A DNA stretch of 64,000 bases. Source: Cenococcum geophilum 1.58. Taxonomy: Eukaryota; Ascomycota; Dothideomycetes; Gloniales; Gloniaceae. This document shows positions 1 to 64,000 of the stretch, in pieces. Both the position numbers and the translations under genes were made by a program. The stretch is from the NCBI GenBank assembly GCA_001692895.1, contig KV748218.1, positions 682,001 through 746,000 on the forward strand, written 5' to 3'. The notes beneath the pieces were generated by a model. The model was not told the DNA's origin. It made no database searches and worked only from the letters and a program-made list of their open reading frames with translations. Positions within the stretch are counted from its first letter, which is position 1, and the number at the start of each line of letters is the position of its first letter.

Positions 1-490
1 GTAGTGCTATTCTTTTCTGCTTAAAGTTCTATTTCTAGCTTAAGCTCTATTTATGGCGCATTCCTATAGGAAAACGAATATACACTATATAGCTAGATTA
101 GTATAAATATCCCATCTATAAGCATATGATTCTTAATGGCTTTAAGGACTTCTTTACACCGCTTACCCCCTTTATAACCAATAAACGCGAAACTATATCC
201 TAGTGACTACCTATTTCTTTTGGCCTCATCCAACGCATATATAATAACCACATTTGGCGATAGATACTAGACTATCCTTATCTCCTCTTAGCCCTTATTT
301 ATTTTAATCTATACCGCGAATATAGAAGAATGCTAGCGCTTTAGAGAATTATTATAAGATCTATCCACTACTCTGTTAAGCGTAAATACTAGCCTATCTT
401 TATCCTTAGAAATTCCCGTTAGTATCCACTTATTAGTAGGGCCACGGATTATACTAATATACTTTAGGAGTTTAGGATCGTCTAATGACT
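1..490 (-). pseudogene. Unrecognised RIP-degraded gene, runs off the left edge
   Basis: On the minus strand one frame can be read continuously from about 490 to 1, broken only by TAG/TAA codons, with no need to change frame. The reading is mixed and globular in character, for example RGPTNKWILTGISKDKD near 440-390 and LDEAKRNR near 225. It has no transmembrane run and no motif I can name. Similar but looser reading continues upstream to about 700. Because the frame is kept for about 160 codons while TA-type stops accumulate, this looks like a real gene hit by RIP and not noise. It is incomplete at the window edge, and its function is unknown. Confidence 0.35.
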
Positions 491-2200
491 AGCGGACGAT
501 CTTTATACTGTAATATTTATATCCCAATACCGCTTTAAGCCTAAACGTTTAATAATTATTAAGATAAAGTTTTACTATTGCAAGAAATATACTAACAAAA
601 TCCTTATAGCGGTTAGTTTTCTTCTATAAGAATGTAAACTAGTTACTTATATAAACTTTTAGATGCCTAGATGCCCCAGCTAAACTAAAAGTAGTTGGCT
701 AAAGAATGTTATCCCTAACTAGTGCTCTTACGGTTAAACCAAAAACGGTTGGCTGAAGGACGTAGTCCCTAACTAGTGCCACTAGAGTAGGGCAAGGTAA
801 TATCTCAGTCTTATTATCCTTATCCGTTGTAGATTTAAGAGATAATAATTGCGTAGGGGTTAAGGGTGCGCTTAGTTCCTTCTTAAAGTGGCTTTAAGTA
901 AGCCTACCCTCCACTCTAGGGTATATAGAGGGGGTATTAATATTACCAAGGTAGGTCGGGTCCTTATTAGGATTCGCAGAAGAGGGAAAGGGCTAGCTCG
1001 GCGTGCTAATACTAGAAGGAGTTACCGTCGCTTTAACACCGCTGGGAGAGTTAAGCTTAGGAAGTATTAGCCTCTTATTAATACTTACCGGAGGGCAGGA
1101 AAGATAGGGCTAAACGCTTATCATTATATTGTTAACACTAGATATTATTAACGCAAGAGTTAGTAGTATTCTTATCAGCCTTATCTAATAATAAGTCTCT
1201 AGTATATATAATTCGCCTTTAGTTACTTATAGAGCTAGCAGCCTAATAGCTTAGAGTTGCTATAAAAAGTTACTAATAGATTTTCGTTGCCGGCTATAAA
1301 AGGAAAGTATTTATAGGAAATAGAAATAGAATATACTAAGTAAACATTTATATAAGGGAAGCACGGCAGAGCTACTGGCACTAAGCGGCTTCCTATATAT
1401 AGGGCTGCCTAAATCCTTCGCAAGCTAAAGCGCGTTAGCGTACACGCCTATAGCTAAATCAAAACACGGTAACAACTTAAAAATACTGCAGAAGTTCGTA
1501 TGTAAGGTTTATTATTAGTTACACTTATATCTAAATACCTTATTATATCCTAGGGGAACGGCTTAGCGTTTAAATATAATAAGGTCAAATAGAAGCAAAT
1601 AGTAAGGCCTACTCCTATAGTTCTCAAAGCTTAGAGAATTACGCTAAGACGGTCGGCCTATATAGGACATTCTACTCTTAATTTCGTGGTAGGGACTTAG
1701 CGACTAGAAGAGCAAATGCCCTATATTTTTAGGTACTACTTATATAGGCATTAGCATTATAGGGCATAAATTTGCATAAGGCATAGCTGCGTTAATTAGG
1801 GTACAATACGCTACTAATTTCGTGAGGCAAGATAGGCACTACTTGCATTAGGCTTTAATTCAAGCGCCTATCTTTAATAATCCGACAGCTACACCCCTAC
1901 ACGCACTACCCGCCACTTATTTTTATATATTATCTTATATAGGATCCCACGGGAGCTTCTAAATAGGTTCATCAGTTAATTCCCCTTAGGATTTCTTATT
2001 CTCTAGAACTAAAACATAACTTAGTAAAAACGTGCTAGTTATAATGTTTATATTAAACTAACCAGTAGCACTTCTAATAGCTTTTAGCATACGCTAGCTT
2101 ATAGCCTTTTAGTTTACTTCATTTAACCCATTATCTCTTAGTCTCTCGTTTACGCGTTCCAAAATTTCTTCCCTTTTAGGTAAATTCACATTATTCTAGC
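491..2200. other. RIP-degraded stretch without a recognisable gene
   Basis: AT/TA-rich sequence. At 680-780 there is an imperfect tandem duplication of about 60 bp: the words taaacyaaaarydgttggc and ccctaactagtgc occur twice. A short Arg-rich open frame at 888-1070 exists but has no coding support. From about 1540 to 1930 the plus strand gives a fairly coherent reading containing YIGISIIGHKFA, possibly another relic gene, which I do not recognise. Confidence 0.3.
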
Positions 2201-2239
2201 CGCGCCCTAAGCTAATAATATTTCTAGCTTCCTTATTTA

Positions 2240-3560
2240 TAAATTTCTGCTAATCCTTATTAAAAAAAGGCGCCTTAGCCTAGGCCTATATACTTGCTAG
2301 GAAACGCTATTACTGCTCTAGGTTATGCTAAACTGCATCCTATACCTACTTTGCAGTAGCATTAGCCCTAATGTCCATTATACGTAGTGGCGTTTAGAAA
2401 TGGGTATTAGTAAAATTACTAAGTCCCAATATGTCGTAGTAAAGCGGGGTTTCGCGAATAGAGAATTTTAAGTTATTTAAGTGTCTTAGCTAACGCCACT
2501 AGAATTACCCCTACTAGTTTAGTTTCACAAAACTGGTCCTCCCGCCTTCCCTAGGATCGCACTGACTATTTAGCTAAACGCCACTAGTTCTAGCAGCCGC
2601 GCCAGACGCAGCCCACCTAATACTTCTACTACGTTACGGAATATGCAGAAGAACTATGCAAGATTACCATTTAGACAGCCCCTAGCTAATACGTTGGATC
2701 TTTCTTACACCAATAGCCCAGTTATTAGAAGGACAATTTATTTCATAAATTACAAAACCTCCCCAACGCTCCGCACGAGCTAGAAAAATAATTTGCTTAT
2801 AAAGTAAAGATTATCTTTACACTATTTTCCAATACCCAAAATATAACTCTTAATGATGCATAATTATGAAAATGGCCAGTATAAGGCCTACGTAACTATA
2901 TTATATATTAGTAAACTAATAGCTAAAATTAGGGGGGCTTTATACATTAAAGTTAACCTTACGACCTCAATTGCCGTCTTAGTAGTATATACTTGTATCC
3001 CAATTATACCTACATACCCGAAACTTAATAGCCAAATAGAAAATGCGTATTTAGAGCAATCCTATTAAAGCTATAATCGCAAACTCTAACCAAGAGTAAT
3101 ACTAGCCCAATAAAGCCAGACGCGCCAGACCTCGGAATCTTTAATTAACCCTTTAAAGAGGCATATTACACAGAAAAAAATAATAAGTAAGTAGAAAACG
3201 GCACTATATAACGCTATTTCAATAATAGAAGGGTTTGGATGCTATAAAAACTAAGCAGTTATAATAAGAAAAAGAGTAAAGTAAGTAAATCTACTAACGG
3301 GAGCTATAATCTCAAATATCTAAGAAAATGGAAAAGAGTAAAGATAAAAGTGGGTGTAGGGTAGCTTATAATGATATTATTCCTTAAAAATAAGGTGGGC
3401 TATATAAACGCTATATTATTACCGCTAAATAACTTAACCAAGCGGCTTCCTAATAAGTTATTGCCCTAACCTTAGGCGACAAAAGGCACTTAGGGCATGT
3501 GGGGGTTAGTTACCTCCTCTATTCTATCACTAGATCGAGTATTTAATACCGTTTATAATT
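2240..3560 (+). pseudogene. Possible RIP-degraded gene, unrecognised
   Basis: Two overlapping plus-strand frames both read well through TAG/TAA codons over this stretch, so the true frame is uncertain. The better-kept part includes the only open segment of any length here (2853-3068), followed by a Lys/Asn-rich tail to about 3560. No domain, signal peptide or membrane segment is clear. I record it as a probable relic because the readings stay coherent for several hundred codons. It may equally be two neighbouring fragments. Confidence 0.22.
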
Positions 3561-3679
3561 TTAGGTAATGCTAAATAGAAAAAGAGAAGAGTATAAATCT
3601 TTTATTTTAGCTAGTAACTTGCAAGTTTTCTATATCCTTATGCCCCACATTAATCTCTATCTCCTAGCTATATACTTAT

Positions 3680-4110
3680 AGTGCGGCGCTATAGTTTACG
3701 AGCACTAAAACCGTATAGATACTCCACCGGACCTTCTATTAACTCGGTCTCAATATTAAACCCAAAGTGTCCCAGAATAGGTTAGCTTACTAGCATAGCT
3801 AACACCTATATCTTCTTTCCCTCTTCGTCCTGCTTTTCTACTGCTATTTTAATAAGTGTTATGCCCAGACTAGACTTCTGATAAGACTCGTATACAGCAA
3901 AAATAGAGATTTTCATCTTATAATCTCGGGAGTACCTAGCGCAAAATTAGCTATGCCCCTAAGCCTATAACCTAAGAACCATACTAATCCCCCTTAGCGC
4001 GAGTTCGTTCCTTATAAAACTTAATATTATCTAGGTTTTTATCTTAACGCAGATTTCCAATACCCTCTAGGAGGCTATTAAGAATACCTTTATTTTATTA
4101 ACTTACAAAC
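3680..4110 (-). pseudogene. GNAT-family N-acetyltransferase relic
   Basis: On the minus strand from about 3940 down to 3690 the translation reads FAVYESYQKS, then LGITLIKIAVEKQDEEGKK, then a Leu-Ala-Met segment, GHFGFNIETEL and VEYLYGFSAR. This order matches the C-terminal half of the GNAT fold: the acetyl-CoA pyrophosphate-binding signature of the form Q-x-x-G-x-G/A followed by an amphipathic helix (here YQKSSLG), then the strand and Y/F-x-x-x-GF motif before the last strand (here LGHFGF). Family enzymes move an acetyl group from acetyl-CoA to an amine; the substrate cannot be told. The N-terminal half (3950-4110) is poorly legible. RIP-type stops make it a pseudogene. It stands alone, with no readable partner gene. 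Confidence 0.5.
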
Positions 4111-7100
4111 TTATACTAGATTAATAGTAGTACTATATAAATGTCCCCCTTTAGCAGTAGCTAGGGTTCTAGGCCACTTATAATAAGGACGCTAGAAATT
4201 ACAGTTTCGCTAATTAATACTATTAAATCTTGCCTGGCCTATGGCGACTTAACTACCTTAGCTTCATTTTTATTATATAGGCTTTCCACACTATAAACCC
4301 TTAAAGTAGAACTAAGAAACGCATTAATAAGATTAACTGCGTAAAAGTCGTATATATTTATTAGGAATGCTTTAAAATATAGTCTCTAAATCTTAAAAGA
4401 TTGGGAGGTTTTAAAAGCTAAAACAATAACATATATTGCTTAAAATATATTTATATATATAAGCGATCGAATTTAGCAAGTAGCTATTATAGGAGAGAGT
4501 AAAGAAAAGCAAATTAGCAGCAGAAGGAGGAACGCCCTTAAAAGATATATAGAGAAGTCACAATATTAATTAGATAAGAGCTATTTAAACCATTATAGAT
4601 ATAACAGCTATCGACTAACGGAATTAGGTTCTTTAGTATTACCATTCTACCCTTCCTTTAGATAGTATCTAGTAAAGGATTCTATACGGCAGGCATAGCT
4701 AAGAATTATCACCGCACGCATTATACTAATTCATTATTATACATTTTATGTCCGCTTAGTATCACCTAATACTTAACCTTTAAGAACGTATGTATGTGAG
4801 TCTAACGCTGCCAACTATCTATAGTTGAATTTTTAGAGGGAGGGAAGGAGCGGTAGGTAGGGAAAGGTGTAGAGATACTAGTGGAACATATCCTTTAATA
4901 GAGCACCGCGCAGCTAATAAAGGCGATAACGCTATTAGTATAACTTTCTTTTACTACATAAGCGCCGCAATTTTAAGGATTTTAGGCGCATAGACGTGAA
5001 TTCATATTATAGTGCAAGTAGGCTTATTTAAGGACGCGGAGGATTTAAATTTAATTATATACTAAAATCTTAATACTCTCTAAGCTAGATATAGATAACT
5101 ACCACTAGGGCTCCATACTAGGTCAACGCGGCCTCTAAAAAATAGCTCTCCCCTCCCCTTCCTTCTCTATACAGTCTTGTAAGTTATTAAGAATATCTTA
5201 CATTAAAGTCTATAATTTAATTAGAATAAATACTATATAGGAGGTATTAAACGTACCTAGAATATAATTGCGTCAGGGCGATTATCTATAAATTTAAGGA
5301 ATACAGGTAAATAGATAATATCCCATATTTTATACTCTTTAGTTCTTATCTAAAAAAGACTAAGAAACTCCTTTTTAGACCTATTAAAGAACCCAATTAA
5401 GTTTAAGGCGAGTATACCCACATGCCACTTATTTAGGTAAATGCAGAGAATTTTATGCTATATAAAATCTTCTGGTTATATAGGCCGCCGGTATTACAGG
5501 CCTAAAACCCCTACTTTTAGGTATACCTTTTGCTAGTCCATAAGGCCAGGGATTTAATTAGACAATCGGCCGGTATTAGGCTCTAAAGGTATGTTTTACT
5601 AGCCTTATAGATATTTAAGTTAACAAGTACTAGGGCATAGAGGAGTTTTAAGCTTAGTAGTTAATCTAGGATTACTTTCTAGGTCTATATTAACAGATAG
5701 TAAATTACTCGCTTTTAAACAAGGATTAATAATTAATGCACTATATCTAAAATCTTAATCCCAACTATAAGTACTAGCGACCTATATAAGAGGTAGCTAA
5801 ATAAAACGCTTTAAGAAACCGATGGCCGGTAAGAGTTAGCAAATAATGGCTTTAATAAGCAAGCCAATGGTTGACTAAGCAGAAACTATATTAAAGGGTA
5901 GAGCGGCCGTAAATAGCTAGTAGAAATAGGGCAGACTAGGGAATAGTTTAAGAGGAGCGGTAAAAATAGTAAAGTTAGGCAGTAATAAATAAAAGCTGCA
6001 AAAGGAGCGTTAAGGTAACTAGATAAAGGGAATTATGCATCCTAGTATAACGGGGCGGAACTAGCTCTATATATTAAGGCGTTCTAGCCTTTAATTTTTA
6101 CGGAACATATCGTTATAGCTCGCGCCTCTAGCGTATTATTAAAAAGGAAATTAATAGGGGCTTCTAAACTTTATAGTAGTAGGTAAGCTACGTCTAATTG
6201 GCCGGCGAGCTAGCTATACGTCCTCGCTTTAATCAGCTGTTTAGTTTTCTATTATAGATCTTTAAAGGAGTATAAGTTATAGTAATAGGATTTAAAGGAA
6301 AGGTAGTGTCTTGGGGGTAATAGGCGGGATAACTTTTAGGCTTAAATATACGTACAGACCGTATTAAAGGGGGGTTAAGCCGCTAGGAAAACGCTTCTAT
6401 ATCTTACAGTACTCCTAGTGGCCATTATTTTAGTTAGTAACGTAATTTTACTCTTATACAGATTAAAACGTCTAGCTAATAAAGCTGAAAAGATGTAAAA
6501 TATATATGCCTTTCGCATATATATTAGGAATATATATAATGTCACCCCTACTACTATATGCATTTTCGGAAATCCAGCAACCTAACGCTTGTGGTAAACC
6601 CCACCTTCTAGTACCTGCCCACCCGTAGTATCCCCTCTCCTATATTTAAATCACTCCGTCTATTAGCTAATTTATACAAAAATTACTAGAAAAGGGTTCT
6701 CACTAAATACTCTAACTAGTTTACTAGGGTACCGCACTAAGGATAGTTTTTTCCGGGGATTACCTAAACTTTGTTATTATTTTTAAGATAAGCTAGGTAT
6801 TACCTTCCAGGAACCTAAACAAAATGTTAGTTAATATTACTTTAAGAAAAATCTAGTTTTATGGTTAGCAAGTTTCATTTACCGTCATATTTATAGTATA
6901 AGGGTTAGAGTTTTCTGTAGAGATTCTTAGGTAGATACAAATGATTTAAGAGAGGAGTTTAATAGAGAACTAACAAAATAGTGGAGGAAAAAAAGGTAGA
7001 AGACCTAACGATATTTATACTTACCTTTACTATAAATTTAATGCAGTGAAAATAGAGGCTGCTAGTGCTAAGGAGACAGAACTAATATATAGAAGGAGGG

Positions 7101-7990
7101 CAAGAAGAGATACCTAACGTATAGGGTTAATAGCAAATTAAGCATAATATACAGCCTAATATGCAAGAAAGTTGCAGTATAAAAATAAGGGGATTATAAG
7201 TGCTAATGAAATAGAAAGAGTATGCATTATAGGAGACTAGTGTAATAAGGCAACTAGGGTAAAAAGTAGTAAAGATTATAAGGCAGGGCTAAATAATCTA
7301 AATTAAATGGGTAAATTGGGGCAAACTTGCATTCTTAGCCTTATATAAGGCGTAATAAGTTCTATATATATCTCCCTATCTTACCTTTAAAGGTTTATTA
7401 AGATCTTACCACACCCTCTAGAACCGTTAACTTCCTTAAAGGGAGCATTCCTAAAGGTGTTAAAATGGTAAAAATGGAGTTAGGACCCGACCTTAAGCCA
7501 GCCACTTAATCCCTACCCTTTAAGAAAAGTAGTTTTAAAGCATATACCTAATATACTTAGATTTAAATTCTCTAATAAGATAGGAAAGAATCCGATTAGT
7601 CCTTAGTAGGGATTTAAGACTTTTAGGGTAGTAAAGTTATAATTAAGGCTTGCATTAATTTATCCTAGGGATCTCCTATCTGCTATATTTTAAGTATAAG
7701 TAATTTAAATTTAGGGTAACATTTAGGTGCTAGTTATAGGGTACTAAGGTAAGGATATACGGGTTACTTTATACTAGCCTATTATTTTACCTAAAGCAAG
7801 AGGTTCTGCCCACTACTTACTATTAAACATCTTTACACCTATAAAATAACTAATATCGCCACGAAACTCAGAGCTGCTCTAGCAAAAAAAGAACTAGCAA
7901 AGCTTATAGAGCCAAGTGTAAGTCAACCAATTCCGTAAACATTACCTCTTTACTTAGCTCTTTTACAGTTAATCTAAAGCATTAATAAGG
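4111..7990. other. RIP-degraded stretch, no gene recognised
   Basis: TA-rich sequence with frequent stops in all frames. At 5270-5720 the plus strand keeps one plausible frame with a Gly-rich segment (AAGITGLKPLL), and 5815-6060 is purine-rich and would encode a Gly/Asn/Ser-rich low-complexity stretch if read. Around 7460-7900 another plus-strand reading is fairly coherent but matches nothing I know. I see no tRNA-like fold, tandem repeat or terminal repeat that I can support. Confidence 0.3.
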
Positions 7991-8009
7991 TTCTTAAGTT
8001 GGTTTACTA

Positions 8010-9110
8010 GGCCAAGTTAAAATCTAAAATTTTCGCTAAAGAAATAACTTTTAAGGTTAACGCCAAAGGAGCTAGTATTTCGCGTTTAAATCTTTCACGG
8101 ATACGTAAGTCTAAGCCTAGCTATGAAGTTATAACCTTTCTTACTAAAGTTTAGGCCGGAACAGTTATTTTCTAGAATCCTTAAATTTAGAAAACCTATA
8201 CGGACGAGCAGAAGGATTTTCTTAAACTCCCGCTTAATTATATACTTTTTATTTGCTTAGTCCTTAAAAAGAATAAGATATATTATAAGATCCTTTACAG
8301 ATTTGCTTAAGTAGTTTTATTAAAGCTCTCCCAAAATAGTTATACGGTAGGATTAATAGCTTAAGACTTCTATAGAATCGGCTTAACCACTAAGATCTTG
8401 CTTAAAAAGCTTACTTAATAGATAGAAGCCTTTTTTATTAGTGGCGGTAAGTACCGCTTAATTAGAGATGCTTTAGGAAGGCCTAGTGCCTTATTTTTCC
8501 TTCCTTTAAAGATAGGGAACATAGTATAAGATCTAGCAATAAATAGTAATTGTTTGTATAGTAACTATATACTTTTAGATAGAAAAAAGATTTCTTAAAA
8601 AAGGGTTCTAACTATAATGAATTAATTTAGGCCCTTAGAGTTATAGGGGTTTACGATATATTAAAAAACTATTATATACTTACCCAAAGCTTAATTAAAG
8701 AAGGTATTAGTATGGCTAAGATCCCTATAAATTAGTATAGATGCTAACTTAGCTAGATTCTACTGTCACTATTATATAAAAAGCGATTAGCTAGATTTTA
8801 AAGGCTCTAAAAAGAGGGTTGGAAACCGTCTAGCGGCCGGACTATAAGCGACTTAGATACTAACAAAGTTTACCTAAGAGTTGCGGATATAAAGCTAGTT
8901 TAATTTTACAAAGTAAGACGGTTTATCCTAATATATTATAATAGTAGCTAAGTCTAAGGAGATAAGGGGAACTCACTTTTAGTGGAGTGGAGTGCTAGTA
9001 TTATAAGCTAAGACTAATATTTACAAGTTCCTAATATAGCAAATCCTATTAGTGCGTTCTAATAGGCCGCTCCAATACTGCATGTATAGGAGGCATATAG
9101 ATACACTACC
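8010..9110 (+). pseudogene. Unrecognised RIP-degraded gene
   Basis: A long plus-strand reading is interrupted by TAG/TAA codons but otherwise coherent. It contains SRLNLSRIRKSKPSYEV near 8085, SGGKYRLIRDALGRPS near 8440-8490, a Pro/Leu-rich segment, SIDANLARFYCHYY near 8740 and GSKKRVGNRLAAG near 8805. Charged and aromatic residues are distributed as in a soluble protein, and there is no membrane segment. I do not recognise the family. The LIRDALGRP segment is the most distinctive anchor for a profile search. Confidence 0.35.
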
Positions 9111-9734
9111 AAAAACAATATAGGTAAGGGAAGATAGAACTAAGTGCCTAAGAAAATTCTGACTTCTTATTAGGGAATTCCAAAAATAGTTTATATAATC
9201 TACTACTAGGCCACAGAGATAATAGAGCTTAATTGTTTAATATATTATACTTAGTAGATAAGGGAAGAGATATACTATATAGTAGGTGCTATTGCAAATG
9301 CCTTTTATAACCCGTACCTAACTTTAAAAAAGATCCGTTTAAGTAGGTAGAGGTACCCAGGCCAAATAGACTATTTAGCCAGAACTAGAGAGATGTGACA
9401 CAACCGCTACTATAAACCTAGATGGGAATAACCTACGGTAACTTAGGTGTCTTAATAAACTCCGTATAGCAGAAGGCACTACTAGATAGAAATGTTACTA
9501 GAAGTAATCCTAATAGCTAAAAAGATATATTTTAATAGGCTAAAAGCTATAAACGCATAAATAAAGCACTATTAGCACCTCCTAATAGTAGGGGACATAC
9601 TAGGCAAATAGTGGAAAATATATTATATAGTAAGTATACTATACTTTAAGCGTTTATAGTTCTAATAACCTAGTATAAACTTAATTACCTTTCCTACCTC
9701 TCTAGGATATTAGGATTTATTATATTTAAGTAAC

Positions 9735-9960
9735 GCGGATAATTTTAATTTCCTTAGTCTCCCACCCCCTAATAATTTTGATTTACTTAGTCTCCTACCA
9801 CCTAATAATTTTGATTTGCTCGGCCCCCTACTAGCGGATAACTTTAATTCACTTAACCTCTCCTAAGTAGGGTATTTTGCTAGGGAGGTAACTTTAATAT
9901 AATTAATCTTAACACGGAATAATCTTAATATACTTAATTAGCAATTCGGCACAAGCTAAT
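9735..9960. repeat. Short degenerate tandem repeat, unit about 30-37 bp
   Basis: The words taataattttgattt and gataattttaattt recur with spacings of roughly 30-37 bp, each followed by a pyrimidine-rich block (cttagtctcc, ctcggcccccta, cttaacctctcc). About five to six degenerate units are visible. It does not encode anything recognisable and may be a decayed minisatellite. Confidence 0.5.
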
Positions 9961-11215
9961 AACTTATTTTTATTATCCTTTTAGGCCACTTTAACCTATA
10001 GGCTATTATATAACTATAAATTTAACACTACCGCTAATAAACGCCCGGCAATTGGGTGTATAGTATACTGCTATCCTAGGAGGAAAAGGTACGCTTATCT
10101 TCCCATTTAAAACTTATAAAAGGGAGGATCCCTATAAAACCCTAGCAGAGATAAGTAACCGCTCATTCTCGCCAGTTAACTATCCTCCCTAAATAGGATC
10201 TCTTGGCCTTACTATGGCGCCAAATTTTGGTGCTTAGTGTATTATTAGCACTAAATACTAGATGTTTTTACTAAAGAATGCTCATATCTATAATCTAACT
10301 CCCTACTTTATTACGTAAGCCGCTAATCTCCCGTTCTAACCCGGTGCTAATATACTAGTTAAAGTATCTTAACTTAGGAGCTGGTTTGTATTCTCTATTA
10401 CTTAGAAGCTATTTTTCTAGACTTTTTATTATATCTTCTACCTTTTTACTAATCACTACGCTATCTAGGTGTTTCCTTATTAGGGATTAAGCGGTCTGAT
10501 GCAAATTGCGTAGGATCGTAATAGATGCTTTAGATCTATACTAGGGTGAATATACCTAGATAGAGCGGTTTCTTAGTAGTAGCCTTAGTGGATAGGTAAT
10601 AAAACCTTATAAATATGCCTCTTCTATAGAGCTGGGACTAGACCTAAGATATAGATAAAAGAGTTATTACCGCTAATAAAGGCGTTTCGGGCAGTTGTTT
10701 AGAGGGGCGTTTTAGGCAATATTTTTAATAGGGTGCAGCTTACTATATAACTTATTTTCCCAACCTTAAAAATAAGCCTTATAATGCAAGATATCACTCT
10801 AGTGAAACTATTAAGCCACTATTTAGCCTATATTTTCCTGTAGGCATACTTATAGCATTTTTTTCTTAACAAAACCCTCGCCGCTAACACGTTAATCACA
10901 ACACTTACTTCTATTATACCCCAATTTAAATTAACACTCCTGTTAATCCTTTAAAGCACACGCCTATAGTACCCTCTTTCCGCTTTTAGTAATATGGTCA
11001 CCCTCTTACTCCTAACTAGTAGCCTAGTCTTTGTTACGCATAAAGCTATAAATATACTATAACTTTTCTAGCTAGACTAAATATGCCACCTAAAACCCTC
11101 TCCGCTAATATACTATAAGAGGTTACTAGTGTTAGATTCGCGTCTATATCCGCTCTTACCTCTAGGAACTATTATATCGTTAGCCTACGGCTTCTAAATA
11201 CAAATCGATCTTATC
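9961..11215. other. RIP-degraded stretch, no gene recognised
   Basis: No open frame or known motif. Plus-strand readings around 10200-10750 are patchy. The sequence holds no obvious tandem or inverted repeats apart from short TA runs. Confidence 0.3.
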
Positions 11216-11456
11216 TTCTTATCCTTAACCTAGACTTGGTCCCTTAGATGTAGGCATTTACCAGTCTTTATTATTATAGGACGTAGGTTATCCCCTAAGC
11301 ACGCCGTAATTAAACGCGCCCTAAGCCATCTACTATGCACTAGAGGCTGCGTCTTAGGTGACTATTATAATATAAAAGGTCCGCTAAAAACCCTATATCC
11401 TCTAGCCTTTACACTATAACCTATACCTTAAAATACTAGCAACAGCAGCTACTAAC
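11216..11456 (+). repeat. Direct repeat A, copy 1
   Basis: About 240 bp repeated in the same orientation at 12,237-12,492, with roughly 80-85% identity by eye. Shared words include atccttaacctagact, gccatctactatgcactaga, aaaaggtccgctaa and acctataccttaaaatac. The differences are mostly C/T and G/A, as RIP would leave after a duplication. Start-to-start spacing is about 1.02 kb. No TG...CA ends are clear, so I call it a direct repeat and not an LTR. Confidence 0.75.
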
Positions 11457-11559
11457 TTCTTTATTTAGTAGCTATACTTAAGGTGCGCCTAAATGTATAT
11501 ATTCTATCTCTACTAGCGTATATTATGAAGCAAATAACCAATATAGCGTTTATGTACCG

Positions 11560-12115
11560 TTAGGTCCCTAAAGACGGAGAGAACGTTTTTAAGGCAGACA
11601 AGGCTTCTTTATATAAATTTAAAGAGTTTTTAGAGCTAGAGCTAAGAGAAGTTAAAGTGAGGCTATTATCTGTATAATTACTAAGCAAAATTAATAAAGT
11701 CATAGGTTATTAAGACAATTGGTATTTATTTCACGCCATACTCTAAGCGCAAAAATTATACAACTTAATATTTAGACTATCTCCGCGGAACCAGTGACCA
11801 TAGTACTAAGATCTTGGCATAATTTAAGCATAATAGACACCCGGTCTGGTGTAAGAGCTAGTCTAATCGTATTCTATATATACAGGATAGAGAATTAGCT
11901 CTAGATAATTTAGGGAAGCGTATAATAAAGCTTAACTAAGATTTTATAAAAGTGCATCTTAATACGGCTTTAACTAGTGTAGGGGTAGGTTTTGGAATCT
12001 TAACAGCTGGGTACTTCTATGGGCCTAAAGCTGCGGCGGCGGTTACGGCTTCGTGTGCTTATTTATACCGTTTTATATACTTAGGAGACTTAAAGCTCTA
12101 AATAGTAGCTAGCCT
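11560..12115 (+). pseudogene. Unrecognised relic with a hydrophobic Gly/Ala-rich segment
   Basis: It lies between the two direct repeats. The reading starts with KDGENVF, ASLYKFKEFLELELREVK (about 11575-11665) and continues to LALDNLGKR (about 11895), then at 11970-12090 gives a Gly/Ala-rich hydrophobic run (GVGFGILTAGYF, then AAAAVTASCAYLYRF). That run could be a single membrane helix or a buried core. Frame changes are needed, so the model is loose. No family is assigned. Its bracketing by direct repeats suggests it was duplicated or carried together with them. Confidence 0.3.
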
Positions 12116-12236
12116 TAAATCTTAAGGACTAAGTATTTAGATTAGTAAGTCATTTTACTATTCTGTCCCGGTACTTACTAAAAATCAATCTTAGTCTTCC
12201 CTAGAATATAACATCTATAAATAAAGTTAATTACCT

Positions 12237-12492
12237 ATTCTTATCCTTAACCTAGACTCGATGCCTTAGATATAGGCGTTTACCAATCTTTATTATTACA
12301 GGACGTATATATATAGGTTAGCCCCCAAGCACGCCGCAAATAAGTACACCCTAAGCCATCTACTATGCACTAGAGATAGCGTTTTAGGTAACTATTATAA
12401 CATAAAAGGTCCGCTAAGAACTTCGTTATCTACCTAAAGCCTTCGCGCTATAACCTATACCTTAAAATACCAGCAACAGCACTAGTAACTGC
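12237..12492 (+). repeat. Direct repeat A, copy 2
   Basis: Second copy of the 11,216-11,456 repeat. It carries a small insertion relative to copy 1 (a run of tatata after the shared ggacgta) and extra bases before the caacagca end. The internal segment between copies is about 780 bp. Confidence 0.75.
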
Positions 12493-13570
12493 GCGCTAAT
12501 CTTAACGGTTCGTAGGTTTCTTTTCCAATTAATATTTTTTAAAGGTTAATCTTTATAGGAAACTATAATTGTCTTACTCCTATTAGTATAGCCACGTTAA
12601 ATTTGTAGAGATTAAATATATATTTCCTAATATTTACTATAGCTATATACCGCTAACATTTTACAGTAATGGCCAAGGCTTAATTTCACGCAGTTAGCCC
12701 GGTTTACATAACTTATACTAACGAACTCATTAATGGCCACTATTATACTATTTGCTTAGCTAAGGCAAATAGTAAGATTTTACTTAGCTTTGGGAGTATA
12801 GGCTATACTAGGTTAGTTAAGGGCGTGCATTACAGTAACGGTAGGTAGGGGGCAAAAGAGGATATATATAATTTACTCTTAACGCCGGCTGAAAATATTT
12901 CTATAGTTGCGGCAACCTCCCTAAATAAGCCAGCTAAGGCTTAATCCTTACTAGGAATAACCTTCTAGCGCCTAGTAATCTCCGTAGATATATATATAGC
13001 TTATTAATAGTTCCTAGCTTTAGGATTTACTCTAAAAGAAGTGTTGTTAATAGTATACTACCTTTATATCATCTAGTGATCCGCCTAATTACCAGTCCTC
13101 TTTACGCGTAGCGTTTAGCACAGCGTAAATACGTAGTGCGATTAATGCAATGCACTATATAGTATTAGCTTAATATAATTTTTTGTCTACCCTTATCCCG
13201 TGGGTTGTATTAGATAACTAGCTTACCCTACTATACAAGCCACCAGTCTAATATAGCTGGCATCACCCTATAACCCTACTTATAATCATGCCGTCCGATT
13301 TAAAGCTTAGTGGAAAGCCTATATTTATAGGCTTTAGGCGTAATATAGAGTCTTATAGCGTATATATGCCGCAAGCCACCACCTAAGGATAATGTAGTTA
13401 TAAAAAATTTGCTAGAAAACTTGGCCTTTTTGGGCTCCTAATGGAATATCGAGTTAGGTCGAACATATATCTGCCAAGTTTGTGCGTCCTTGCGTAAAAT
13501 TAGGTATTTAAACTGCCCCAAGCTCCTAGTTTACTCGAATTACCAGCCTTTACCTTATTAAGATATTATA
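12493..13570. other. RIP-degraded stretch, probably the 5' flank of the next relic
   Basis: No coherent coding reading was found. The last 300 bp before 13,571 are mixed in composition and include a few GC-richer words, and could contain the promoter of the relic gene that starts there. Nothing specific can be shown. Confidence 0.25.
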
Positions 13571-14749
13571 ATGGATATCAAACCAGATATAAACAATTCG
13601 CCTATTAATAACTTAAGCGCTTAGTTACCTGCTTTAACGCTAATTACTAAGAAGCGTATTAAGGACCAATCTTATAACTAAAAGCAAGCTAAGGGCAACG
13701 AGGATACTTAAGTAAGCCGTCTATGGGGATTGTGCGGTATAGACTGACGAGGCGATTGGAAGGAAACCTTGGAATTACTAGCGCGCCCCCTTATCTCGAC
13801 TCTGCTACAGATTAAAAATATAGTGTCTATACCAACATTTACTTGGTAAAAACCGATAGATAGGATAGGTTTTACCCCGACAGAACTACCAGTGTCAATT
13901 ATAGCTATCGCCATATTAGCAGCTACGTATCTGTGTAGGAGGAGTCTTGCATCTATAGATAAGATAAAGGCTCTCTATAATAAGATAGAGGCTCTTCTTA
14001 ATAAGACAAAGAAGTTTGCTAGGGATTGCCTTGCTGGAATAAATGCTAATCCGGACGTCTATATACCAGAAACCGTGCAAAAGCTTTAGTTAGTAATCTA
14101 TATAAGGGAGAAGATCGAGATTAAGGGACGTTATGGGATATTTTAGACTTTCTCTATTCCTAGTAGGCGATCAGAACATTATATAATTAGCATTAGTTTA
14201 GATTTACTAAGCAACTACCTTCCTATTTTTAACTATTCGATTTCTTTAGTAGATTGGCATTAATATTGCGCTAGCGTAAAGTTCCTAGATGATAAGGAGT
14301 GCGATTATAAATAGCTTTACTAACTAATGTACTATAGGTATCCGAGGATTTAGTAGATAGGGCATATAGCTACCCTAACTATCTAAGTGAGGTTTTTAAG
14401 AGAATGGGGTAATAAAATTCCATAGAACCTGACATTCATTAACTTAATTATTGTTTTTAATTATATTATGCTTAATAGAAAAGATTATATTAGATATAAT
14501 ATTATAATTATCTATAAAGCGAAGCCTTAATTATTAGGCTTAATATCTAGGCTTTACTATTACCTTTTTAGGCAGCTACTACTCCTATATAGTAGCCTAC
14601 TAGATTTAAAGTGGTGCATTGGAGTAGATTTAGGGCCAAATTTACTCTACTTCAGCCTAAATAAACCACTAGCATACCGGGGCTATACCCTTACGCAACT
14701 CTATTACGTAAATTCTATAAAATAGTAAGACAGTATAAATAAAAACTGA
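13571..14749 (+). pseudogene. Single-frame relic gene of about 390 codons, unrecognised
   Basis: From an ATG at 13,571 one frame runs 384 codons to a TAG at 14,723 (or 392 codons to a TGA at 14,747), interrupted by TAG/TAA codons but needing no frame change. This means point mutation without indels. The N-terminus is polar and Ser/Asn/Lys-rich (MDIKPDINNS), then comes WGLCGID, a hydrophobic stretch PVSIIAIAILAATYLC (about 13,895-13,935), a Lys/Glu-rich helix-forming segment (ALYNKIEALLNKTKKFARD, 13,966-14,022) that could be a short coiled coil, then globular sequence with VRFLREWGNKIP and LNKPLAYRGYTLTQLYYV near the end. No domain is recognised. The start is chosen because a basic, Ser-rich leader follows it and no in-frame reading extends further upstream convincingly. 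Confidence 0.5.
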
Positions 14750-15289
14750 GGCTGTAATAAATTGTAACCTTTAAAGCTTTCTATCCTTTAGGGGTTATTG
14801 GTCGGATAGGTTAACTAAGGTAAAGTCTACGTCTTCGGCTAGGTCTGTTCCCTACCCTACTCTAACCTTAATATTTATTCCCATTATACCCTCGGTAACA
14901 TAGACCTACGCTAATTTTAGTATTGCTACCACTTACCTCTTAAAAATGTTGCGCCATTATCTTTCCTATAGTGTATCTTGGTTATGCTATAAATAGAAGG
15001 TTCCTGGAAAAGGTACCCCACTTAAAATAGGTATCCTAGGACTAGTTCTAGGGCCCTAAATTGCATCCTATTAGAACCTATATCGTTTTTATACCAAGCT
15101 AAGCAGCCTTATATTACTTGGTTTAAATAAATAAATAAATCTTTTATTTGTTTTTTCGTGGATTATAAAGATATAAACTAAAATGGCTCTAATATAATCG
15201 AGTAACATTAAACGCGGAAAGTAAAGGAATAAGTGCTGGGAGCAATTATCAAAATACATAGGTAAGACTAAATAAGCTCTATTTAATTA
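14750..15289. other. RIP-degraded stretch, no gene recognised
   Basis: Neither strand gives a stable reading. There is an ATAAATAAATAAAT run at about 15,127. Presumably it is intergenic between the relics on either side. Confidence 0.25.
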
Positions 15290-15930
15290 TAACTAACGCT
15301 TCTATAGGGAGCAAGTTGGGAATTGTAATAGAGCTGTCGCAAGTCCGTCTTATTCCTAGCCTAGACGATCCTTATATTTAGAGAGTGCTGCTAGAAAAAA
15401 AGGAACTATTCTTAAGAATTTTTTTAAAAAATATAAGTGATTATTCTATTAGTGCTTATAAGGAATTATATAAAGGAATTAGTATAACGTTTAAGGCTAT
15501 ATAGGTTATAGCTACCGTAAAGATAAACTTTATAAAAGCGTAAGGTGTTATAATATCGGTAAATATGTGCAAGATATCTTAAATTATTAGGTTTCCTAAC
15601 TTCTTATAAACGCTAAACTACCTAGAGGTTAGCTTTAGTGTAAAAATTAATAAGCTATAAACGGAAAATGCTAGGTTAGCTTAAAAGTTAAGTAAATTAA
15701 GAGATAAGACATTTATAGAGATAGAGCTTAGGTAGCAGGCAGAGGAAGAAGTAAGTTGGCTTAGAAATACTAACCAGCAACTTTAACGGGAGGCTTAGGA
15801 CAGCGCAATAAAGTATATCTAAGGGCTTAATTTAATTGGGCTCCTATTAGAGGAGTTAAAAACCTAAGCGCCTCTAGGAGGTTGTAAAGTCTTTTATTAA
15901 GTTGAATCCCTAATCTAAGCTAGTAATTTA
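15290..15930 (+). pseudogene. Relic of a coiled-coil protein, unrecognised
   Basis: A plus-strand reading includes NASIGSKLGIVIELSQVR (about 15,295-15,350), a Lys/Leu-rich stretch, NYLEVSFSVKINKL (about 15,615-15,660), then a heptad-like segment rich in Lys, Glu, Leu, Arg and Gln from about 15,660 to 15,810 (LRDKTFIEIELR, QAEEEVSWLRNTNQQL), which looks like a coiled coil. It ends near SLI at about 15,915. Stops are mostly TAG. Function unknown: the coiled coil suggests a structural or oligomerising part, but proves nothing more. Confidence 0.35.
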
Positions 15931-16870
15931 GATAGTTAAAAAATTTAAGTATATAAAATTCGCTATAAGAATAAGAGATATTTAAAAGGTTATAAGAGTG
16001 AGCGAGCGAGCAAGTATATAAAGTAGGAATGAAAGAGTATAGAATAAAAAGCGTTCTTTTCTCCGTCCTAGTTATACTAAGTATAGGAACTGCTTTAAAA
16101 ATATAACAAGTAATTAGGCGTTAGGCTTTACGCTCCGACTTAAGAAAGAGATATATCCTTAACTTTAGACTAGTAAATAGTTATAATTTATAAAGATTCC
16201 TAGCTATTAACGCTTTACTTAAGTAAGTACTTCCTAGGGCTTAACAACCTAAGCAAAACTCTCTCCTTGGAACTGCCGTTATTGTGCGGTAACGCCAATA
16301 ACTTATTACCTAAATCGATATTATTATATAGACGTATAGTAATGTTTAGGAATACGCCGTCTATGTTATTCTTGCTATTAAGCATTAAGTATTACAGTGG
16401 AGGTTCTTGGGTTAAGGTACTTAATTCCGTTAGTTGTTGTTTATGGGCCCAATTAAAAACCCAATAAGAGAAACAATAGATATGGGTTTTTAAACGGTTC
16501 TGGAGCACAGGTTAAGACCTAGTAAAGGCTATAGCCTATAGTAGGCGTTTAATAATAATGAAAATGCATATACTAATAATTAGAGATGTTATTAGTTAAT
16601 AAGGAGACGAGATAGTATAATATATATATATTTTTAGTATAGATTTTGTAAAATTATCTAATAATATTAATTTATAAAAAAAATAGAAAGGGCCTAATTC
16701 TGGGCCCCCGTTATATCGCTATAGGTTAGCTATTTTTATATTACTTAGGACCATTTTTGGGACTAAAAGTTCTTATATAAGTATTAGAAGAATTTATATA
16801 GGAACTGGCCTATTCCTATTTTAATATAACTAGTTTTAAAGCATTCTTTTAAAGTCTATTATCCTTTTAC
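15931..16870. other. RIP-degraded stretch, no gene recognised
   Basis: No coherent coding reading was found. The small open frame at 16,267-16,467 has no supporting features. Near 16,690-16,715 lies the palindromic-looking word gggcctaattctgggccc. Related words (ggtccggaattagacccc, ggaccggaattaggcccc) occur at 28,700 and 46,665, suggesting a dispersed repeat fragment. Confidence 0.3.
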
Positions 16871-16871
16871 T

Positions 16872-17850
16872 ATGGCGAAGGGAGGAACGTAGCTAAAGCG
16901 AGGTGTCTTAGTTATCTTTATACTTGCCGCTATCTATTATACAGTTTTAGCGCTATAGGTACTATATAAGGAAAGCAATATAAAGGCGGGTATTATAACC
17001 TTAAGCGTAAAATATTACTCTCTATCCGGATTTTTATAAGTGGCTTTAACTAATAGGTTCTTAAATTTAGTTTAATTTTACTATTAAACCTCTAGATAAT
17101 TCCTTTGTTATACTATACGCCCTTTTAGAGCGAGATATCCTTTAATCTTTTTAGACCGAAGTTATAAGTGTTGCTAATAGCGTTGCGACGGCCATCCCTA
17201 GTACTATTAGCTAAGTGTAAAGCGCCGCAAACGCTGCCGCTATAGCTATTCCTAAAGTTATTGAGGAATTAATTCCTAAAAATTGCTCACTAGGTACGAA
17301 ACAATTCTGTGTCGGATTTACTTATAATATAATATACAATAACTTGCTATTAACTCTTTCTAATATAGTGCTAGAAGAGGTTAAAAGCTTTCTTAAAGAC
17401 TAACTTAATGACCTTTAATCTCTAGAAGGGATTTTAATAAAAGTCACTTCTATATATATCTAGGACTGCTTAATTATAGGGCTGGTTTTAATGCTTATCT
17501 TAGCCACTATATTCTTCTATTTAATATTTAGCCGCTTATTTTATATCGCGGCCATTCTTCTAAGGCTTAGCGTTTAATTAAGGGTAGTAATTTATTTAGT
17601 ATTGGGTATAGTATATTACATCCCTCTCTTTATACTTACTATTATTTTATATATTTTCTAGTTAAAGACTAAGGAACTATTATCCGAGATTAAGATGGAG
17701 AAAGGTAAGGTAAGTGGATTATGTTTAGGAGCTCTCTGCTATACTATTATAATAACACTACTAACTGCTCTTATACCGGCTGTTATTTAAGAATATATTA
17801 TAAGAATGAAGGATAGGCAATAAAGGCGGAAATTAGGGGTGCTAAAGGTT
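16872..17850 (+). pseudogene. Relic of a multi-pass membrane protein
   Basis: It starts at an ATG near 16,872 with MAKGGT, two basic residues, then a hydrophobic leader (VLVIFILAAIYYTVLAL) that fits a signal peptide or first membrane helix. From 17,155 the reading is VISVANSVATAIPSTIS, AIPKVIEELIPKNCSLGTKQ, FCVGFTYN. At 17,470-17,660 come two to three hydrophobic helices (LIIGLVLMLILATIFFYLIF, FYIAAILLRLSV, then VIYLVLGIVYYIPLFILTII). A charged loop (KTKELLSEIKMEKGKVSG) and one more helix (LCYTIIITLLTALIPAVI) follow, then a basic tail. The order of a lumenal Cys-containing domain followed by a helical bundle resembles small fungal membrane proteins of unknown role. I infer a secretory-pathway or plasma-membrane location only. 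Confidence 0.45.
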
Positions 17851-17880
17851 ATATTTAGAGATTATAATAGCTATTTATAA

Positions 17881-18940
17881 AAAAACACTTTAATTAAGAA
17901 CTGGGAGTATAACCGGCGGAGAAAAAGGGCGCTTTACGGGGATATTTCGTCGTAATACGTCGGAAGGCCGTGTTGGGAAGGTCTAACTACTAACGGCGTA
18001 AGTTAGCGGAAGCATAAATTTTCTTAAATAGCTTAGAATGCACGCAGTTCTTTATAGCGTTTAGTTTTAGGTTAGTTAGCACTTTATTTAAATATACGTA
18101 AATAATTAGCAGTATTTAAGTCCCTTATAGTTAGAACTAAGCATAAGCGGCGAAAACGTAATACCCTAACCGCGTAATACCTTTTTAGGGATCTTAGACA
18201 TTTAAATAAGAACTAGTATAACATTACTTTAGCTATTAGCATTTATAATTACCGTTATCTTATATATAGTAGCTAATGCGGCTAAGTATCCTAATTGGGT
18301 TACTTTATAGGCATTAATAGGCTATATAAGCTAGATAAGACCGCGGAACCAATATAGCTAAAGATGTTTCCCTATTGCTATTTATATTAAGGGGACCATA
18401 TTTAGCCCCCTCAGTATCCCTAAGATACTTCTCTATTTTAAGATATATTTTATAGCTGCGCTAGAATTAGTTGTCCTTCCTATTATTTAATCCCTATATC
18501 CTATCTATAAATAGATACTTAAATAATAATTAAGCGAGTATAAAAGGACGTCCGTTTTTAACTTATTAGTAATTATATAAAATCCGCCCCCCCCCCCAAA
18601 AAAAAAACACGCGAAACCGAGATTTACTACCTTTTATCCTATAACGTATTTACAATCCTAGCAATATATCCCTTACGAACTTTCAGCTTCACTCTCCTTC
18701 TTAGCGTTATCTCTTAACTCGTCTCCTTATCCCCTATTACCCTAACCCTTATATGGCGTTAAGACACTATCTTAGCTGGCTTCCATCTCCTAGATTGTTT
18801 TAATCTTAGCTTTAAAGGTAATATATTTAGCGCCGTGTACTTATTGGTTAATACTGTGCCTATACCCTTAAGCGTAAATCTAGATTAATGTATTATAAAT
18901 ACTATGGGGAATATAGGGTATTTATTTAAGTAAGTCTCCA
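17881..18940. other. RIP-degraded stretch with a C/A homopolymer junction
   Basis: No gene recognised. At about 18,587-18,607 a run of about 11 C is followed directly by about 9 A, the longest such tract in the window. It could be a decayed poly-A or simple-repeat remnant, or an assembly-sensitive site. Confidence 0.3.
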
Positions 18941-18949
18941 ATCTACTAC

Positions 18950-19258
18950 TTAAGAGGAAAGGAGGGAAGAAGTAAAGTAGAAATACGTGCTAATACGGGG
19001 CAGCGGCGGTGCCTTTAGCTCCTGTTTAGACTATACCTTAAAAAGCGATACGTTAGAATTAACTTATAATTATGTAACGGATGCTCCTAATACGTTTAAA
19101 AAGTCTACTATTAATCTTAGTAAGTAGAAGTATAAAATATCCGTATACTCCACAAAACTAATAGAGAAGATAGATAGCACAGCGAAAGAAAACGGAAATA
19201 GTGTGTTTGTATACAATAACGGAAGGGTTAATTACCAAGCTCCTAGTGCTGCTTGAAT
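18950..19258 (+). pseudogene. Possible cyanovirin-N-like secreted protein relic
   Basis: The reading GSGGAFSSCLDYTLKSDT, LELTYNYVTDAPNTFKKS, TINLSK, YKISVYS, then a Lys/Glu-rich stretch ending at VNYQAPSAA and a TGA-containing end near 19,255. The arrangement of a Cys after a short Gly/Ser stretch, a Leu-x-Leu strand, an expected second Cys lost to Tyr, then S-x-I-N-L followed by a short helix recalls the first repeat of CVNH (cyanovirin-N homology) proteins of fungi, which bind sugars. The similarity is weak and based on spacing alone. It may be another small secreted protein. Only about 100 codons are legible, mostly without stops. Confidence 0.28.
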
Positions 19259-19593
19259 TTAAGATTATAAGCATATTATAGATATAAAGGTATAGCGTAT
19301 ATAGTCTAGGCGAACGACTTCTGATAAGTTAAAGATTTTACTTACTATTTTAATTGCCTCCTCCTCCTAAGTATTATTCGAGACTATATCCTACCTTATA
19401 ACCGTAGTCTATTAATTATGTCGATTAACGTAATATATATTTCGCGAAATGAAATCTACTGTTTTCTTCTAAGGCTAATAGAAAGAGGTAACTTAATAAG
19501 GATCTAAGTCGCGCATATATATTTAAGTAGAGCGGTAATATTTAGGAGATTGGTACTAACTATCTATAAGAGGGTAAAGCTTAGAAAGCTATT

Positions 19594-20014
19594 ACCGTCC
19601 CTCCCTACGTGCTAAGATACCCTCCATACCGAGATATATAAGGGGTACTTTAACTTACGCGCTATAGTAGATATAATGCTAATAATAACTTCCTACTATC
19701 GTAATAAGGCTCTAAGGCTTAGATAAGACCCTAATATAAGTATTATAAGTGGTAAGAGCTTAATAGTGGTACTGTAGTAAAGGGACATTGTTACGCTATA
19801 AAAGGAGGCTCTCTACAAATCAGGCGCGAAGGCGATAATGCAAACGTAATTTATAGGTAGGAGGGGTCCTAAATATTTAAAGGTAATTATAGCACACAAC
19901 TTATATAGAATTATAGTAAAGCTTAATATATGCGCAGAGTTATAGTTGCTTAAAGTCAAAGTACCCCTTATATTTTCCGGTATAGTGGGTTTTCCGCAAC
20001 CTAGGGACGGACGT
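19594..20014. mobile_element. 421-bp MITE with Fot1/pogo-like terminal inverted repeats, copy A
   Basis: Bounded by TA on each side (19,593 and 20,015), the expected target of Tc1/mariner-Fot1 elements. The left end CCGTCCCTCCCTACGTGC and the reverse complement of the right end ACGTCCGTCCCTAGGTTGC form a terminal inverted repeat that extends inwards over about 75 bp, including the shared word atataaggggtacttt in both arms. There is no coding capacity. A second, left-truncated copy in the same orientation lies at about 59,625-59,996, with about 80% identity by eye. The end sequence also matches the motif at 47,546 upstream of the Fot1-type transposase relic, so it may be a non-autonomous derivative of that element. 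Confidence 0.72.
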
Positions 20015-20640
20015 TATACTTTACTGTCCTCCTTTAGAGTAGTATAGGTAACTTACACCTAGGCTAGATAAACTGGCTAATTAAGATTAATTTACTAATA
20101 GTGATGCTGCTCCTTATATTACGAAATTTCTCCTACTTAAGGGAGTCCATTATTAGTTATTTAAAGCTTAGGAAATACCTAAAGCCTTTTTAAGCATAAC
20201 TACTATATTTATAAGCGAAATTTAGTAGCCTGTTTTAGGTGTAAAGGAGGGGGAGAAGAATTTAGTCTAACTACTACCTAATGTTTAGAGATCTGGTATA
20301 GGAATAATTCCAATAGTCGCTAGAACCGAGGACTATAATTAGGTTCTATATGGACCTAAAACCGGTCTGCTTATTAGTTAGTGTAGTATTTAAACCTATA
20401 GAGCCCATTTCTAGGTCCCCTATTTTTAGCTATTGGGGGTAAAGGTAGCGTGGCCAGATATAAATGCATCGTTCTTTTTAATTAGTCTCTTTAAGTTCCA
20501 GCCCTGTTTTAGAGTTTACGTATAGAATATTCCTAGCCTTTTAAAAGAAAGCAATTTAAATATATAAAACCATATTTTAGAGTCTAGAGTAGGTCAAGCC
20601 CTATAATATAGAAGTGTATTCTAAATAGAAAGTAGGTATA
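20015..20640. other. RIP-degraded stretch, no gene recognised
   Basis: No stable reading. It may contain the ectodomain of the single-pass membrane relic that follows, but cysteines and domains cannot be made out. Confidence 0.22.
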
Positions 20641-20870
20641 ATATTCTCGTAAAAGGATAAAAAGCTTTTAAATACTCGTTTTCTAAACCTCTAGGAGGCG
20701 GGGGAGTTGCGGGTATAGTAATCGCCAGTACTATATTTATTATTATACTGCTTACTCTTTATATATATTTACGTTATTAAAAGCGCGCCATATACAATAG
20801 AAGCCTTAAAGTTAATCCTAGTATAGTTTTATAGCAAGCCTAGCAACGGATAGCTTATCTATAGATATTA
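20641..20870 (+). pseudogene. C-terminal relic of a single-pass membrane protein
   Basis: At about 20,680-20,790 the reading GGGGVAGIVIASTIFIIILL, TLYIYLRY, then KRA gives a Gly-rich linker followed by one hydrophobic helix and an immediate basic stop-transfer sequence. This Gly/Ser linker plus G-x-V/I-A-G-I-V-I helix plus basic tail is the standard arrangement of fungal plasma-membrane sensors and Mid2/WSC-like proteins of unknown function. Only this part is legible, and the ectodomain upstream is unreadable. The assignment rests on topology, not on homology. Confidence 0.35.
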
Positions 20871-21429
20871 TTAGTTAGTAGTGAAATACTAATCCTATAT
20901 ATATTCTTACCTGCTATAAATATGCAGTTGTCCCTAATTTAAGAAAAAAAGTTATTAAGCCCTAGATGTATATATACACCTCTATTAAACTAAATTAGAT
21001 TTCCTTACTACTATCTTACTACTGTCTTTAAGACTAGAACCCAATGTCTTACTACCCTATTACTTATAATTGTATATCTTATTAAATGTTTTATTAAATA
21101 TCTTATTACCTATTTCTATTACTAATTACTAACTCTTAAATCTTAAGCGGATGGCTTATGGTCGTATCTACACTATTTTTATAAAGATTACTATATTACT
21201 ATAAACTTGCAGGGAGCGTGCTGGCAGCCTACTTAGGTAGCCCCCTTATATAAAAAGACCAATTATACTACAGATAGATTAGGCCAAGGGGCGCCGATCT
21301 ATGCAAAGATAAGTTACTAGAATATTTAATAAGCCTTTAAACTTTTATTATATATATTATAGCACTATTATAGACCCTAGTTAGGGGCTTGGCTAAGCCT
21401 TGGCGCCATATATATAGACGTGTCCTTTT
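20871..21429. other. RIP-degraded stretch with short TCTTATTA-type words
   Basis: At 21,010-21,140 the words tcttactac, tcttattaaa and cttattacc recur irregularly every 10-20 bp, a decayed short tandem repeat. Nothing else can be supported. Confidence 0.35.
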
Positions 21430-21652
21430 TATTAATAACTTAGTTAATTGAGGCATAAGCACGGCAAGAGGGACGCGTAAGCCTATATAATTAGATTATC
21501 TAAAAATAAGGATCTAAAGCTAGAGAAAGGAAAGGAGAAGAAGAGCAGCGCCGGTTAACGTAAGGTTCTTTTATATGGTCCTCTAGTTACGTAATCGCGA
21601 AGTTCTACTAAGTTCTGCCCGTGTTCTACTAAGTTCTGCCAATGCCGTAATA
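21430..21652 (-). repeat. Solo-LTR-like fossil, first of a tandem pair
   Basis: Read on the minus strand it runs from TATTACGGCA (the sister copy has TGTTACGGCA) to an end near AACTAAGTTATTAATA, about 223 bp. It contains an ATATAAAAGAACC word that fits a TATA box about 70 bp in, and a pyrimidine-rich tract just after it. These are LTR features. Only 4 bp separate it from the second copy. Family (Ty1/copia or Ty3/gypsy) cannot be told without the internal region. It is a short fossil with RIP-type differences between copies. Confidence 0.6.
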
Positions 21653-21656
21653 CTTT

Positions 21657-21857
21657 TGTTAGTGACTTAGTTAATTAAGGCACGAGCACGGCAAAAGGGA
21701 CGCGTAAGCCTATATAAATGGTAGTTTATAAACAAGGATCTAAAGCTAGAGAAAGGAAAGGAGAAAAAGAGCAGCGCCGGCTAAAGTAGGGTTCTTTTAT
21801 GCGGTCCTCTAGTTACGTAACCACAAAGTTCTACTAATTTCTGTTAGTGCCGTAACA
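21657..21857 (-). repeat. Solo-LTR-like fossil, second of a tandem pair
   Basis: Read on the minus strand it begins TGTTACGGCACTAACAG and ends CTAAGTCACTAACA, i.e. TG...CA ends, about 201 bp, same orientation as 21,430-21,652. A short CTTT word flanks all three junctions, which could be the remains of a target duplication. The first copy has an additional internal 18-bp duplication (gttctactaagttctgcc) that this one lacks. Confidence 0.62.
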
Positions 21858-22800
21858 CCTTTCCTTAACCTTCTTCCAGACCTTGTCTTAAAATTCTCGT
21901 TTACTAGCTACTAATAGATTCTATTCTTTTAACTAAGCCTTTATAATATACTAACTAAGACACCTTAAAATAATAAAAATATTTTATAACAAATTATAAG
22001 TTTCCTTAGTAGTAGTATAAGAAAGTGTTAGGGTACTAAGCAGGCTAATAGAATGATATATATAATGCTCTATAAGGAAGAAGCTTAGGGGCTTAAAGGC
22101 CCCGAAAAGGTATCTATATAATAGCCCGCGCGCTATTATGTAACACGTCGCTAAGCTTAAAGAGACTGCCTAAGTACCCCCCCCCTACCTAACCAACCCA
22201 CACTACGCACCCTCGTGCCACCAGCAGATCTCGCTTTAATCGCCGAAGATAGGATACTAAATACTTAGAGGAACAGCCCCCTAAGACTACCTACTACTAA
22301 CTACTTACAAAATCTCGTAGAATAAGGCATAAGTAATACTAGGGAGTATTAAATAAGGCATATATACGGGCTTGTATAAAAATATAGCAAGACTAAAGGG
22401 AGTGAAAGTATATAATATAGTACTAGTGCCCTTTAGGCTTAGTGCCTCCGGGCGAAATAAACTTCATTATTATTATTACCCCCCCCTACTAATAGAAAGT
22501 GCTATTAACTTTAACGTAACGATTAAACGAACTAAGCTTTACTATTTATGCTCTTTACGGAACCATAGCGGATAAGTAAGAAGAAAGTTTTATATTTATC
22601 ATACACCTATATAGCGAGAATCTTACTACTTTACCTATTCTATAGTTTAAATGTTAAAATATTAGGAAAATAAAAAAACCTAAACTTCGTATAACGATAT
22701 AATAAGACCTTTCTACTTTCCTTTAGGAAGGTAATATAATAACCGGCCCTGCCATTATTATAAGAGTTAAATCATTAACATTATTAGGCTGCTATACTAT
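21858..22800. other. RIP-degraded stretch, small open frame only
   Basis: The short open frame at 22,372-22,575 is surrounded by a plus-strand reading that can be followed to about 22,950 with His/Tyr/Pro-rich content, but I recognise no family and the composition is low-complexity. A run of nine C lies at about 22,178. Confidence 0.25.
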
Positions 22801-22819
22801 TACCACGGTAAAAGCTACT

Positions 22820-23720
22820 CCGTTTATTTCTTATGGCATATAAGCGGTCCCCCTCCTACGGGCGGTAATATTTAGAGGTGTATACACTAATACGTTAAGC
22901 TAATTAACCTATTTAATAAAAAGTTACTTACCTTCTTTAGTAACAAATAGCATTTGCATTAGATCCCACGTAAACTCCCTCTTTAATAGTCTGTTAGTGC
23001 TATTACTAAATACTCCGCCAGTTAATTATATAACAGTTAGTCTCGGCAAAATAGGCAATAGGACTCTAACTAGGCAAGATCCAGGAACAATAAATGAAAG
23101 AGCGAGATTATACGCCTATATATTGCTAATTCCGGTATTAAATAGAGCCGGATTAGGTACTTCGTCCTAGATATAATAAAAGAATGCATCGTAGCGGGAT
23201 TTAATAGTAAGTATTAATGATACCAATCTCAAAAGCAGAGGATTAATAACTGTGAGTTGTTCGGCAAATCTAATAGTGGCTTTAATGCTTACTAAGGTTA
23301 TAAAATAGGAAAGTTTAAAGAACCCCTTAGTCGAATTTATTGGGAAGGAGTAATTATAAGGAGAAATTAACGGTATATTATAGGCCTTAAGCAAGTTTAT
23401 AAGGCTTTTAAGGTAGACCTCTTCTTACTATAAGGGTGTTAGGTAATATTTCTAGACTTTAAAGTAGCAGTATACTTATAGCAGCAATCTTACTAACAAC
23501 ATTAATGGCATCATTAGGATATTCATTTATCCCCCACTTTATAATTTCCGTTAAGCCAGTATTAAAAAAGGACGCCTCTAAATTTTTAAGAAAGTGCGCT
23601 AATTAAAGTTCTTTAATCGCACCCACAGATATTACGGTTGGTACCCTACTATTCGGCGGACTACTACCTACTATAGCTGTAGTATTAGAATAAAGGGGCG
23701 CCGCGGTGGCAAAGCTTCCT
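22820..23720 (-). pseudogene. Ferritin-like domain (Rds1-type) protein relic
   Basis: Minus-strand reading, from N to C: a segment ending IKEL and HFLKNLEASFFNTGLTEI near 23,600; then NLLKAYNIPLISPYNYSFP (about 23,400-23,340); GFFKLSYFITLVSIKATIR; VINPLLLRLVSLILTIKSRY (about 23,240-23,190); DAFFYYI; PNPALFNTGISNI; ALSFIVPGSCLV (about 23,070); LPILPRLTVI. The pattern of a four-helix bundle with an E-x-x-H/R pair of the form TIESRH-DAFFRY, then P-x-F-D-T-x-I-S and A-x-x-F-I-V-x-x-C-P, is that of the fungal Ferritin_2 family (PF13668) including Rds1-like stress and sexual-development proteins. One helix-joining region near 23,400-23,450 needs a frame change or contains an intron. Normally these are secreted or extracellular proteins of 300-450 residues. 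Confidence 0.62.
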
Positions 23721-24149
23721 AGAGCGATAGAAGATATATAAAGGAGGGCATTAATATCCGTAAAAGGGTATATGGTTGCGGTCGAAATAACTATAAAGTA
23801 TAACTTACAACTCTAAAACCTACTAGATTTGTAGAATATATAGTAAGAGATCCCTTTACTATTTCTAATTTCTATTTTAACCCTTAAATTTTAAATTATA
23901 GGGGCCTGCTTTAGGGCACCCCGAGGAGTTATTTATAGTAGGGTCCCCATTTTAGGACCCTTAAACTGTCTTAAGTAGCTTAGTAAAGTATATCGCCTCG
24001 ATATAATGGTTATTAACGGGGGTAACACCTTATATTAAATTGTGTCTGATAGACACTTCGTTACCCATCGCTTTATTATACTGACTATTCTATTATTTAG
24101 TCACCAATATTGCGTAATTATAAGTACGTTATTAGCTAACTCGGAAACT

Positions 24150-24625
24150 GCTATATATACAATTTATAAGCTACTGGCCTGTCCGCCTATTTATAGTAAG
24201 TCTATTTACCTTACTAGCAGCATTAATATAGGTTCTGCTACCGACTAGCAAGCTAAGGTAACGTCGTCCCTCTTATATCTCCCTATTACTTTCTTTAACC
24301 TATGCCGTAATAACTAGTATAAAGATTAGATGTAGGAAATTTCTAATCTATAGTTCCGCGAGTATGTTAAGTAGGAGCTTAATTATTTGGACCGCGCTAA
24401 CGTTATTGTAATGTTCTTTAATAAGAATGGTATATTGCTAATTAGCCTTCTTAAGCTTGGTCTATATGCTCTTAGTCGTAAAATAGTTGTTTACTGCCCT
24501 AAAGGTTACTAGAGACACGGCAATATGCAGATTATTTATAATAGGTTCGGTATCTAACTTATAAAGAATTTAGAAGAGTTTATTAGAGAGACTAGAAAGA
24601 TATTAGAGATCTAACTAAATATATT
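24150..24625 (+). pseudogene. Nucleoside 2-deoxyribosyltransferase-like relic
   Basis: The reading is SIYLTSSINIGSATD (24,200-24,245), QAKVTSSLLYLPITFFNL (24,253-24,305), FREYVK (about 24,355), ELNYLDRANVIVMFFNKN (24,378-24,430), LISLLKLGLYALSRKIVV (24,438-24,490), YCPKGY, RHGNMQIIYNRFGI, LEEFIRETRKILEI to about 24,612. This follows the Nuc_deoxyrib_tr2 family (PF15891) in order: FLAGSI-x-M-G-x-A-x-D-W at the start, N-P-R-R-x-D-W, F-x-x-Q-x-x-W-E-L, L-x-x-A-D-V-I-x-M-x-F and S-P-I-S-L-L-E-L-G. Family members hydrolyse or transfer the base of 2'-deoxynucleosides. RIP-type changes hit expected Trp and Gln codons. The upstream open frame starting at 24,042 is in the same frame, so the N-terminus may begin near there. 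It is divergently arranged against the ferritin-like relic at 22.8-23.7 kb. Confidence 0.66.
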
Positions 24626-27600
24626 ACTGGAGATATCCTTAGTTTTATAATAATTAGGATGGCAATAATAAGATAGATTAGATTTATTTATTAGCTTAAT
24701 ATATTTGGTTTAGGGCTATTAGAAAGGCATAAAGTAACAATAATTCTAATAATAATGGTGGTAGCAATAGTAGCATCTTCTTAAACCCTTTGTTTTTATT
24801 TAGGAATTTTACTTAATAATATCAATTTCTACACTATACCCCCTAATTTTAAGAAACTTTGATTATATAGTCGAAGTTGTTTAATTGGTCAGATTCCTGC
24901 CAAGAGGTTTACCCTATAAGTTTTATCACGTAATATCGTTGCGGGCTTATCTTCTAATAAGAGAGCTCTTAGTTAAAGCGAGCTATAAATAAGAATTTTT
25001 GAAGGTAAAGGAGACCTTAAATATATCTAGGATTATAGGAAGGTAGATTAAATTTCCTTTAATAAGCAAACGATATAATAACTAAAGAGCGTACTATTTA
25101 AGCTAATAAATTTCCTCCTTAATTCTGTAGAATTCTCTATCCTTAGGCTAAGCGTGCCCTTTTCCTCTTAGATGCCGTGATTTTATTTCCAGCCTTTATA
25201 ACCCGTTTATCTCCGTAATTTTATAATTATAGATAAATTGCTAATAAGGAAATTTCAACCTTTTAACGGTACCTATAATAAGAAGAAAGAAAGCGAGGTT
25301 TAATATTAACTCTAAATATTAATTAGACGCAGCCTCTTATAAGCGGCTCTTATAATTACGCCGGCTAGTATTCTAGTTTAAGGAGCCTTACTTTTTTATT
25401 TAAGTAGCTATGTATAAGGTCCTATAGACGATCTTATAGCTTATTGCTTCCCGATACTATAAACGGTTAGTAGCTTAAGAGTAGTATAAGGTAGGAAATC
25501 TTACCTATAACTAGCATTTCTCCTTACTTCTCTGCCTTGTCTTATACCCTTTTAATATGTTTTCCTACCCTCTCTTCTTAGAGGATTATCTTTAGGTTTG
25601 TAGAGCCTTTATATACTATAGTATATTTGCCAAATAGTACCCTATCTATTCTTTTTAATCTAATATAGATTAAGATGCCGAGGATCTATTTTAAGTTAGC
25701 GTGAGCTATAATAATATTATTTAAGCTACTAACATAACTATTATCCAAGGTGTTGTTAGTTAGAGTATTATTAAGTAAAGACTGCACTGCGATCCTAATG
25801 TCTATATATTATAAGTTTTGAATTTATAAACTATAATTTAGAGCTTACTAATAGTTTTTAATTGCTATACTAAATGGACTTGCCGAGTGCGAGTCTTGTA
25901 AGCATTATACCTATATATTAGCTAAGTAAGGTAAGGCAACTGCGCGGCTATACCGAAACCGCTTAATATTATAAAAACAGTCTTATAATCGCCTACTAGT
26001 GCGCTAATCCTATATAGCCCGCTAAACAGAGCTAAATAGGGCGGTTTGCCGTAGTAGGTCTTGCTGTAATATAGTAATCTCTAGGTTAAGCCTCTATGAG
26101 GCTCTATAAATAGATCTAAAGAATTCTGTTCCCCTTCTAACTAGAATATTATAGTAAAAGGATAAGTTTATAGAAAGGACTAAAAACTTACTACTAGAAT
26201 CTACAGACCTATATACTACCCTACTTTAATTTTTAACGGTTAAGATAAACTTAGATATATTTTAATAATATTATTAATATAACTAATATAAGCTTAAGAA
26301 CAGCCGGAGCCTATAGCCCTATTTTAGTAAATAAGAAATCCGGACTATAGAAGAAGGGTTAAAAGGAATATTATTATAAAGATATAGATATATAGCCGAG
26401 GAGGAAGCGGCTTTAATATTAAGTGCCGCTAAATAGAATAGGCAGAAAGGATTGCTAATACTTAGTGTACGCGGATAAATATTTCGTATAATAGCCTATA
26501 GAGAAAAGGATAAGAGAGTAGGAGAAGAAAGTGCAGTAATAATCCCCCCTATATAGTATTGGATATAGTTAGTAAGGTATTAGTCCTATAGAAAGGGGGA
26601 AGAGGGAATAAGGCTTATAATAACTCCCTATATATTCTCCGCTACACGTAAAGGGAAAGAGTTTTAGCTAGCTATTACCGTAAGAACGTAAAAAAGTAGA
26701 AGGATAAACAATATTATCCTAACTAAGCGATAAACTCGTTAGTATATATTTAAAAAAACCCTAAGTATATCTATAAGAAAGTTAAGATAAGGACTAGTGA
26801 AAAGTGGGATTATATTAATTAACGAGAGATTTATAGCTTATAAACCGGCAATCTAGATATCCTAGACTTTAAAGCTAATATAGAACGCATTTACCGTAAT
26901 ATAAAATAACTATAAAAGGACATTGGCCTAACTCTATAGACCTAAATATTGATGGCGGCGGATTAGCTGCGGATAGGTAAGATATTAAGATACTAGAAAA
27001 GAAGTGGTTTTTAAAAATGACTATATATAGGGACGGAAGTAAATAAGGATAAGAAAAGTAAAGATGCTACCTATAGCTATAGCATATACTTAGGTAATTT
27101 CCATAATGATATGGACTATTATTTAAGGGCGGAAGAAAAGAAATTAGCGAAGTATAGTAAAAATTAGCGGAAAATTTGTTAATTTAAGGGATGCCCGAAA
27201 ATCCGTTAAAGGCAAAAATAGAAAGGGACTAGAATTGGGAACCTAGTAAGAGGTCTAGAACTAGGAACTTGATAATAAACCTAGTAACAGAATTCTAGTC
27301 ACTAGCTAAAATTAAGTAAAAATATTATTACTTTATTAGCTATTAATATAGGTAATCTAGTAAAATTTCTAAGTATGCTCGCGAGATGGAAAACGTTTAA
27401 AAAGAGCTACCTATTCTAGTGGATACTTATAACCTATATGCGCCCTAATAATAGCAAAAGATACCAATCCTATAAGCACTTCTTTTCGCTAAGGAAGTTG
27501 TAATAACGGATGCTAGAGAATATTAGTAGATAATAGTACGGGAAATAAAGCTCTAACGTACCTCTATTAATTTAATAACTAAAGTAACAGAGGTTATCTT

Positions 27601-28900
27601 AAAGAGGAATCCGGCGGCGTTAAAGTCGGGCGGCTAATAATATAGGTTATCCACACTAATAGCTCGCTTCTCTTTAATGTATCCCTATATTAGTTCTATA
27701 ATAATATTACTTAGCGCTCTAATATCTCTAGGTTTAGCGTTTTATAATAGGCGGGTATAGCAATATTTTTAATACGCTATAATATTTTATTAGTAAAGGC
27801 GGTTTTAAAACTAAGCTAATTACTAACTAATTTTTATATCTCTATATAGATGAATAAGTATATTTAAATAACTTAGTAAACTATACTCTAATCCTTTCGT
27901 TATAAGGTACGCAAGCCCGTTAAGTATTTACTATAGTTAGTGCCCTGTTTAGTTATTACGCTATTAGGTTTTTACCTATCTAAGTATTATAGCTAAGTAA
28001 ATTTTATTAAGGAGAGGATTGCCAGTAACGTAGTATAGAGAGTAGGCTATAAACTTGAAAATAATATAGGAAGTCTTATTAAATCTAAAAACCTTAAGAG
28101 CAGAGATGAAGTTGGTGTATTATATCTATTAAAACTTATAAAGCTTTTCTTTAATATTAGGTTCTAAAAAACTCCGCACTATAATAAGATTTAATAGGGG
28201 ATCTTTCCGCTTACTTTTTACTATAGCAATATTAGACGGGAGATCTCTCCTTTTAGCCACTATGACCTAATCTTTAATACTAAGTTATAGCTAATAGGTC
28301 TTCTTATAGACCCTCTATAAAGATCTATATTTTATTCTCACGTATTTATATACCCTAACCCTAGATTTAATAGCTTTAGGGAGTCTAAAACGCTATAGGC
28401 CAGTCTTAGGATTTATATTATCCCTATTTAAAGAGTAGAGTCTTTTTTTAGCTAAAGCATCGCGATTATAAGGGGTGTTACCTTCTATAAATTGATTAAG
28501 GAAGCTGGTCCAGGAACGTATTTTAAGTTCTCTTAGTGCTTCCAAATTAATCTGTATATAGCGTTTTTTAGATATAGAAATTATCCTAAGCGGTATATAA
28601 TAATAGGAAAGTCTGTTTTCCGATAATATTATTAGCTAAAGAATAGGTGTGAAGGACGGATTTATGCCTCTTATAATTTACTAAAGGAAAAGAGCGATAA
28701 ATATAATAGGGGTCCGGAATTAGACCCCTAGGTTTCTATTTAAAGCATAAAAGGAACTTATAGTAGGTAATAGATTTAAAATAGTAAGTACTACGGATAA
28801 GAGGCTATAAGTGGCCTGTTCTCCTAGGCGGATTATATATTCCTCTTAAAAAGTTATCTTAAGATATAATGGTATGATTCCTCTAATAGGAGCGAAGACT
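24626..28900. other. RIP-degraded stretch, patches of coding-like reading only
   Basis: Plus-strand patches around 26,770-27,180 (IRTSEKWDYIN, LRAEEKKLAKYSKN) and 28,060-28,680 (EAGPGTYFKFSQCF, FFRYRNYPKRYI) read coherently for 60-130 codons but in changing frames. They probably belong to one or two large genes. I recognise no family. At 28,690 there is a word ggggtccggaattagacccc resembling those at 16,690 and 46,665. Confidence 0.28.
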
Positions 28901-29301
28901 CGTGACGGAGAGGAGCATTAGTTAAAGAGGCGCGGCTAGCATTAAGATTAAGTTGCTATACTTTCCATTTAAGGGAGCTAGTAATGACAATATTAAGAGA
29001 CTTAAGAAGTTTAGGAGGAGAATAATTGCCGTTAATTATTCCTATCGATCTACTGAGAGGTAGCTGTTAGATCTACGTAATGGCTACCTAAAGCTAGATT
29101 TTCTGGCCGATTTTTATTTAGAATAAAAGACATTAAGTCCTAGCAGCCGCAGAAGTTCTTCCTCTAGAAGTTTGGCGCTAAACTATAGATTATATCTCGT
29201 AAGTAACGCCCTTATATCTTATATATAAAGTATCCTTATACTTACTTCTTAATAGAGCTTAACTATAAAAGAGAGTGCTAAAGTAGCTCTAGATACTATA
29301 T
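28901..29301. other. RIP-degraded stretch left of the inverted-repeat element
   Basis: Purine-rich, no gene seen. The sequence just left of 29,302 (agatactata) does not match the sequence right of 30,220 (ctaaggtaaa), so a target-site duplication is not evident. Confidence 0.3.
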
Positions 29302-30220
29302 AAGAGGCCGCTAAGCAATACACGCTTATAAAGTAATGTATGGTACCAATATCCCCCCACCAAAATACTTATAACTTATTAACTATAATAGTTATTTATA
29401 TAAAATTTTAAATATAGCTTATTAAATAGTAAATTAAGCTTTTTATAAGGTAGAATTTTTTAAATTTAAAACTATACTGTTAGTATACATAATCTAATCA
29501 ACGGGCATAAATATTACTTATAGTGGCGATACGTATGCGGTGTTAATATAATTAATTATTGATCCTCCTATTCTCTAATACAGTGTTAATAGTATATGCG
29601 CGTCTTACGTAGGTTACGTGCTCTATACGCGTAATATATAAGACGAATGTCTTCCAATATATACTATATATTTATATATAATATTAAAATATATTTATAA
29701 AATACTTATAACTTAATAACTATAATAGTTATTTATATAAAATTTTAAATATAGCTTATTAATTAGTAAGTTAAACTTATTATAAAGTAAAAATTTTTAA
29801 ATTACTATTTTATATAATATTTTATTGCCTTTTTTTTAATTAAATGTTTTTTATTATATTTTATTTTTATTTTATAATTTTTATAAAAAAAAAATTTATA
29901 AAAAGTTTAACTTACTAATTAGTAAGTATTGGAACGTTAATTATATAACGTAGTTACGGGACTATATAGTGAGGTTAGCTAACCTAACCTTAGAGTAACC
30001 CCTTACTTTTAGTAAAAATAATTAACTACCAACTTTAACACCGCATACGTACTACTATAAGTAATATTCGTATATGTTAATAAAGCGAGTATACCAACAG
30101 TAAGCTATATTAAAATTTTTATATAAGTAGCTATTACAGTTATTAAGTTATAAGTATTTTGGTAGAGGGATATTAGTACTATATATTACTTTATAAGCGT
30201 GTATTACCTAACGGCCTCTT
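29302..30220. mobile_element. 0.92-kb AT-rich element with about 250-bp terminal inverted repeats
   Basis: The left end AAGAGGCCGCTAAGCAATAC matches the reverse complement of the right end AAGAGGCCGTTAGGTAATAC, and the match continues inward with only scattered transitions for about 250 bp (shared words: cacgcttataaagtaat, caaaatacttataact, cgtatgcggtgttaa). A second direct copy of part of the left arm begins at 29,697, and an inverted piece sits at 29,885-29,930, making a nested hairpin around an almost pure A/T core (29,815-29,900). A GGTTAGCTAACC palindrome lies at about 29,974. There is no coding frame. The structure fits a foldback or MITE-type DNA element; the superfamily is not determinable because no clear target duplication is visible. 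Confidence 0.75.
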
Positions 30221-30477
30221 CTAAGGTAAAGGTTTTATCTATAGGCGTTTTAAATTACTAATTATATTCTATATAAAACCTCTACTATCTTAATTATATT
30301 AGATTATAGATTTTATATTATACTTATGTTTAGAGGCGCTTTATAAACTTCTTCTTAAGGCTATGTTAATAAAAGTACCGCGTTTAAATCTATAGTAATA
30401 AGATATATCAGGTATGGTGGAAAAAAGGCAAAATAGGTAAGACTTAAACTAGTTATAACCTTCTGTAGACTATTATT
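30221..30477. other. Short RIP-degraded spacer
   Basis: TA-rich, no feature seen. It separates the inverted-repeat element from the 86-bp minisatellite. Confidence 0.3.
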
Positions 30478-31588
30478 CTCTAAATATAATTGCTCTAGAC
30501 GTAGCTATTCTAAATATAGCTATTAGACGTAACGTTCTTGCTCTCTAAACGTAACTATTCTCCAGATATAGTTCTCCTATTTAGCGCTACTAAGAGGACC
30601 GATTATTTTAGGCTAATTGGGCATCTAATAATACAGATATAGTTTCCTATTTAGCGCTGCTAAGAGGACTAGTTATTTTGGGCTAATTAGGCATCTAATA
30701 ATTCTTTAGACGTAGCTATTCTCCAGACGTGGTATTAAGAGGACTAGTTATTTTAGGCTAATTAGACATCTAGCCTTTAGATATAGCTATTCTCCAGACG
30801 TAATGTCCTATTTAGCGCTACTAAAAGGACTAGTTATTTTAGGCCGATTAAATATTTGATCTCTAAATGTGGCTATTCTCTAGACGTGGTGTCCTATTTA
30901 GCGCTGCTAAGAGAACTAGTCATTTTAGGCCAATTGGACATCCAATTTCTAAACGTAGCTATTCTCTAAATATAGTGTCCTATTTAACGCCGCTAAGAGG
31001 ACCAGTTATTTTGGGCTAATTAAATATCCGATCTCTAAATATAGCTATTCTCTAGACGTAGTGTCCTATTTAGCGCTGCTAAAAGAACTAGTCATTTTAG
31101 GCCAATTAGATATCCAATTTTTAGATATAACTATTTTCTAAATATAGTGTCCTATTTGGCGCCGCTAAGAGGACTAGTTATTTTGGGCCAATTAGATATC
31201 TAATCTCTAAATATAGCTGTTCTCTAGATATAATGTCCTATTTAGCGCCGCTAAAAGGACTAGTTATTTTAGGCCAATTAAACATCTAATCTTTAGATAT
31301 AGCCGTTCTCCAGATATAATATCCTATTTAGCGCTGCTAAGAGGACCGGTTATTTTAGGCCAATTAGATATCCGATTTCCAGACGTAGCTATTTTTAAGA
31401 CATGGTGTCCTATTTGGCGCTGCTAAGAGGACTAGTTATTTTAGGCCAATTAGACATCCGATCTTAAGACATAGCTATTCTTTAGCGTGGTTCTCCTATT
31501 TGGCGCTGCTAAAAGGACTAATCATTTTAGGCCAATTAGGCATCTGATAATTCTCTAGACGTGACTATTCTTTAAACGTGACTAGGAT
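30478..31588 (+). repeat. 86-bp minisatellite, about 12 units
   Basis: The anchor ttagcgcygctaagagga recurs at 30,581, 30,651, 30,812, 30,898, 30,984, 31,070, 31,156, 31,242, 31,328, 31,414 and 31,500. From 30,812 onward the spacing is exactly 86 bp each time; the first units are shortened or partial. Each unit also contains agctattctctagacgta and ggactagttattttaggc. Units differ mainly by C/T and G/A, as expected if the array was RIPed after it formed. 86 is not a multiple of three and the units contain stops, so it is not coding in its present state. It lies directly upstream of the DUF3723 relic. Confidence 0.92.
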
Positions 31589-31789
31589 CCCCTAACTACG
31601 GTTAGCTAAAAATAGAGGGTCCTAGAATTGGGTTCTAAGGATAATATTTAAAGCGCAGCTAAAAACTTATACTAGTTATAATAAATAACCTATTCTCCTG
31701 TAGCAAATATTATTAAATAGGCTATATAGATATATAAAACACACGATTTCTTAAGCATAAACGAAGATTTATAGCGAAGAGGAGGATTA

Positions 31790-34700
31790 AGTATAGAGGT
31801 ACTGCTAGTGTTAATCTTAAAGTGCTACATTTCGCATGCGAAAAGGATAAGGTAAATATAGTAAGACTTAAGAATTTCTTCCGGAAGAATGGTTGCGATT
31901 GCCTAGATATTTAAAATTATCTTCCTACTGTTATCGATTAGGAGCAGCTTAACGCTACTATTTAACTTTTAAAAACTTCCGCTAAGGCGCTAATAGGTTA
32001 TCTATATAATAATTATATAGAGCTAAGCTTTCCTCCTAATTTCCATTTAGAGTGTCTTTACGGCCTATACTAGGTTTAAGCAGCTACTAAGTTCCTTCCT
32101 TTAAGAGATAAGCGCTAGATTATAGATCTATATCTTGTAGGTAGGAAATTCCTATTTTGTATATATAGTAGGCTCTAACTCTAATTATATCTAAATATTA
32201 ACTATAAACTAAAGACAACTATAATTGAAGAGTACTCTTATAAGAAGAAGCCTAATGATAGTAAAATCTACTATAAAATTCGCCAGTACTAATTATTAGG
32301 GAATACGTACTTTAAAGAATAATAGTGGGCTTGTTTGGCCGCTATATCTAACCGGAAAAAGCAGAATCTAAAGCGTATATTAAATCGCCTAGAATATAGA
32401 GCGGCATTTAACTTGTAATTAGATATTCCTAGGCTTAAAGGAGGTATAAGACTAGGTATTATATATATATAGTTTAATATAGGATGTGATAAGGTAAGGA
32501 TTTATATCTAGGCGCTATAAGTTACTAATAATATTTAAATAGCTAATTCTCTGTTATTTTGATTATATTAGGTATATCTAGTTTAAGATCTTTAGTAGTA
32601 ATAGACGGGCAATATAGAAGGTAGATAGAGCTACTGTAATAGCATTAGAGCTTACTACTTTTAGAGCGTATAGTGTGGATACTAGAGCTTTATATAGCCA
32701 GTTATAGCGCGGCCAGATCTTTAGTAATTTTAATAAGTAAAATTGTAAAGTTATATAGAGTGAAGTGCTCTCTATCTCTACTAACCGCTTAATCCCTTCT
32801 TTCTTTAGTTTTTTTAAGGATCTTAATTACCTATAAGGCCCGGCTAACTACGTAAAATGACTAATACTACTATTAGGTAAGGACTCCTTATTCTATACCT
32901 TATAGTAAATATTCTCTAGTATAAACTAGTGGATTAATTAATATATAATCTAAAAGTCCGAATCTAGGTTTGTATTTAGGCTAAGAAGTTAAATAGATTA
33001 AGTAGACCTTAGACGCTAATAGATATAAATAAGTACTATACGCGATTACCTTAAAATCCTAGCGCAGCGTAAAAAGGTAAGGAATGATTTATTAGTAAAG
33101 CCAACTAATAATTTAAGCGAGACTGCCCTATATAAGTTTGCCGCTCTTGCCTACTAATTAGGCTTTAAGTTTAACTAAATCTATAGTTTAATTTAGCGGT
33201 TTACTAATAGGGAGATTGCTTATATAGCTCTATGGGAAGCTAGGAAACTAGACCGCTAGCGATATAATCCTATCGCCTTTAAGGGCTTTATAGAGTAAAT
33301 AGTAGATTTCTTTTCTACCGCTTAAGAGATAATAGAAGAGGAAATGAGAGTTATAGTTAATGTTAATTATTCTAATAGGTTACTAAAGAGATACGGGATT
33401 CTAAAAATTTATAATTATGAATAAGATAAGCTTTTACTATTTCTAGATAAGCTATATACTAATAGGGTACAATCTAATAAGATAACGTTATTTTTTATCT
33501 AAAGATCTATATACCTCGCCTTTTTTAGAAAGCTAAACCGCACTAATATTAACAGTGGTATAACTTATAGGCAAGTATAGATCCCTAAATAGGTAATACT
33601 TAAACGAAAAAGGCTTAAGCGGGAGAGGTAGTAGTAGGCTAAATAAGAGACGCTTAACTAGGAGAGGCTTAAATACAAAAGGCTTAAATAAGAGAGGCTT
33701 AAGTGGGAGAGGCTTAAGTAGGAGAGGCTTAAGCAGGAAAGGCTTAAGTAGGAGAGGCTTAAGCAGGAGAGGCTTAAGTAGGAGAGGCTTAAGTAGGAGA
33801 GGCTTAAGCAGGAGAGGCTTAAGTAGGAGAGGCTTAAGTAGGAGAGGCTTAAACGAGAGAGGCTTGAATAGGAGAGGCTTAAACGAGAGAGGCTCGAATA
33901 GGAGAGGCTTAAACGAGAGAGGCTTAAACGAGAGAGGCTTAAACAAGAGAGGCTTGAACGGGAGAGGCTTGAGCGGGAGAGGCTTAAGCGGGAGAGACTT
34001 AAGCGGGAGAGGTTGGAACGGGAGAGGCTTAAACAAGAGAGGATAGAGCGGGAGAGGCTTAAGCGGGAGAGGCTTGAACGAGAGAGGCTTAAGCGGGAGA
34101 GGCTTGAACGAGAGAGGCTTAAGCAGGAGAGGCTTAAACGAGAGAGGCTTAAGCGGGAGAGGCTTGAACGAGAGAGGCTTAAGCGGGAGAGGCTTAAACG
34201 AGAGAGGCTTGAGCGGGAGAGGCTTAAACAAGAGAGGCTTAAGCGGGAGAGGCTGGAACGGGAGAGGCTTAAGTGGGAGAGGCTTAAGCGGGAGAGGCTG
34301 GAACGGGAGAGGCTTAAGTAGGAGAGGCTTAAACAAGAGAGGCTTAAATAGGAGAGGCTTAAGCAGGAGAAGCTTAAGTAGGAGAGGCTTAAGTAGGAGA
34401 GACTTAAGTAGGAGAGGCTAGAATAGAAAAGGCTAGAATAGGAAAGGCTAGAGTAGGAGAGGCTAGAGTAAGAGAGGCCTAAAAAGGAGAGGCAGCGGTA
34501 GGCTAAGTAAGAGAGGCTTATATTTAAGTAAGAAAGATAAATATAGAAGATATAAGTAAGAAATAAAGAAAAGACTATAAGGGAAGAGTAGGAGAGGCTA
34601 GTAAAAGGATAGAAGCCTCTATTAATAGTAGAGTAGGACTAAAGATAAATTACTTAAATTAACCTAGATAAATTTATAGAACTAGTAGGCTAAGAACTAG

Positions 34701-35290
34701 TAGAAGAAGATTAGGTATTAAAGACTATACCTTAAAATAACTATTAAACACGGTAAGACTAAATAGAAGTTAGTAAAAATACCTATATTATATAGGATAA
34801 TATAAATTCCGTAGTAATAGATACCGCTAACTTAACTTCTACTTCTAACTAAAGGATAAAGACCTAGAAAATTTAAATAGACTTTAAAATTATAGAACGC
34901 GGTACTTAGAGTTTAGTATATAGCCTCCTAGTTAATCCCTTTAAGCTATTAGAGGTAAAGTAAGTAGTAGTAAAGTATATAAGAAAGAGAGAAAGGATAA
35001 AGATATATAATATAAATAAACGTATACTAAGCCCTTAAATATATTTTAAGGATGTTATTGCTAATAGGATAAACACTATACTTTTAATTCCGGAATTGGA
35101 GAGGGATATTATTAACCTTTCCCTTATATCGGGATGACTTATAATTTATACTAAGCCCATTTCTTTAGCATGCTTAGTTTATCTTAGCGGTGGCTATAAC
35201 CGGTTTAGAATATATATAGACTTTTTGCCCTTTAAGATATTATGTTTTAGTAAAAGATAAGGATCTAATAGACCTTTCTCTATTAGAGGG
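31790..35290 (+). pseudogene. DUF3723 gene relic with a coding minisatellite
   Basis: Reading order: VLHFACEKDKVNI and RLKNFFRKNGCDC (31,825-31,905); IIDLYLVGRKFLFCIYSRL (32,116-32,172); TIIEEYSYKKKPNDSKIYYK and IRQY (32,219-32,290); NTYFKE then ACLAAISNRK (32,300-32,360); RAAFNL and LDIPRLKGGIRLGI (32,400-32,460); FSFFKDLNYL (about 32,800). After a gap comes a Glu/Arg/Leu heptad-like repeat (33,605-34,515), and a C-terminal part with KIYNINKRILSP, LIPELERDIINLSLISG and CLVYLSGGYNRFRIYIDF (34,990-35,230). This is the order seen in fungal DUF3723 proteins (PF12520), including the D-L-Y-L-x-G-R-x-F-L-F-C-I-Y block and the RER-rich linker. Function is unknown, but the family is a recurrent Starship accessory gene. 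It is heavily RIPed. A LINE sits immediately behind its end. Confidence 0.72.
33605..34515 (+). repeat. 15-bp coding minisatellite inside the DUF3723 relic
   Basis: About 60 copies of a 15-bp unit of the form gagaggcttaagcgg/gaacg. In the frame that fits the gene it gives a five-residue repeat E-R-L-K/E-R, a highly charged helix typical of the linker of this family. Because the unit is a multiple of three and contains few CA/TG dinucleotides, it has stayed open in several frames, including an antisense Pro/Leu/Lys frame, and these are shadows. The 5' and 3' edges are more AT-rich (ggcttaagta), the centre keeps more C and G. Confidence 0.93.
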
Positions 35291-35294
35291 GAGG

Positions 35295-35312
35295 TTTTTT
35301 TTTTTTTTTTTT
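35295..35312 (-). other. LINE poly-A tail
   Basis: Eighteen consecutive T on the plus strand, abutting the DUF3723 relic on the left and the LINE 3' UTR on the right. It fixes both the orientation and the insertion point of the LINE. Confidence 0.88.
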
Positions 35313-36129
35313 ATATCTATTGTATTATACTACGTATAATACTACGCATGCAGCCTTTAGGCTATGGCGCTATAGTCCTATATACATAAATCCCTTAGGG
35401 CAGCTTAATATGTACTAGTAACTATATCCTAGTAGTTTATAAGCCCCTAAACTAGGGGTTTATAGTTCTTTAGTAAAATACTAAGTTACAAGCAACTACT
35501 AGGGAATGAGAAAATGGTAGAAAACTATAAGAAAATAAGAAATCCTAACGCCTTTCCCTGTCCTTTTGTAATTTATTTCTATCCTTTTACTTACTAATAT
35601 CTCTTTTCTAGGAGCCTAGTAGGAGTTACCTCCTATAGATCCTGCTGTTATTAGCCACTTTCTAGTAGCTATCCCTATCCTACTTAGAAATAGAAAAAGC
35701 GCCTCTCTTCCTTTTTGTATATAAAATAGCTTCTTTAGAGAGAGAGAAGAGCCTAGTTTCTTTTATATTTCTCTTCTTTCTTCCCTATATAGGTTGTAGT
35801 CCAGTAGTAGATATCTAGGGGTTTGTAGTGCTCTATATTCCCTAAAGTATCTACCTTCTTTATCCTCTCCTATTACTTTAGTAAAGGATTTAAAATAGCC
35901 TTTTNNTAGCTTTAGCTNGNAGAAAGCCGATTNTAGCCTTNTAGGATATTTATCCTTAGGGGCTTTAAGAGAAAAGGAATGGCTTCCTTTATAGATCCTA
36001 GTATAGTGTTTTCCTTTATTCTTATTCTGCTGCTAGTTGTTTTTCTACTGTTCTAGTATCTCTTCTCTTGCCGCTCTCCCTATATAGGCTAAGGAGGTAT
36101 AAAAAGATTGTAGTTTTCTTCTAGAAAGG

Positions 36130-36560
36130 CCCTTTTTTGCTAGCTTATTTGCTATTTCGTTCCTATAGATTCCTAAATAGCTAGGAACCTAGTAGAAGTT
36201 AATAGAGATCCCCTTACTAGCTAAATAGGAACAGCTTTGCGTAATTTTAAAGACTAGTTCTTGCCCCCCTATAAGAGAATTAAGCTGTAATCTCTTAATA
36301 GCCGCTTGGCTATCTATAAAGATATAGACTTGTTTCTTTTCTAGTCTTTGTTATTTTAGGTGTTTTAGGGCCCTATAGACTGCATAAAGCTCTGCGTTTA
36401 TAATTTCTATATAGGGTCCTAGATTCCAGTTCGTTGTATATTTAATCCTATTTCTCTCCCCTATTTTATATATAGCAGCTACATTTAATTTATTGTCTTT
36501 AGAGCCATCTGTATAGTATATATCTACTAGGTCCCACTCTAGGGATTCTTATAAACTTTC
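36130..36560 (-). other. LINE RNase H domain
   Basis: The catalytic D-E-D set is readable as TDGSK, NAELYAV and IDSQAA, followed by a helix EIANKLAKKG at about 36,150-36,120 that supplies the usual final region. The domain follows the reverse transcriptase in the same polyprotein, as in Tad1 and I clades. It would remove the RNA strand after first-strand synthesis. Confidence 0.85.
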
Positions 36561-39445
36561 TACTAGTCTTAGATGTTCTTGTGTAGCTTTTTCTTTACTA
36601 CCCCTTGAGATAGAAAAGAATGCAGAGATAGGAGGAGACTACGGTTTTTGCCATTCTAGAGAGATTCTCTCTATTTTCTAGTTTTAAATTAGCTGCTGAA
36701 CTTTAGAGGCTAAAGATAGTAGCTGTGTCTTTGGCTGTAAGAGGTACTTTATAGTAGAGTTTTTAGGGCTAGAACTAGAGCTAGAATTAGCTGCTAATTC
36801 GTCCCTATCTTTGTTGATCTCTTCTATATAGACCTTCTTAATTACGTGGTTTTCCTTGAATTTTAGGATTCTTAATGCGTAGTTATTGCAAAGCTTTTTA
36901 AATCTAATTCTAGGAGGAGGAATAGAGGCTTNGATCTCTACAGCTTGGCTAGGAGATCCTCTAAACGCTCCTAGGACTAGTTTTAGGGCCTTGTTTTGTA
37001 GAGATTAGTACCTATCTAGTAGGTAGTCTCTAGATTTGCTTTTTTACCAGCATTGTATACCGTAGTTTACTATAGTGGTAATGTAAGCTATATAGAGCTA
37101 TCGTAGGGCTTGTAGAGATAGACCTCTTTGTATATTACCTAGTCTTCTAATTAAATAGAAGGCTGTTTTTGCTTTAGAGATTTGTATTTCTATATGTTGT
37201 TTGAAAGTAAGCTTAGAGTCTAGAAATACCCCTAACCACTTAACTAGGGGTTTAGGAGATATTTCTACGTCTCCTAGCTTTAACCCTTCTTCTATAGTAG
37301 TGCGTTTACTATGGAAGTGTATAAGCTCTGTTTTGCTAACGTTAAAACTAATAGCAGCTTCCTTAGCTTTAGATATTAGTTCTAGCGCTATTCTCTCTAG
37401 CTTTTTATAATTAGACTTAGCTGAATTTGAGGTAACTATAATTGCAAAATCGTCTATATAGCTAAGAGAGTAGGCTCCTTCTGTTTGTATGCTGCAGATA
37501 TTGCGTATGTATAGTAGAAATAAAATAGGGGATATAGGCGATCCCTGTGGTATCCCTGTTTCTAGTTCTACTTTTTCTTNTATTTGCCTATTAAAGGANA
37601 GCTNTAGCTTTCTATTGCTAAGGAAAGTAGCTACCTATTGTGTAAACGCTATAGGTAGTCCTAGTTCCTTACAGATAGATAAAAGCTGGTTTTTAGAGAC
37701 ATGGTTAAAAGCCCCTCTTACGTCTAGGAATAACATAGTGGCTATCCTTTGTCTAGCTTTTTTCCTACTATTTTTAGATTGGATATTATTTAGGAGTAAT
37801 AAGACTGCGTCTATTNCAGACCGCTGTCTTCTTCCTCTTAGTTGAGAATCTTGAAGTAAGCTAGTAGTACTAGCTAGATATCCTAATCTAGTAGCAAAGA
37901 TCTTTTCTAAAGTCTTTCCTAGGCAGTTTAGTAAGGAGATAGGTCTATAGGACTTTGGTAAGGAATAGTCCTCCTTATTTNCTTTAGGGAGAATAACTCC
38001 TTAAGCTTCTCTCCAGACCTTTGGCTGATAGCCTAGGATAAATAAAATCCTATAGATTCTATATAGAAGATCTTCTATAGTAGGGTAGGCCTTTTATAGA
38101 ATTGTAAAAGATATCCCATCTGGTCCTGGAGCCTTTTTATTAGAGCTAGAGAAAATTGCTTGTTTGACTTCTATTTTCTCTAGTTCTGGCCATTCCCATT
38201 TATTGTCTATTGTATAGTCCTTCCACTCCATAGGGCTAGTAGAAGGGGGGGGTTTAGGGAATAGAGTAGTTGTAAAAGCTTTANACTGGTCCTNGAAGCT
38301 TTCTACTAGTCTAGTAGCCCCGTCTTTGCTATACTGTAGACTAGGGATTATTCGTAATGTTCTCTCCTTTGTATATTTTAGGGCAGTAAAGACTTCCTTT
38401 CCTTATGCTTTTTCTAGGAAGCTATTCCAGCAGCTAGTCTTAGCTTCTCTTATTGNGTGGAAGTATTGATTTTTGGCTTCTTTATAGGCTTCTAGTCTAG
38501 AACTTCTAGTAGGTTGTTCTTTTTAAAGTCTTCCTAGTTTTGCCATTTTTTGTCTTTTCTTTAGAAGCTCTTTATTCNACNATNGTTTAGAGAATTCGNA
38601 GGTTNTAGATCTAGGGATAGCTTTCTNTNCTNNTAGCTTTATACCTCTAGTAAGATCTATTACTAGATTATCTACTAGTGTACTTAAGCTTCTATCCCTA
38701 GGTCTATAGGAATCTTCTAGAGAGGCTAGGGGACCTTTTTCTCCTATCTCTATATAGGGGTTTTCTCCTACTAGTTNTTNTAGTACTAAAAGTTTCGCTT
38801 CTAGTTCTAGCCCTAGAACTTGCTCTTTTAAAGAGGTAGAGAAGAGCTCCCAGTTTGCCTTTTTTATAGAGAAAGGAGTTTCTTNAAGAGGGTTTAGGTA
38901 TCTTTACGTCTCTCTAGTAAATAAAGAGAATGCTATAGTCTTATGGTTAGATCCTGTTTCTTCTATTATAGTCTAATTATCCCAGGTATTTTCTTGGAAG
39001 TTTCCTAAGTAGAAGGCTAGGTCTATAATAGACTTTTCCCTTATATTAGATCTATAGAAGGTCCCTTCCTATTCGTCTGAATTTAGTAGTTGGCAGTTAT
39101 ATTTGTCTAGCCAGTCTACTAGTTCTTTAGCCTCCCTAGTTAGGTTCTTAGCTAGCGCGTTCTATTGTTTATAGTATAGGTTATAGTCTTCTATTAGTAT
39201 AAAAGGGAGATCTATTTCTAGTTCTAGAATGGCCCTAGAGATTGTAGTTATACTACTTCTTTAGGTTCTAGAGTTTTCGTCTAGTTGTCTCTCATTATAG
39301 ATGTTAAATAGTAGAAATCTTTTAAGTTGGCTATAGATTTCTAATACTATAATATCTGTATCGTTGCAGATATCCTCCCTATTTCTATATTGTAGAATAC
39401 TAGAAATAGTTTTCCTTATATAGATAGCTACTCTAGGTCAAATAG

Positions 39446-41055
39446 CTAGATTACCCTGAGCGAGAGGATTAAGGTTACAAACCCTGGCAACGATGTTGGA
39501 ATAGAACAAAGTAGGACACTTTTTGCTCTTTTTTGCTCTATCCTTATCCAGGTACCTAGGCTGCTTGTACTGAAGAATGAATATCTATTTTTTTTCCTAA
39601 ACTCACTAATTTTCTAGTAGGGGTTTGCTGTACTCTGTCTTTTATTCCTACATTCGATGTTCATATACTAATGCAGAATTTCCTCCCCGCTAGTTTTAGA
39701 ACCTAGCAGAGAATGACCTCCTTCCTTCTCCTTATATACGAGAACTTCTAAGGCTTATACTACAGTTGATATACAATTAAGCTTGAGCTGCTTTCAAAGA
39801 CTCGCAGTCTTTTGCTACTCATGCAAAGCTTGTTTTATACAATCATCGGCTGTACAACGAGGGGATAGGTGTGCTTTGCAAGGTGCGTTCCTCTATTCAT
39901 AAATTCACAAGTAAGAACCACGAAAGTGGTCCTTAGATAAAAGGTATACCGCTGGGGCACTCAAAATCGGATGCAAGGCCTTGGTTAGTAGCATCTAATC
40001 TCTCATACTAGCCAATATTGTTGGCACTTGAATACGTGTATAGTAGGCAGAGACCACTTCTAGTGCTAATTTCAACTACCTTTGCAGGCAGCTACCCTCT
40101 GCAATTAGGATTTCCTTCTAACTTAAAGGGATTCCCTGTCTTTTCCTCACATCAATTTTCTACTAGCCGAAAGACTCATAGGATCCAGCGAACCCTACAG
40201 TTTTCGTGCGATTCTATCTTCTTTTCCCTAGCATACAGAGCATTTATCATAGGACATGGCGTGAACATCCCTGTATTCACTGATATAGGACTTTATCGAA
40301 GAGTCTCTACATTCTTCTTCTTTTAGAAAGTTTTAAGCCTCCTTCTCACTAGGAAAGCGGGAGAGATAGGGACTATCTATATATAGCGCTACTACCTAAG
40401 CCTAGCGGCTATCTAGTTCTATTTGTTCCCTTGCTAAAAGAGGAAAAGAGCAGTTAATGTAAGCCGATTTCCATTTAGTGTTTAACTCAAATACCTTACA
40501 TGTAGATCCTCTGTAGTTGCGAAGAGAAATATCTGATTTCGCCATAGTTCTAGCCCTTTAGTACAAGACAATAAAGGCTTCACAACATTATAGAGATTAT
40601 GTATAGAATTTATGTTAATTGACTTGATTTGTAGAGAAACAGACATCTAGAAGGCCTGGTCCTCTTTGGTACCCATAAACTAAGGTACTACGTCTCCTTG
40701 TACTTAGTAAACTGCTTCTTTTTTATGCGCTCTAAGTAGAGACACTATAGCAGGTACGAGCTAGTAGCGAGAATAAGTAGGGGAGATAAGGAGGAGGGGA
40801 GCCACTAGTTAGAACTAAGTGAGACGAAGTCACAAGCTTAAGATAGAACAGCTTAAGGATTAAAATGCCTAATCAACCTACAGTATGTGTTTTCTCATAT
40901 ATATATACAATAAGGACTGATTAACACTCGAGAACTATACAATTCAGACAAGTAAGGAGATTGCTAAGGATCTATCTAGGAGACGCAACTAAAAAAACTA
41001 TAGAAGAATTTACGGTAAAGAATTATCGCGCGATAGTAGGAAATAGAAACTAGAG
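39446..41055. other. Non-RIPed segment of unknown nature, left of the assembly gap
   Basis: Composition changes abruptly at about 39,445: CA and TG dinucleotides become normal and the TA excess weakens. The only open frame of note is 40,018-40,326 (102 codons, plus); it has no recognisable domain, and its start lacks support. TGTTGGAATAG at 39,493 looks like a possible LTR start, but no partner is found. From 40,730 to 41,055 the sequence is purine-rich with a TATATATACAATAAGG word at about 40,900 that could be a promoter. I cannot assign a gene. Confidence 0.35.
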
Positions 41056-41080
41056 NNNNNNNNNNNNNNNNNNNNNNNNN
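41056..41080. other. Assembly gap (25 N)
   Basis: Exactly 25 consecutive N. Sequence character differs on the two sides, so the two flanks may not be truly contiguous. Confidence 0.97.
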
Positions 41081-42433
41081 CCTCGAGTTTTCTGTTATTT
41101 TAGTTTACGTCGTCGGGCATACGTTTTATCCCTCTGTCTTTATCCTAATTATTTATGTGTTTGACCTTAGATTCCCGGGATATTATCCTTTAATACCTGC
41201 ATCTCGAAATACGTCAGATATCCCGGGATCTTGTGGATTTTTGGTTGTTTTGTATGCCTTCTCTTTTTTTGTCCTAATTATGAGGGATTACTATTCGGTT
41301 GCGCTCGATAATTATTCCTCGTTTTTTGGCGATTTAAGAGGGAATATCTGGCTGTTTTTGATCTAGGAAATTTTTAATGCGTTGTTCTTCGGTTAATGTT
41401 GTGTTTTTAGGTTGCGTAGTTTTACGTGGTTTTTTTGGCAATTTTTACGTGATTTTCTATTTAATTTCTTTTTTTTTTGTCTTTGTTCTCTATGGTTGGA
41501 CCGTGCTTAGTTTTGGGCAGTGGTGTGTAATTGCGTGTTATCTGCGGGTTATATTGGTGTCATAGTTGGGTTTCTTAAGGCTGTAGTGGTGTGGGTTTTC
41601 CGTAGTTGTCCTGCTGCCCGGGGCACTTATGGTTATAATATTATGATTATTTTTTTTGTGATTGTATTTGTTGATAAGTGGTTAATAATAGTTGGAGTGG
41701 TGAATTCTTTCTTTTGTGTTAGTTTCGGGGTTATTTGTTCCTTTTTAGTTGAGTTTTGCTGTTTTGCCTTTTCTTTCGTTTCCTTTCGTCCGTGTTTTTC
41801 TAGGTAATGTGCGAGTTTGGTTATGTGTTTGGTTCTTCTGAGTTTGTATTTAGTTTGATTCCTTTATTATACTTTTGTGGTCTTGTTCTGTTTTTTCTTT
41901 GTGATTCTGTTGTGTGGGGAGCCGTTATTCGGGATTGTGGATGGTTTCGTTTTATTTATTTATTTCCGGTGTTTTTTTTCTTTTAATTTTGTATTTGTTT
42001 ATTTGAGTGGATTCCTTTTATTATCTCCTTTTTTGCTCATTATTTCTTTAGTTGGTGTAATTATTATGAGTTGCTTATTTATTCGTGTTCTTGTTTTTAT
42101 ATTGTGTTCTATTTTTAGATAGATGATTTATGTGGCATACTTTAGAGGAGTTGTTGTTGTTGCTTTTTTTTTTGATTGATTTGGATTTCCGGTTCTTGTT
42201 ATTATGCGTGAGTTAAAAGATTTTTATTTCTTTAGTGTATTTTTATATCAATGTTATTATTTTTCTGCTCTATAATGGATTTCTTGGGGCCTGGAGAGGG
42301 TATTGATGGATTGTGGCCTGGGTTGATCTAGAGCATGTGATAGAAATTCATGAGTGTGTGTTGGGTTTTATTTTGTTTTTGTGTTTTGTTTATGGGTTTT
42401 TGCTACGGTTGTGATTGAGAGTGTTGGAATGGA
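41081..42433. other. G+T-skewed block, origin unknown
   Basis: From about 41,380 to 42,430 the plus strand is extremely rich in T and G and poor in C and A, without the TA excess of the flanks. Three overlapping hydrophobic open frames (41,377-41,565; 41,520-41,807; 41,877-42,122) result from T-rich codons and have no domain or conserved motif. At 41,167-41,232 there is an imperfect inverted repeat around CCCGGG (attcccgggatat and atatcccgggatc). Strand asymmetry of this kind is seen in organellar DNA and in some repeats. It starts at a gap and ends exactly at a LINE fragment. Confidence 0.5.
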
Positions 42434-42567
42434 TCTGTATAGTATATATCTACTAGGTCCCACTTTAGGGATTCTTGTAGATTTTCTACTAGTCTTAGAT
42501 GTTCTTGTGCAGCTTCTTCTTTACTACCCTTAGAGATAGAAAAGAAAGCGGGAATAGGAGGAGCAGG
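42434..42567 (-). mobile_element. 134-bp LINE fragment
   Basis: Nearly identical to 36,508-36,635 of the LINE at 35.3-39.4 kb and in the same orientation. It encodes FFSISKGSKEEAAQEHLR, then LVENLQESLKWDLVDIYYTD, the region just before RNase H. It is cut cleanly at both ends, with unrelated sequence on either side. The few differences are not RIP-like, so it derives from another young copy of the family. Confidence 0.85.
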
Positions 42568-44266
42568 TAGTTATATATACTAGTAGTACTAATAATACAG
42601 TAGAGTTTACCATGCCTGCTTATCTAGGCCTCTACCTCAGTTTTCCAGTGCTTTATCCCAACCATAAGTAGTTAGCTGCCACCACCAATCGCACGGGGAT
42701 TCTCACCAGTTCTTTCGGATATCTTATAACTGGTNAGTCTGCCCCCCAGCAGTCTGTATAAGAGTTTCCTCCNAGAGTTGGTACGCTTTCGCACGGCTTN
42801 GGAGCCTTCCATAGCCTCTGGTTTTACGCCTCTCTTCATTGTTTCCGCCGGTACGGGCATAAGCTGCCATTTGCAGGGGTCGCAACTCCCATTTTACGTA
42901 CCTACTGGCGTAATCCTACGAGGGCGTCGTGGCTGCATCCTGCATGTAGTTGGGTACACCTTCTACGGTTAAGGCCCAGCCAAAACCTCTCCCGCCTGAG
43001 TAACTCCTGTTTGCTCNATAAGCACGTCTCACCGGCATACCGTCCTAGCGAAGCGAAACGGTTCCGTCTGTTGATGTACCGACACGCGCATCCGTTCTCT
43101 CGAGCTACGTAGTAGTCTCTCCGGCCAGGACGTGATCCTGCCTGCCTACCAGGTACACTAAGGGTCAGAGCCCAGCTAAGGGGTGAGGTCCTTAGAGCCA
43201 GNAGTGGCTACTACGCACTACGCCCCGCGGGAGGTTCCCGTTTCGCGTTGCCTGTAAGAGTCTCCTTATGATAGGCCGACCGTGTCTTGCAGAATAGGTT
43301 ATAGACTAGGTCCCGTGCCAGGCGACCTACCCTACTCTATTCTACTAACCAAGCTTGTGTCCCCCCTTTGTATAAGCTGGCCTGTGTCTCTAACTATCGA
43401 GTCCTCATACGACTGGCCTGTGTTTCCTTAGAGCTTCCCCCATATGTATATGCGCAGGTTGCGCACCACGCCTATTAAGACCCCTCCTATAAGTCACCTG
43501 TAGGTCGACGTAGAACGCGGCCGTCCGAAGCCCTGCGCCGCCTAGCCCGTTTCCACCTCGTCGAGCCGTCTGGTCGCGGTCGCGTCGCGGTCGCGTCGCT
43601 GTTGCGTCTGTCCGTCCAGGGTCGCGCGCACCACGCCTATTAAGACCCTCTTCTGAGTCACCTGGGTGTCGGATACCAGATAGGCCCTCGTAGAGGGGCC
43701 TTAACGGAGTTCTCTAGGCAGGGCCTTACAAGTTCTTCGCGGTGGCCTTGGGGCCTTAACAAGTTTCGTACGAGGTGCCTGCGACGCGTTAACCTTAACA
43801 AGTTCTTATAAAAAGAGGTTCCCTACGCCCTCCGCCGCGTTCCTTTGCGATCTCAGAGCTAGTGCAAGCCCAAGGGTGTCCTGTTGTACGCCTAGGACGC
43901 GTCCACGTCGACTGGCTATGATAAGACCAGTTTCGGGCCTGGCTACGAGCCAGGTAGTCGTGCATCGGGTGGTTTTCGTATCCCAGTTTCCCTTGATAGG
44001 CCTCCCTAGGTGGTAGGGCAGGAGCCTCGAGCGGAGGCAGTAAAGCTCCTGGTGTTGTTGAGGGCGATGCTTTGTACGATAGTACGCGTCGCGAGCTCAA
44101 CACCACAGAACCGCGACGACAGCGCACTGCATGCGCTGCGACGGCTCCCTACCATCGCCTCTGCACTTAGCCATCAAAAGGAACGATTTCCTGATGATGT
44201 TTCCACCCGCGGCGACGTGGACGCGTGCAGTAGGGCTTCGCGGGCAGGGGAGGTTTTTATCTTATA
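42568..44266. other. GC-rich, non-RIPed block of unknown nature
   Basis: About 1.7 kb of normal to high GC, with CpG-rich words, sharply bounded by the LINE fragment on the left and RIPed DNA at about 44,266. Readings on both strands (for example minus-strand 44,127-43,795 and 42,860-42,672) are open by chance of composition, and none has a recognised domain. A direct repeat of about 45 bp (gcgcaccacgcctattaaga) occurs at 43,454 and 43,627, and a short gtcgcg tandem at about 43,572-43,605. Five single Ns lie within it. It could be a fragment of a protected repeat (rDNA spacer-like) or foreign DNA, but I cannot match it to any gene. Confidence 0.4.
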
Positions 44267-45349
44267 ATAAGGACGGACGAGGTTTATGCTAGTGATATTA
44301 ATAGTAAGATTACTCTTTAGATTGGTTTAGTGTAACTAAAATCTTAAGAGTAACCGGTTTGTCGATTTGATTGACTTAATTTAGATTAGTTATTAGGTAT
44401 TTTAATAAACCGGTTATCTAATAAAACTAGATAGCTTTGGCTATAATATAAACACGAGCCTCTATATAAGCCCCTATTAAGCCTTACCCTAAGAGGATAA
44501 GCGCTAAAATCTAAATAAGGCTAGCCTCTGCCAAGGCTAAAAAATACGCTAAAATACGTAAATAAACACTTTTAAGACGTATTATCTGGTTAATCTAGTT
44601 TAACCAGTTCTATAACCGGTTCAAGCCTTAAAATTATATTTTAGATTAGTTTTAGCCTTATTTTTACAACCTAACCTAACCGTTAATATTACTAATTTAT
44701 GCCTAGAAGAAGCTTTCGACGCCGTGGTAAATAATATTAGGTGTATTGTTAGCCCACTCGTCTAAAGTATAGACCCTTTATTTTCCTAATTAAGTACTAA
44801 ATATAATATATTTTAGGGGTGAATATCTAGATAATAAACATTAAACGTAGCTATGCAATTAGAGATTGAATATAGTAGTTATTATTAATTAGTAGTTTGT
44901 GCACTAATAAGTAAGTAAAGAATAAGGACTCTATCTATTCAAACTATAAAGAAAAGAAACTATTTATATATAAGGTAGGTGTTGGAAATAGGTAAGAGGA
45001 GGGGGGTATATAACTAAAACGGGGGTAGTAGTATAGCTGGAATAGGAATAAGGGGAGGGTAATAGGCTAAATCTAACCTAAATCGATAGTAAGACTGTCG
45101 ATCGGATGTCCATACACCTATTATTAGAAAAAAATAAGGACTTTATCTATTAAATATAGTTCTAAGACCTCTATATATATATAAGAAAGGTATAAGAAAT
45201 AAGAAAGATAAGGGGGGTAGGGGTGGCAATAGAAATAAGGGGTAGGTGACTAAGTTAATAACTAAGTTAATGGGTAGGTAGCTAAGTCGGGGCAATAAGG
45301 ACCTAATTTAGGTCGACAAAGATATATATACTGCAAGACCTTAAGGACA
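44267..45349. other. RIP-degraded stretch with three AACCGGTT palindromes
   Basis: AACCGGTT occurs at 44,352, 44,408 and 44,614, with taaccagtt at about 44,601. A ctctatataagcccc word (about 44,460) could be a TATA box. From 44,880 to 45,230 a motif aataaggactytatctatt appears twice (44,920; 45,137) and again at 47,510, a dispersed repeat. No gene is recognised. The short Arg-rich reading at 44,700 (MPRRSFRRRGK) is unsupported. Confidence 0.35.
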
Positions 45350-46345
45350 CAACTGTTCTCCCGCTATTTAGCCTCTTAAGTAGTTTATAGATTCTAAATT
45401 TCCATATACTTATTCGCGCCTTTATATAGGATATAGGTAGTTTGGCATTTCCCTTATCTATAATAAATATAAATTTGATAGTATAGCAAAACTTAAGGGA
45501 GAGCTATTTTCGTTATAGCCTATACTTACACTAACTATGCTAAGATCGACGCGGGTAGTGCGTATAATGCTTAAGTGTTCAGTATATAACCCTTTTACGG
45601 TAGGATGTTACCCCCACTCTACTAGCACGAAATCCCGGGGAAATGCTCCTAATTAAGCATTAGGTTTAGATAGTACTATAAGACTAAAATAGCATACCGA
45701 AGCTCCTAGGATATAGTTCCAGAGTTAAGAAGTTGTTAAATTGTTATACACTAATATGTTTACTCGCGCACTAGTAAGGGTAGTAAAGCAAGGAGAACTA
45801 TATCTTACTCTTCTTGCTCCTTTCCTAAATTTTAGGACATTACGCTCTTTTTAAGTATTTAGAGTCTATATGGGTTTTAAGAGGCGATATTTATAACCTT
45901 TTAAGCGCAGAAGCATAGATAGGGTGTTGTTAAATCTATAGTATAACGTAAGTGCCCACGGTATAAATATGTATAAATCCTTACCTACTATAGGCCTCCC
46001 TATAGCTGGCGAAGCACTAGATCTAACCTCGCTAATAAATCTATTAATCCCTAGGCCTTATAATACCGCGTTAGCTTTTGCTAGGAGTTTTTATATAACT
46101 GCAAAGTCCTAGAATATAGAACTAAGGAAAATATCCAAATCGTTACAGTATTTCCTAGCTATATCTCCCTTATTCCTTCCTAATTTATTCTAAGCGCCGA
46201 TATCTAAAGCATAAGTATGTTTAATTATATTAGACCATATTTCTCCTATGCTTATTATACTTCTGGAACATATTAGCTCTTTAAAATATCTATTAGCTAT
46301 AATAGTAATTTGTAGTTGAATGCGAGAAATTAATAGTAGCTGTTA
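45350..46345 (-). pseudogene. Unrecognised single-frame relic
   Basis: The minus strand reads continuously for over 300 codons with only TAG/TAA interruptions: QITIIANRYF (about 46,310), ICSRSIISIGEIWSNIIKH, NKLGRNKGDIARKYCNDLD (about 46,180-46,125), NRFISEVRSSASPAIGRPIV (46,040-45,985), YIFIPWALTLYYRFNNTLSM, FRKGARRVRYSSPCFTTL (about 45,830-45,780), FPRDFVLVEWG, VKGLYTEHLSIIRTTRVDLS (about 45,600-45,545), ending near YPI at 45,430. No family is recognised. The mixture of hydrophobic and basic segments does not give clear membrane helices. Worth a profile search because the frame is so well kept. Confidence 0.42.
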
Positions 46346-47545
46346 TAGGGAAAGCTTAAACCTTGTTAATGAGTTAAAGGGGATAAATAAGGATAGTTAA
46401 CAAAATAGTAAAGGTGGCAAGGGAGCAGATATAGCCTTAGAAATTAGTTTACTACTAAAAGGCTAAGTATTAAATTTAATAAGGTAGGAATATAGTATAC
46501 CTAATATTTGTTAAGCCACTGCTAAGAATATACACAGCTCGTTAACCACTATTACTTAAAACTCTTATAAGGTGCCCTAAAATAGGTACCCTCCACTATA
46601 AATAAGCTCGTTTCCTTTAGTTATTTAGGTCTAGATATAGCCGAAGTTTATTTATAGATATAAAGGGACCGGAATTAGGCCCCTTATAAATTATAATTAT
46701 AAAAAGGCCCTCCATAGCACTAAGTACGGCTTATTAAGTTAAACTAGCTCTGCTACTATATAATATCTATAATAAGTATGCCAGTTAGCGTTCCCTCTAC
46801 CGCCTAATATACCCGACCTTAACCTATTCCTAAAAACCCTAAAGCCTTAAATTAAGATAAGAAATATATACCTTATAAAGCACCTACTATATAAACACCC
46901 TATATAGTAATATCTGTCTAGGCGAATAAAGCTTCCACTTAGCATAATGCCCTTACTACAATTTTTTCCTAGCTCATCCTTATAGGATATATTGTATTCC
47001 CTGGCACATTTACCTCTCTTCAAAATTCTAATAGTCTTAATAATAGTGAAAGAGAGAAATTCGTCTAATATACTATTAAAAATATGCCGCTCCTACCTAT
47101 AGTAGGCGTTTGCTATATCGTTAAAACAGTTAGCACATATTAGTTATAGCGGAAGTAGTAGAAGAATTATATATAGCTGATTGCTCGGATATGCTTATAA
47201 GTTATTTATAGCTGTATAGAGAATATATATTAACTTATTGGATAAAGGCCCGGTCTACTTAATTCGTTTACTAGCTTATTTATAACGCTTATTAGTGTCT
47301 ACACTACGTAAAGCAGATACTAGTCCGTGACGGCCAAGTTTATAATTAGAATAATTGGTTTATATATAGCTCTATTAGCGCTAACTTTAGCGTAAAACCT
47401 AAGGAAGCTAAATAAAATTAAGACGCATTATAATAGAGAAGTAGCCAAGTATAGTAAATCGTAGAGCAGTTTTGTTGACTAAATGTCCGTGCATTAATTA
47501 TAAGAAAAGAATAAGGACTCTATCTATTGAAATGTAGTTCTAAGA
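46346..47545. other. RIP-degraded stretch, no gene recognised
   Basis: It contains the ggaccggaattaggcccc word at 46,670 and the dispersed aataaggactctatctatt motif at 47,510. No coherent reading was found. Confidence 0.3.
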
Positions 47546-49960
47546 CGTCTAACGTCCCTCTATACGTGCTAGAAAACCACCTATACCGGAATAAATCCAT
47601 TATTTAGGCATCTCAATTCTCTACCCTATACTTTAATTAAGTTATAACTAATATAGTTCTATTCTTTAGACATTTCTCTCTAAAAAGCTACTATATAGCT
47701 AAAAAAATACAGGGCTCTTAATCGTACTGTTAATCGTTCCTTTTAGAGCGTCTAGAACTTTATTTACTTACACCCCTACTTTACCACAACTATTAGCGTA
47801 ATATTTTATTTCGGTACCTTAACACATTACTCCTATTAGGAGAGAAGAATAGTTCTAAGATTTTAAGACGCTTAGCCCTTAAAAAGTATACACTTTAAAG
47901 TTTCTCCGTACCGAGGTATGCTCTATATTTTAGCGTAAAGGATTTAGTATGCTTATATAATAGAATATTACATATTACCCAATTGGATTATATTTTACAC
48001 TATATTAGATTAGGCTAGTTATAGCACGTTCTTCTAAAAGCTTCCTTTCTTAAATGGTTATGAGTAGGTTAGCTATTTTTAGAGTTTAAGCGTATGGTCA
48101 TTATTAGCCGTCCACCCATTCCCTCCCTATTACTACTATAACTGCTAATATAGACCGAGCCAGTTAGATACTAGCGCAAGGTCTCCCTCTAGATGTACCT
48201 AGAATATAGGCTGCCCTATTAAAAAGGGGCGATGTCGCACTCATTATAGTCTATTATCGCGCACACGGACGACTGTCTATAAAGGAAAAGGCCTAAGGCC
48301 AGCAATACCTTACCCTAGAGGAAGAGAAAGCTCTTATTTCGTTTTTATTACTAATATCTAATCTTGGGTAACCTATCCGAATAAAGTATATACCTTTACT
48401 AGCCTTTAGCCTTACCCGCTAGCGGTTTCTTATTATAATAGACGATCTAATTAAGCCTCCGAATAAGAACTAGCCTTAAGCCTTTAAGAAACGCCATCCT
48501 GAACTTAAAGTAAGGAAAGTAAGGGCGATAGACTAGAAATGTTACGAGAATAATATATACGTAAAGATTATACACTAGTTTAAAGTAATTGGAAGAGTTG
48601 TATAGGATCCGGCTATTCTACTAGAAAATGTCTATAATATAGATAAGACGGGAGTTATATTAAGCATACTTGGCTCTATTAAAGTCCTTATAGGTAAGAA
48701 CGATCTATAAGACTATAGAGGCGCGGGCGTTAAGCGGATAATAGTAACTGCTATTAAGTGCATTAGTATAGACGGTAGGTCGCTGCTCCCTCTTATAATA
48801 TAGCCAGCTTTAACCTACTAAAGTAACTGGACCACGTACCTAACCCCTAAATAGCATTATGGACACTTAGAAAATAAATATAACGACTTAAAAATTAGCT
48901 TAGAATAGCTTATACGTATTTTTAATCCCTAAACTAAAGGAATAGCTAATAGTAAACCACGGGTTCTAATATACGACGGCTTTAGAATATATAAGACGCT
49001 TAAGATCCTAGAGTTTTGCTTTAAGAACAACATTCTCCTATATTATCTTCCCTCTTACACCTCTTATAAGCTCTAGCCCTGTGATGTTAGACCTTTTACC
49101 CCCTTAAAGACAGCCTATCGCGACAAGGTTAAACGACTAAATTGAGAAGGTATAGATATAGTTAGCAAGGAGCATTTTACCTCTTTATATAAGCTTGTAA
49201 GGGAAAAGGCGTTAATTAAGAGAAATATTATAGCCGGGTGGGCTGTAACTGGTTTATTTCCGTTTAATCTAAAGTAAGTACTCTGATATATATTAAAGCC
49301 CCCTACTAAACTTATAGTTCTAAAAGCTAATAAGGTGGTATCTAGTCCGTAAGACTAAGTACCGTAAACGCCTATAACCCCTATAACGCCGGTAACAATA
49401 GAGGCTCTTACGTTATTATATAATATAATTAAATAAGAGCTTAATAAGCTAAGTAAATGCCGTATATAGAGGTATGTATAGAAGCTTGCAAGTGCCGCTA
49501 AAATATCATTTGCTAAACAAACCCTCCTTTATAATTAAAATTGATTCTTAACTAAAATAAATAATAAAGCCAAAGTTCGCCAATTAACAAGATTGGTGGT
49601 CCTTAGAAAGGCGAAGGTGTTAAGCTATAAGGATCTTAAGGAGGCTTAAGCAAAGCGCGCTGTAAAAGAGAAAGCTATTGCGAATAAGGGTAAGGGCAAG
49701 GGAAAACGCGGCTATAAGCGCAAGAGCCCTACGCTAGAGGTAGATTTGTTAGAGCCGGAGGCGGGCTTATTAGTGCTAAAGAAGAAAGTAGTATAGATAA
49801 ATAAGCGAATAAGCGAAGTGCTAAAGCCAGTGAAGACCCTAATAACGCTATAGAGGGCCCTAGTGGCGCGAATATACTAGAAAAGTGTTATTAAACTTGC
49901 TTTAAGGGTAATTGTACGTTAAGAGTTATGTAGGTTTTATATAGGAAGAGAGGAAAAAAT
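47546..49960 (+). mobile_element. Fot1/pogo-type DNA transposon relic
   Basis: The left end ACGTCCCTCTATACGTGC at 47,546, preceded by TA, is the same terminal sequence as in the two MITE copies. A transposase relic follows at 48,113-49,900. The right end cannot be identified: no matching inverted repeat is visible near 49,960, so the element is probably truncated or its end is eroded. The element is RIPed throughout. Confidence 0.6.
48113..49900 (+). pseudogene. Fot1/pogo transposase (HTH-CENPB + DDE_1) relic
   Basis: From about 48,113 the reading includes a helix-turn-helix region (AHGRLSIKEKA, YLTLEEEKALISFLLLIS, 48,275-48,360), AFKKRHPELKVRKVRAIDW (about 48,480-48,540), then the DDE_1 catalytic core: VYNIDKTGVILSIL (48,630-48,672; first Asp), CISIDGRSLLPLII (about 48,760-48,805), NWTTYL, LIYDGFRIYKTLKILEFCF (48,970-49,027; second Asp), LLYYLPSYTSYKL, PCDVRPFTPLKTAYRDKVKR (49,078-49,137; third acidic residue), REKALIKRNIIAGWAVTGLF (49,202-49,260). 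A Lys-rich C-terminus follows, with a GKGKGKRGYKRKSP basic stretch at about 49,690-49,735. Family length is about 540 residues, which fits. Cut-and-paste transposase, targeting TA. RIP stops replace Gln/Trp codons. Confidence 0.82.
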
Positions 49961-50149
49961 TATAATAAAGTATATGCCACCTTGAGATTTGTCTAATAGT
50001 TATTAGTGTTATTTACTAAATTTATCCGCATAGCTATAGTTAGGCTTAATAGCTATAAGCTTGGCTTACTAAATAATATAAGTTTAGGAGCTAGAATAGG
50101 GCCTATAGAAGCCAGATTAGATATAGCTAAAGTAGTGTAAAGCTGCGAC

Positions 50150-51560
50150 TGTTTCGAGCTAGGTGCTATTATAAATCGCAGTTAGCGTATTACGAGCCGC
50201 AACTACGTTATTAGCCTTGGCGTTTGTAAGGCTGTTATTAAGTTAACTAGAGCGCCTAGCTTCTAAACCGCAATCAGTCTACGCGATAGCCACTATATAA
50301 CTTTGCGATGTAGTGTAATATATGGCTATGTCTACGTCGTAGGCTTCCGTAGCACGGAGGAAAAATATTATACTACCTATAAGCTTTACAGAACACCCTT
50401 TAACGCCTCCGCTAATAAATAAAAAGCCCCTCTTATAAGTCTAATAAGTTATCGCGCTATTAAAAGCCATCTGAGCGGGAAAGTATACTAAGTAAGACCC
50501 CTAAATAGAGTTTTAACTTACGCTAGGAGAATATAATAAGATAAAGCGCCAGCTTGGTTGATATAAGGCGCTGTTAGGATACGTAAAGGACAAGATATGG
50601 TGCGTGTGCTCTAGGAATAGTAGCAGCGGTAGCTAATAATACGGATAAAATAGATATAATTATTGGGGAGAAAGCCATCTGCTTGTCGTTTGGATGCCGA
50701 CCGGCGTATATAAGCTCTTTATTGATGGTGTTAAGGATGCGATTCAAAGCCAGCTAAAAATAATTCGCAGTAGAGGTAATAAGGCAGCCTTCTTTATATA
50801 AAAAGTACGGCCGGCCTAATCTACTAAGATATACTTCCTAGTTAATAATGCTCCGCCTAGTATAAGGTCAAAATATAAGCCGGATACTTCTTTTTAGCAT
50901 AAAAATGCATGGTATTTTAGGGTTATAATTAAAGTAGCATATTTATAGAAGAGGAAGAGGTTAGTTTGGCTAGCTAAGGATTATCTTCTAGATTTAAACG
51001 CTAGTGTATAAGTTGTTATTAGCCTAAACATTAAATACGGCAAGAAGGGATCGCGGAAGGTAACGCTATTAGTATAGCAAACTTATATAGTTATTACTGC
51101 TAAAGGGAATAAGTTAAGAGTGGTTTAAGAAGTTGCGGATAAGGTAAGTTCTATCCTATAATATGTCTTCTATACCTAATATTCTTTATAGGCGTTCCGC
51201 GATGACTAAAGAAATCCTACTAATCTTCTAGGCCTGCGACTTTAGCTAATAGATTTTACTTATAAAGAACTTGCATATAATAAGCTTGGAGAAAATAATT
51301 AAAAACTAGTTATTTCTGCGCACTAACTCTGCAAATACCTTAACGCGGTAAAGGCTATAATAGGACAGCTAGATTTACTTAGCGAGTATATAATTACTCC
51401 TAGACTTAAGAAGCGGAAATAATTAGAAACACCTCTTAACTAAATTACTTCTAGTAATAAGGCGGGGTATATTAAGTAAGAAGAAAGAGCCACAAAGCGT
51501 ATAGCGGAGGACGATTCCAATTATAAAGATATATTAATTTAAAGCTCGCCAGAGTAAAAG
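50150..51560 (+). pseudogene. Unrecognised relic, possible PD-(D/E)XK nuclease-like core
   Basis: Readable blocks: SLRDSHYITLRCSVIYGYVY and VVGFRST (50,275-50,352); VWMPTGVYKLFIDGVKDA (about 50,688-50,745); NKAAFFI; NNAPPSIRSKYKPDTSF (about 50,845-50,895); AWYFRVIIKVAYL then KRKRLVWLAKDYLLDLNASV (50,910-51,012); VVISLNIKYGKKGSRKVTLL (about 51,015-51,075); then a tail with LRL, DFTYKELAYNKLG and a Lys/Glu/Ser-rich end. The run P-D-x-S-F, then V-x-E/K-V-A-x-S/x-Q/x-K-x-x-L-x-x-L-A-x-x-Y, then V-V-x-x-L-x-I-x-Y-G resembles the Uma2/PD-(D/E)XK arrangement. That is an inference from spacing; the family is not identified. It lies directly downstream of the Fot1 relic. Confidence 0.35.
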
Positions 51561-52235
51561 CAAATTGGTTTAATTGCGACGCGCTCTACTTAGGCTAAAC
51601 ATTATTAATCTTGTTGGTTCTTTGCCGCTTTGGGCTGTCGCTGCGATATAAGCTTAAGGCGGGTATATTCGTGGGAAGGGATATAGCGCACTTCCGCTTT
51701 AAAGGAGCTAGGTATAGCTTTAAATCGTCATTAGGCAGAGGAATTAAGAATGTAAGATTAATACGCAGAAGCAAGCCATAAGCTAACGCGATCGTACTAA
51801 GGTATAGAAGGAGGACTTTCTAAGTCTATTATTATGGGTATAAGAGTTATTAGAAGCCTAGTTATTACATAACGCTAGGTTGCTTATTATTATATAGCGG
51901 GTGCACTTATTACAAAACTTATATTAAGCTATTCATTAATAAAATAGGTTAATTAATTAATAATCTTATTTTAAGGTTAATTAACCTTAGACCTAGGGCC
52001 CTTAGGCTTAGATAAAGAGGTTTATAATATACGTAACTTATATATATAACTTATACACAGTTTACGCCTCTAGAGAATATAGATTATCTAACAGCACTAG
52101 CGTTAAGCGTCTATTGCGGAGGTGTACTACTACGTATATTACGCTCCGTATCGTTATTAGAATATAGGGTAGTAAACTCTAGTAAACGCGACCTTAAAGA
52201 CTATAACTACTTAACTATACTGTTAAGTAAATATC
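51561..52235. other. RIP-degraded stretch left of the large inverted repeat
   Basis: At 51,945-51,990 ggttaattaattaataatc and ttaaggttaattaacctta form a small AT-rich inverted repeat. No gene seen. Confidence 0.3.
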
Positions 52236-53966
52236 TATAGAATTCGCCATCTTATAAGAGTCTAGTCGGTGTAGCTCGGCCACCCTCCCTACTAGCGGGG
52301 GCGAGTTTAAAGTATTTTACGCTTTAATTACCTGCTATAAATACCGCTAATTATACCGCCGCTAAACCCGTTCTACGCTAAGTAGAAGTATAGGCGTTAG
52401 TAAATAGTAGCCCCGCAGCTAAGCGAACTGCTTAGACTTACCTTAGGTAGTAGTCTTAGCAGTAAGCTTTACCTAAAATAGTTAAGCGCCATACTTAGAT
52501 AGCTATGTAAGGAGTGCCACTATAGCCTAATCCGTAATATTCTGTAAAGCATTTTATATAAATCGCCCTAGCTCTAACTAAGTACCTATACTATAGATAG
52601 ATAGAGCCTATATATAGACCATACCTTATAATTTAATATTAAATCTATATATATATTAGTTACTCCACCAGATTTTCTAATACAAAGTTGTTTATATAAC
52701 TCGTACGTTAAGCCTCTGTCTTATTATATAGTCACTTTAAATTAACCTAACTCTAACCCTCTTATACTTGCTATTTATACTAGTTGGCCTAATAACTAAT
52801 ATATAGTACTCCTTAACATATAATCTATCCCTATCCTTAATTTTACTCTTATTCTTATTAAACTTCTTCCTAATAATAGTATATTATTCTTTATAAAGAT
52901 CCTCGCCCTCCTTAATATTATACTATATCTATCCTCTTTTCTTTCTACTAAAATCTAAGATAGTATAATATTTTCTATCTAGTCCTATTATACAATCCCA
53001 AAACCCCCTTATATTAATAATTAATACTAGTCCACGCTTCTTAAGCTGGAGGTTATTAATCTAATTAACTATGCTAAAAGGGATATCTATAAACTAAATA
53101 CCTCTATTATATGCTATTTATGACTATAATAGCACATGCCGGGTTTTATATCCAATCGGCTCTATCTTATTATTAAACGCCTGCCATAGGAGATTCCTAT
53201 AAAGGTACTACTAAAAGATACCATAACTGCTTTAATACTTTAGAGCGCCTATAATACGGGCCTCTAACCTAGATATTATAATAGATCTATTAGTCTTCTC
53301 TAAAAGGTCACGCTTTAAGTACTCCTTAGAAAGAAAGTAAATAAATTCTATAGTACGTTTGTAGCCTAATTAGAGAAGCCGGTTTAGGAAATTTAGATTA
53401 AGTATAAAGAACTTTCTTTAAAATAAGCTAAAGAGCAAAATATACAAGTTAGGAAGATATTAGTCTATTAAATATTTTTAAGCTCTTACCTTTTTAGTCT
53501 AGTAAGGTTTTCGTAGTAAATCCCTTTACCACATTCTTAGTATATTTAATTAGCACTAAAATAGATAATTTATTATAACAAAATCCTTTCTTATATTACC
53601 TATACTTGCGTATTAAGCCGAGCCTTCTCTATATTATTGTTAAAATTATCTATATTGGCGCTAATATAGAACCGCCTACCTAAGGCATCTTAAATAAAAA
53701 CATACTTAGTATTTACGTTCCGCTTAAGGAATCCCGCTTTTAAATAGATAGCCGAAGTTATAGCGATTGTATAGTAAGCTAAAGAGAATACCTCTTTTAT
53801 ACGCCTAGATTCGCGTTTCTAATCTTTGCTATTATACTTATATTAAATTATACAGAGTGAGTCAATCTAGAGGTATAGTATATAAAGTTCTTAAGTCACT
53901 TTAATAGCGTCCTAAAAAGTCTTTGGTAGGTTAAAGATACTAAATCCTCCTAGCCGTCGGCTAATA
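52236..53966 (-). repeat. Large inverted repeat, left arm (1.73 kb)
   Basis: It pairs with 57,643-59,379 in opposite orientation. Matching end words are tatagaattcgc (52,236) and gcgaattctata (59,379) on the outside, and tagccgtcggctaa (53,951) and ttagccgacggcta (57,643) on the inside. The match includes a HET-domain relic and about 450 bp beyond its 3' end. Arms are nearly equal in length. Differences are mainly transitions. Confidence 0.9.
52680..53966 (-). pseudogene. HET-domain protein relic, left copy
   Basis: On the minus strand the reading parallels that of the right copy: RNANLGV at about 53,815, SLSGT near 53,720, NAxLG around the Val-Phe-Phe segment, then GWAE-like tail blocks to 52,680. 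The N-terminal HET motif (L-S-H/Y-x-W-G) is not found; the repeat ends before it and the sequence beyond 53,966 differs from the right copy. HET proteins trigger incompatibility or cell death on meeting a mismatched partner in ascomycetes. The copy is broken and not expected to work. Confidence 0.7.
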
Positions 53967-55054
53967 TATCTACCTTAGAATTGAACTCCCTAAGCCTAAC
54001 CTTTAGCTTGCCTACTGTATGGAGCTAGGCTCGTATACGTATATTAGCGCCGTATTGCCTATAGTTTAAATATCTTCTAAAACGCTAGACAGTTATTCTA
54101 CTACCCTAGGCCGCTAATAAATTGTATCTAATAGGGCCTTTGCCCGCGCTAAATACTTTATACTATACTTTTTAATTGGCTCCGCGGTTACTAGGTAGTA
54201 TATTAAGTCTTTAATTAACCACTAGTGCTTTTTATTTAGCTTATATAGTACTATATTAACCCTCTCACACATACTTAAGCCTTTGACGTACTGGGTCGGC
54301 TAGTTAGGGTCAGTGGTGCGTCGTTTTCTCATTAAAGAGGTTGCGTCGGCCTAGTTTGGGGTAGGACTCCGCTACGTGCGACGTCTCGACGCAGAGGCCG
54401 AATTTATTGATTTCGGCGACCCCATCTTGTTTATGAAGGTTAATTGGCGTTCCTGCAACTTATTAGGGTATAATTTAAGGTTGTAATGAAGCAGCACATA
54501 CTTAGGGAAAAGTTCAGATATTTGTATAGTAGAGTAAGTTTACAGCTTAGACTATAGATTCACGAGCTAACCAGAATGGTTTAGCGCGCCTTAGCGTACG
54601 TGAATTTCCTATAGTCTAAGGTAGCGAAACAGCCTTAAACGTGATTTTGGTGGAGCATAATAAATGTAGTTAGTTAGCTTGCGGGCTGATTGAAAATCTA
54701 TACCACTAGAATTACGTCTAAGCTTGCTAAGGTAAGCGTCTAAGCTTGCTAAGGTAAGTAGGCAGCAGCTAATTAAACTGCCCCGCCTTCGCAAACCCTA
54801 ATTATCGCATTAACCATAGTATTAAAGCGCAACTAAAGTTAAGACCTATTAGCCTAGGAGTTAACATATTATTATCTCTATTAGCCGCAGCTAAACTTGT
54901 TCCGATAAGTCAAGATATATAAAAGGATAGATAGTTTAAGGTAGGTATTAATAGTAACTAGACAATATTACTTTAGCTAATAGTATAGGTATAGAATGTA
55001 AATGTTCCTAGAGTATATTCTAGATATTCTACTAACATACTTAGTTATAGGAAG
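53967..55054. other. Spacer between HET arms, left part
   Basis: 53,967-54,300 is RIP-degraded. 54,290-54,640 is noticeably GC-richer (gtcggctagttagggtcag, gtgcgacgtctcgacgc) and less RIPed. A 21-bp tandem duplication (gtctaagcttgctaaggtaa) lies at about 54,716-54,757. No gene recognised; the open frame at 54,609-54,794 (minus) overlaps this duplication and is unsupported. Confidence 0.35.
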
Positions 55055-56773
55055 TAAGTAGACCTGCGAATACCAATATATATAGCTACTGCTAACCTTA
55101 TCCTATTTGTTAGTATAGGAAGTAAGTAAACCTACGAATACCGATATATATAGCTGCTGCTAACCTTATCCTATTTATTAGTATAGCTTGTAAGTAGACC
55201 TGCGAATACTAATATATATAGCTACTACTAATCTTATCCTATTTATTAGTGTAGTATATAAGTAGACCTGCAAATACCAACATATATAGCTGCTGCTAAC
55301 CTTGTCCTATTTATTAGTATAGAGAGTAAGTAAACCTACGAATACCGATATGTGTGGCTGCTGCTAACCTTATCCTATTTGTTAGTATAGGAAGTAAGTA
55401 GACCTACAAATACCGATATATATGGCTGCTGCTAACCTTGTCCTGTTTATTAGTATAGGATATAAGTAGACCTGCAAATACCGACATATATAGCTGCTGC
55501 TAACCTTATCCTGTTTATTAGTATAGCTTGTAAGTAGACCTATAAATACTAATATGTATAGCTGCTACTAACCTTATCCTGTTTGTTAGTATAGGAAGTA
55601 AGTAAACCTATAAATACCAATATATGTGGCTGCTGCTAACCTTGTCCTATTTATTAAAGTAGCTCGTAAGTAGACCTACAAATACTAATATGTATAACTA
55701 CTGCTAACCTTGTCCTATTTATTAGTGTAGGAAGTAAGTAAACCTATAAATACCGATATATATAGCTGCTGCTAACCTTGTCCTGTTTATTAGTATAGGA
55801 TATAAGTAGACCTGCGAATACCGATATATATAGCTGCTGCTAACCTTGTCCTATTTGTTAGTATAGCTTATAAGTAGATCTGCGAATACCGATATATATA
55901 TAGCTACTGCTAACCTTATCCTATTTATTAGTATAGAATATAAGTAGACCTGCGAATACCGATATATATAGCTGCTGCTAACCTTATCCTATTTATTAGT
56001 GTAGGAAGTAAGTAGACCTATAAATACCGATATATATAGCTGCTGCTAACCTTATCCTGTTTATTAGTATAGGAAGTAAGTAGACCTGTAAATACCAACA
56101 TATATAGCTGCTGCTAACCTTGTCCTATTTATTAGTATAGCTTATAAGTAGATCTGCGAATACCGACATATATAGCTGCTGCTAACCTTATCCTATTTAT
56201 TAGTGTAGCTCGTAAGTAGACCTATAAATACCGATATATATAGCTACTGCTAACCTTGTCCTGTTTATTAGTGTAGTATATAAGTAGACCTGCGAATACT
56301 AATATATATAGCTGCTGCTAACCTTGTCCTATTTATTAGTATAGGAAGTAAATAGACCTGCGAATACCGACATATATAGCTGCTGCTAACCTTATCCTAT
56401 TTATTAGTATAGATTGTAAGTAGACCTACAAATACCAATATATATAGCTACTACTAACCTTGTCCTGTTTATTAGTGTAAAATATAAGTAGACCTACAAA
56501 TACCAACATATGTGGCTGCTGCTAACCTTGTCCTATTTATTAGTATAGAGAGTAAGTAGACCTGCGAATACTAACATATATAGCTACTACTAACCTTGTC
56601 CTATTTATTGGTGTAGGAAGTAAGTAGACCTACAAATACTAACATATATGGCTGCTGCTAACCTTGTCCTATTTATTAGTGTAGGAAGTAAGTAAACCTA
56701 TAAATACTAACATGTATAGCTGCTGCTAACCTTATCCCGTTTATTAGTGTAGTATATAAGTAAACCTATAAAT
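55055..56773 (+). repeat. 68-bp satellite array, about 25 units
   Basis: Each unit reads like aagtagacctgcgaatacc, gatatatatagctgctgct, aaccttatcctatttatta, gtatag plus a variable 4-6-base joint (gaag, cttg, tata, ctcg, gaga). Copies start every 68 bp from 55,055 to 56,773, with rare 2-bp insertions. Variation is nearly all C/T and G/A at the same positions in many units, with little indel change. 68 is not a multiple of three and no coding role is evident. It lies at the centre of the spacer between the two HET arms. Confidence 0.95.
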
Positions 56774-57642
56774 GTCTCTTATATGCGACCGCTTAAACCA
56801 GTACTAATACGAGTGTAGCACGGCAGCTAGTGCTATACCTTTGATAATAATTTTGCTCGAGATTTCTTTAAAAGCTTGCCATCAAGCGCACTTCTAAGCC
56901 AGCTTGCCCCAGCCTAGTACTATACCTACTATAGTTCCATTATAGCTACTAGCTACATTATTAATCTTTCTAAAGTCCGTGCTGCTAAAAAAAGTTATTA
57001 GCTCTGCGCTCTACTCCTCTGTACGCTTAAACGCTACTGCAATGATAATAAATCAAATGTTTAAATAGTTAGAGAACGGTCAGCACTGAAAATAGGAAAG
57101 GGGGGGCCGCGTATTCTCCGGTTGTGTTCTAATTCACCTACATGATTTATACTACTTCGCGCATAGCTTTATATAGTTAGAAAACGGTTAGCATTGAAAA
57201 TAAGAGAGTAGGGGCAACGCATTCTCCGGTTGCATTCTGATTTAGGTTAGTATCTTTAACTCCTTATATATACTAGGCAGGGCCATTACTCACTACATAT
57301 CTTTGCGTATAGAATATTTAGCTAATCCTAATAACGGCATCTAGATCAGCTTCCCAGTCTTACCTAAAGCTAAAAGTCCTACATAATTTACACTACTTCG
57401 CGTATAGCTTCGTTAGTGTAACAAGTCCCATAATTACAATAAGCACCATATTAAATCCAATACAGTATTACCGACAAGACTCCTCTATATCAGTGATCCG
57501 GATAATCTAGGTTATAATCCTAATGTCTTGCGTCTCGATTTTACCGCGTAAATAGACGGAAGAAAATACATCGCTTTATCCCATTACTGGGGCGAACTTC
57601 CAATTAAAGATAAGAAACAGTTTTATACGACCTAGGATAACA
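56774..57642. other. Spacer between HET arms, right part, with a tandem duplication
   Basis: At 57,066-57,172 and 57,176-57,245 a segment beginning agttagaraacggtyagca and containing cattctccggttg is repeated. The trailing words tacactacttcgcgtatagc appear at 57,150 and again at 57,388, so two to three degenerate units of roughly 110-120 bp are present. The last 180 bp (57,460-57,642) belong to the N-terminus of the right HET relic. Confidence 0.55.
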
Positions 57643-58930
57643 TTAGCCGACGGCTAAAAGGATTTAGTATCTCTAACCTGCCAAAGACTTTCTAGGACGC
57701 TATTAAAGTGACTTAAGAACTTCGTGTACTATACCTCTAGATTAACTTACTCTATATAATCTAATACAAGCACAATAGTAAAGATTAGAAACGCGAATCT
57801 AGGCGTATAAAAGAGGTATTCTCTTTAGCTTACTATATAATCGCTATAACTTTAGCTATCTATTTAAAAGCGGGATTCCTTAAGCGGAACATAAACACTA
57901 AGTATATTTTTGTTTAAGATGCCTTAGGCAGGCAGTTCTATATTAGCGCTAATATAGATAATTTCAACAACAATATAAAGAAGGCTTAGCTTAATACGCG
58001 AGTATAGATAATATAAGAAAGGATTTTATTACAACAAACTATCTATTTTAGTACTAATTAGATATACTAGGAATATAGTAAAGGGATTTACTACGAAAAC
58101 CTTACTAGACTAAAAAGGTAAAAGCTTAAAAATATCTAATAGACTAATATCTTCCTAACTTATATATTTTGCTCCTTAGCTTATTTTAAAGGAAGTTCTT
58201 TATACTTAATCCAAATTTCCCAAACCAGCTCCTCCAATTAGGCTATAAACGTACTATAGAATTTATTTACTTTCTTTCTAAGGAGTACTTAAAGCGTAAC
58301 CTTTTAGAGAAGACCAATAGATCTATTATAACATCTAGGTTAGAGGCCCGTATTACAGGCGCTCTAAAGTATTAAAGCAGTTACGGTATCTTTTAGCGGT
58401 ACCTTTATAGGAATCTCCTATAGTAGGCATTTAATAATAAGATGGAGCTAATTGGATACAAAACCCGGTATATACTATTATAGTTATAGATAGTATATAA
58501 TAAAGGTATTTAGTTTATAAACATCCCTTTTAGCATAGTTAATTAAATTAATAACCTCCGGCTTAAGGAGCGTGGACTAGTATTAATTACTAATATAGGG
58601 GGGTTTTGGGATTATATAATAGGACCAGATAGGAAATATTATACCGTCTTAGATTTCGGCAAAAAGAAAAGAGAATAGATATAGTATAATGTTAAAAAGG
58701 GTGAGGATCTTTACAAAGAACAATATACTGTTATTAAAAAGAAGTTTAATAAAGACAAAAGTAAGATTGAGGATAGGGATAGATTATATATTAAGGAGTA
58801 TTATATATTGGTTGTTAAGCCAACCAGTATAAATAGCAAGTATAAGAGGGTTAGAGTTAGGTTAATTTAGAGTAACTATATAGTAAGATAGAGGCTTAAC
58901 GTGCGAGTCGTGTAAACAACTTTATACTAG
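57460..58930 (+). pseudogene. HET-domain (heterokaryon incompatibility) protein relic, right copy
   Basis: The reading contains the HET signature YIALSHYWGELPIKDKK (about 57,568-57,620), NISRRLKGFSISNLPKTF (about 57,638-57,692), DAIKVT, ELRVLYL, INLLYII (the usual L-W-I-D-S-L-C-I-I block, 57,730-57,765), ESRRIKEVFSLAYYIIAIT (about 57,800-57,850), AGFLKRN (57,870), QERILL (about 58,015; the W-x-x-Q-E-R block), TIYFSTN. A C-terminal part of several hundred residues follows, to a stop region near 58,915. Motif order and spacing match the HET family (PF06985). Proteins of this kind act in the cytoplasm in non-self recognition. It is broken by many RIP-type changes. The part from 57,643 on is duplicated in inverted orientation at 52,236-53,966. 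Confidence 0.85.
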
Positions 58931-59379
58931 AAAATCTGGCGGAGTAACTAATATATATATAGATTTAATGTTAAATTATAAGGCATGGTCTATATATAGG
59001 CTCCATCTATCTATAGTATAGGTGCTTAGTTAGAGCTAGGGCGATCTATACGAGATGCTTTATAGAACATTATAAATTAGGCTATAGTGCACACTATATT
59101 CTCACGTAGCTAGTACTTCACTATTCTAGGTAAAGCTTACTACTAAGACTGCTGCCTAAGGTAAGTCTAAGTAATTTTACTATGCACCCAGCTATAGGGT
59201 TTATTATCTGCTAATACGCGCACTTTCACTTATATAGCATAGGACGGGTTTAGCAGTAGTATAATTAGCGGTATTTACAGCAGGTGATTAAAGCGTAAAA
59301 TACCTTAAACTCGCCTCCGCTAGTAGGGAGGGTGGCCGAGCCGCACCAACCAGACTCTTATAAGGTAGCGAATTCTATA
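57643..59379 (+). repeat. Large inverted repeat, right arm (1.74 kb)
   Basis: Partner of 52,236-53,966. The outer 450 bp (58,930-59,379) are non-coding downstream DNA of the HET relic, shared with the other arm, including agggagggtggccgagc near 59,325 (left-arm partner gctcggccaccctcc at 52,277). Confidence 0.9.
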
Positions 59380-59624
59380 GCTGTTTTTAGAGAGTTAAGT
59401 TAGTTAACCAGAGGCATGGCCAAGGTTTAGGTCGCAAGGCTATGGGGCTAAGATTGGCCCGCTTACTAAGTCTGTGTATAGCTATAGGCCTGCTAGCTAT
59501 AAGCTTAGCTTACTAGATAATATAAATAAATTATATAATAATGATTATATAGGACGTGCGGGGTTGTTTCGCACTAGCTAGAATCGGTAATTACTTTAAT
59601 TGGAAGTACTAACTAGAGTAGCGA
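59380..59624. other. RIP-degraded stretch with a dispersed-repeat fragment
   Basis: 59,475-59,522 (tagctataagcttagcttac) matches 50,032-50,083 (tagctataagcttggcttac) in the same orientation, so a short dispersed repeat is present at both places. No gene seen. Confidence 0.4.
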
Positions 59625-59996
59625 TCTTATATAAATTTGCGCGTAATAGCAGGTATAAAGCTAATAATGATTTTATATTATCGTAATAAGGCTCTAAGGC
59701 TCGGATACGACCCTTATATATATATTATAAGTAGTAAGAGCTTAATAGTGGTGCTATAGTGAAGGGACATTATTTCGCTATAAAAGAAGGCTCTAAGCGA
59801 ATTGGGCGAGAAGGTAATAATGCGAATGTAATTTATAGGTTAGAAAAGTCCTAAATGTTTAAAAGTAGCCATAACACACTATTTATAGATAATTTTAGTA
59901 AAGCTCGACGTGTGCGCAGAGTTATAGTCGCTTAAAGTCAAAGTACCCCTTATATTTTCCAGCACGGTTAGTTTTCCGGCACGCGTAGAGGGACGT
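59625..59996. mobile_element. MITE copy B, left end missing
   Basis: Matches 19,665-20,014 of copy A in the same orientation, sharing tcgtaataaggctctaagg, gtaagagcttaatagtgg, cgcagagttatagt, cttaaagtcaaagtacccct. The right end ACGCGTAGAGGGACGT is followed by TA (59,997). The left third, including the left inverted repeat, is absent, so the copy is truncated. Confidence 0.72.
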
Positions 59997-60735
59997 TACC
60001 AAGATTATTTGATATTGCTGTTTTGAAAAACTTGCTTAGAAAGAGATTAAAATAAAGATACAAAGGCTATTAAATCATACTCCGCTTAAACCAAAGCCAT
60101 GAAATCAGAGTACGTGTTTATAGAAATTTAAAGCCTTTAGCTAACTGGCTATAGGCGCTTTAAAGGATATAAATTCCACCTGGAAACACTTATAGTACTT
60201 AGGCCTTATTGGGCCGTCACTATAGTACATTGCTGCTAAAAGCATATATAAAAATAGCCGACTCCTATAAGGCTAGAGTTTCTAAATCATTTACGCACTA
60301 GAGTAAAGGAATCGCTATATATACTAGATTCGAATTTTAAAGTTAATAATCTCCATATGGAGTATAGGAATTCGTCATTTAACTTAGGGCTTGGCATTTA
60401 GCCCCCTTTAAAAGTTTAACTGGGAATATCTTAGAATTCTTATATAGTCCGCACTAAGCTTAAGCGCCTATTATAGAGCCGCCTTTAAAAAAAACCCCAA
60501 CTAATGGTATAATATTAGAGAAGAAGAAATAATATCTATAAAACTTGAAATTAAAAAATATAATAAGTGGTATAGAAAAGGATAGTATTTATAAGGAGAG
60601 TACGCAGGATATTTTAGCTAGGGGTAGGTAAAGATAATACAATCCTAACCACTTCTGCTTTATCCCGCCCCTCTATACCTACTTTCTATATAGTATATTC
60701 TCTAAATTAAATCTTTATATAAGTCTACTAGAAGC
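59997..60735. other. RIP-degraded stretch, no gene recognised
   Basis: No coherent reading and no repeat seen. It lies between the MITE and the 3' end of the patatin-like relic. Confidence 0.3.
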
Positions 60736-62700
60736 AGTTGTTATTATTTAAATACGNTACNGCTTNCTTAGGAGAGTATNNNATANGGATAACCTCTTCC
60801 GCTTNCNNTNGTCTGCCCTACTAAAGGNAGCATCTANACCTTAAGCGGCTATTAGGTTCTCTATTAAGAAAGGCAACCTACTAATATTATAAGGCTTGGC
60901 GTCACCTTCCTTTAGAGATATTATAAATTTCCTAAAAGTATCTAGGTCGACTCGTTTCTGGAAGTTCCTATTTTTACCTATAAAGGAAGTATTATTAAAT
61001 GTTCCGGGAATCAGCCAATCATTTATTAAAAACCCGGCAAAGTTATTTACTAATTTACTTAATAGGGCTCCAAAGGCTAAATCACTACGTGTTATTAAGT
61101 ATAGAATATATCCGGTAACTATATACTTCCTATTATATCTCTCTAGAAGAGAGTCTAATTCAAAATAAAATAGAGATATAATTATATAGCGTACTATAGT
61201 ATTAATCCGGGCCGATAGGGAGTAGTCTATTTTAACTTTTAATTTAAGTTTAGGTATACTTCTCGTATTATTAAGTCTTGGTTTAGTAGTATTAAAGTCG
61301 GTACTAAGGCGGTAAATTTTATTAAGAATTTAGACCGCTAGTCTAACAGTTTTATAGGCCCGTCTTACCGTTTTATTACGCATTTTCTCTAAGATTAGAT
61401 CACGTGTTCTAGGGAACATTCTATTTTTCTAAATACTATAGCAGTTATCTATAGATACCTTGTAATTTTTTGGCCCTAACTTACTAGTACCTAGAGATAT
61501 AATAAAGTTAGGTTCTTTAATAAGTAGAAATATTACTAATACCTCTAAAAGCGCCTAGAGTAGAGGGTTATTCTTAAGGAGTCTTATATCTTAAAATATG
61601 CCAACCTTATTAATATATTTTGGCGGAAAGAAACTATAAAGTATAGTTAGTTTTAGGCATAAAAGAGGTAAGCTAAAGTATACCCAGGCGCTGCAGATGC
61701 GGATTATGTACTAAATTTTATGTTAGTCTTATCTAATAGTAGGGTTTGTCCAATCTTACATTTCCTAAAGCGGCACTCTTCCACAGCCATCCTTTGGCCT
61801 TATAACGGCGTTATCTTTAGGTTTATTAGATAACTCTTATACTAAGTTATATATAGGGAGCTTACCTTAGTCTTTGTCCCGTATACCCACCCTATTATAG
61901 TTAGTAAATATATAATATAATAGATAACTACTAACTATAGCGACTGGCAAGCCGATCTTCGTTCCTATAGACGTTGTATAAAAGCAGTCTAGAATGCTTT
62001 TATCTATACTAAAGACTTCTTTTAGGACGGACTTAATATTTTAGGCTAAGTATAAACCGTTAGTAAAATATAATACTATTAACTTAAATGCACGGGAAAT
62101 AAATGGGATATTAAAAGCCTTTTACCGTTTAAAGACACGTTCTGCAATCTTTAGGAATATCTAGATGGACTTTTTAAGGGGCCGTCCCTTAATATAATAA
62201 TCTATGGCGATTACCGCTCTTTAAGTTATAAGTATTAACTCCTTTTCTTTAAAGTATATAGAGCTCTTACCTATACTAACCCTAAAAGCAACTTTAATAA
62301 ACCGCTAAAAGGGAATTGGTAGACCGACACGATCTTGTATTTATTTCATTAGTATTAATAATATAATACCCTATGTACCTCCTCTATTAATATATAAGAC
62401 TCCTACTCCTATAGTTAGAGGGTATACTTTTATAATTATATCGTTCGGCATCTCTTCTCTATAGAGAAAGCAGTGGCGTACTTTAAAGATCTAGGGGTTA
62501 TCCTTATAGCGATCCCTAAACACTATAATGTAATTCTCGCAAATATAGTGCCCGTAGGGTAAGCAATACTGTGGTCTCCTGCGCAAACAAGATAGATATA
62601 TATTGCTGCTCTGTATATAGCGCTATCTATCTTAGAATTATATAATAATTCTTCTTCTTTAATTAACGTCTGATACGGATGCTATCTAGCCCTATGCAGA
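60736..62700 (-). pseudogene. Patatin-like phospholipase relic with Cys-rich N-terminus
   Basis: Minus-strand reading from N to C: a Cys-rich segment (LVCAGDHSIA-like, CENCIIVFRD, HCFLYREEMPN; 62,620-62,450) resembling the zinc-knuckle or RING-type stretch often found before the patatin domain in fungi; VYPLTIGVGVLYINRGG (about 62,430-62,375; the S-L-D-G-G-G-x-R-G oxyanion block); IQDRVGLPIPF, FIKVAFRVSIG (about 62,340-62,265; the G-x-S-x-G nucleophile region in mutated form); AFNIPFISRAFKLIVLYF (about 62,125-62,070); SVLKEVFSIDKSILDCFYTT; GTKIGLPVAI; FTNYNRVG; GKLPIYNLV; INKVGIF then LLKNNPLL (about 61,625-61,575; the D-G-x-L-x-x-N-P catalytic Asp block); NFIISLGTS (about 61,530); then a long C-terminal part to LDTFRKFIISLKEGDAKPYN at about 60,900. 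Patatin-like proteins hydrolyse lipid acyl esters. About 620 codons, RIP-broken. Clustered Ns lie in its last 80 bp. Confidence 0.8.
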
Positions 62701-62739
62701 CTACTCCGTACACAAGGGAAAAGTAATATTAATGGGAAA

Positions 62740-63660
62740 AAACCCTTGCTGCTGGGGGGGAGGAAAAACCCTATGAGCCACCTTAGTAAGATAAAAAACC
62801 CCGATTTGCCATGTCCGTCCGTAGCGGCGGCCCTGCGGGCCTATGGCTACGTCCTGTCCTCCTTAGATATTTAAACTCCTTAGGAACCACTGCTTCCTTC
62901 TCTAGCTTATCCAAAGCTAGGGTTCACTACGTCCTAGCTAGGCCTTACTAATCGATTGCCGTACGGTCGTTTCCTATATCTTGACCACCCCCTATATACT
63001 ATCTCCTATAACCATTACGTTGCCATATACGCCTTGCCTCCCCCCCCCTAGAGCCACCGAAGGCGTAAGGGGGATTTATCCGTTCTAACTACCGTAATAC
63101 TAATAAGCGAGCGGGATATGTTGTATTTGGGTATCTTTTGTGCCTAAGCCCCAGCTAGGCCCTTTCTAAGGGTTACCACTCCGTCGAAAGAAGACAATGG
63201 GGAAAACCGTGGGTCGCAATCCAGGCTGCTAGGTAGTATTTAGTAGTAAGACGGCGAGTGACCGTATGCTCCGCGGGCGATCGCTCTGGGGGTTAGGAGG
63301 GGCCGTATATTTGCTTATTCGTTCGTTCGTTTATACACGCGTTCGTTTGTTGATATAAGGTCATTAATGCTTTTAGTTAAGGTTTGGGGATATTTATTAA
63401 GTGCTACATATCCACGTTGGATCGTATAGGTGCCCCAGATAGGAGAATAGTGGTAGTCGTCGTATTGTAGAGGGCTAACAGTAGTGGTTTTTAAGATCTC
63501 ACCATCCGAAAATTTTTTACTACCGCCCTTAACGCCCACAACTACCACTAGGTCCTGTCCGCACGCTATGCGACGTCTCTGCGTTGGCTCTAGGTCTGAA
63601 CTTTAAAGACCTAGGTTCGTAGCCGTCACCACGTACAGGTGCAGAGTCCGTTTTCGACGG
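62740..63660. other. GC-richer island with little RIP, no gene recognised
   Basis: The TA excess drops between 62,740 and 63,660, with G and C runs (gggggggg at about 62,754; cccccccc at about 63,041) and CG-rich words. A gttcgttcgttcg microsatellite lies at about 63,320. The minus-strand open frame 63,548-63,315 (77 codons) has an ordinary composition with YHYSPIWGTYTIQRGYVAL, but I recognise no domain and the start is not supported. The segment may be the remnant of a younger insertion or a regulatory or 5' region that escaped RIP. Confidence 0.35.
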
Positions 63661-64000
63661 CCTCTTAGAATTATATAAGGTTGCTCTTATAAATTTCTAT
63701 AGCAGTTATATTATTATAAGTAAATTGTTAAAAGTAGCGGACGAATTGGTTTTTGACCATATTAATAAAGCCACTTTGTAAAATAACATGGTTAGACTGC
63801 TTAAAGGCTATAACTTAAGCCTTACTTACCTAGTAGAAGACGTCCTTATAAATTGTATTAAATATAGTCTTAGGTTTAAACGCTATATCAAAGTTAGTAT
63901 AACTTAATTTTTTAGCGGGGTAATACTTACTATATACTTTAGGCGGGTAGCTGTCTAGAAAAAGACTAAAAGTAGTTATTAAAACTACGAACTCTGTTAG
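63661..64000 (+). pseudogene. Unrecognised relic running off the right edge
   Basis: A plus-strand frame reads LINFYSSYIIISKLLKVADE, VFDHINKATL, NNMVRLLKGYNLSLTYLVED, VLINCIKYSLRFKRYIKVS with few stops. It looks like a helical, soluble protein fragment. No family recognised. The gene, if real, continues outside the window. Confidence 0.28.

Follow-up and report, generated by a model that had tools for sequence, protein, structure and literature searches.

Starships are giant DNA transposons in which a DUF3435 tyrosine recombinase (the 'captain') at the 5' end joins a short core to the same core in the target, and living examples are usually recognised by the comparison of isolates. In excerpts of four reports, both nesting and degradation by RIP are described (PMC12506042, PMC12257634, PMC12289983, PMC12153272), and an excerpt of one of them gives Starships in A. 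fumigatus as single-copy with few exceptions and some other species as accumulating copies (PMC12153272). Further excerpts ascribe the divergence or composition of a Limos-like copy in Fusarium falciforme, of Frontier and of the GtA element of Gaeumannomyces to RIP, with a single element in GtA strains (PMC12257634, PMC11905480). ToxTA, a 14-kb Tc1/Mariner transposon with TA duplications, rides inside the Starship Sanctuary, as described in part of PMC12506042.

We analyzed a 64,000-nucleotide stretch of Cenococcum geophilum 1.58 (GCA_001692895.1, KV748218.1:682001-746000), referred to here as the window; its contig is labelled C43, and negative window coordinates lie to the left of it. It is probable (about 0.86) that the region is part of a dead Starship, here called E1, which was later hit by RIP and invaded by other insertions. 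From sequence comparison, 14.9-47.6 kb and 60.0 kb to beyond 64 kb of the window appear to belong to this one large element of at least 70 kb. The first-pass annotation had proposed one or more fossil Starships in the window, and this proposal was supported, with a captain and an element end that appear to exist ~22 kb outside it. The single unbroken cargo block that it implied was not borne out: the window is a mosaic of Starship arms, a LINE, a pogo-type transposon, a 32.7-kb nested insert and an apparent inversion. An Rfam search gave no match at gathering scores. The features are listed below in window coordinates, with the strand where one applies.

1..14894: right part of nested insert E2, the whole of which is C43:664166-696894 (32.7 kb), inside E1
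14895..22189 (+): E1 left arm, segment S1; copies in C61, C39, C2, C36, C11 and C28, mostly at 90-92%, pieces to 82%
22190..22493: short insert of ~300 bp, repeated elsewhere in the genome, with duplicated C-rich sequence (ccccccctac) on its flanks
22494..29300 (+): E1 left arm, segment S2; copies at 88-91% in C11, C61, C36, C39, C2, C18 and C28
29294..31584: minisatellite-like self-similar stretch; 70-86-bp units form tandem arrays between 30.5 and 31.6 kb
31600..35290 (+): E1 segment S3, which contains the DUF3723 relic and its repeat tail; copies in C36, C61, C39, C11, C18, C2, C28 and partly C1
35295..44246 (-): LINE-type insert, later than E1, with a reverse transcriptase at about 38.1-37.3 kb
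44300..47551 (+): E1 segment S4; copies in C11 (to 47551), C28, C36, C61, C2, C18 and C39 (to 47472)
47550..59998: nested 12.4-kb pogo/Fot1-type DNA transposon carrying an inverted HET pair
48492..49151 (+): remnant DDE_1 transposase of this transposon (PF03184, 5.5e-13, 49.3 bits)
52212..53980 (-): HET relic, copy 2, inverted (PF06985, 33.2 bits, 7.7e-8, cut-off 22.5)
55041..56773: 68-bp units repeated in tandem, between the two HET relics
57561..59402 (+): HET relic, copy 1 (PF06985, 34.2 bits, 3.7e-8, cut-off 22.5)
59999..62645: E1 right arm with the likely patatin-like relic, in the orientation opposite to C36, C2, C61, C39 and C18
62646..63678: 1.03-kb high-copy insert with a 15-bp duplication, CTTAGAATTATATAA
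63679..64000: probable continuation of the E1 right arm (inverted), running on into C43:746001-756000
68.4-67.4 kb (-): DUF7492, in the right flank, within the E1 right arm

Seven further copies of E1, dispersed and near-identical, were found on C36, C61, C39, C2, C18, C28 and C11. The regions that hold the eight copies are C43:659.7-796+ kb, C36:766.4-850 kb, C2:2447.6-2530 kb, C61:196-300 kb, C39:1269-1552 kb, C18:2270-2385 kb, C28:1240-1315 kb and C11:1-120 kb. Six segments from the window and its right flank were compared: C36 and C2 hold all six in a single order, C61, C39, C28 and C11 hold five, and C18 holds four. Rearrangement was noted in C39 (one displaced segment), in C28 and C11 (altered order) and in the window copy itself. 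The right arm recurs at 88-91% in C39, C18, C2, C36, C61 and C28 and at 76% in C26, and every one of these matches ends at 62645. The last 322 bases of the window (63679-64000) probably also belong to E1, judging from the insert at 62646-63678 and from L031, which matches from base 1. The earlier pairing of DUF3723 with a patatin-like gene held up in that both segments are present on six other contigs (C36, C61, C39, C2, C18, C28), and the element also carries a ferric reductase. The co-occurrence of the two segments, and the arrangement common to the first five of these contigs, contradict a reading with no giant element, in which unrelated relics (DUF3723, patatin, HET) would lie side by side in a RIPed, TE-rich compartment; we regard it as extremely improbable, even though the HET relics, the LINE and two other inserts are truly independent insertions and RIP extends across nearly all 64 kb.

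The accessory genes were then assigned with differing firmness. The DUF3723 relic annotated at 31.8-35.3 kb was confirmed by two PF12520 matches, at 31894-32493 (+; E 1.0e-30, 13 in-frame stops) and 32546-33526 (+; E 2.7e-47, 25 in-frame stops), and its tail consists of 15/30-bp tandem repeats (33636-34493) in which AGG-CTT-AAG-TAG-GAG reads R-L-K-stop-E. The ferric reductase lies to the right of the window at window coordinates 71.0-72.1 kb (+), with FAD_binding_8 above the cut-off (28.3 bits) and Ferric_reduct below it (22.0 and 18.2). At 62418-60850 (-), GGGxRG-like, GxSxG-like, 'FTNYNxVGxRD', 'SAAPGY' (in another frame), 'xNNPL' and 'SLGT' motifs were recognised by eye in what we take to be the order of the patatin-like family. 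No patatin match was returned by Pfam, NCBIfam or PADLOC, or by PDB for one of the two relic pieces; none of the genome copies of the segment was among 65 PF01734 matches, and tblastn against a distant genome patatin gave nothing useful. With the motifs placed by eye and these searches empty, the patatin-like identity of the 62.4-60.85 kb relic is likely but unproven. The ferritin-like gene of the first-pass annotation is likewise recognisable by eye, as a relic at 23.5-23.0 kb (-) inside S2, but gave no match in Pfam; a frame piece of 25-27 kb also had no Pfam match. Among the frequent, though not obligatory, Starship accessory genes, E1 thus has DUF3723 and FRE, and PLP by eye.

E1 has its left end 22.2 kb outside the window on the left (about -22250; near C43:659750). 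C2, C36 and C43 are alike from GGTAGTTAYAGACC onward, and to its left is unrelated DNA in C2 and an LTR in C36 and C43, which is an insertion boundary where shared sequence gives way to differing flanks. Over the 4-kb left end, C2 and C36 are collinear with C43 and equal in length to ~1 bp. A candidate recombination core, GGTAGT, stands at the left end, and both the LTR target and C2 have it too. A DUF3435-like relic begins with an ATG at -21671, ~580 bp inside the left end, and reads inward (+) to about -19676; provided that this relic is the captain, the first gene recognised at this end is an inward-reading captain, which may have moved E1. Its match to PF11917 (E 0.0066, 15.9 bits) is below the curated cut-off of 25.8 bits and was obtained for two of the four captain-region pieces, one of which contains the other. 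With a captain HMM built in this analysis, the relic ranked first among 318 frame pieces of a 314-kb stretch (13.0 bits, next 2.2); since the locus was first chosen with this HMM, the Pfam match is not wholly independent. It was noted that the relic contains (H->Y)DFRAEGL, presumably an HxxR-type motif with a RIPed H; a PDB search with a captain piece gave no useful match. A captain candidate thus lies within the 200 kb over which one had been expected, with the proviso that its score is below the Pfam cut-off.

Several features weigh against segmental duplication, in which a gene block would have spread by ectopic recombination among repeats with no Starship captain: the left boundary is precise and its flanks are of two kinds, a DUF3435-like gene sits directly inside it, the known Starship gene set is present, and C2 and C36 are collinear with C43 over the left 4 kb. 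We hold such a duplication to be improbable, although the genome is filled with repeats, C39, C28 and C11 are shuffled and the right boundary of E1 was not located.

Several later insertions interrupt the Starship. E2 is flanked on both sides by a 29-bp direct repeat, GTARCATAGACCTACGCTAATTTTRGTAT, and C36 is uninterrupted at its site (L039 1-419 corresponds to -18253..-17835, and 391-500 to 14895-15004). Copies begin exactly at 14895 in C61, C2, C36, C11, C31, C44 and C28, and at 14905 in C39; because C36 continues across 14895, this position is the edge of nested E2, and it was rejected as the E1 left end together with GTAA/TTAC as the E1 direct repeat. No captain was found at the E2 ends, either by eye in the inward-facing frames or with the local captain HMM. 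Positions 22494 and 62645 were also dismissed as element ends, each being the insertion point of a small repeat with target duplication. Within the 35295-44246 insert, RVT_1 scored 100 bits (1.9e-28); the reverse transcriptase is by its appearance of the non-LTR type, and the insert, parts of which have 84-95% copies in L009 and L010, may be one LINE end to end. The E1 segments that flank it are only 46 bp apart in C36 and 66 bp in C2, so these copies lack the LINE insert. The L026 search was dominated by an LTR retrotransposon.

The element at 47550-59998 has the TIRs (ACGTCCCTCTAYRCGTGC at both ends), the TA duplication (47550-47551 and 59997-59998) and the DDE_1 transposase of pogo/Fot1 DNA transposons, but differs in its length of ~12.4 kb, far above that of a plain Fot1 (about 2 kb), and in its inverted HET gene pair. 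A genome search that covered its two ends, not the HET middle, found relatives at C8:2807204-2819291 and C18:1907238-1916131. The HET relics represent a single gene whose two copies form an inverted repeat (52212-53965 and 57642-59402, 88% alike). Both relics reported by the first-pass annotation were confirmed by PF06985, but they are carried by this nested transposon. A candidate captain 3' end at 47.5-48.2 kb, suggested by a match to the C49 captain locus, belongs to the same pogo-type element.

CpA/TpG is depleted across nearly the whole window, most weakly at 40-44 kb. The E1 copies compared differ mostly through RIP-type transitions: between C39 and C18, 177 transitions and 0 transversions were counted in 1774 sites, and the six remaining comparisons of E1 copies (110-499 sites) gave 182 transitions and 12 transversions, bringing the seven short comparisons to 359 against 12; five of the six comparisons of more than 250 sites had 1-3 transversions. 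Between the two HET relics, 136 transitions and 0 transversions were counted over 1448 sites, and this transition-only divergence, with the dinucleotide depletion, confirmed the suspected RIP erosion.

The patatin end of the window is inverted relative to C36, C2, C61, C39 and C18. Two pogo ends in inverted orientation are located at 59998 and L035:3436, and such ends are a usual substrate for inversion; recombination between them may have flipped the patatin/ferric-reductase arm, which was traced to C43:756000. Within the Starship reading, the window order of left arm (+), pogo insert and inverted right arm could also reflect two tail-to-tail E1 copies (14.9-47.6 kb, and 60.0 kb rightward), and the sequence examined reaches only 50 kb right of the window. 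We found no second left arm in these 50 kb; a local DUF3723 profile, weak in that it gives 24 bits on the window copy, was empty there, tblastn with pieces of the E1 captain stayed at E 0.7 or worse, and self-comparison gave short repeats only. Together with the inverted pogo ends, this makes two copies unlikely. The E1 right end, its flanking direct repeats and an empty site were not found in the sequence examined, which comes from one isolate: 59994 was rejected as the right end since C39 and C18 continue alike past it, and these two stay alike for ~1.6 kb beyond the break of the window copy, to the end of the compared sequence. Under the inverted-arm reading, E1 would have transposed to at least eight places and its copies would have been mutated by RIP; this copy would then have received the HET-bearing pogo-type transposon, the LINE, the 32.7-kb insert and small repeats, before two inverted pogo ends recombined and flipped the arm.

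We also assessed DUF3435 and DUF3723 across the genome. Among 64 DUF3723 loci, 17 lie less than 60 kb from one of 95 listed DUF3435 loci (expected 4.1; P about 4e-7), in a list for which 100 of 346 candidates were scored. The pairs are mostly convergent (14/17), and their gaps are 10195-10263 bp in five cases and 30714 bp in two. Besides E1, the genome has at least two more multi-copy families that combine DUF3435 with DUF3723. E1 captains are absent from the listed DUF3435 loci (100 of 346 candidates scored), so the E1 copies contribute nothing to this statistic. We tentatively raise the possibility that Starships here behaved as high-copy transposons: at least three such families would have spread to ~100 DUF3435 loci in the 177-Mb genome, in a span too short for many transversions, E1 would have hit one site in an abundant LTR retrotransposon repeatedly, and RIP would then have frozen the burst. 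If true, the genome preserves Starship invasions and their target choice in fossil form.

E1 is probably a further Starship with an accessory set already known for such elements. As far as the excerpted reports describe Starships, it resembles them in the DUF3435-like gene inward from one end, DUF3723, the ferric reductase, the patatin-like relic and the size of its cargo, as well as in nesting and RIP degradation, and differs in its at least eight RIPed copies in one genome and in that neither a right end nor direct repeats were found for it. It shares RIP-attributed divergence or composition with the Limos-like, Frontier and GtA elements, and unlike E1, the Limos-like and Frontier elements have no dispersed family in the excerpted descriptions (PMC12257634, PMC11905480). 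Many RIPed copies per family would make ends, target sites and transposition bursts readable from a single assembly, and such a genome shows the effect of genome defence on giant transposons. The HET self-recognition genes in a pogo-type transposon within a Starship suggest that cargo can be stacked at a second level, much as ToxTA is in Sanctuary. In the excerpted description, ToxTA has in common with the 12.4-kb element the TA duplication, TIRs, a similar size, a host-type cargo gene and nesting in a Starship (PMC12506042); the Cenococcum element is distinguished by its inverted HET pair and its retained DDE_1 relic.

We examined the window (C43:682001-746000) with 200 kb of its left and 50 kb of its right flank in a genome of 177 Mb in 162 contigs. 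The first-pass annotation had suggested a RIP-eroded, Starship-like cargo region, and the most plausible reading of the large multi-copy element covering much of the window (E1) is indeed a Starship inactivated by RIP. The window is AT-rich, and its erosion was borne out by CpA/TpG depletion, the mark of RIP, across nearly its whole length and by the two HET relics, an inverted repeat differing by transitions alone (136 transitions and 0 transversions in 1448 sites). Both HET relics matched PF06985, and the DUF3723 relic, one of 64 merged DUF3723 loci genome-wide, was recovered in two pieces. The patatin-like relic was convincing by eye but matched nothing in any profile or structure library tried (Pfam, NCBIfam, PADLOC; PDB for one piece).

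Features of the window (window coordinates, or C43 for its contig)
31894-32493 and 32546-33526, plus strand: DUF3723 relic in two pieces (PF12520)
inside the 35.3-44.2 kb insert: reverse transcriptase (RVT_1)
47550-59998: pogo-type element with matching TIRs, TA at both sides and a DDE_1 relic
C43:664166-696894 (window up to 14894): E2, a 32.7-kb insert nested in E1, flanked by a 29-bp direct repeat and absent from the corresponding sequence in contig C36

It was noted that a 15/30-bp tandem array at 33636-34493, one frame of which reads RLK-stop-E / RLKxE, could encode a coiled-coil tail for the DUF3723 protein, and that the stops in it would be consistent with RIP acting on CAG.

Copies of E1 were traced by DNA searches of the same genome, segment by segment. 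The DUF3723 segment recurs near full length on contigs C36, C61, C39, C11, C18, C2 and C28 and as a split copy on C1, while the patatin segment was found on C39, C18, C2, C36, C61 and C28, with a further, 76% match on C26. The segments at 22.5-29.3, 44.3-47.5 and 14.9-21.6 kb and C43:746001-756000 (L031) map to the same contigs; these searches gave no patatin match in the C11 copy and no 14.9-21.6 kb match in the C18 copy. All six segments lie in one order on C36 and C2, where the distance between E1's left end and the last base matched is 77.0 kb and 70.5 kb, respectively. The C28 and C11 copies are rearranged, and on C39 the 15-21 kb piece is inverted and 140 kb distant. Seven comparisons between copies yielded 359 transitions and 12 transversions. 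Over 1774 sites, the longest of them (C39 with C18) had 177 transitions and no transversion; of the six that cover more than 250 sites, five have 1-3 transversions. Because transitions so far outnumber transversions, the copies must have been very alike when RIP struck, and RIP appears from these alignments to be their main difference. The right extension of E1 on C39 and C18 (L037/L038) has a more diverged relative (79-89%) at C43:523031-524723, 158 kb left of the window, perhaps another related element.

On C36 and C2 the left arm and DUF3723 are followed by a right arm reversed relative to the window, with L031 ahead of the patatin segment. The patatin segment is likewise reversed on C61 and C39, and C18 shows the same relation with the whole copy in the opposite direction; L031 has short weak matches at most on these three contigs (35 of 108 candidates scored). 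The reversed arm begins at 59999 and was traced as far as C43:756000, and a second, inverted pogo end lies in another sequence piece (L035:3436). Recombination between the two pogo ends would invert the arm, if the arm reaches L035:3436. A tail-to-tail pair of E1 copies might instead account for the reversal, which we consider unlikely.

The HET relics are both real, but they are carried by the pogo-type transposon nested in E1. Relatives of its two ends were found outside E1 copies, such as C8:2807204-2819291, which is of near-equal length; these genome matches are to the ends, and the length suggests that the HET pair moves along with the transposon. Between the HET relics lies a 68-bp tandem array of 25 copies (55041-56773). 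A 365-bp MITE-like copy of the transposon's right end, present at 19652-20016, has many genome copies in both orientations. A HET gene piece without stops was encountered at L023:5125-5379 (C43:627125-627379), in a left-flank island free of RIP.

Several sharp stops of the copies were rejected as ends of E1. Short repeats have inserted at 62645 and 22494, each with a target duplication. At 14895, a start shared by seven other places (C39 begins ten bases later), a C36 piece (L039) crosses uninterrupted and joins C43 at -17835 (counted leftward from the window start, with 0 = C43:682000), so that -17834 to 14894 constitutes the insert E2. No captain was seen by eye at the ends of E2. The right 1.7 kb of E2 also occurs in C26, and 0.6 kb of its right part in C14, homology there stopping just past the same GTAA.

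The left end of E1 lies outside the window, at about -22250, where C2 (L042), C36 (L040) and C43 become alike from GGTAGTTAYAGACC onward. To the left, the C2 DNA is unrelated to that of C36 and C43, which both carry a high-copy retrotransposon LTR cut at the same place. The LTR itself contains GGTAGT at the junction, making this motif a candidate recombination core. The bases preceding the LTR differ between C36 (15 bases seen) and C43, a thin hint that E1 landed twice, independently, at one LTR position.

Reading inward from -21671 is a putative captain relic. Of 318 frame pieces it was the top match of a captain HMM built here (13.0 bits against 2.2 for the next), and with PF11917 it scored 15.9 bits (E 0.0066), under the cut-off. 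A DFRAEGL motif is visible by eye, the H before it changed to Y, followed by TFNNYYIPNN; these would correspond to the HxxR...Y of tyrosine recombinases. The 3' part of the relic and the DNA following it are also present on contig C61, which differs there from C43 by 63 transitions and 2 transversions in 499 sites. A first search with captains of other subfamilies, some queries being wrong-strand, missed the relic; captain-captain identity can be as low as 15%, according to PMC12257634. The left end and captain that the first-pass annotation had not seen may now be placed, the latter as a sub-threshold profile match in the right position, but no right end, direct repeats or empty site of E1 was found among the copies in this one assembly.

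Across the genome, the PF11917 matches listed merge to at least 95 loci (100 of 346 candidates scored) and the PF12520 matches to 64. A listed DUF3435 locus lies within 60 kb of 17 of the 64 DUF3723 loci, compared to 4.1 expected under even placement, a generous null because the repeat-rich compartment houses both genes. No E1 captain is among the listed PF11917 matches, so E1 contributes nothing to these figures. Among the matches listed, 14 of the 17 pairs are convergent, five whose two genes face each other (family A; C9, C45, C5 twice and C52) have gaps of 10195-10263 bp and two (family B) have gaps of 30714 bp. Such constant gaps are a stronger argument than the pairing count against even placement. 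Family A is possibly a short Starship family with captain and DUF3723 near opposite ends. Three more pairs with the same kind of captain as family B have gaps of 28.9, 30.8 and 39.1 kb. On C62, C21, C16, C35 and C5, the sequence of window 11.4-12.2 kb reappears at a distance of 48-56 kb from the family B DUF3723.

The right arm of E1 carries, outside the window, a DUF7492 gene (134.6 bits) and a ferric reductase, with FAD_binding_8 over the cut-off (28.3 bits) and two complementary Ferric_reduct pieces under it. Together with DUF3723 and the patatin-like relic, the ferric reductase corresponds to the accessory set listed for Starships in PMC12506042. Published work already mentions Starships present in multiple copies and their decay through RIP (PMC12153272), and E1 is therefore a further case of a known phenomenon. 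The scale may be out of the ordinary: the portions of the literature examined, the two founding surveys aside, held no report of a comparable Starship burst.
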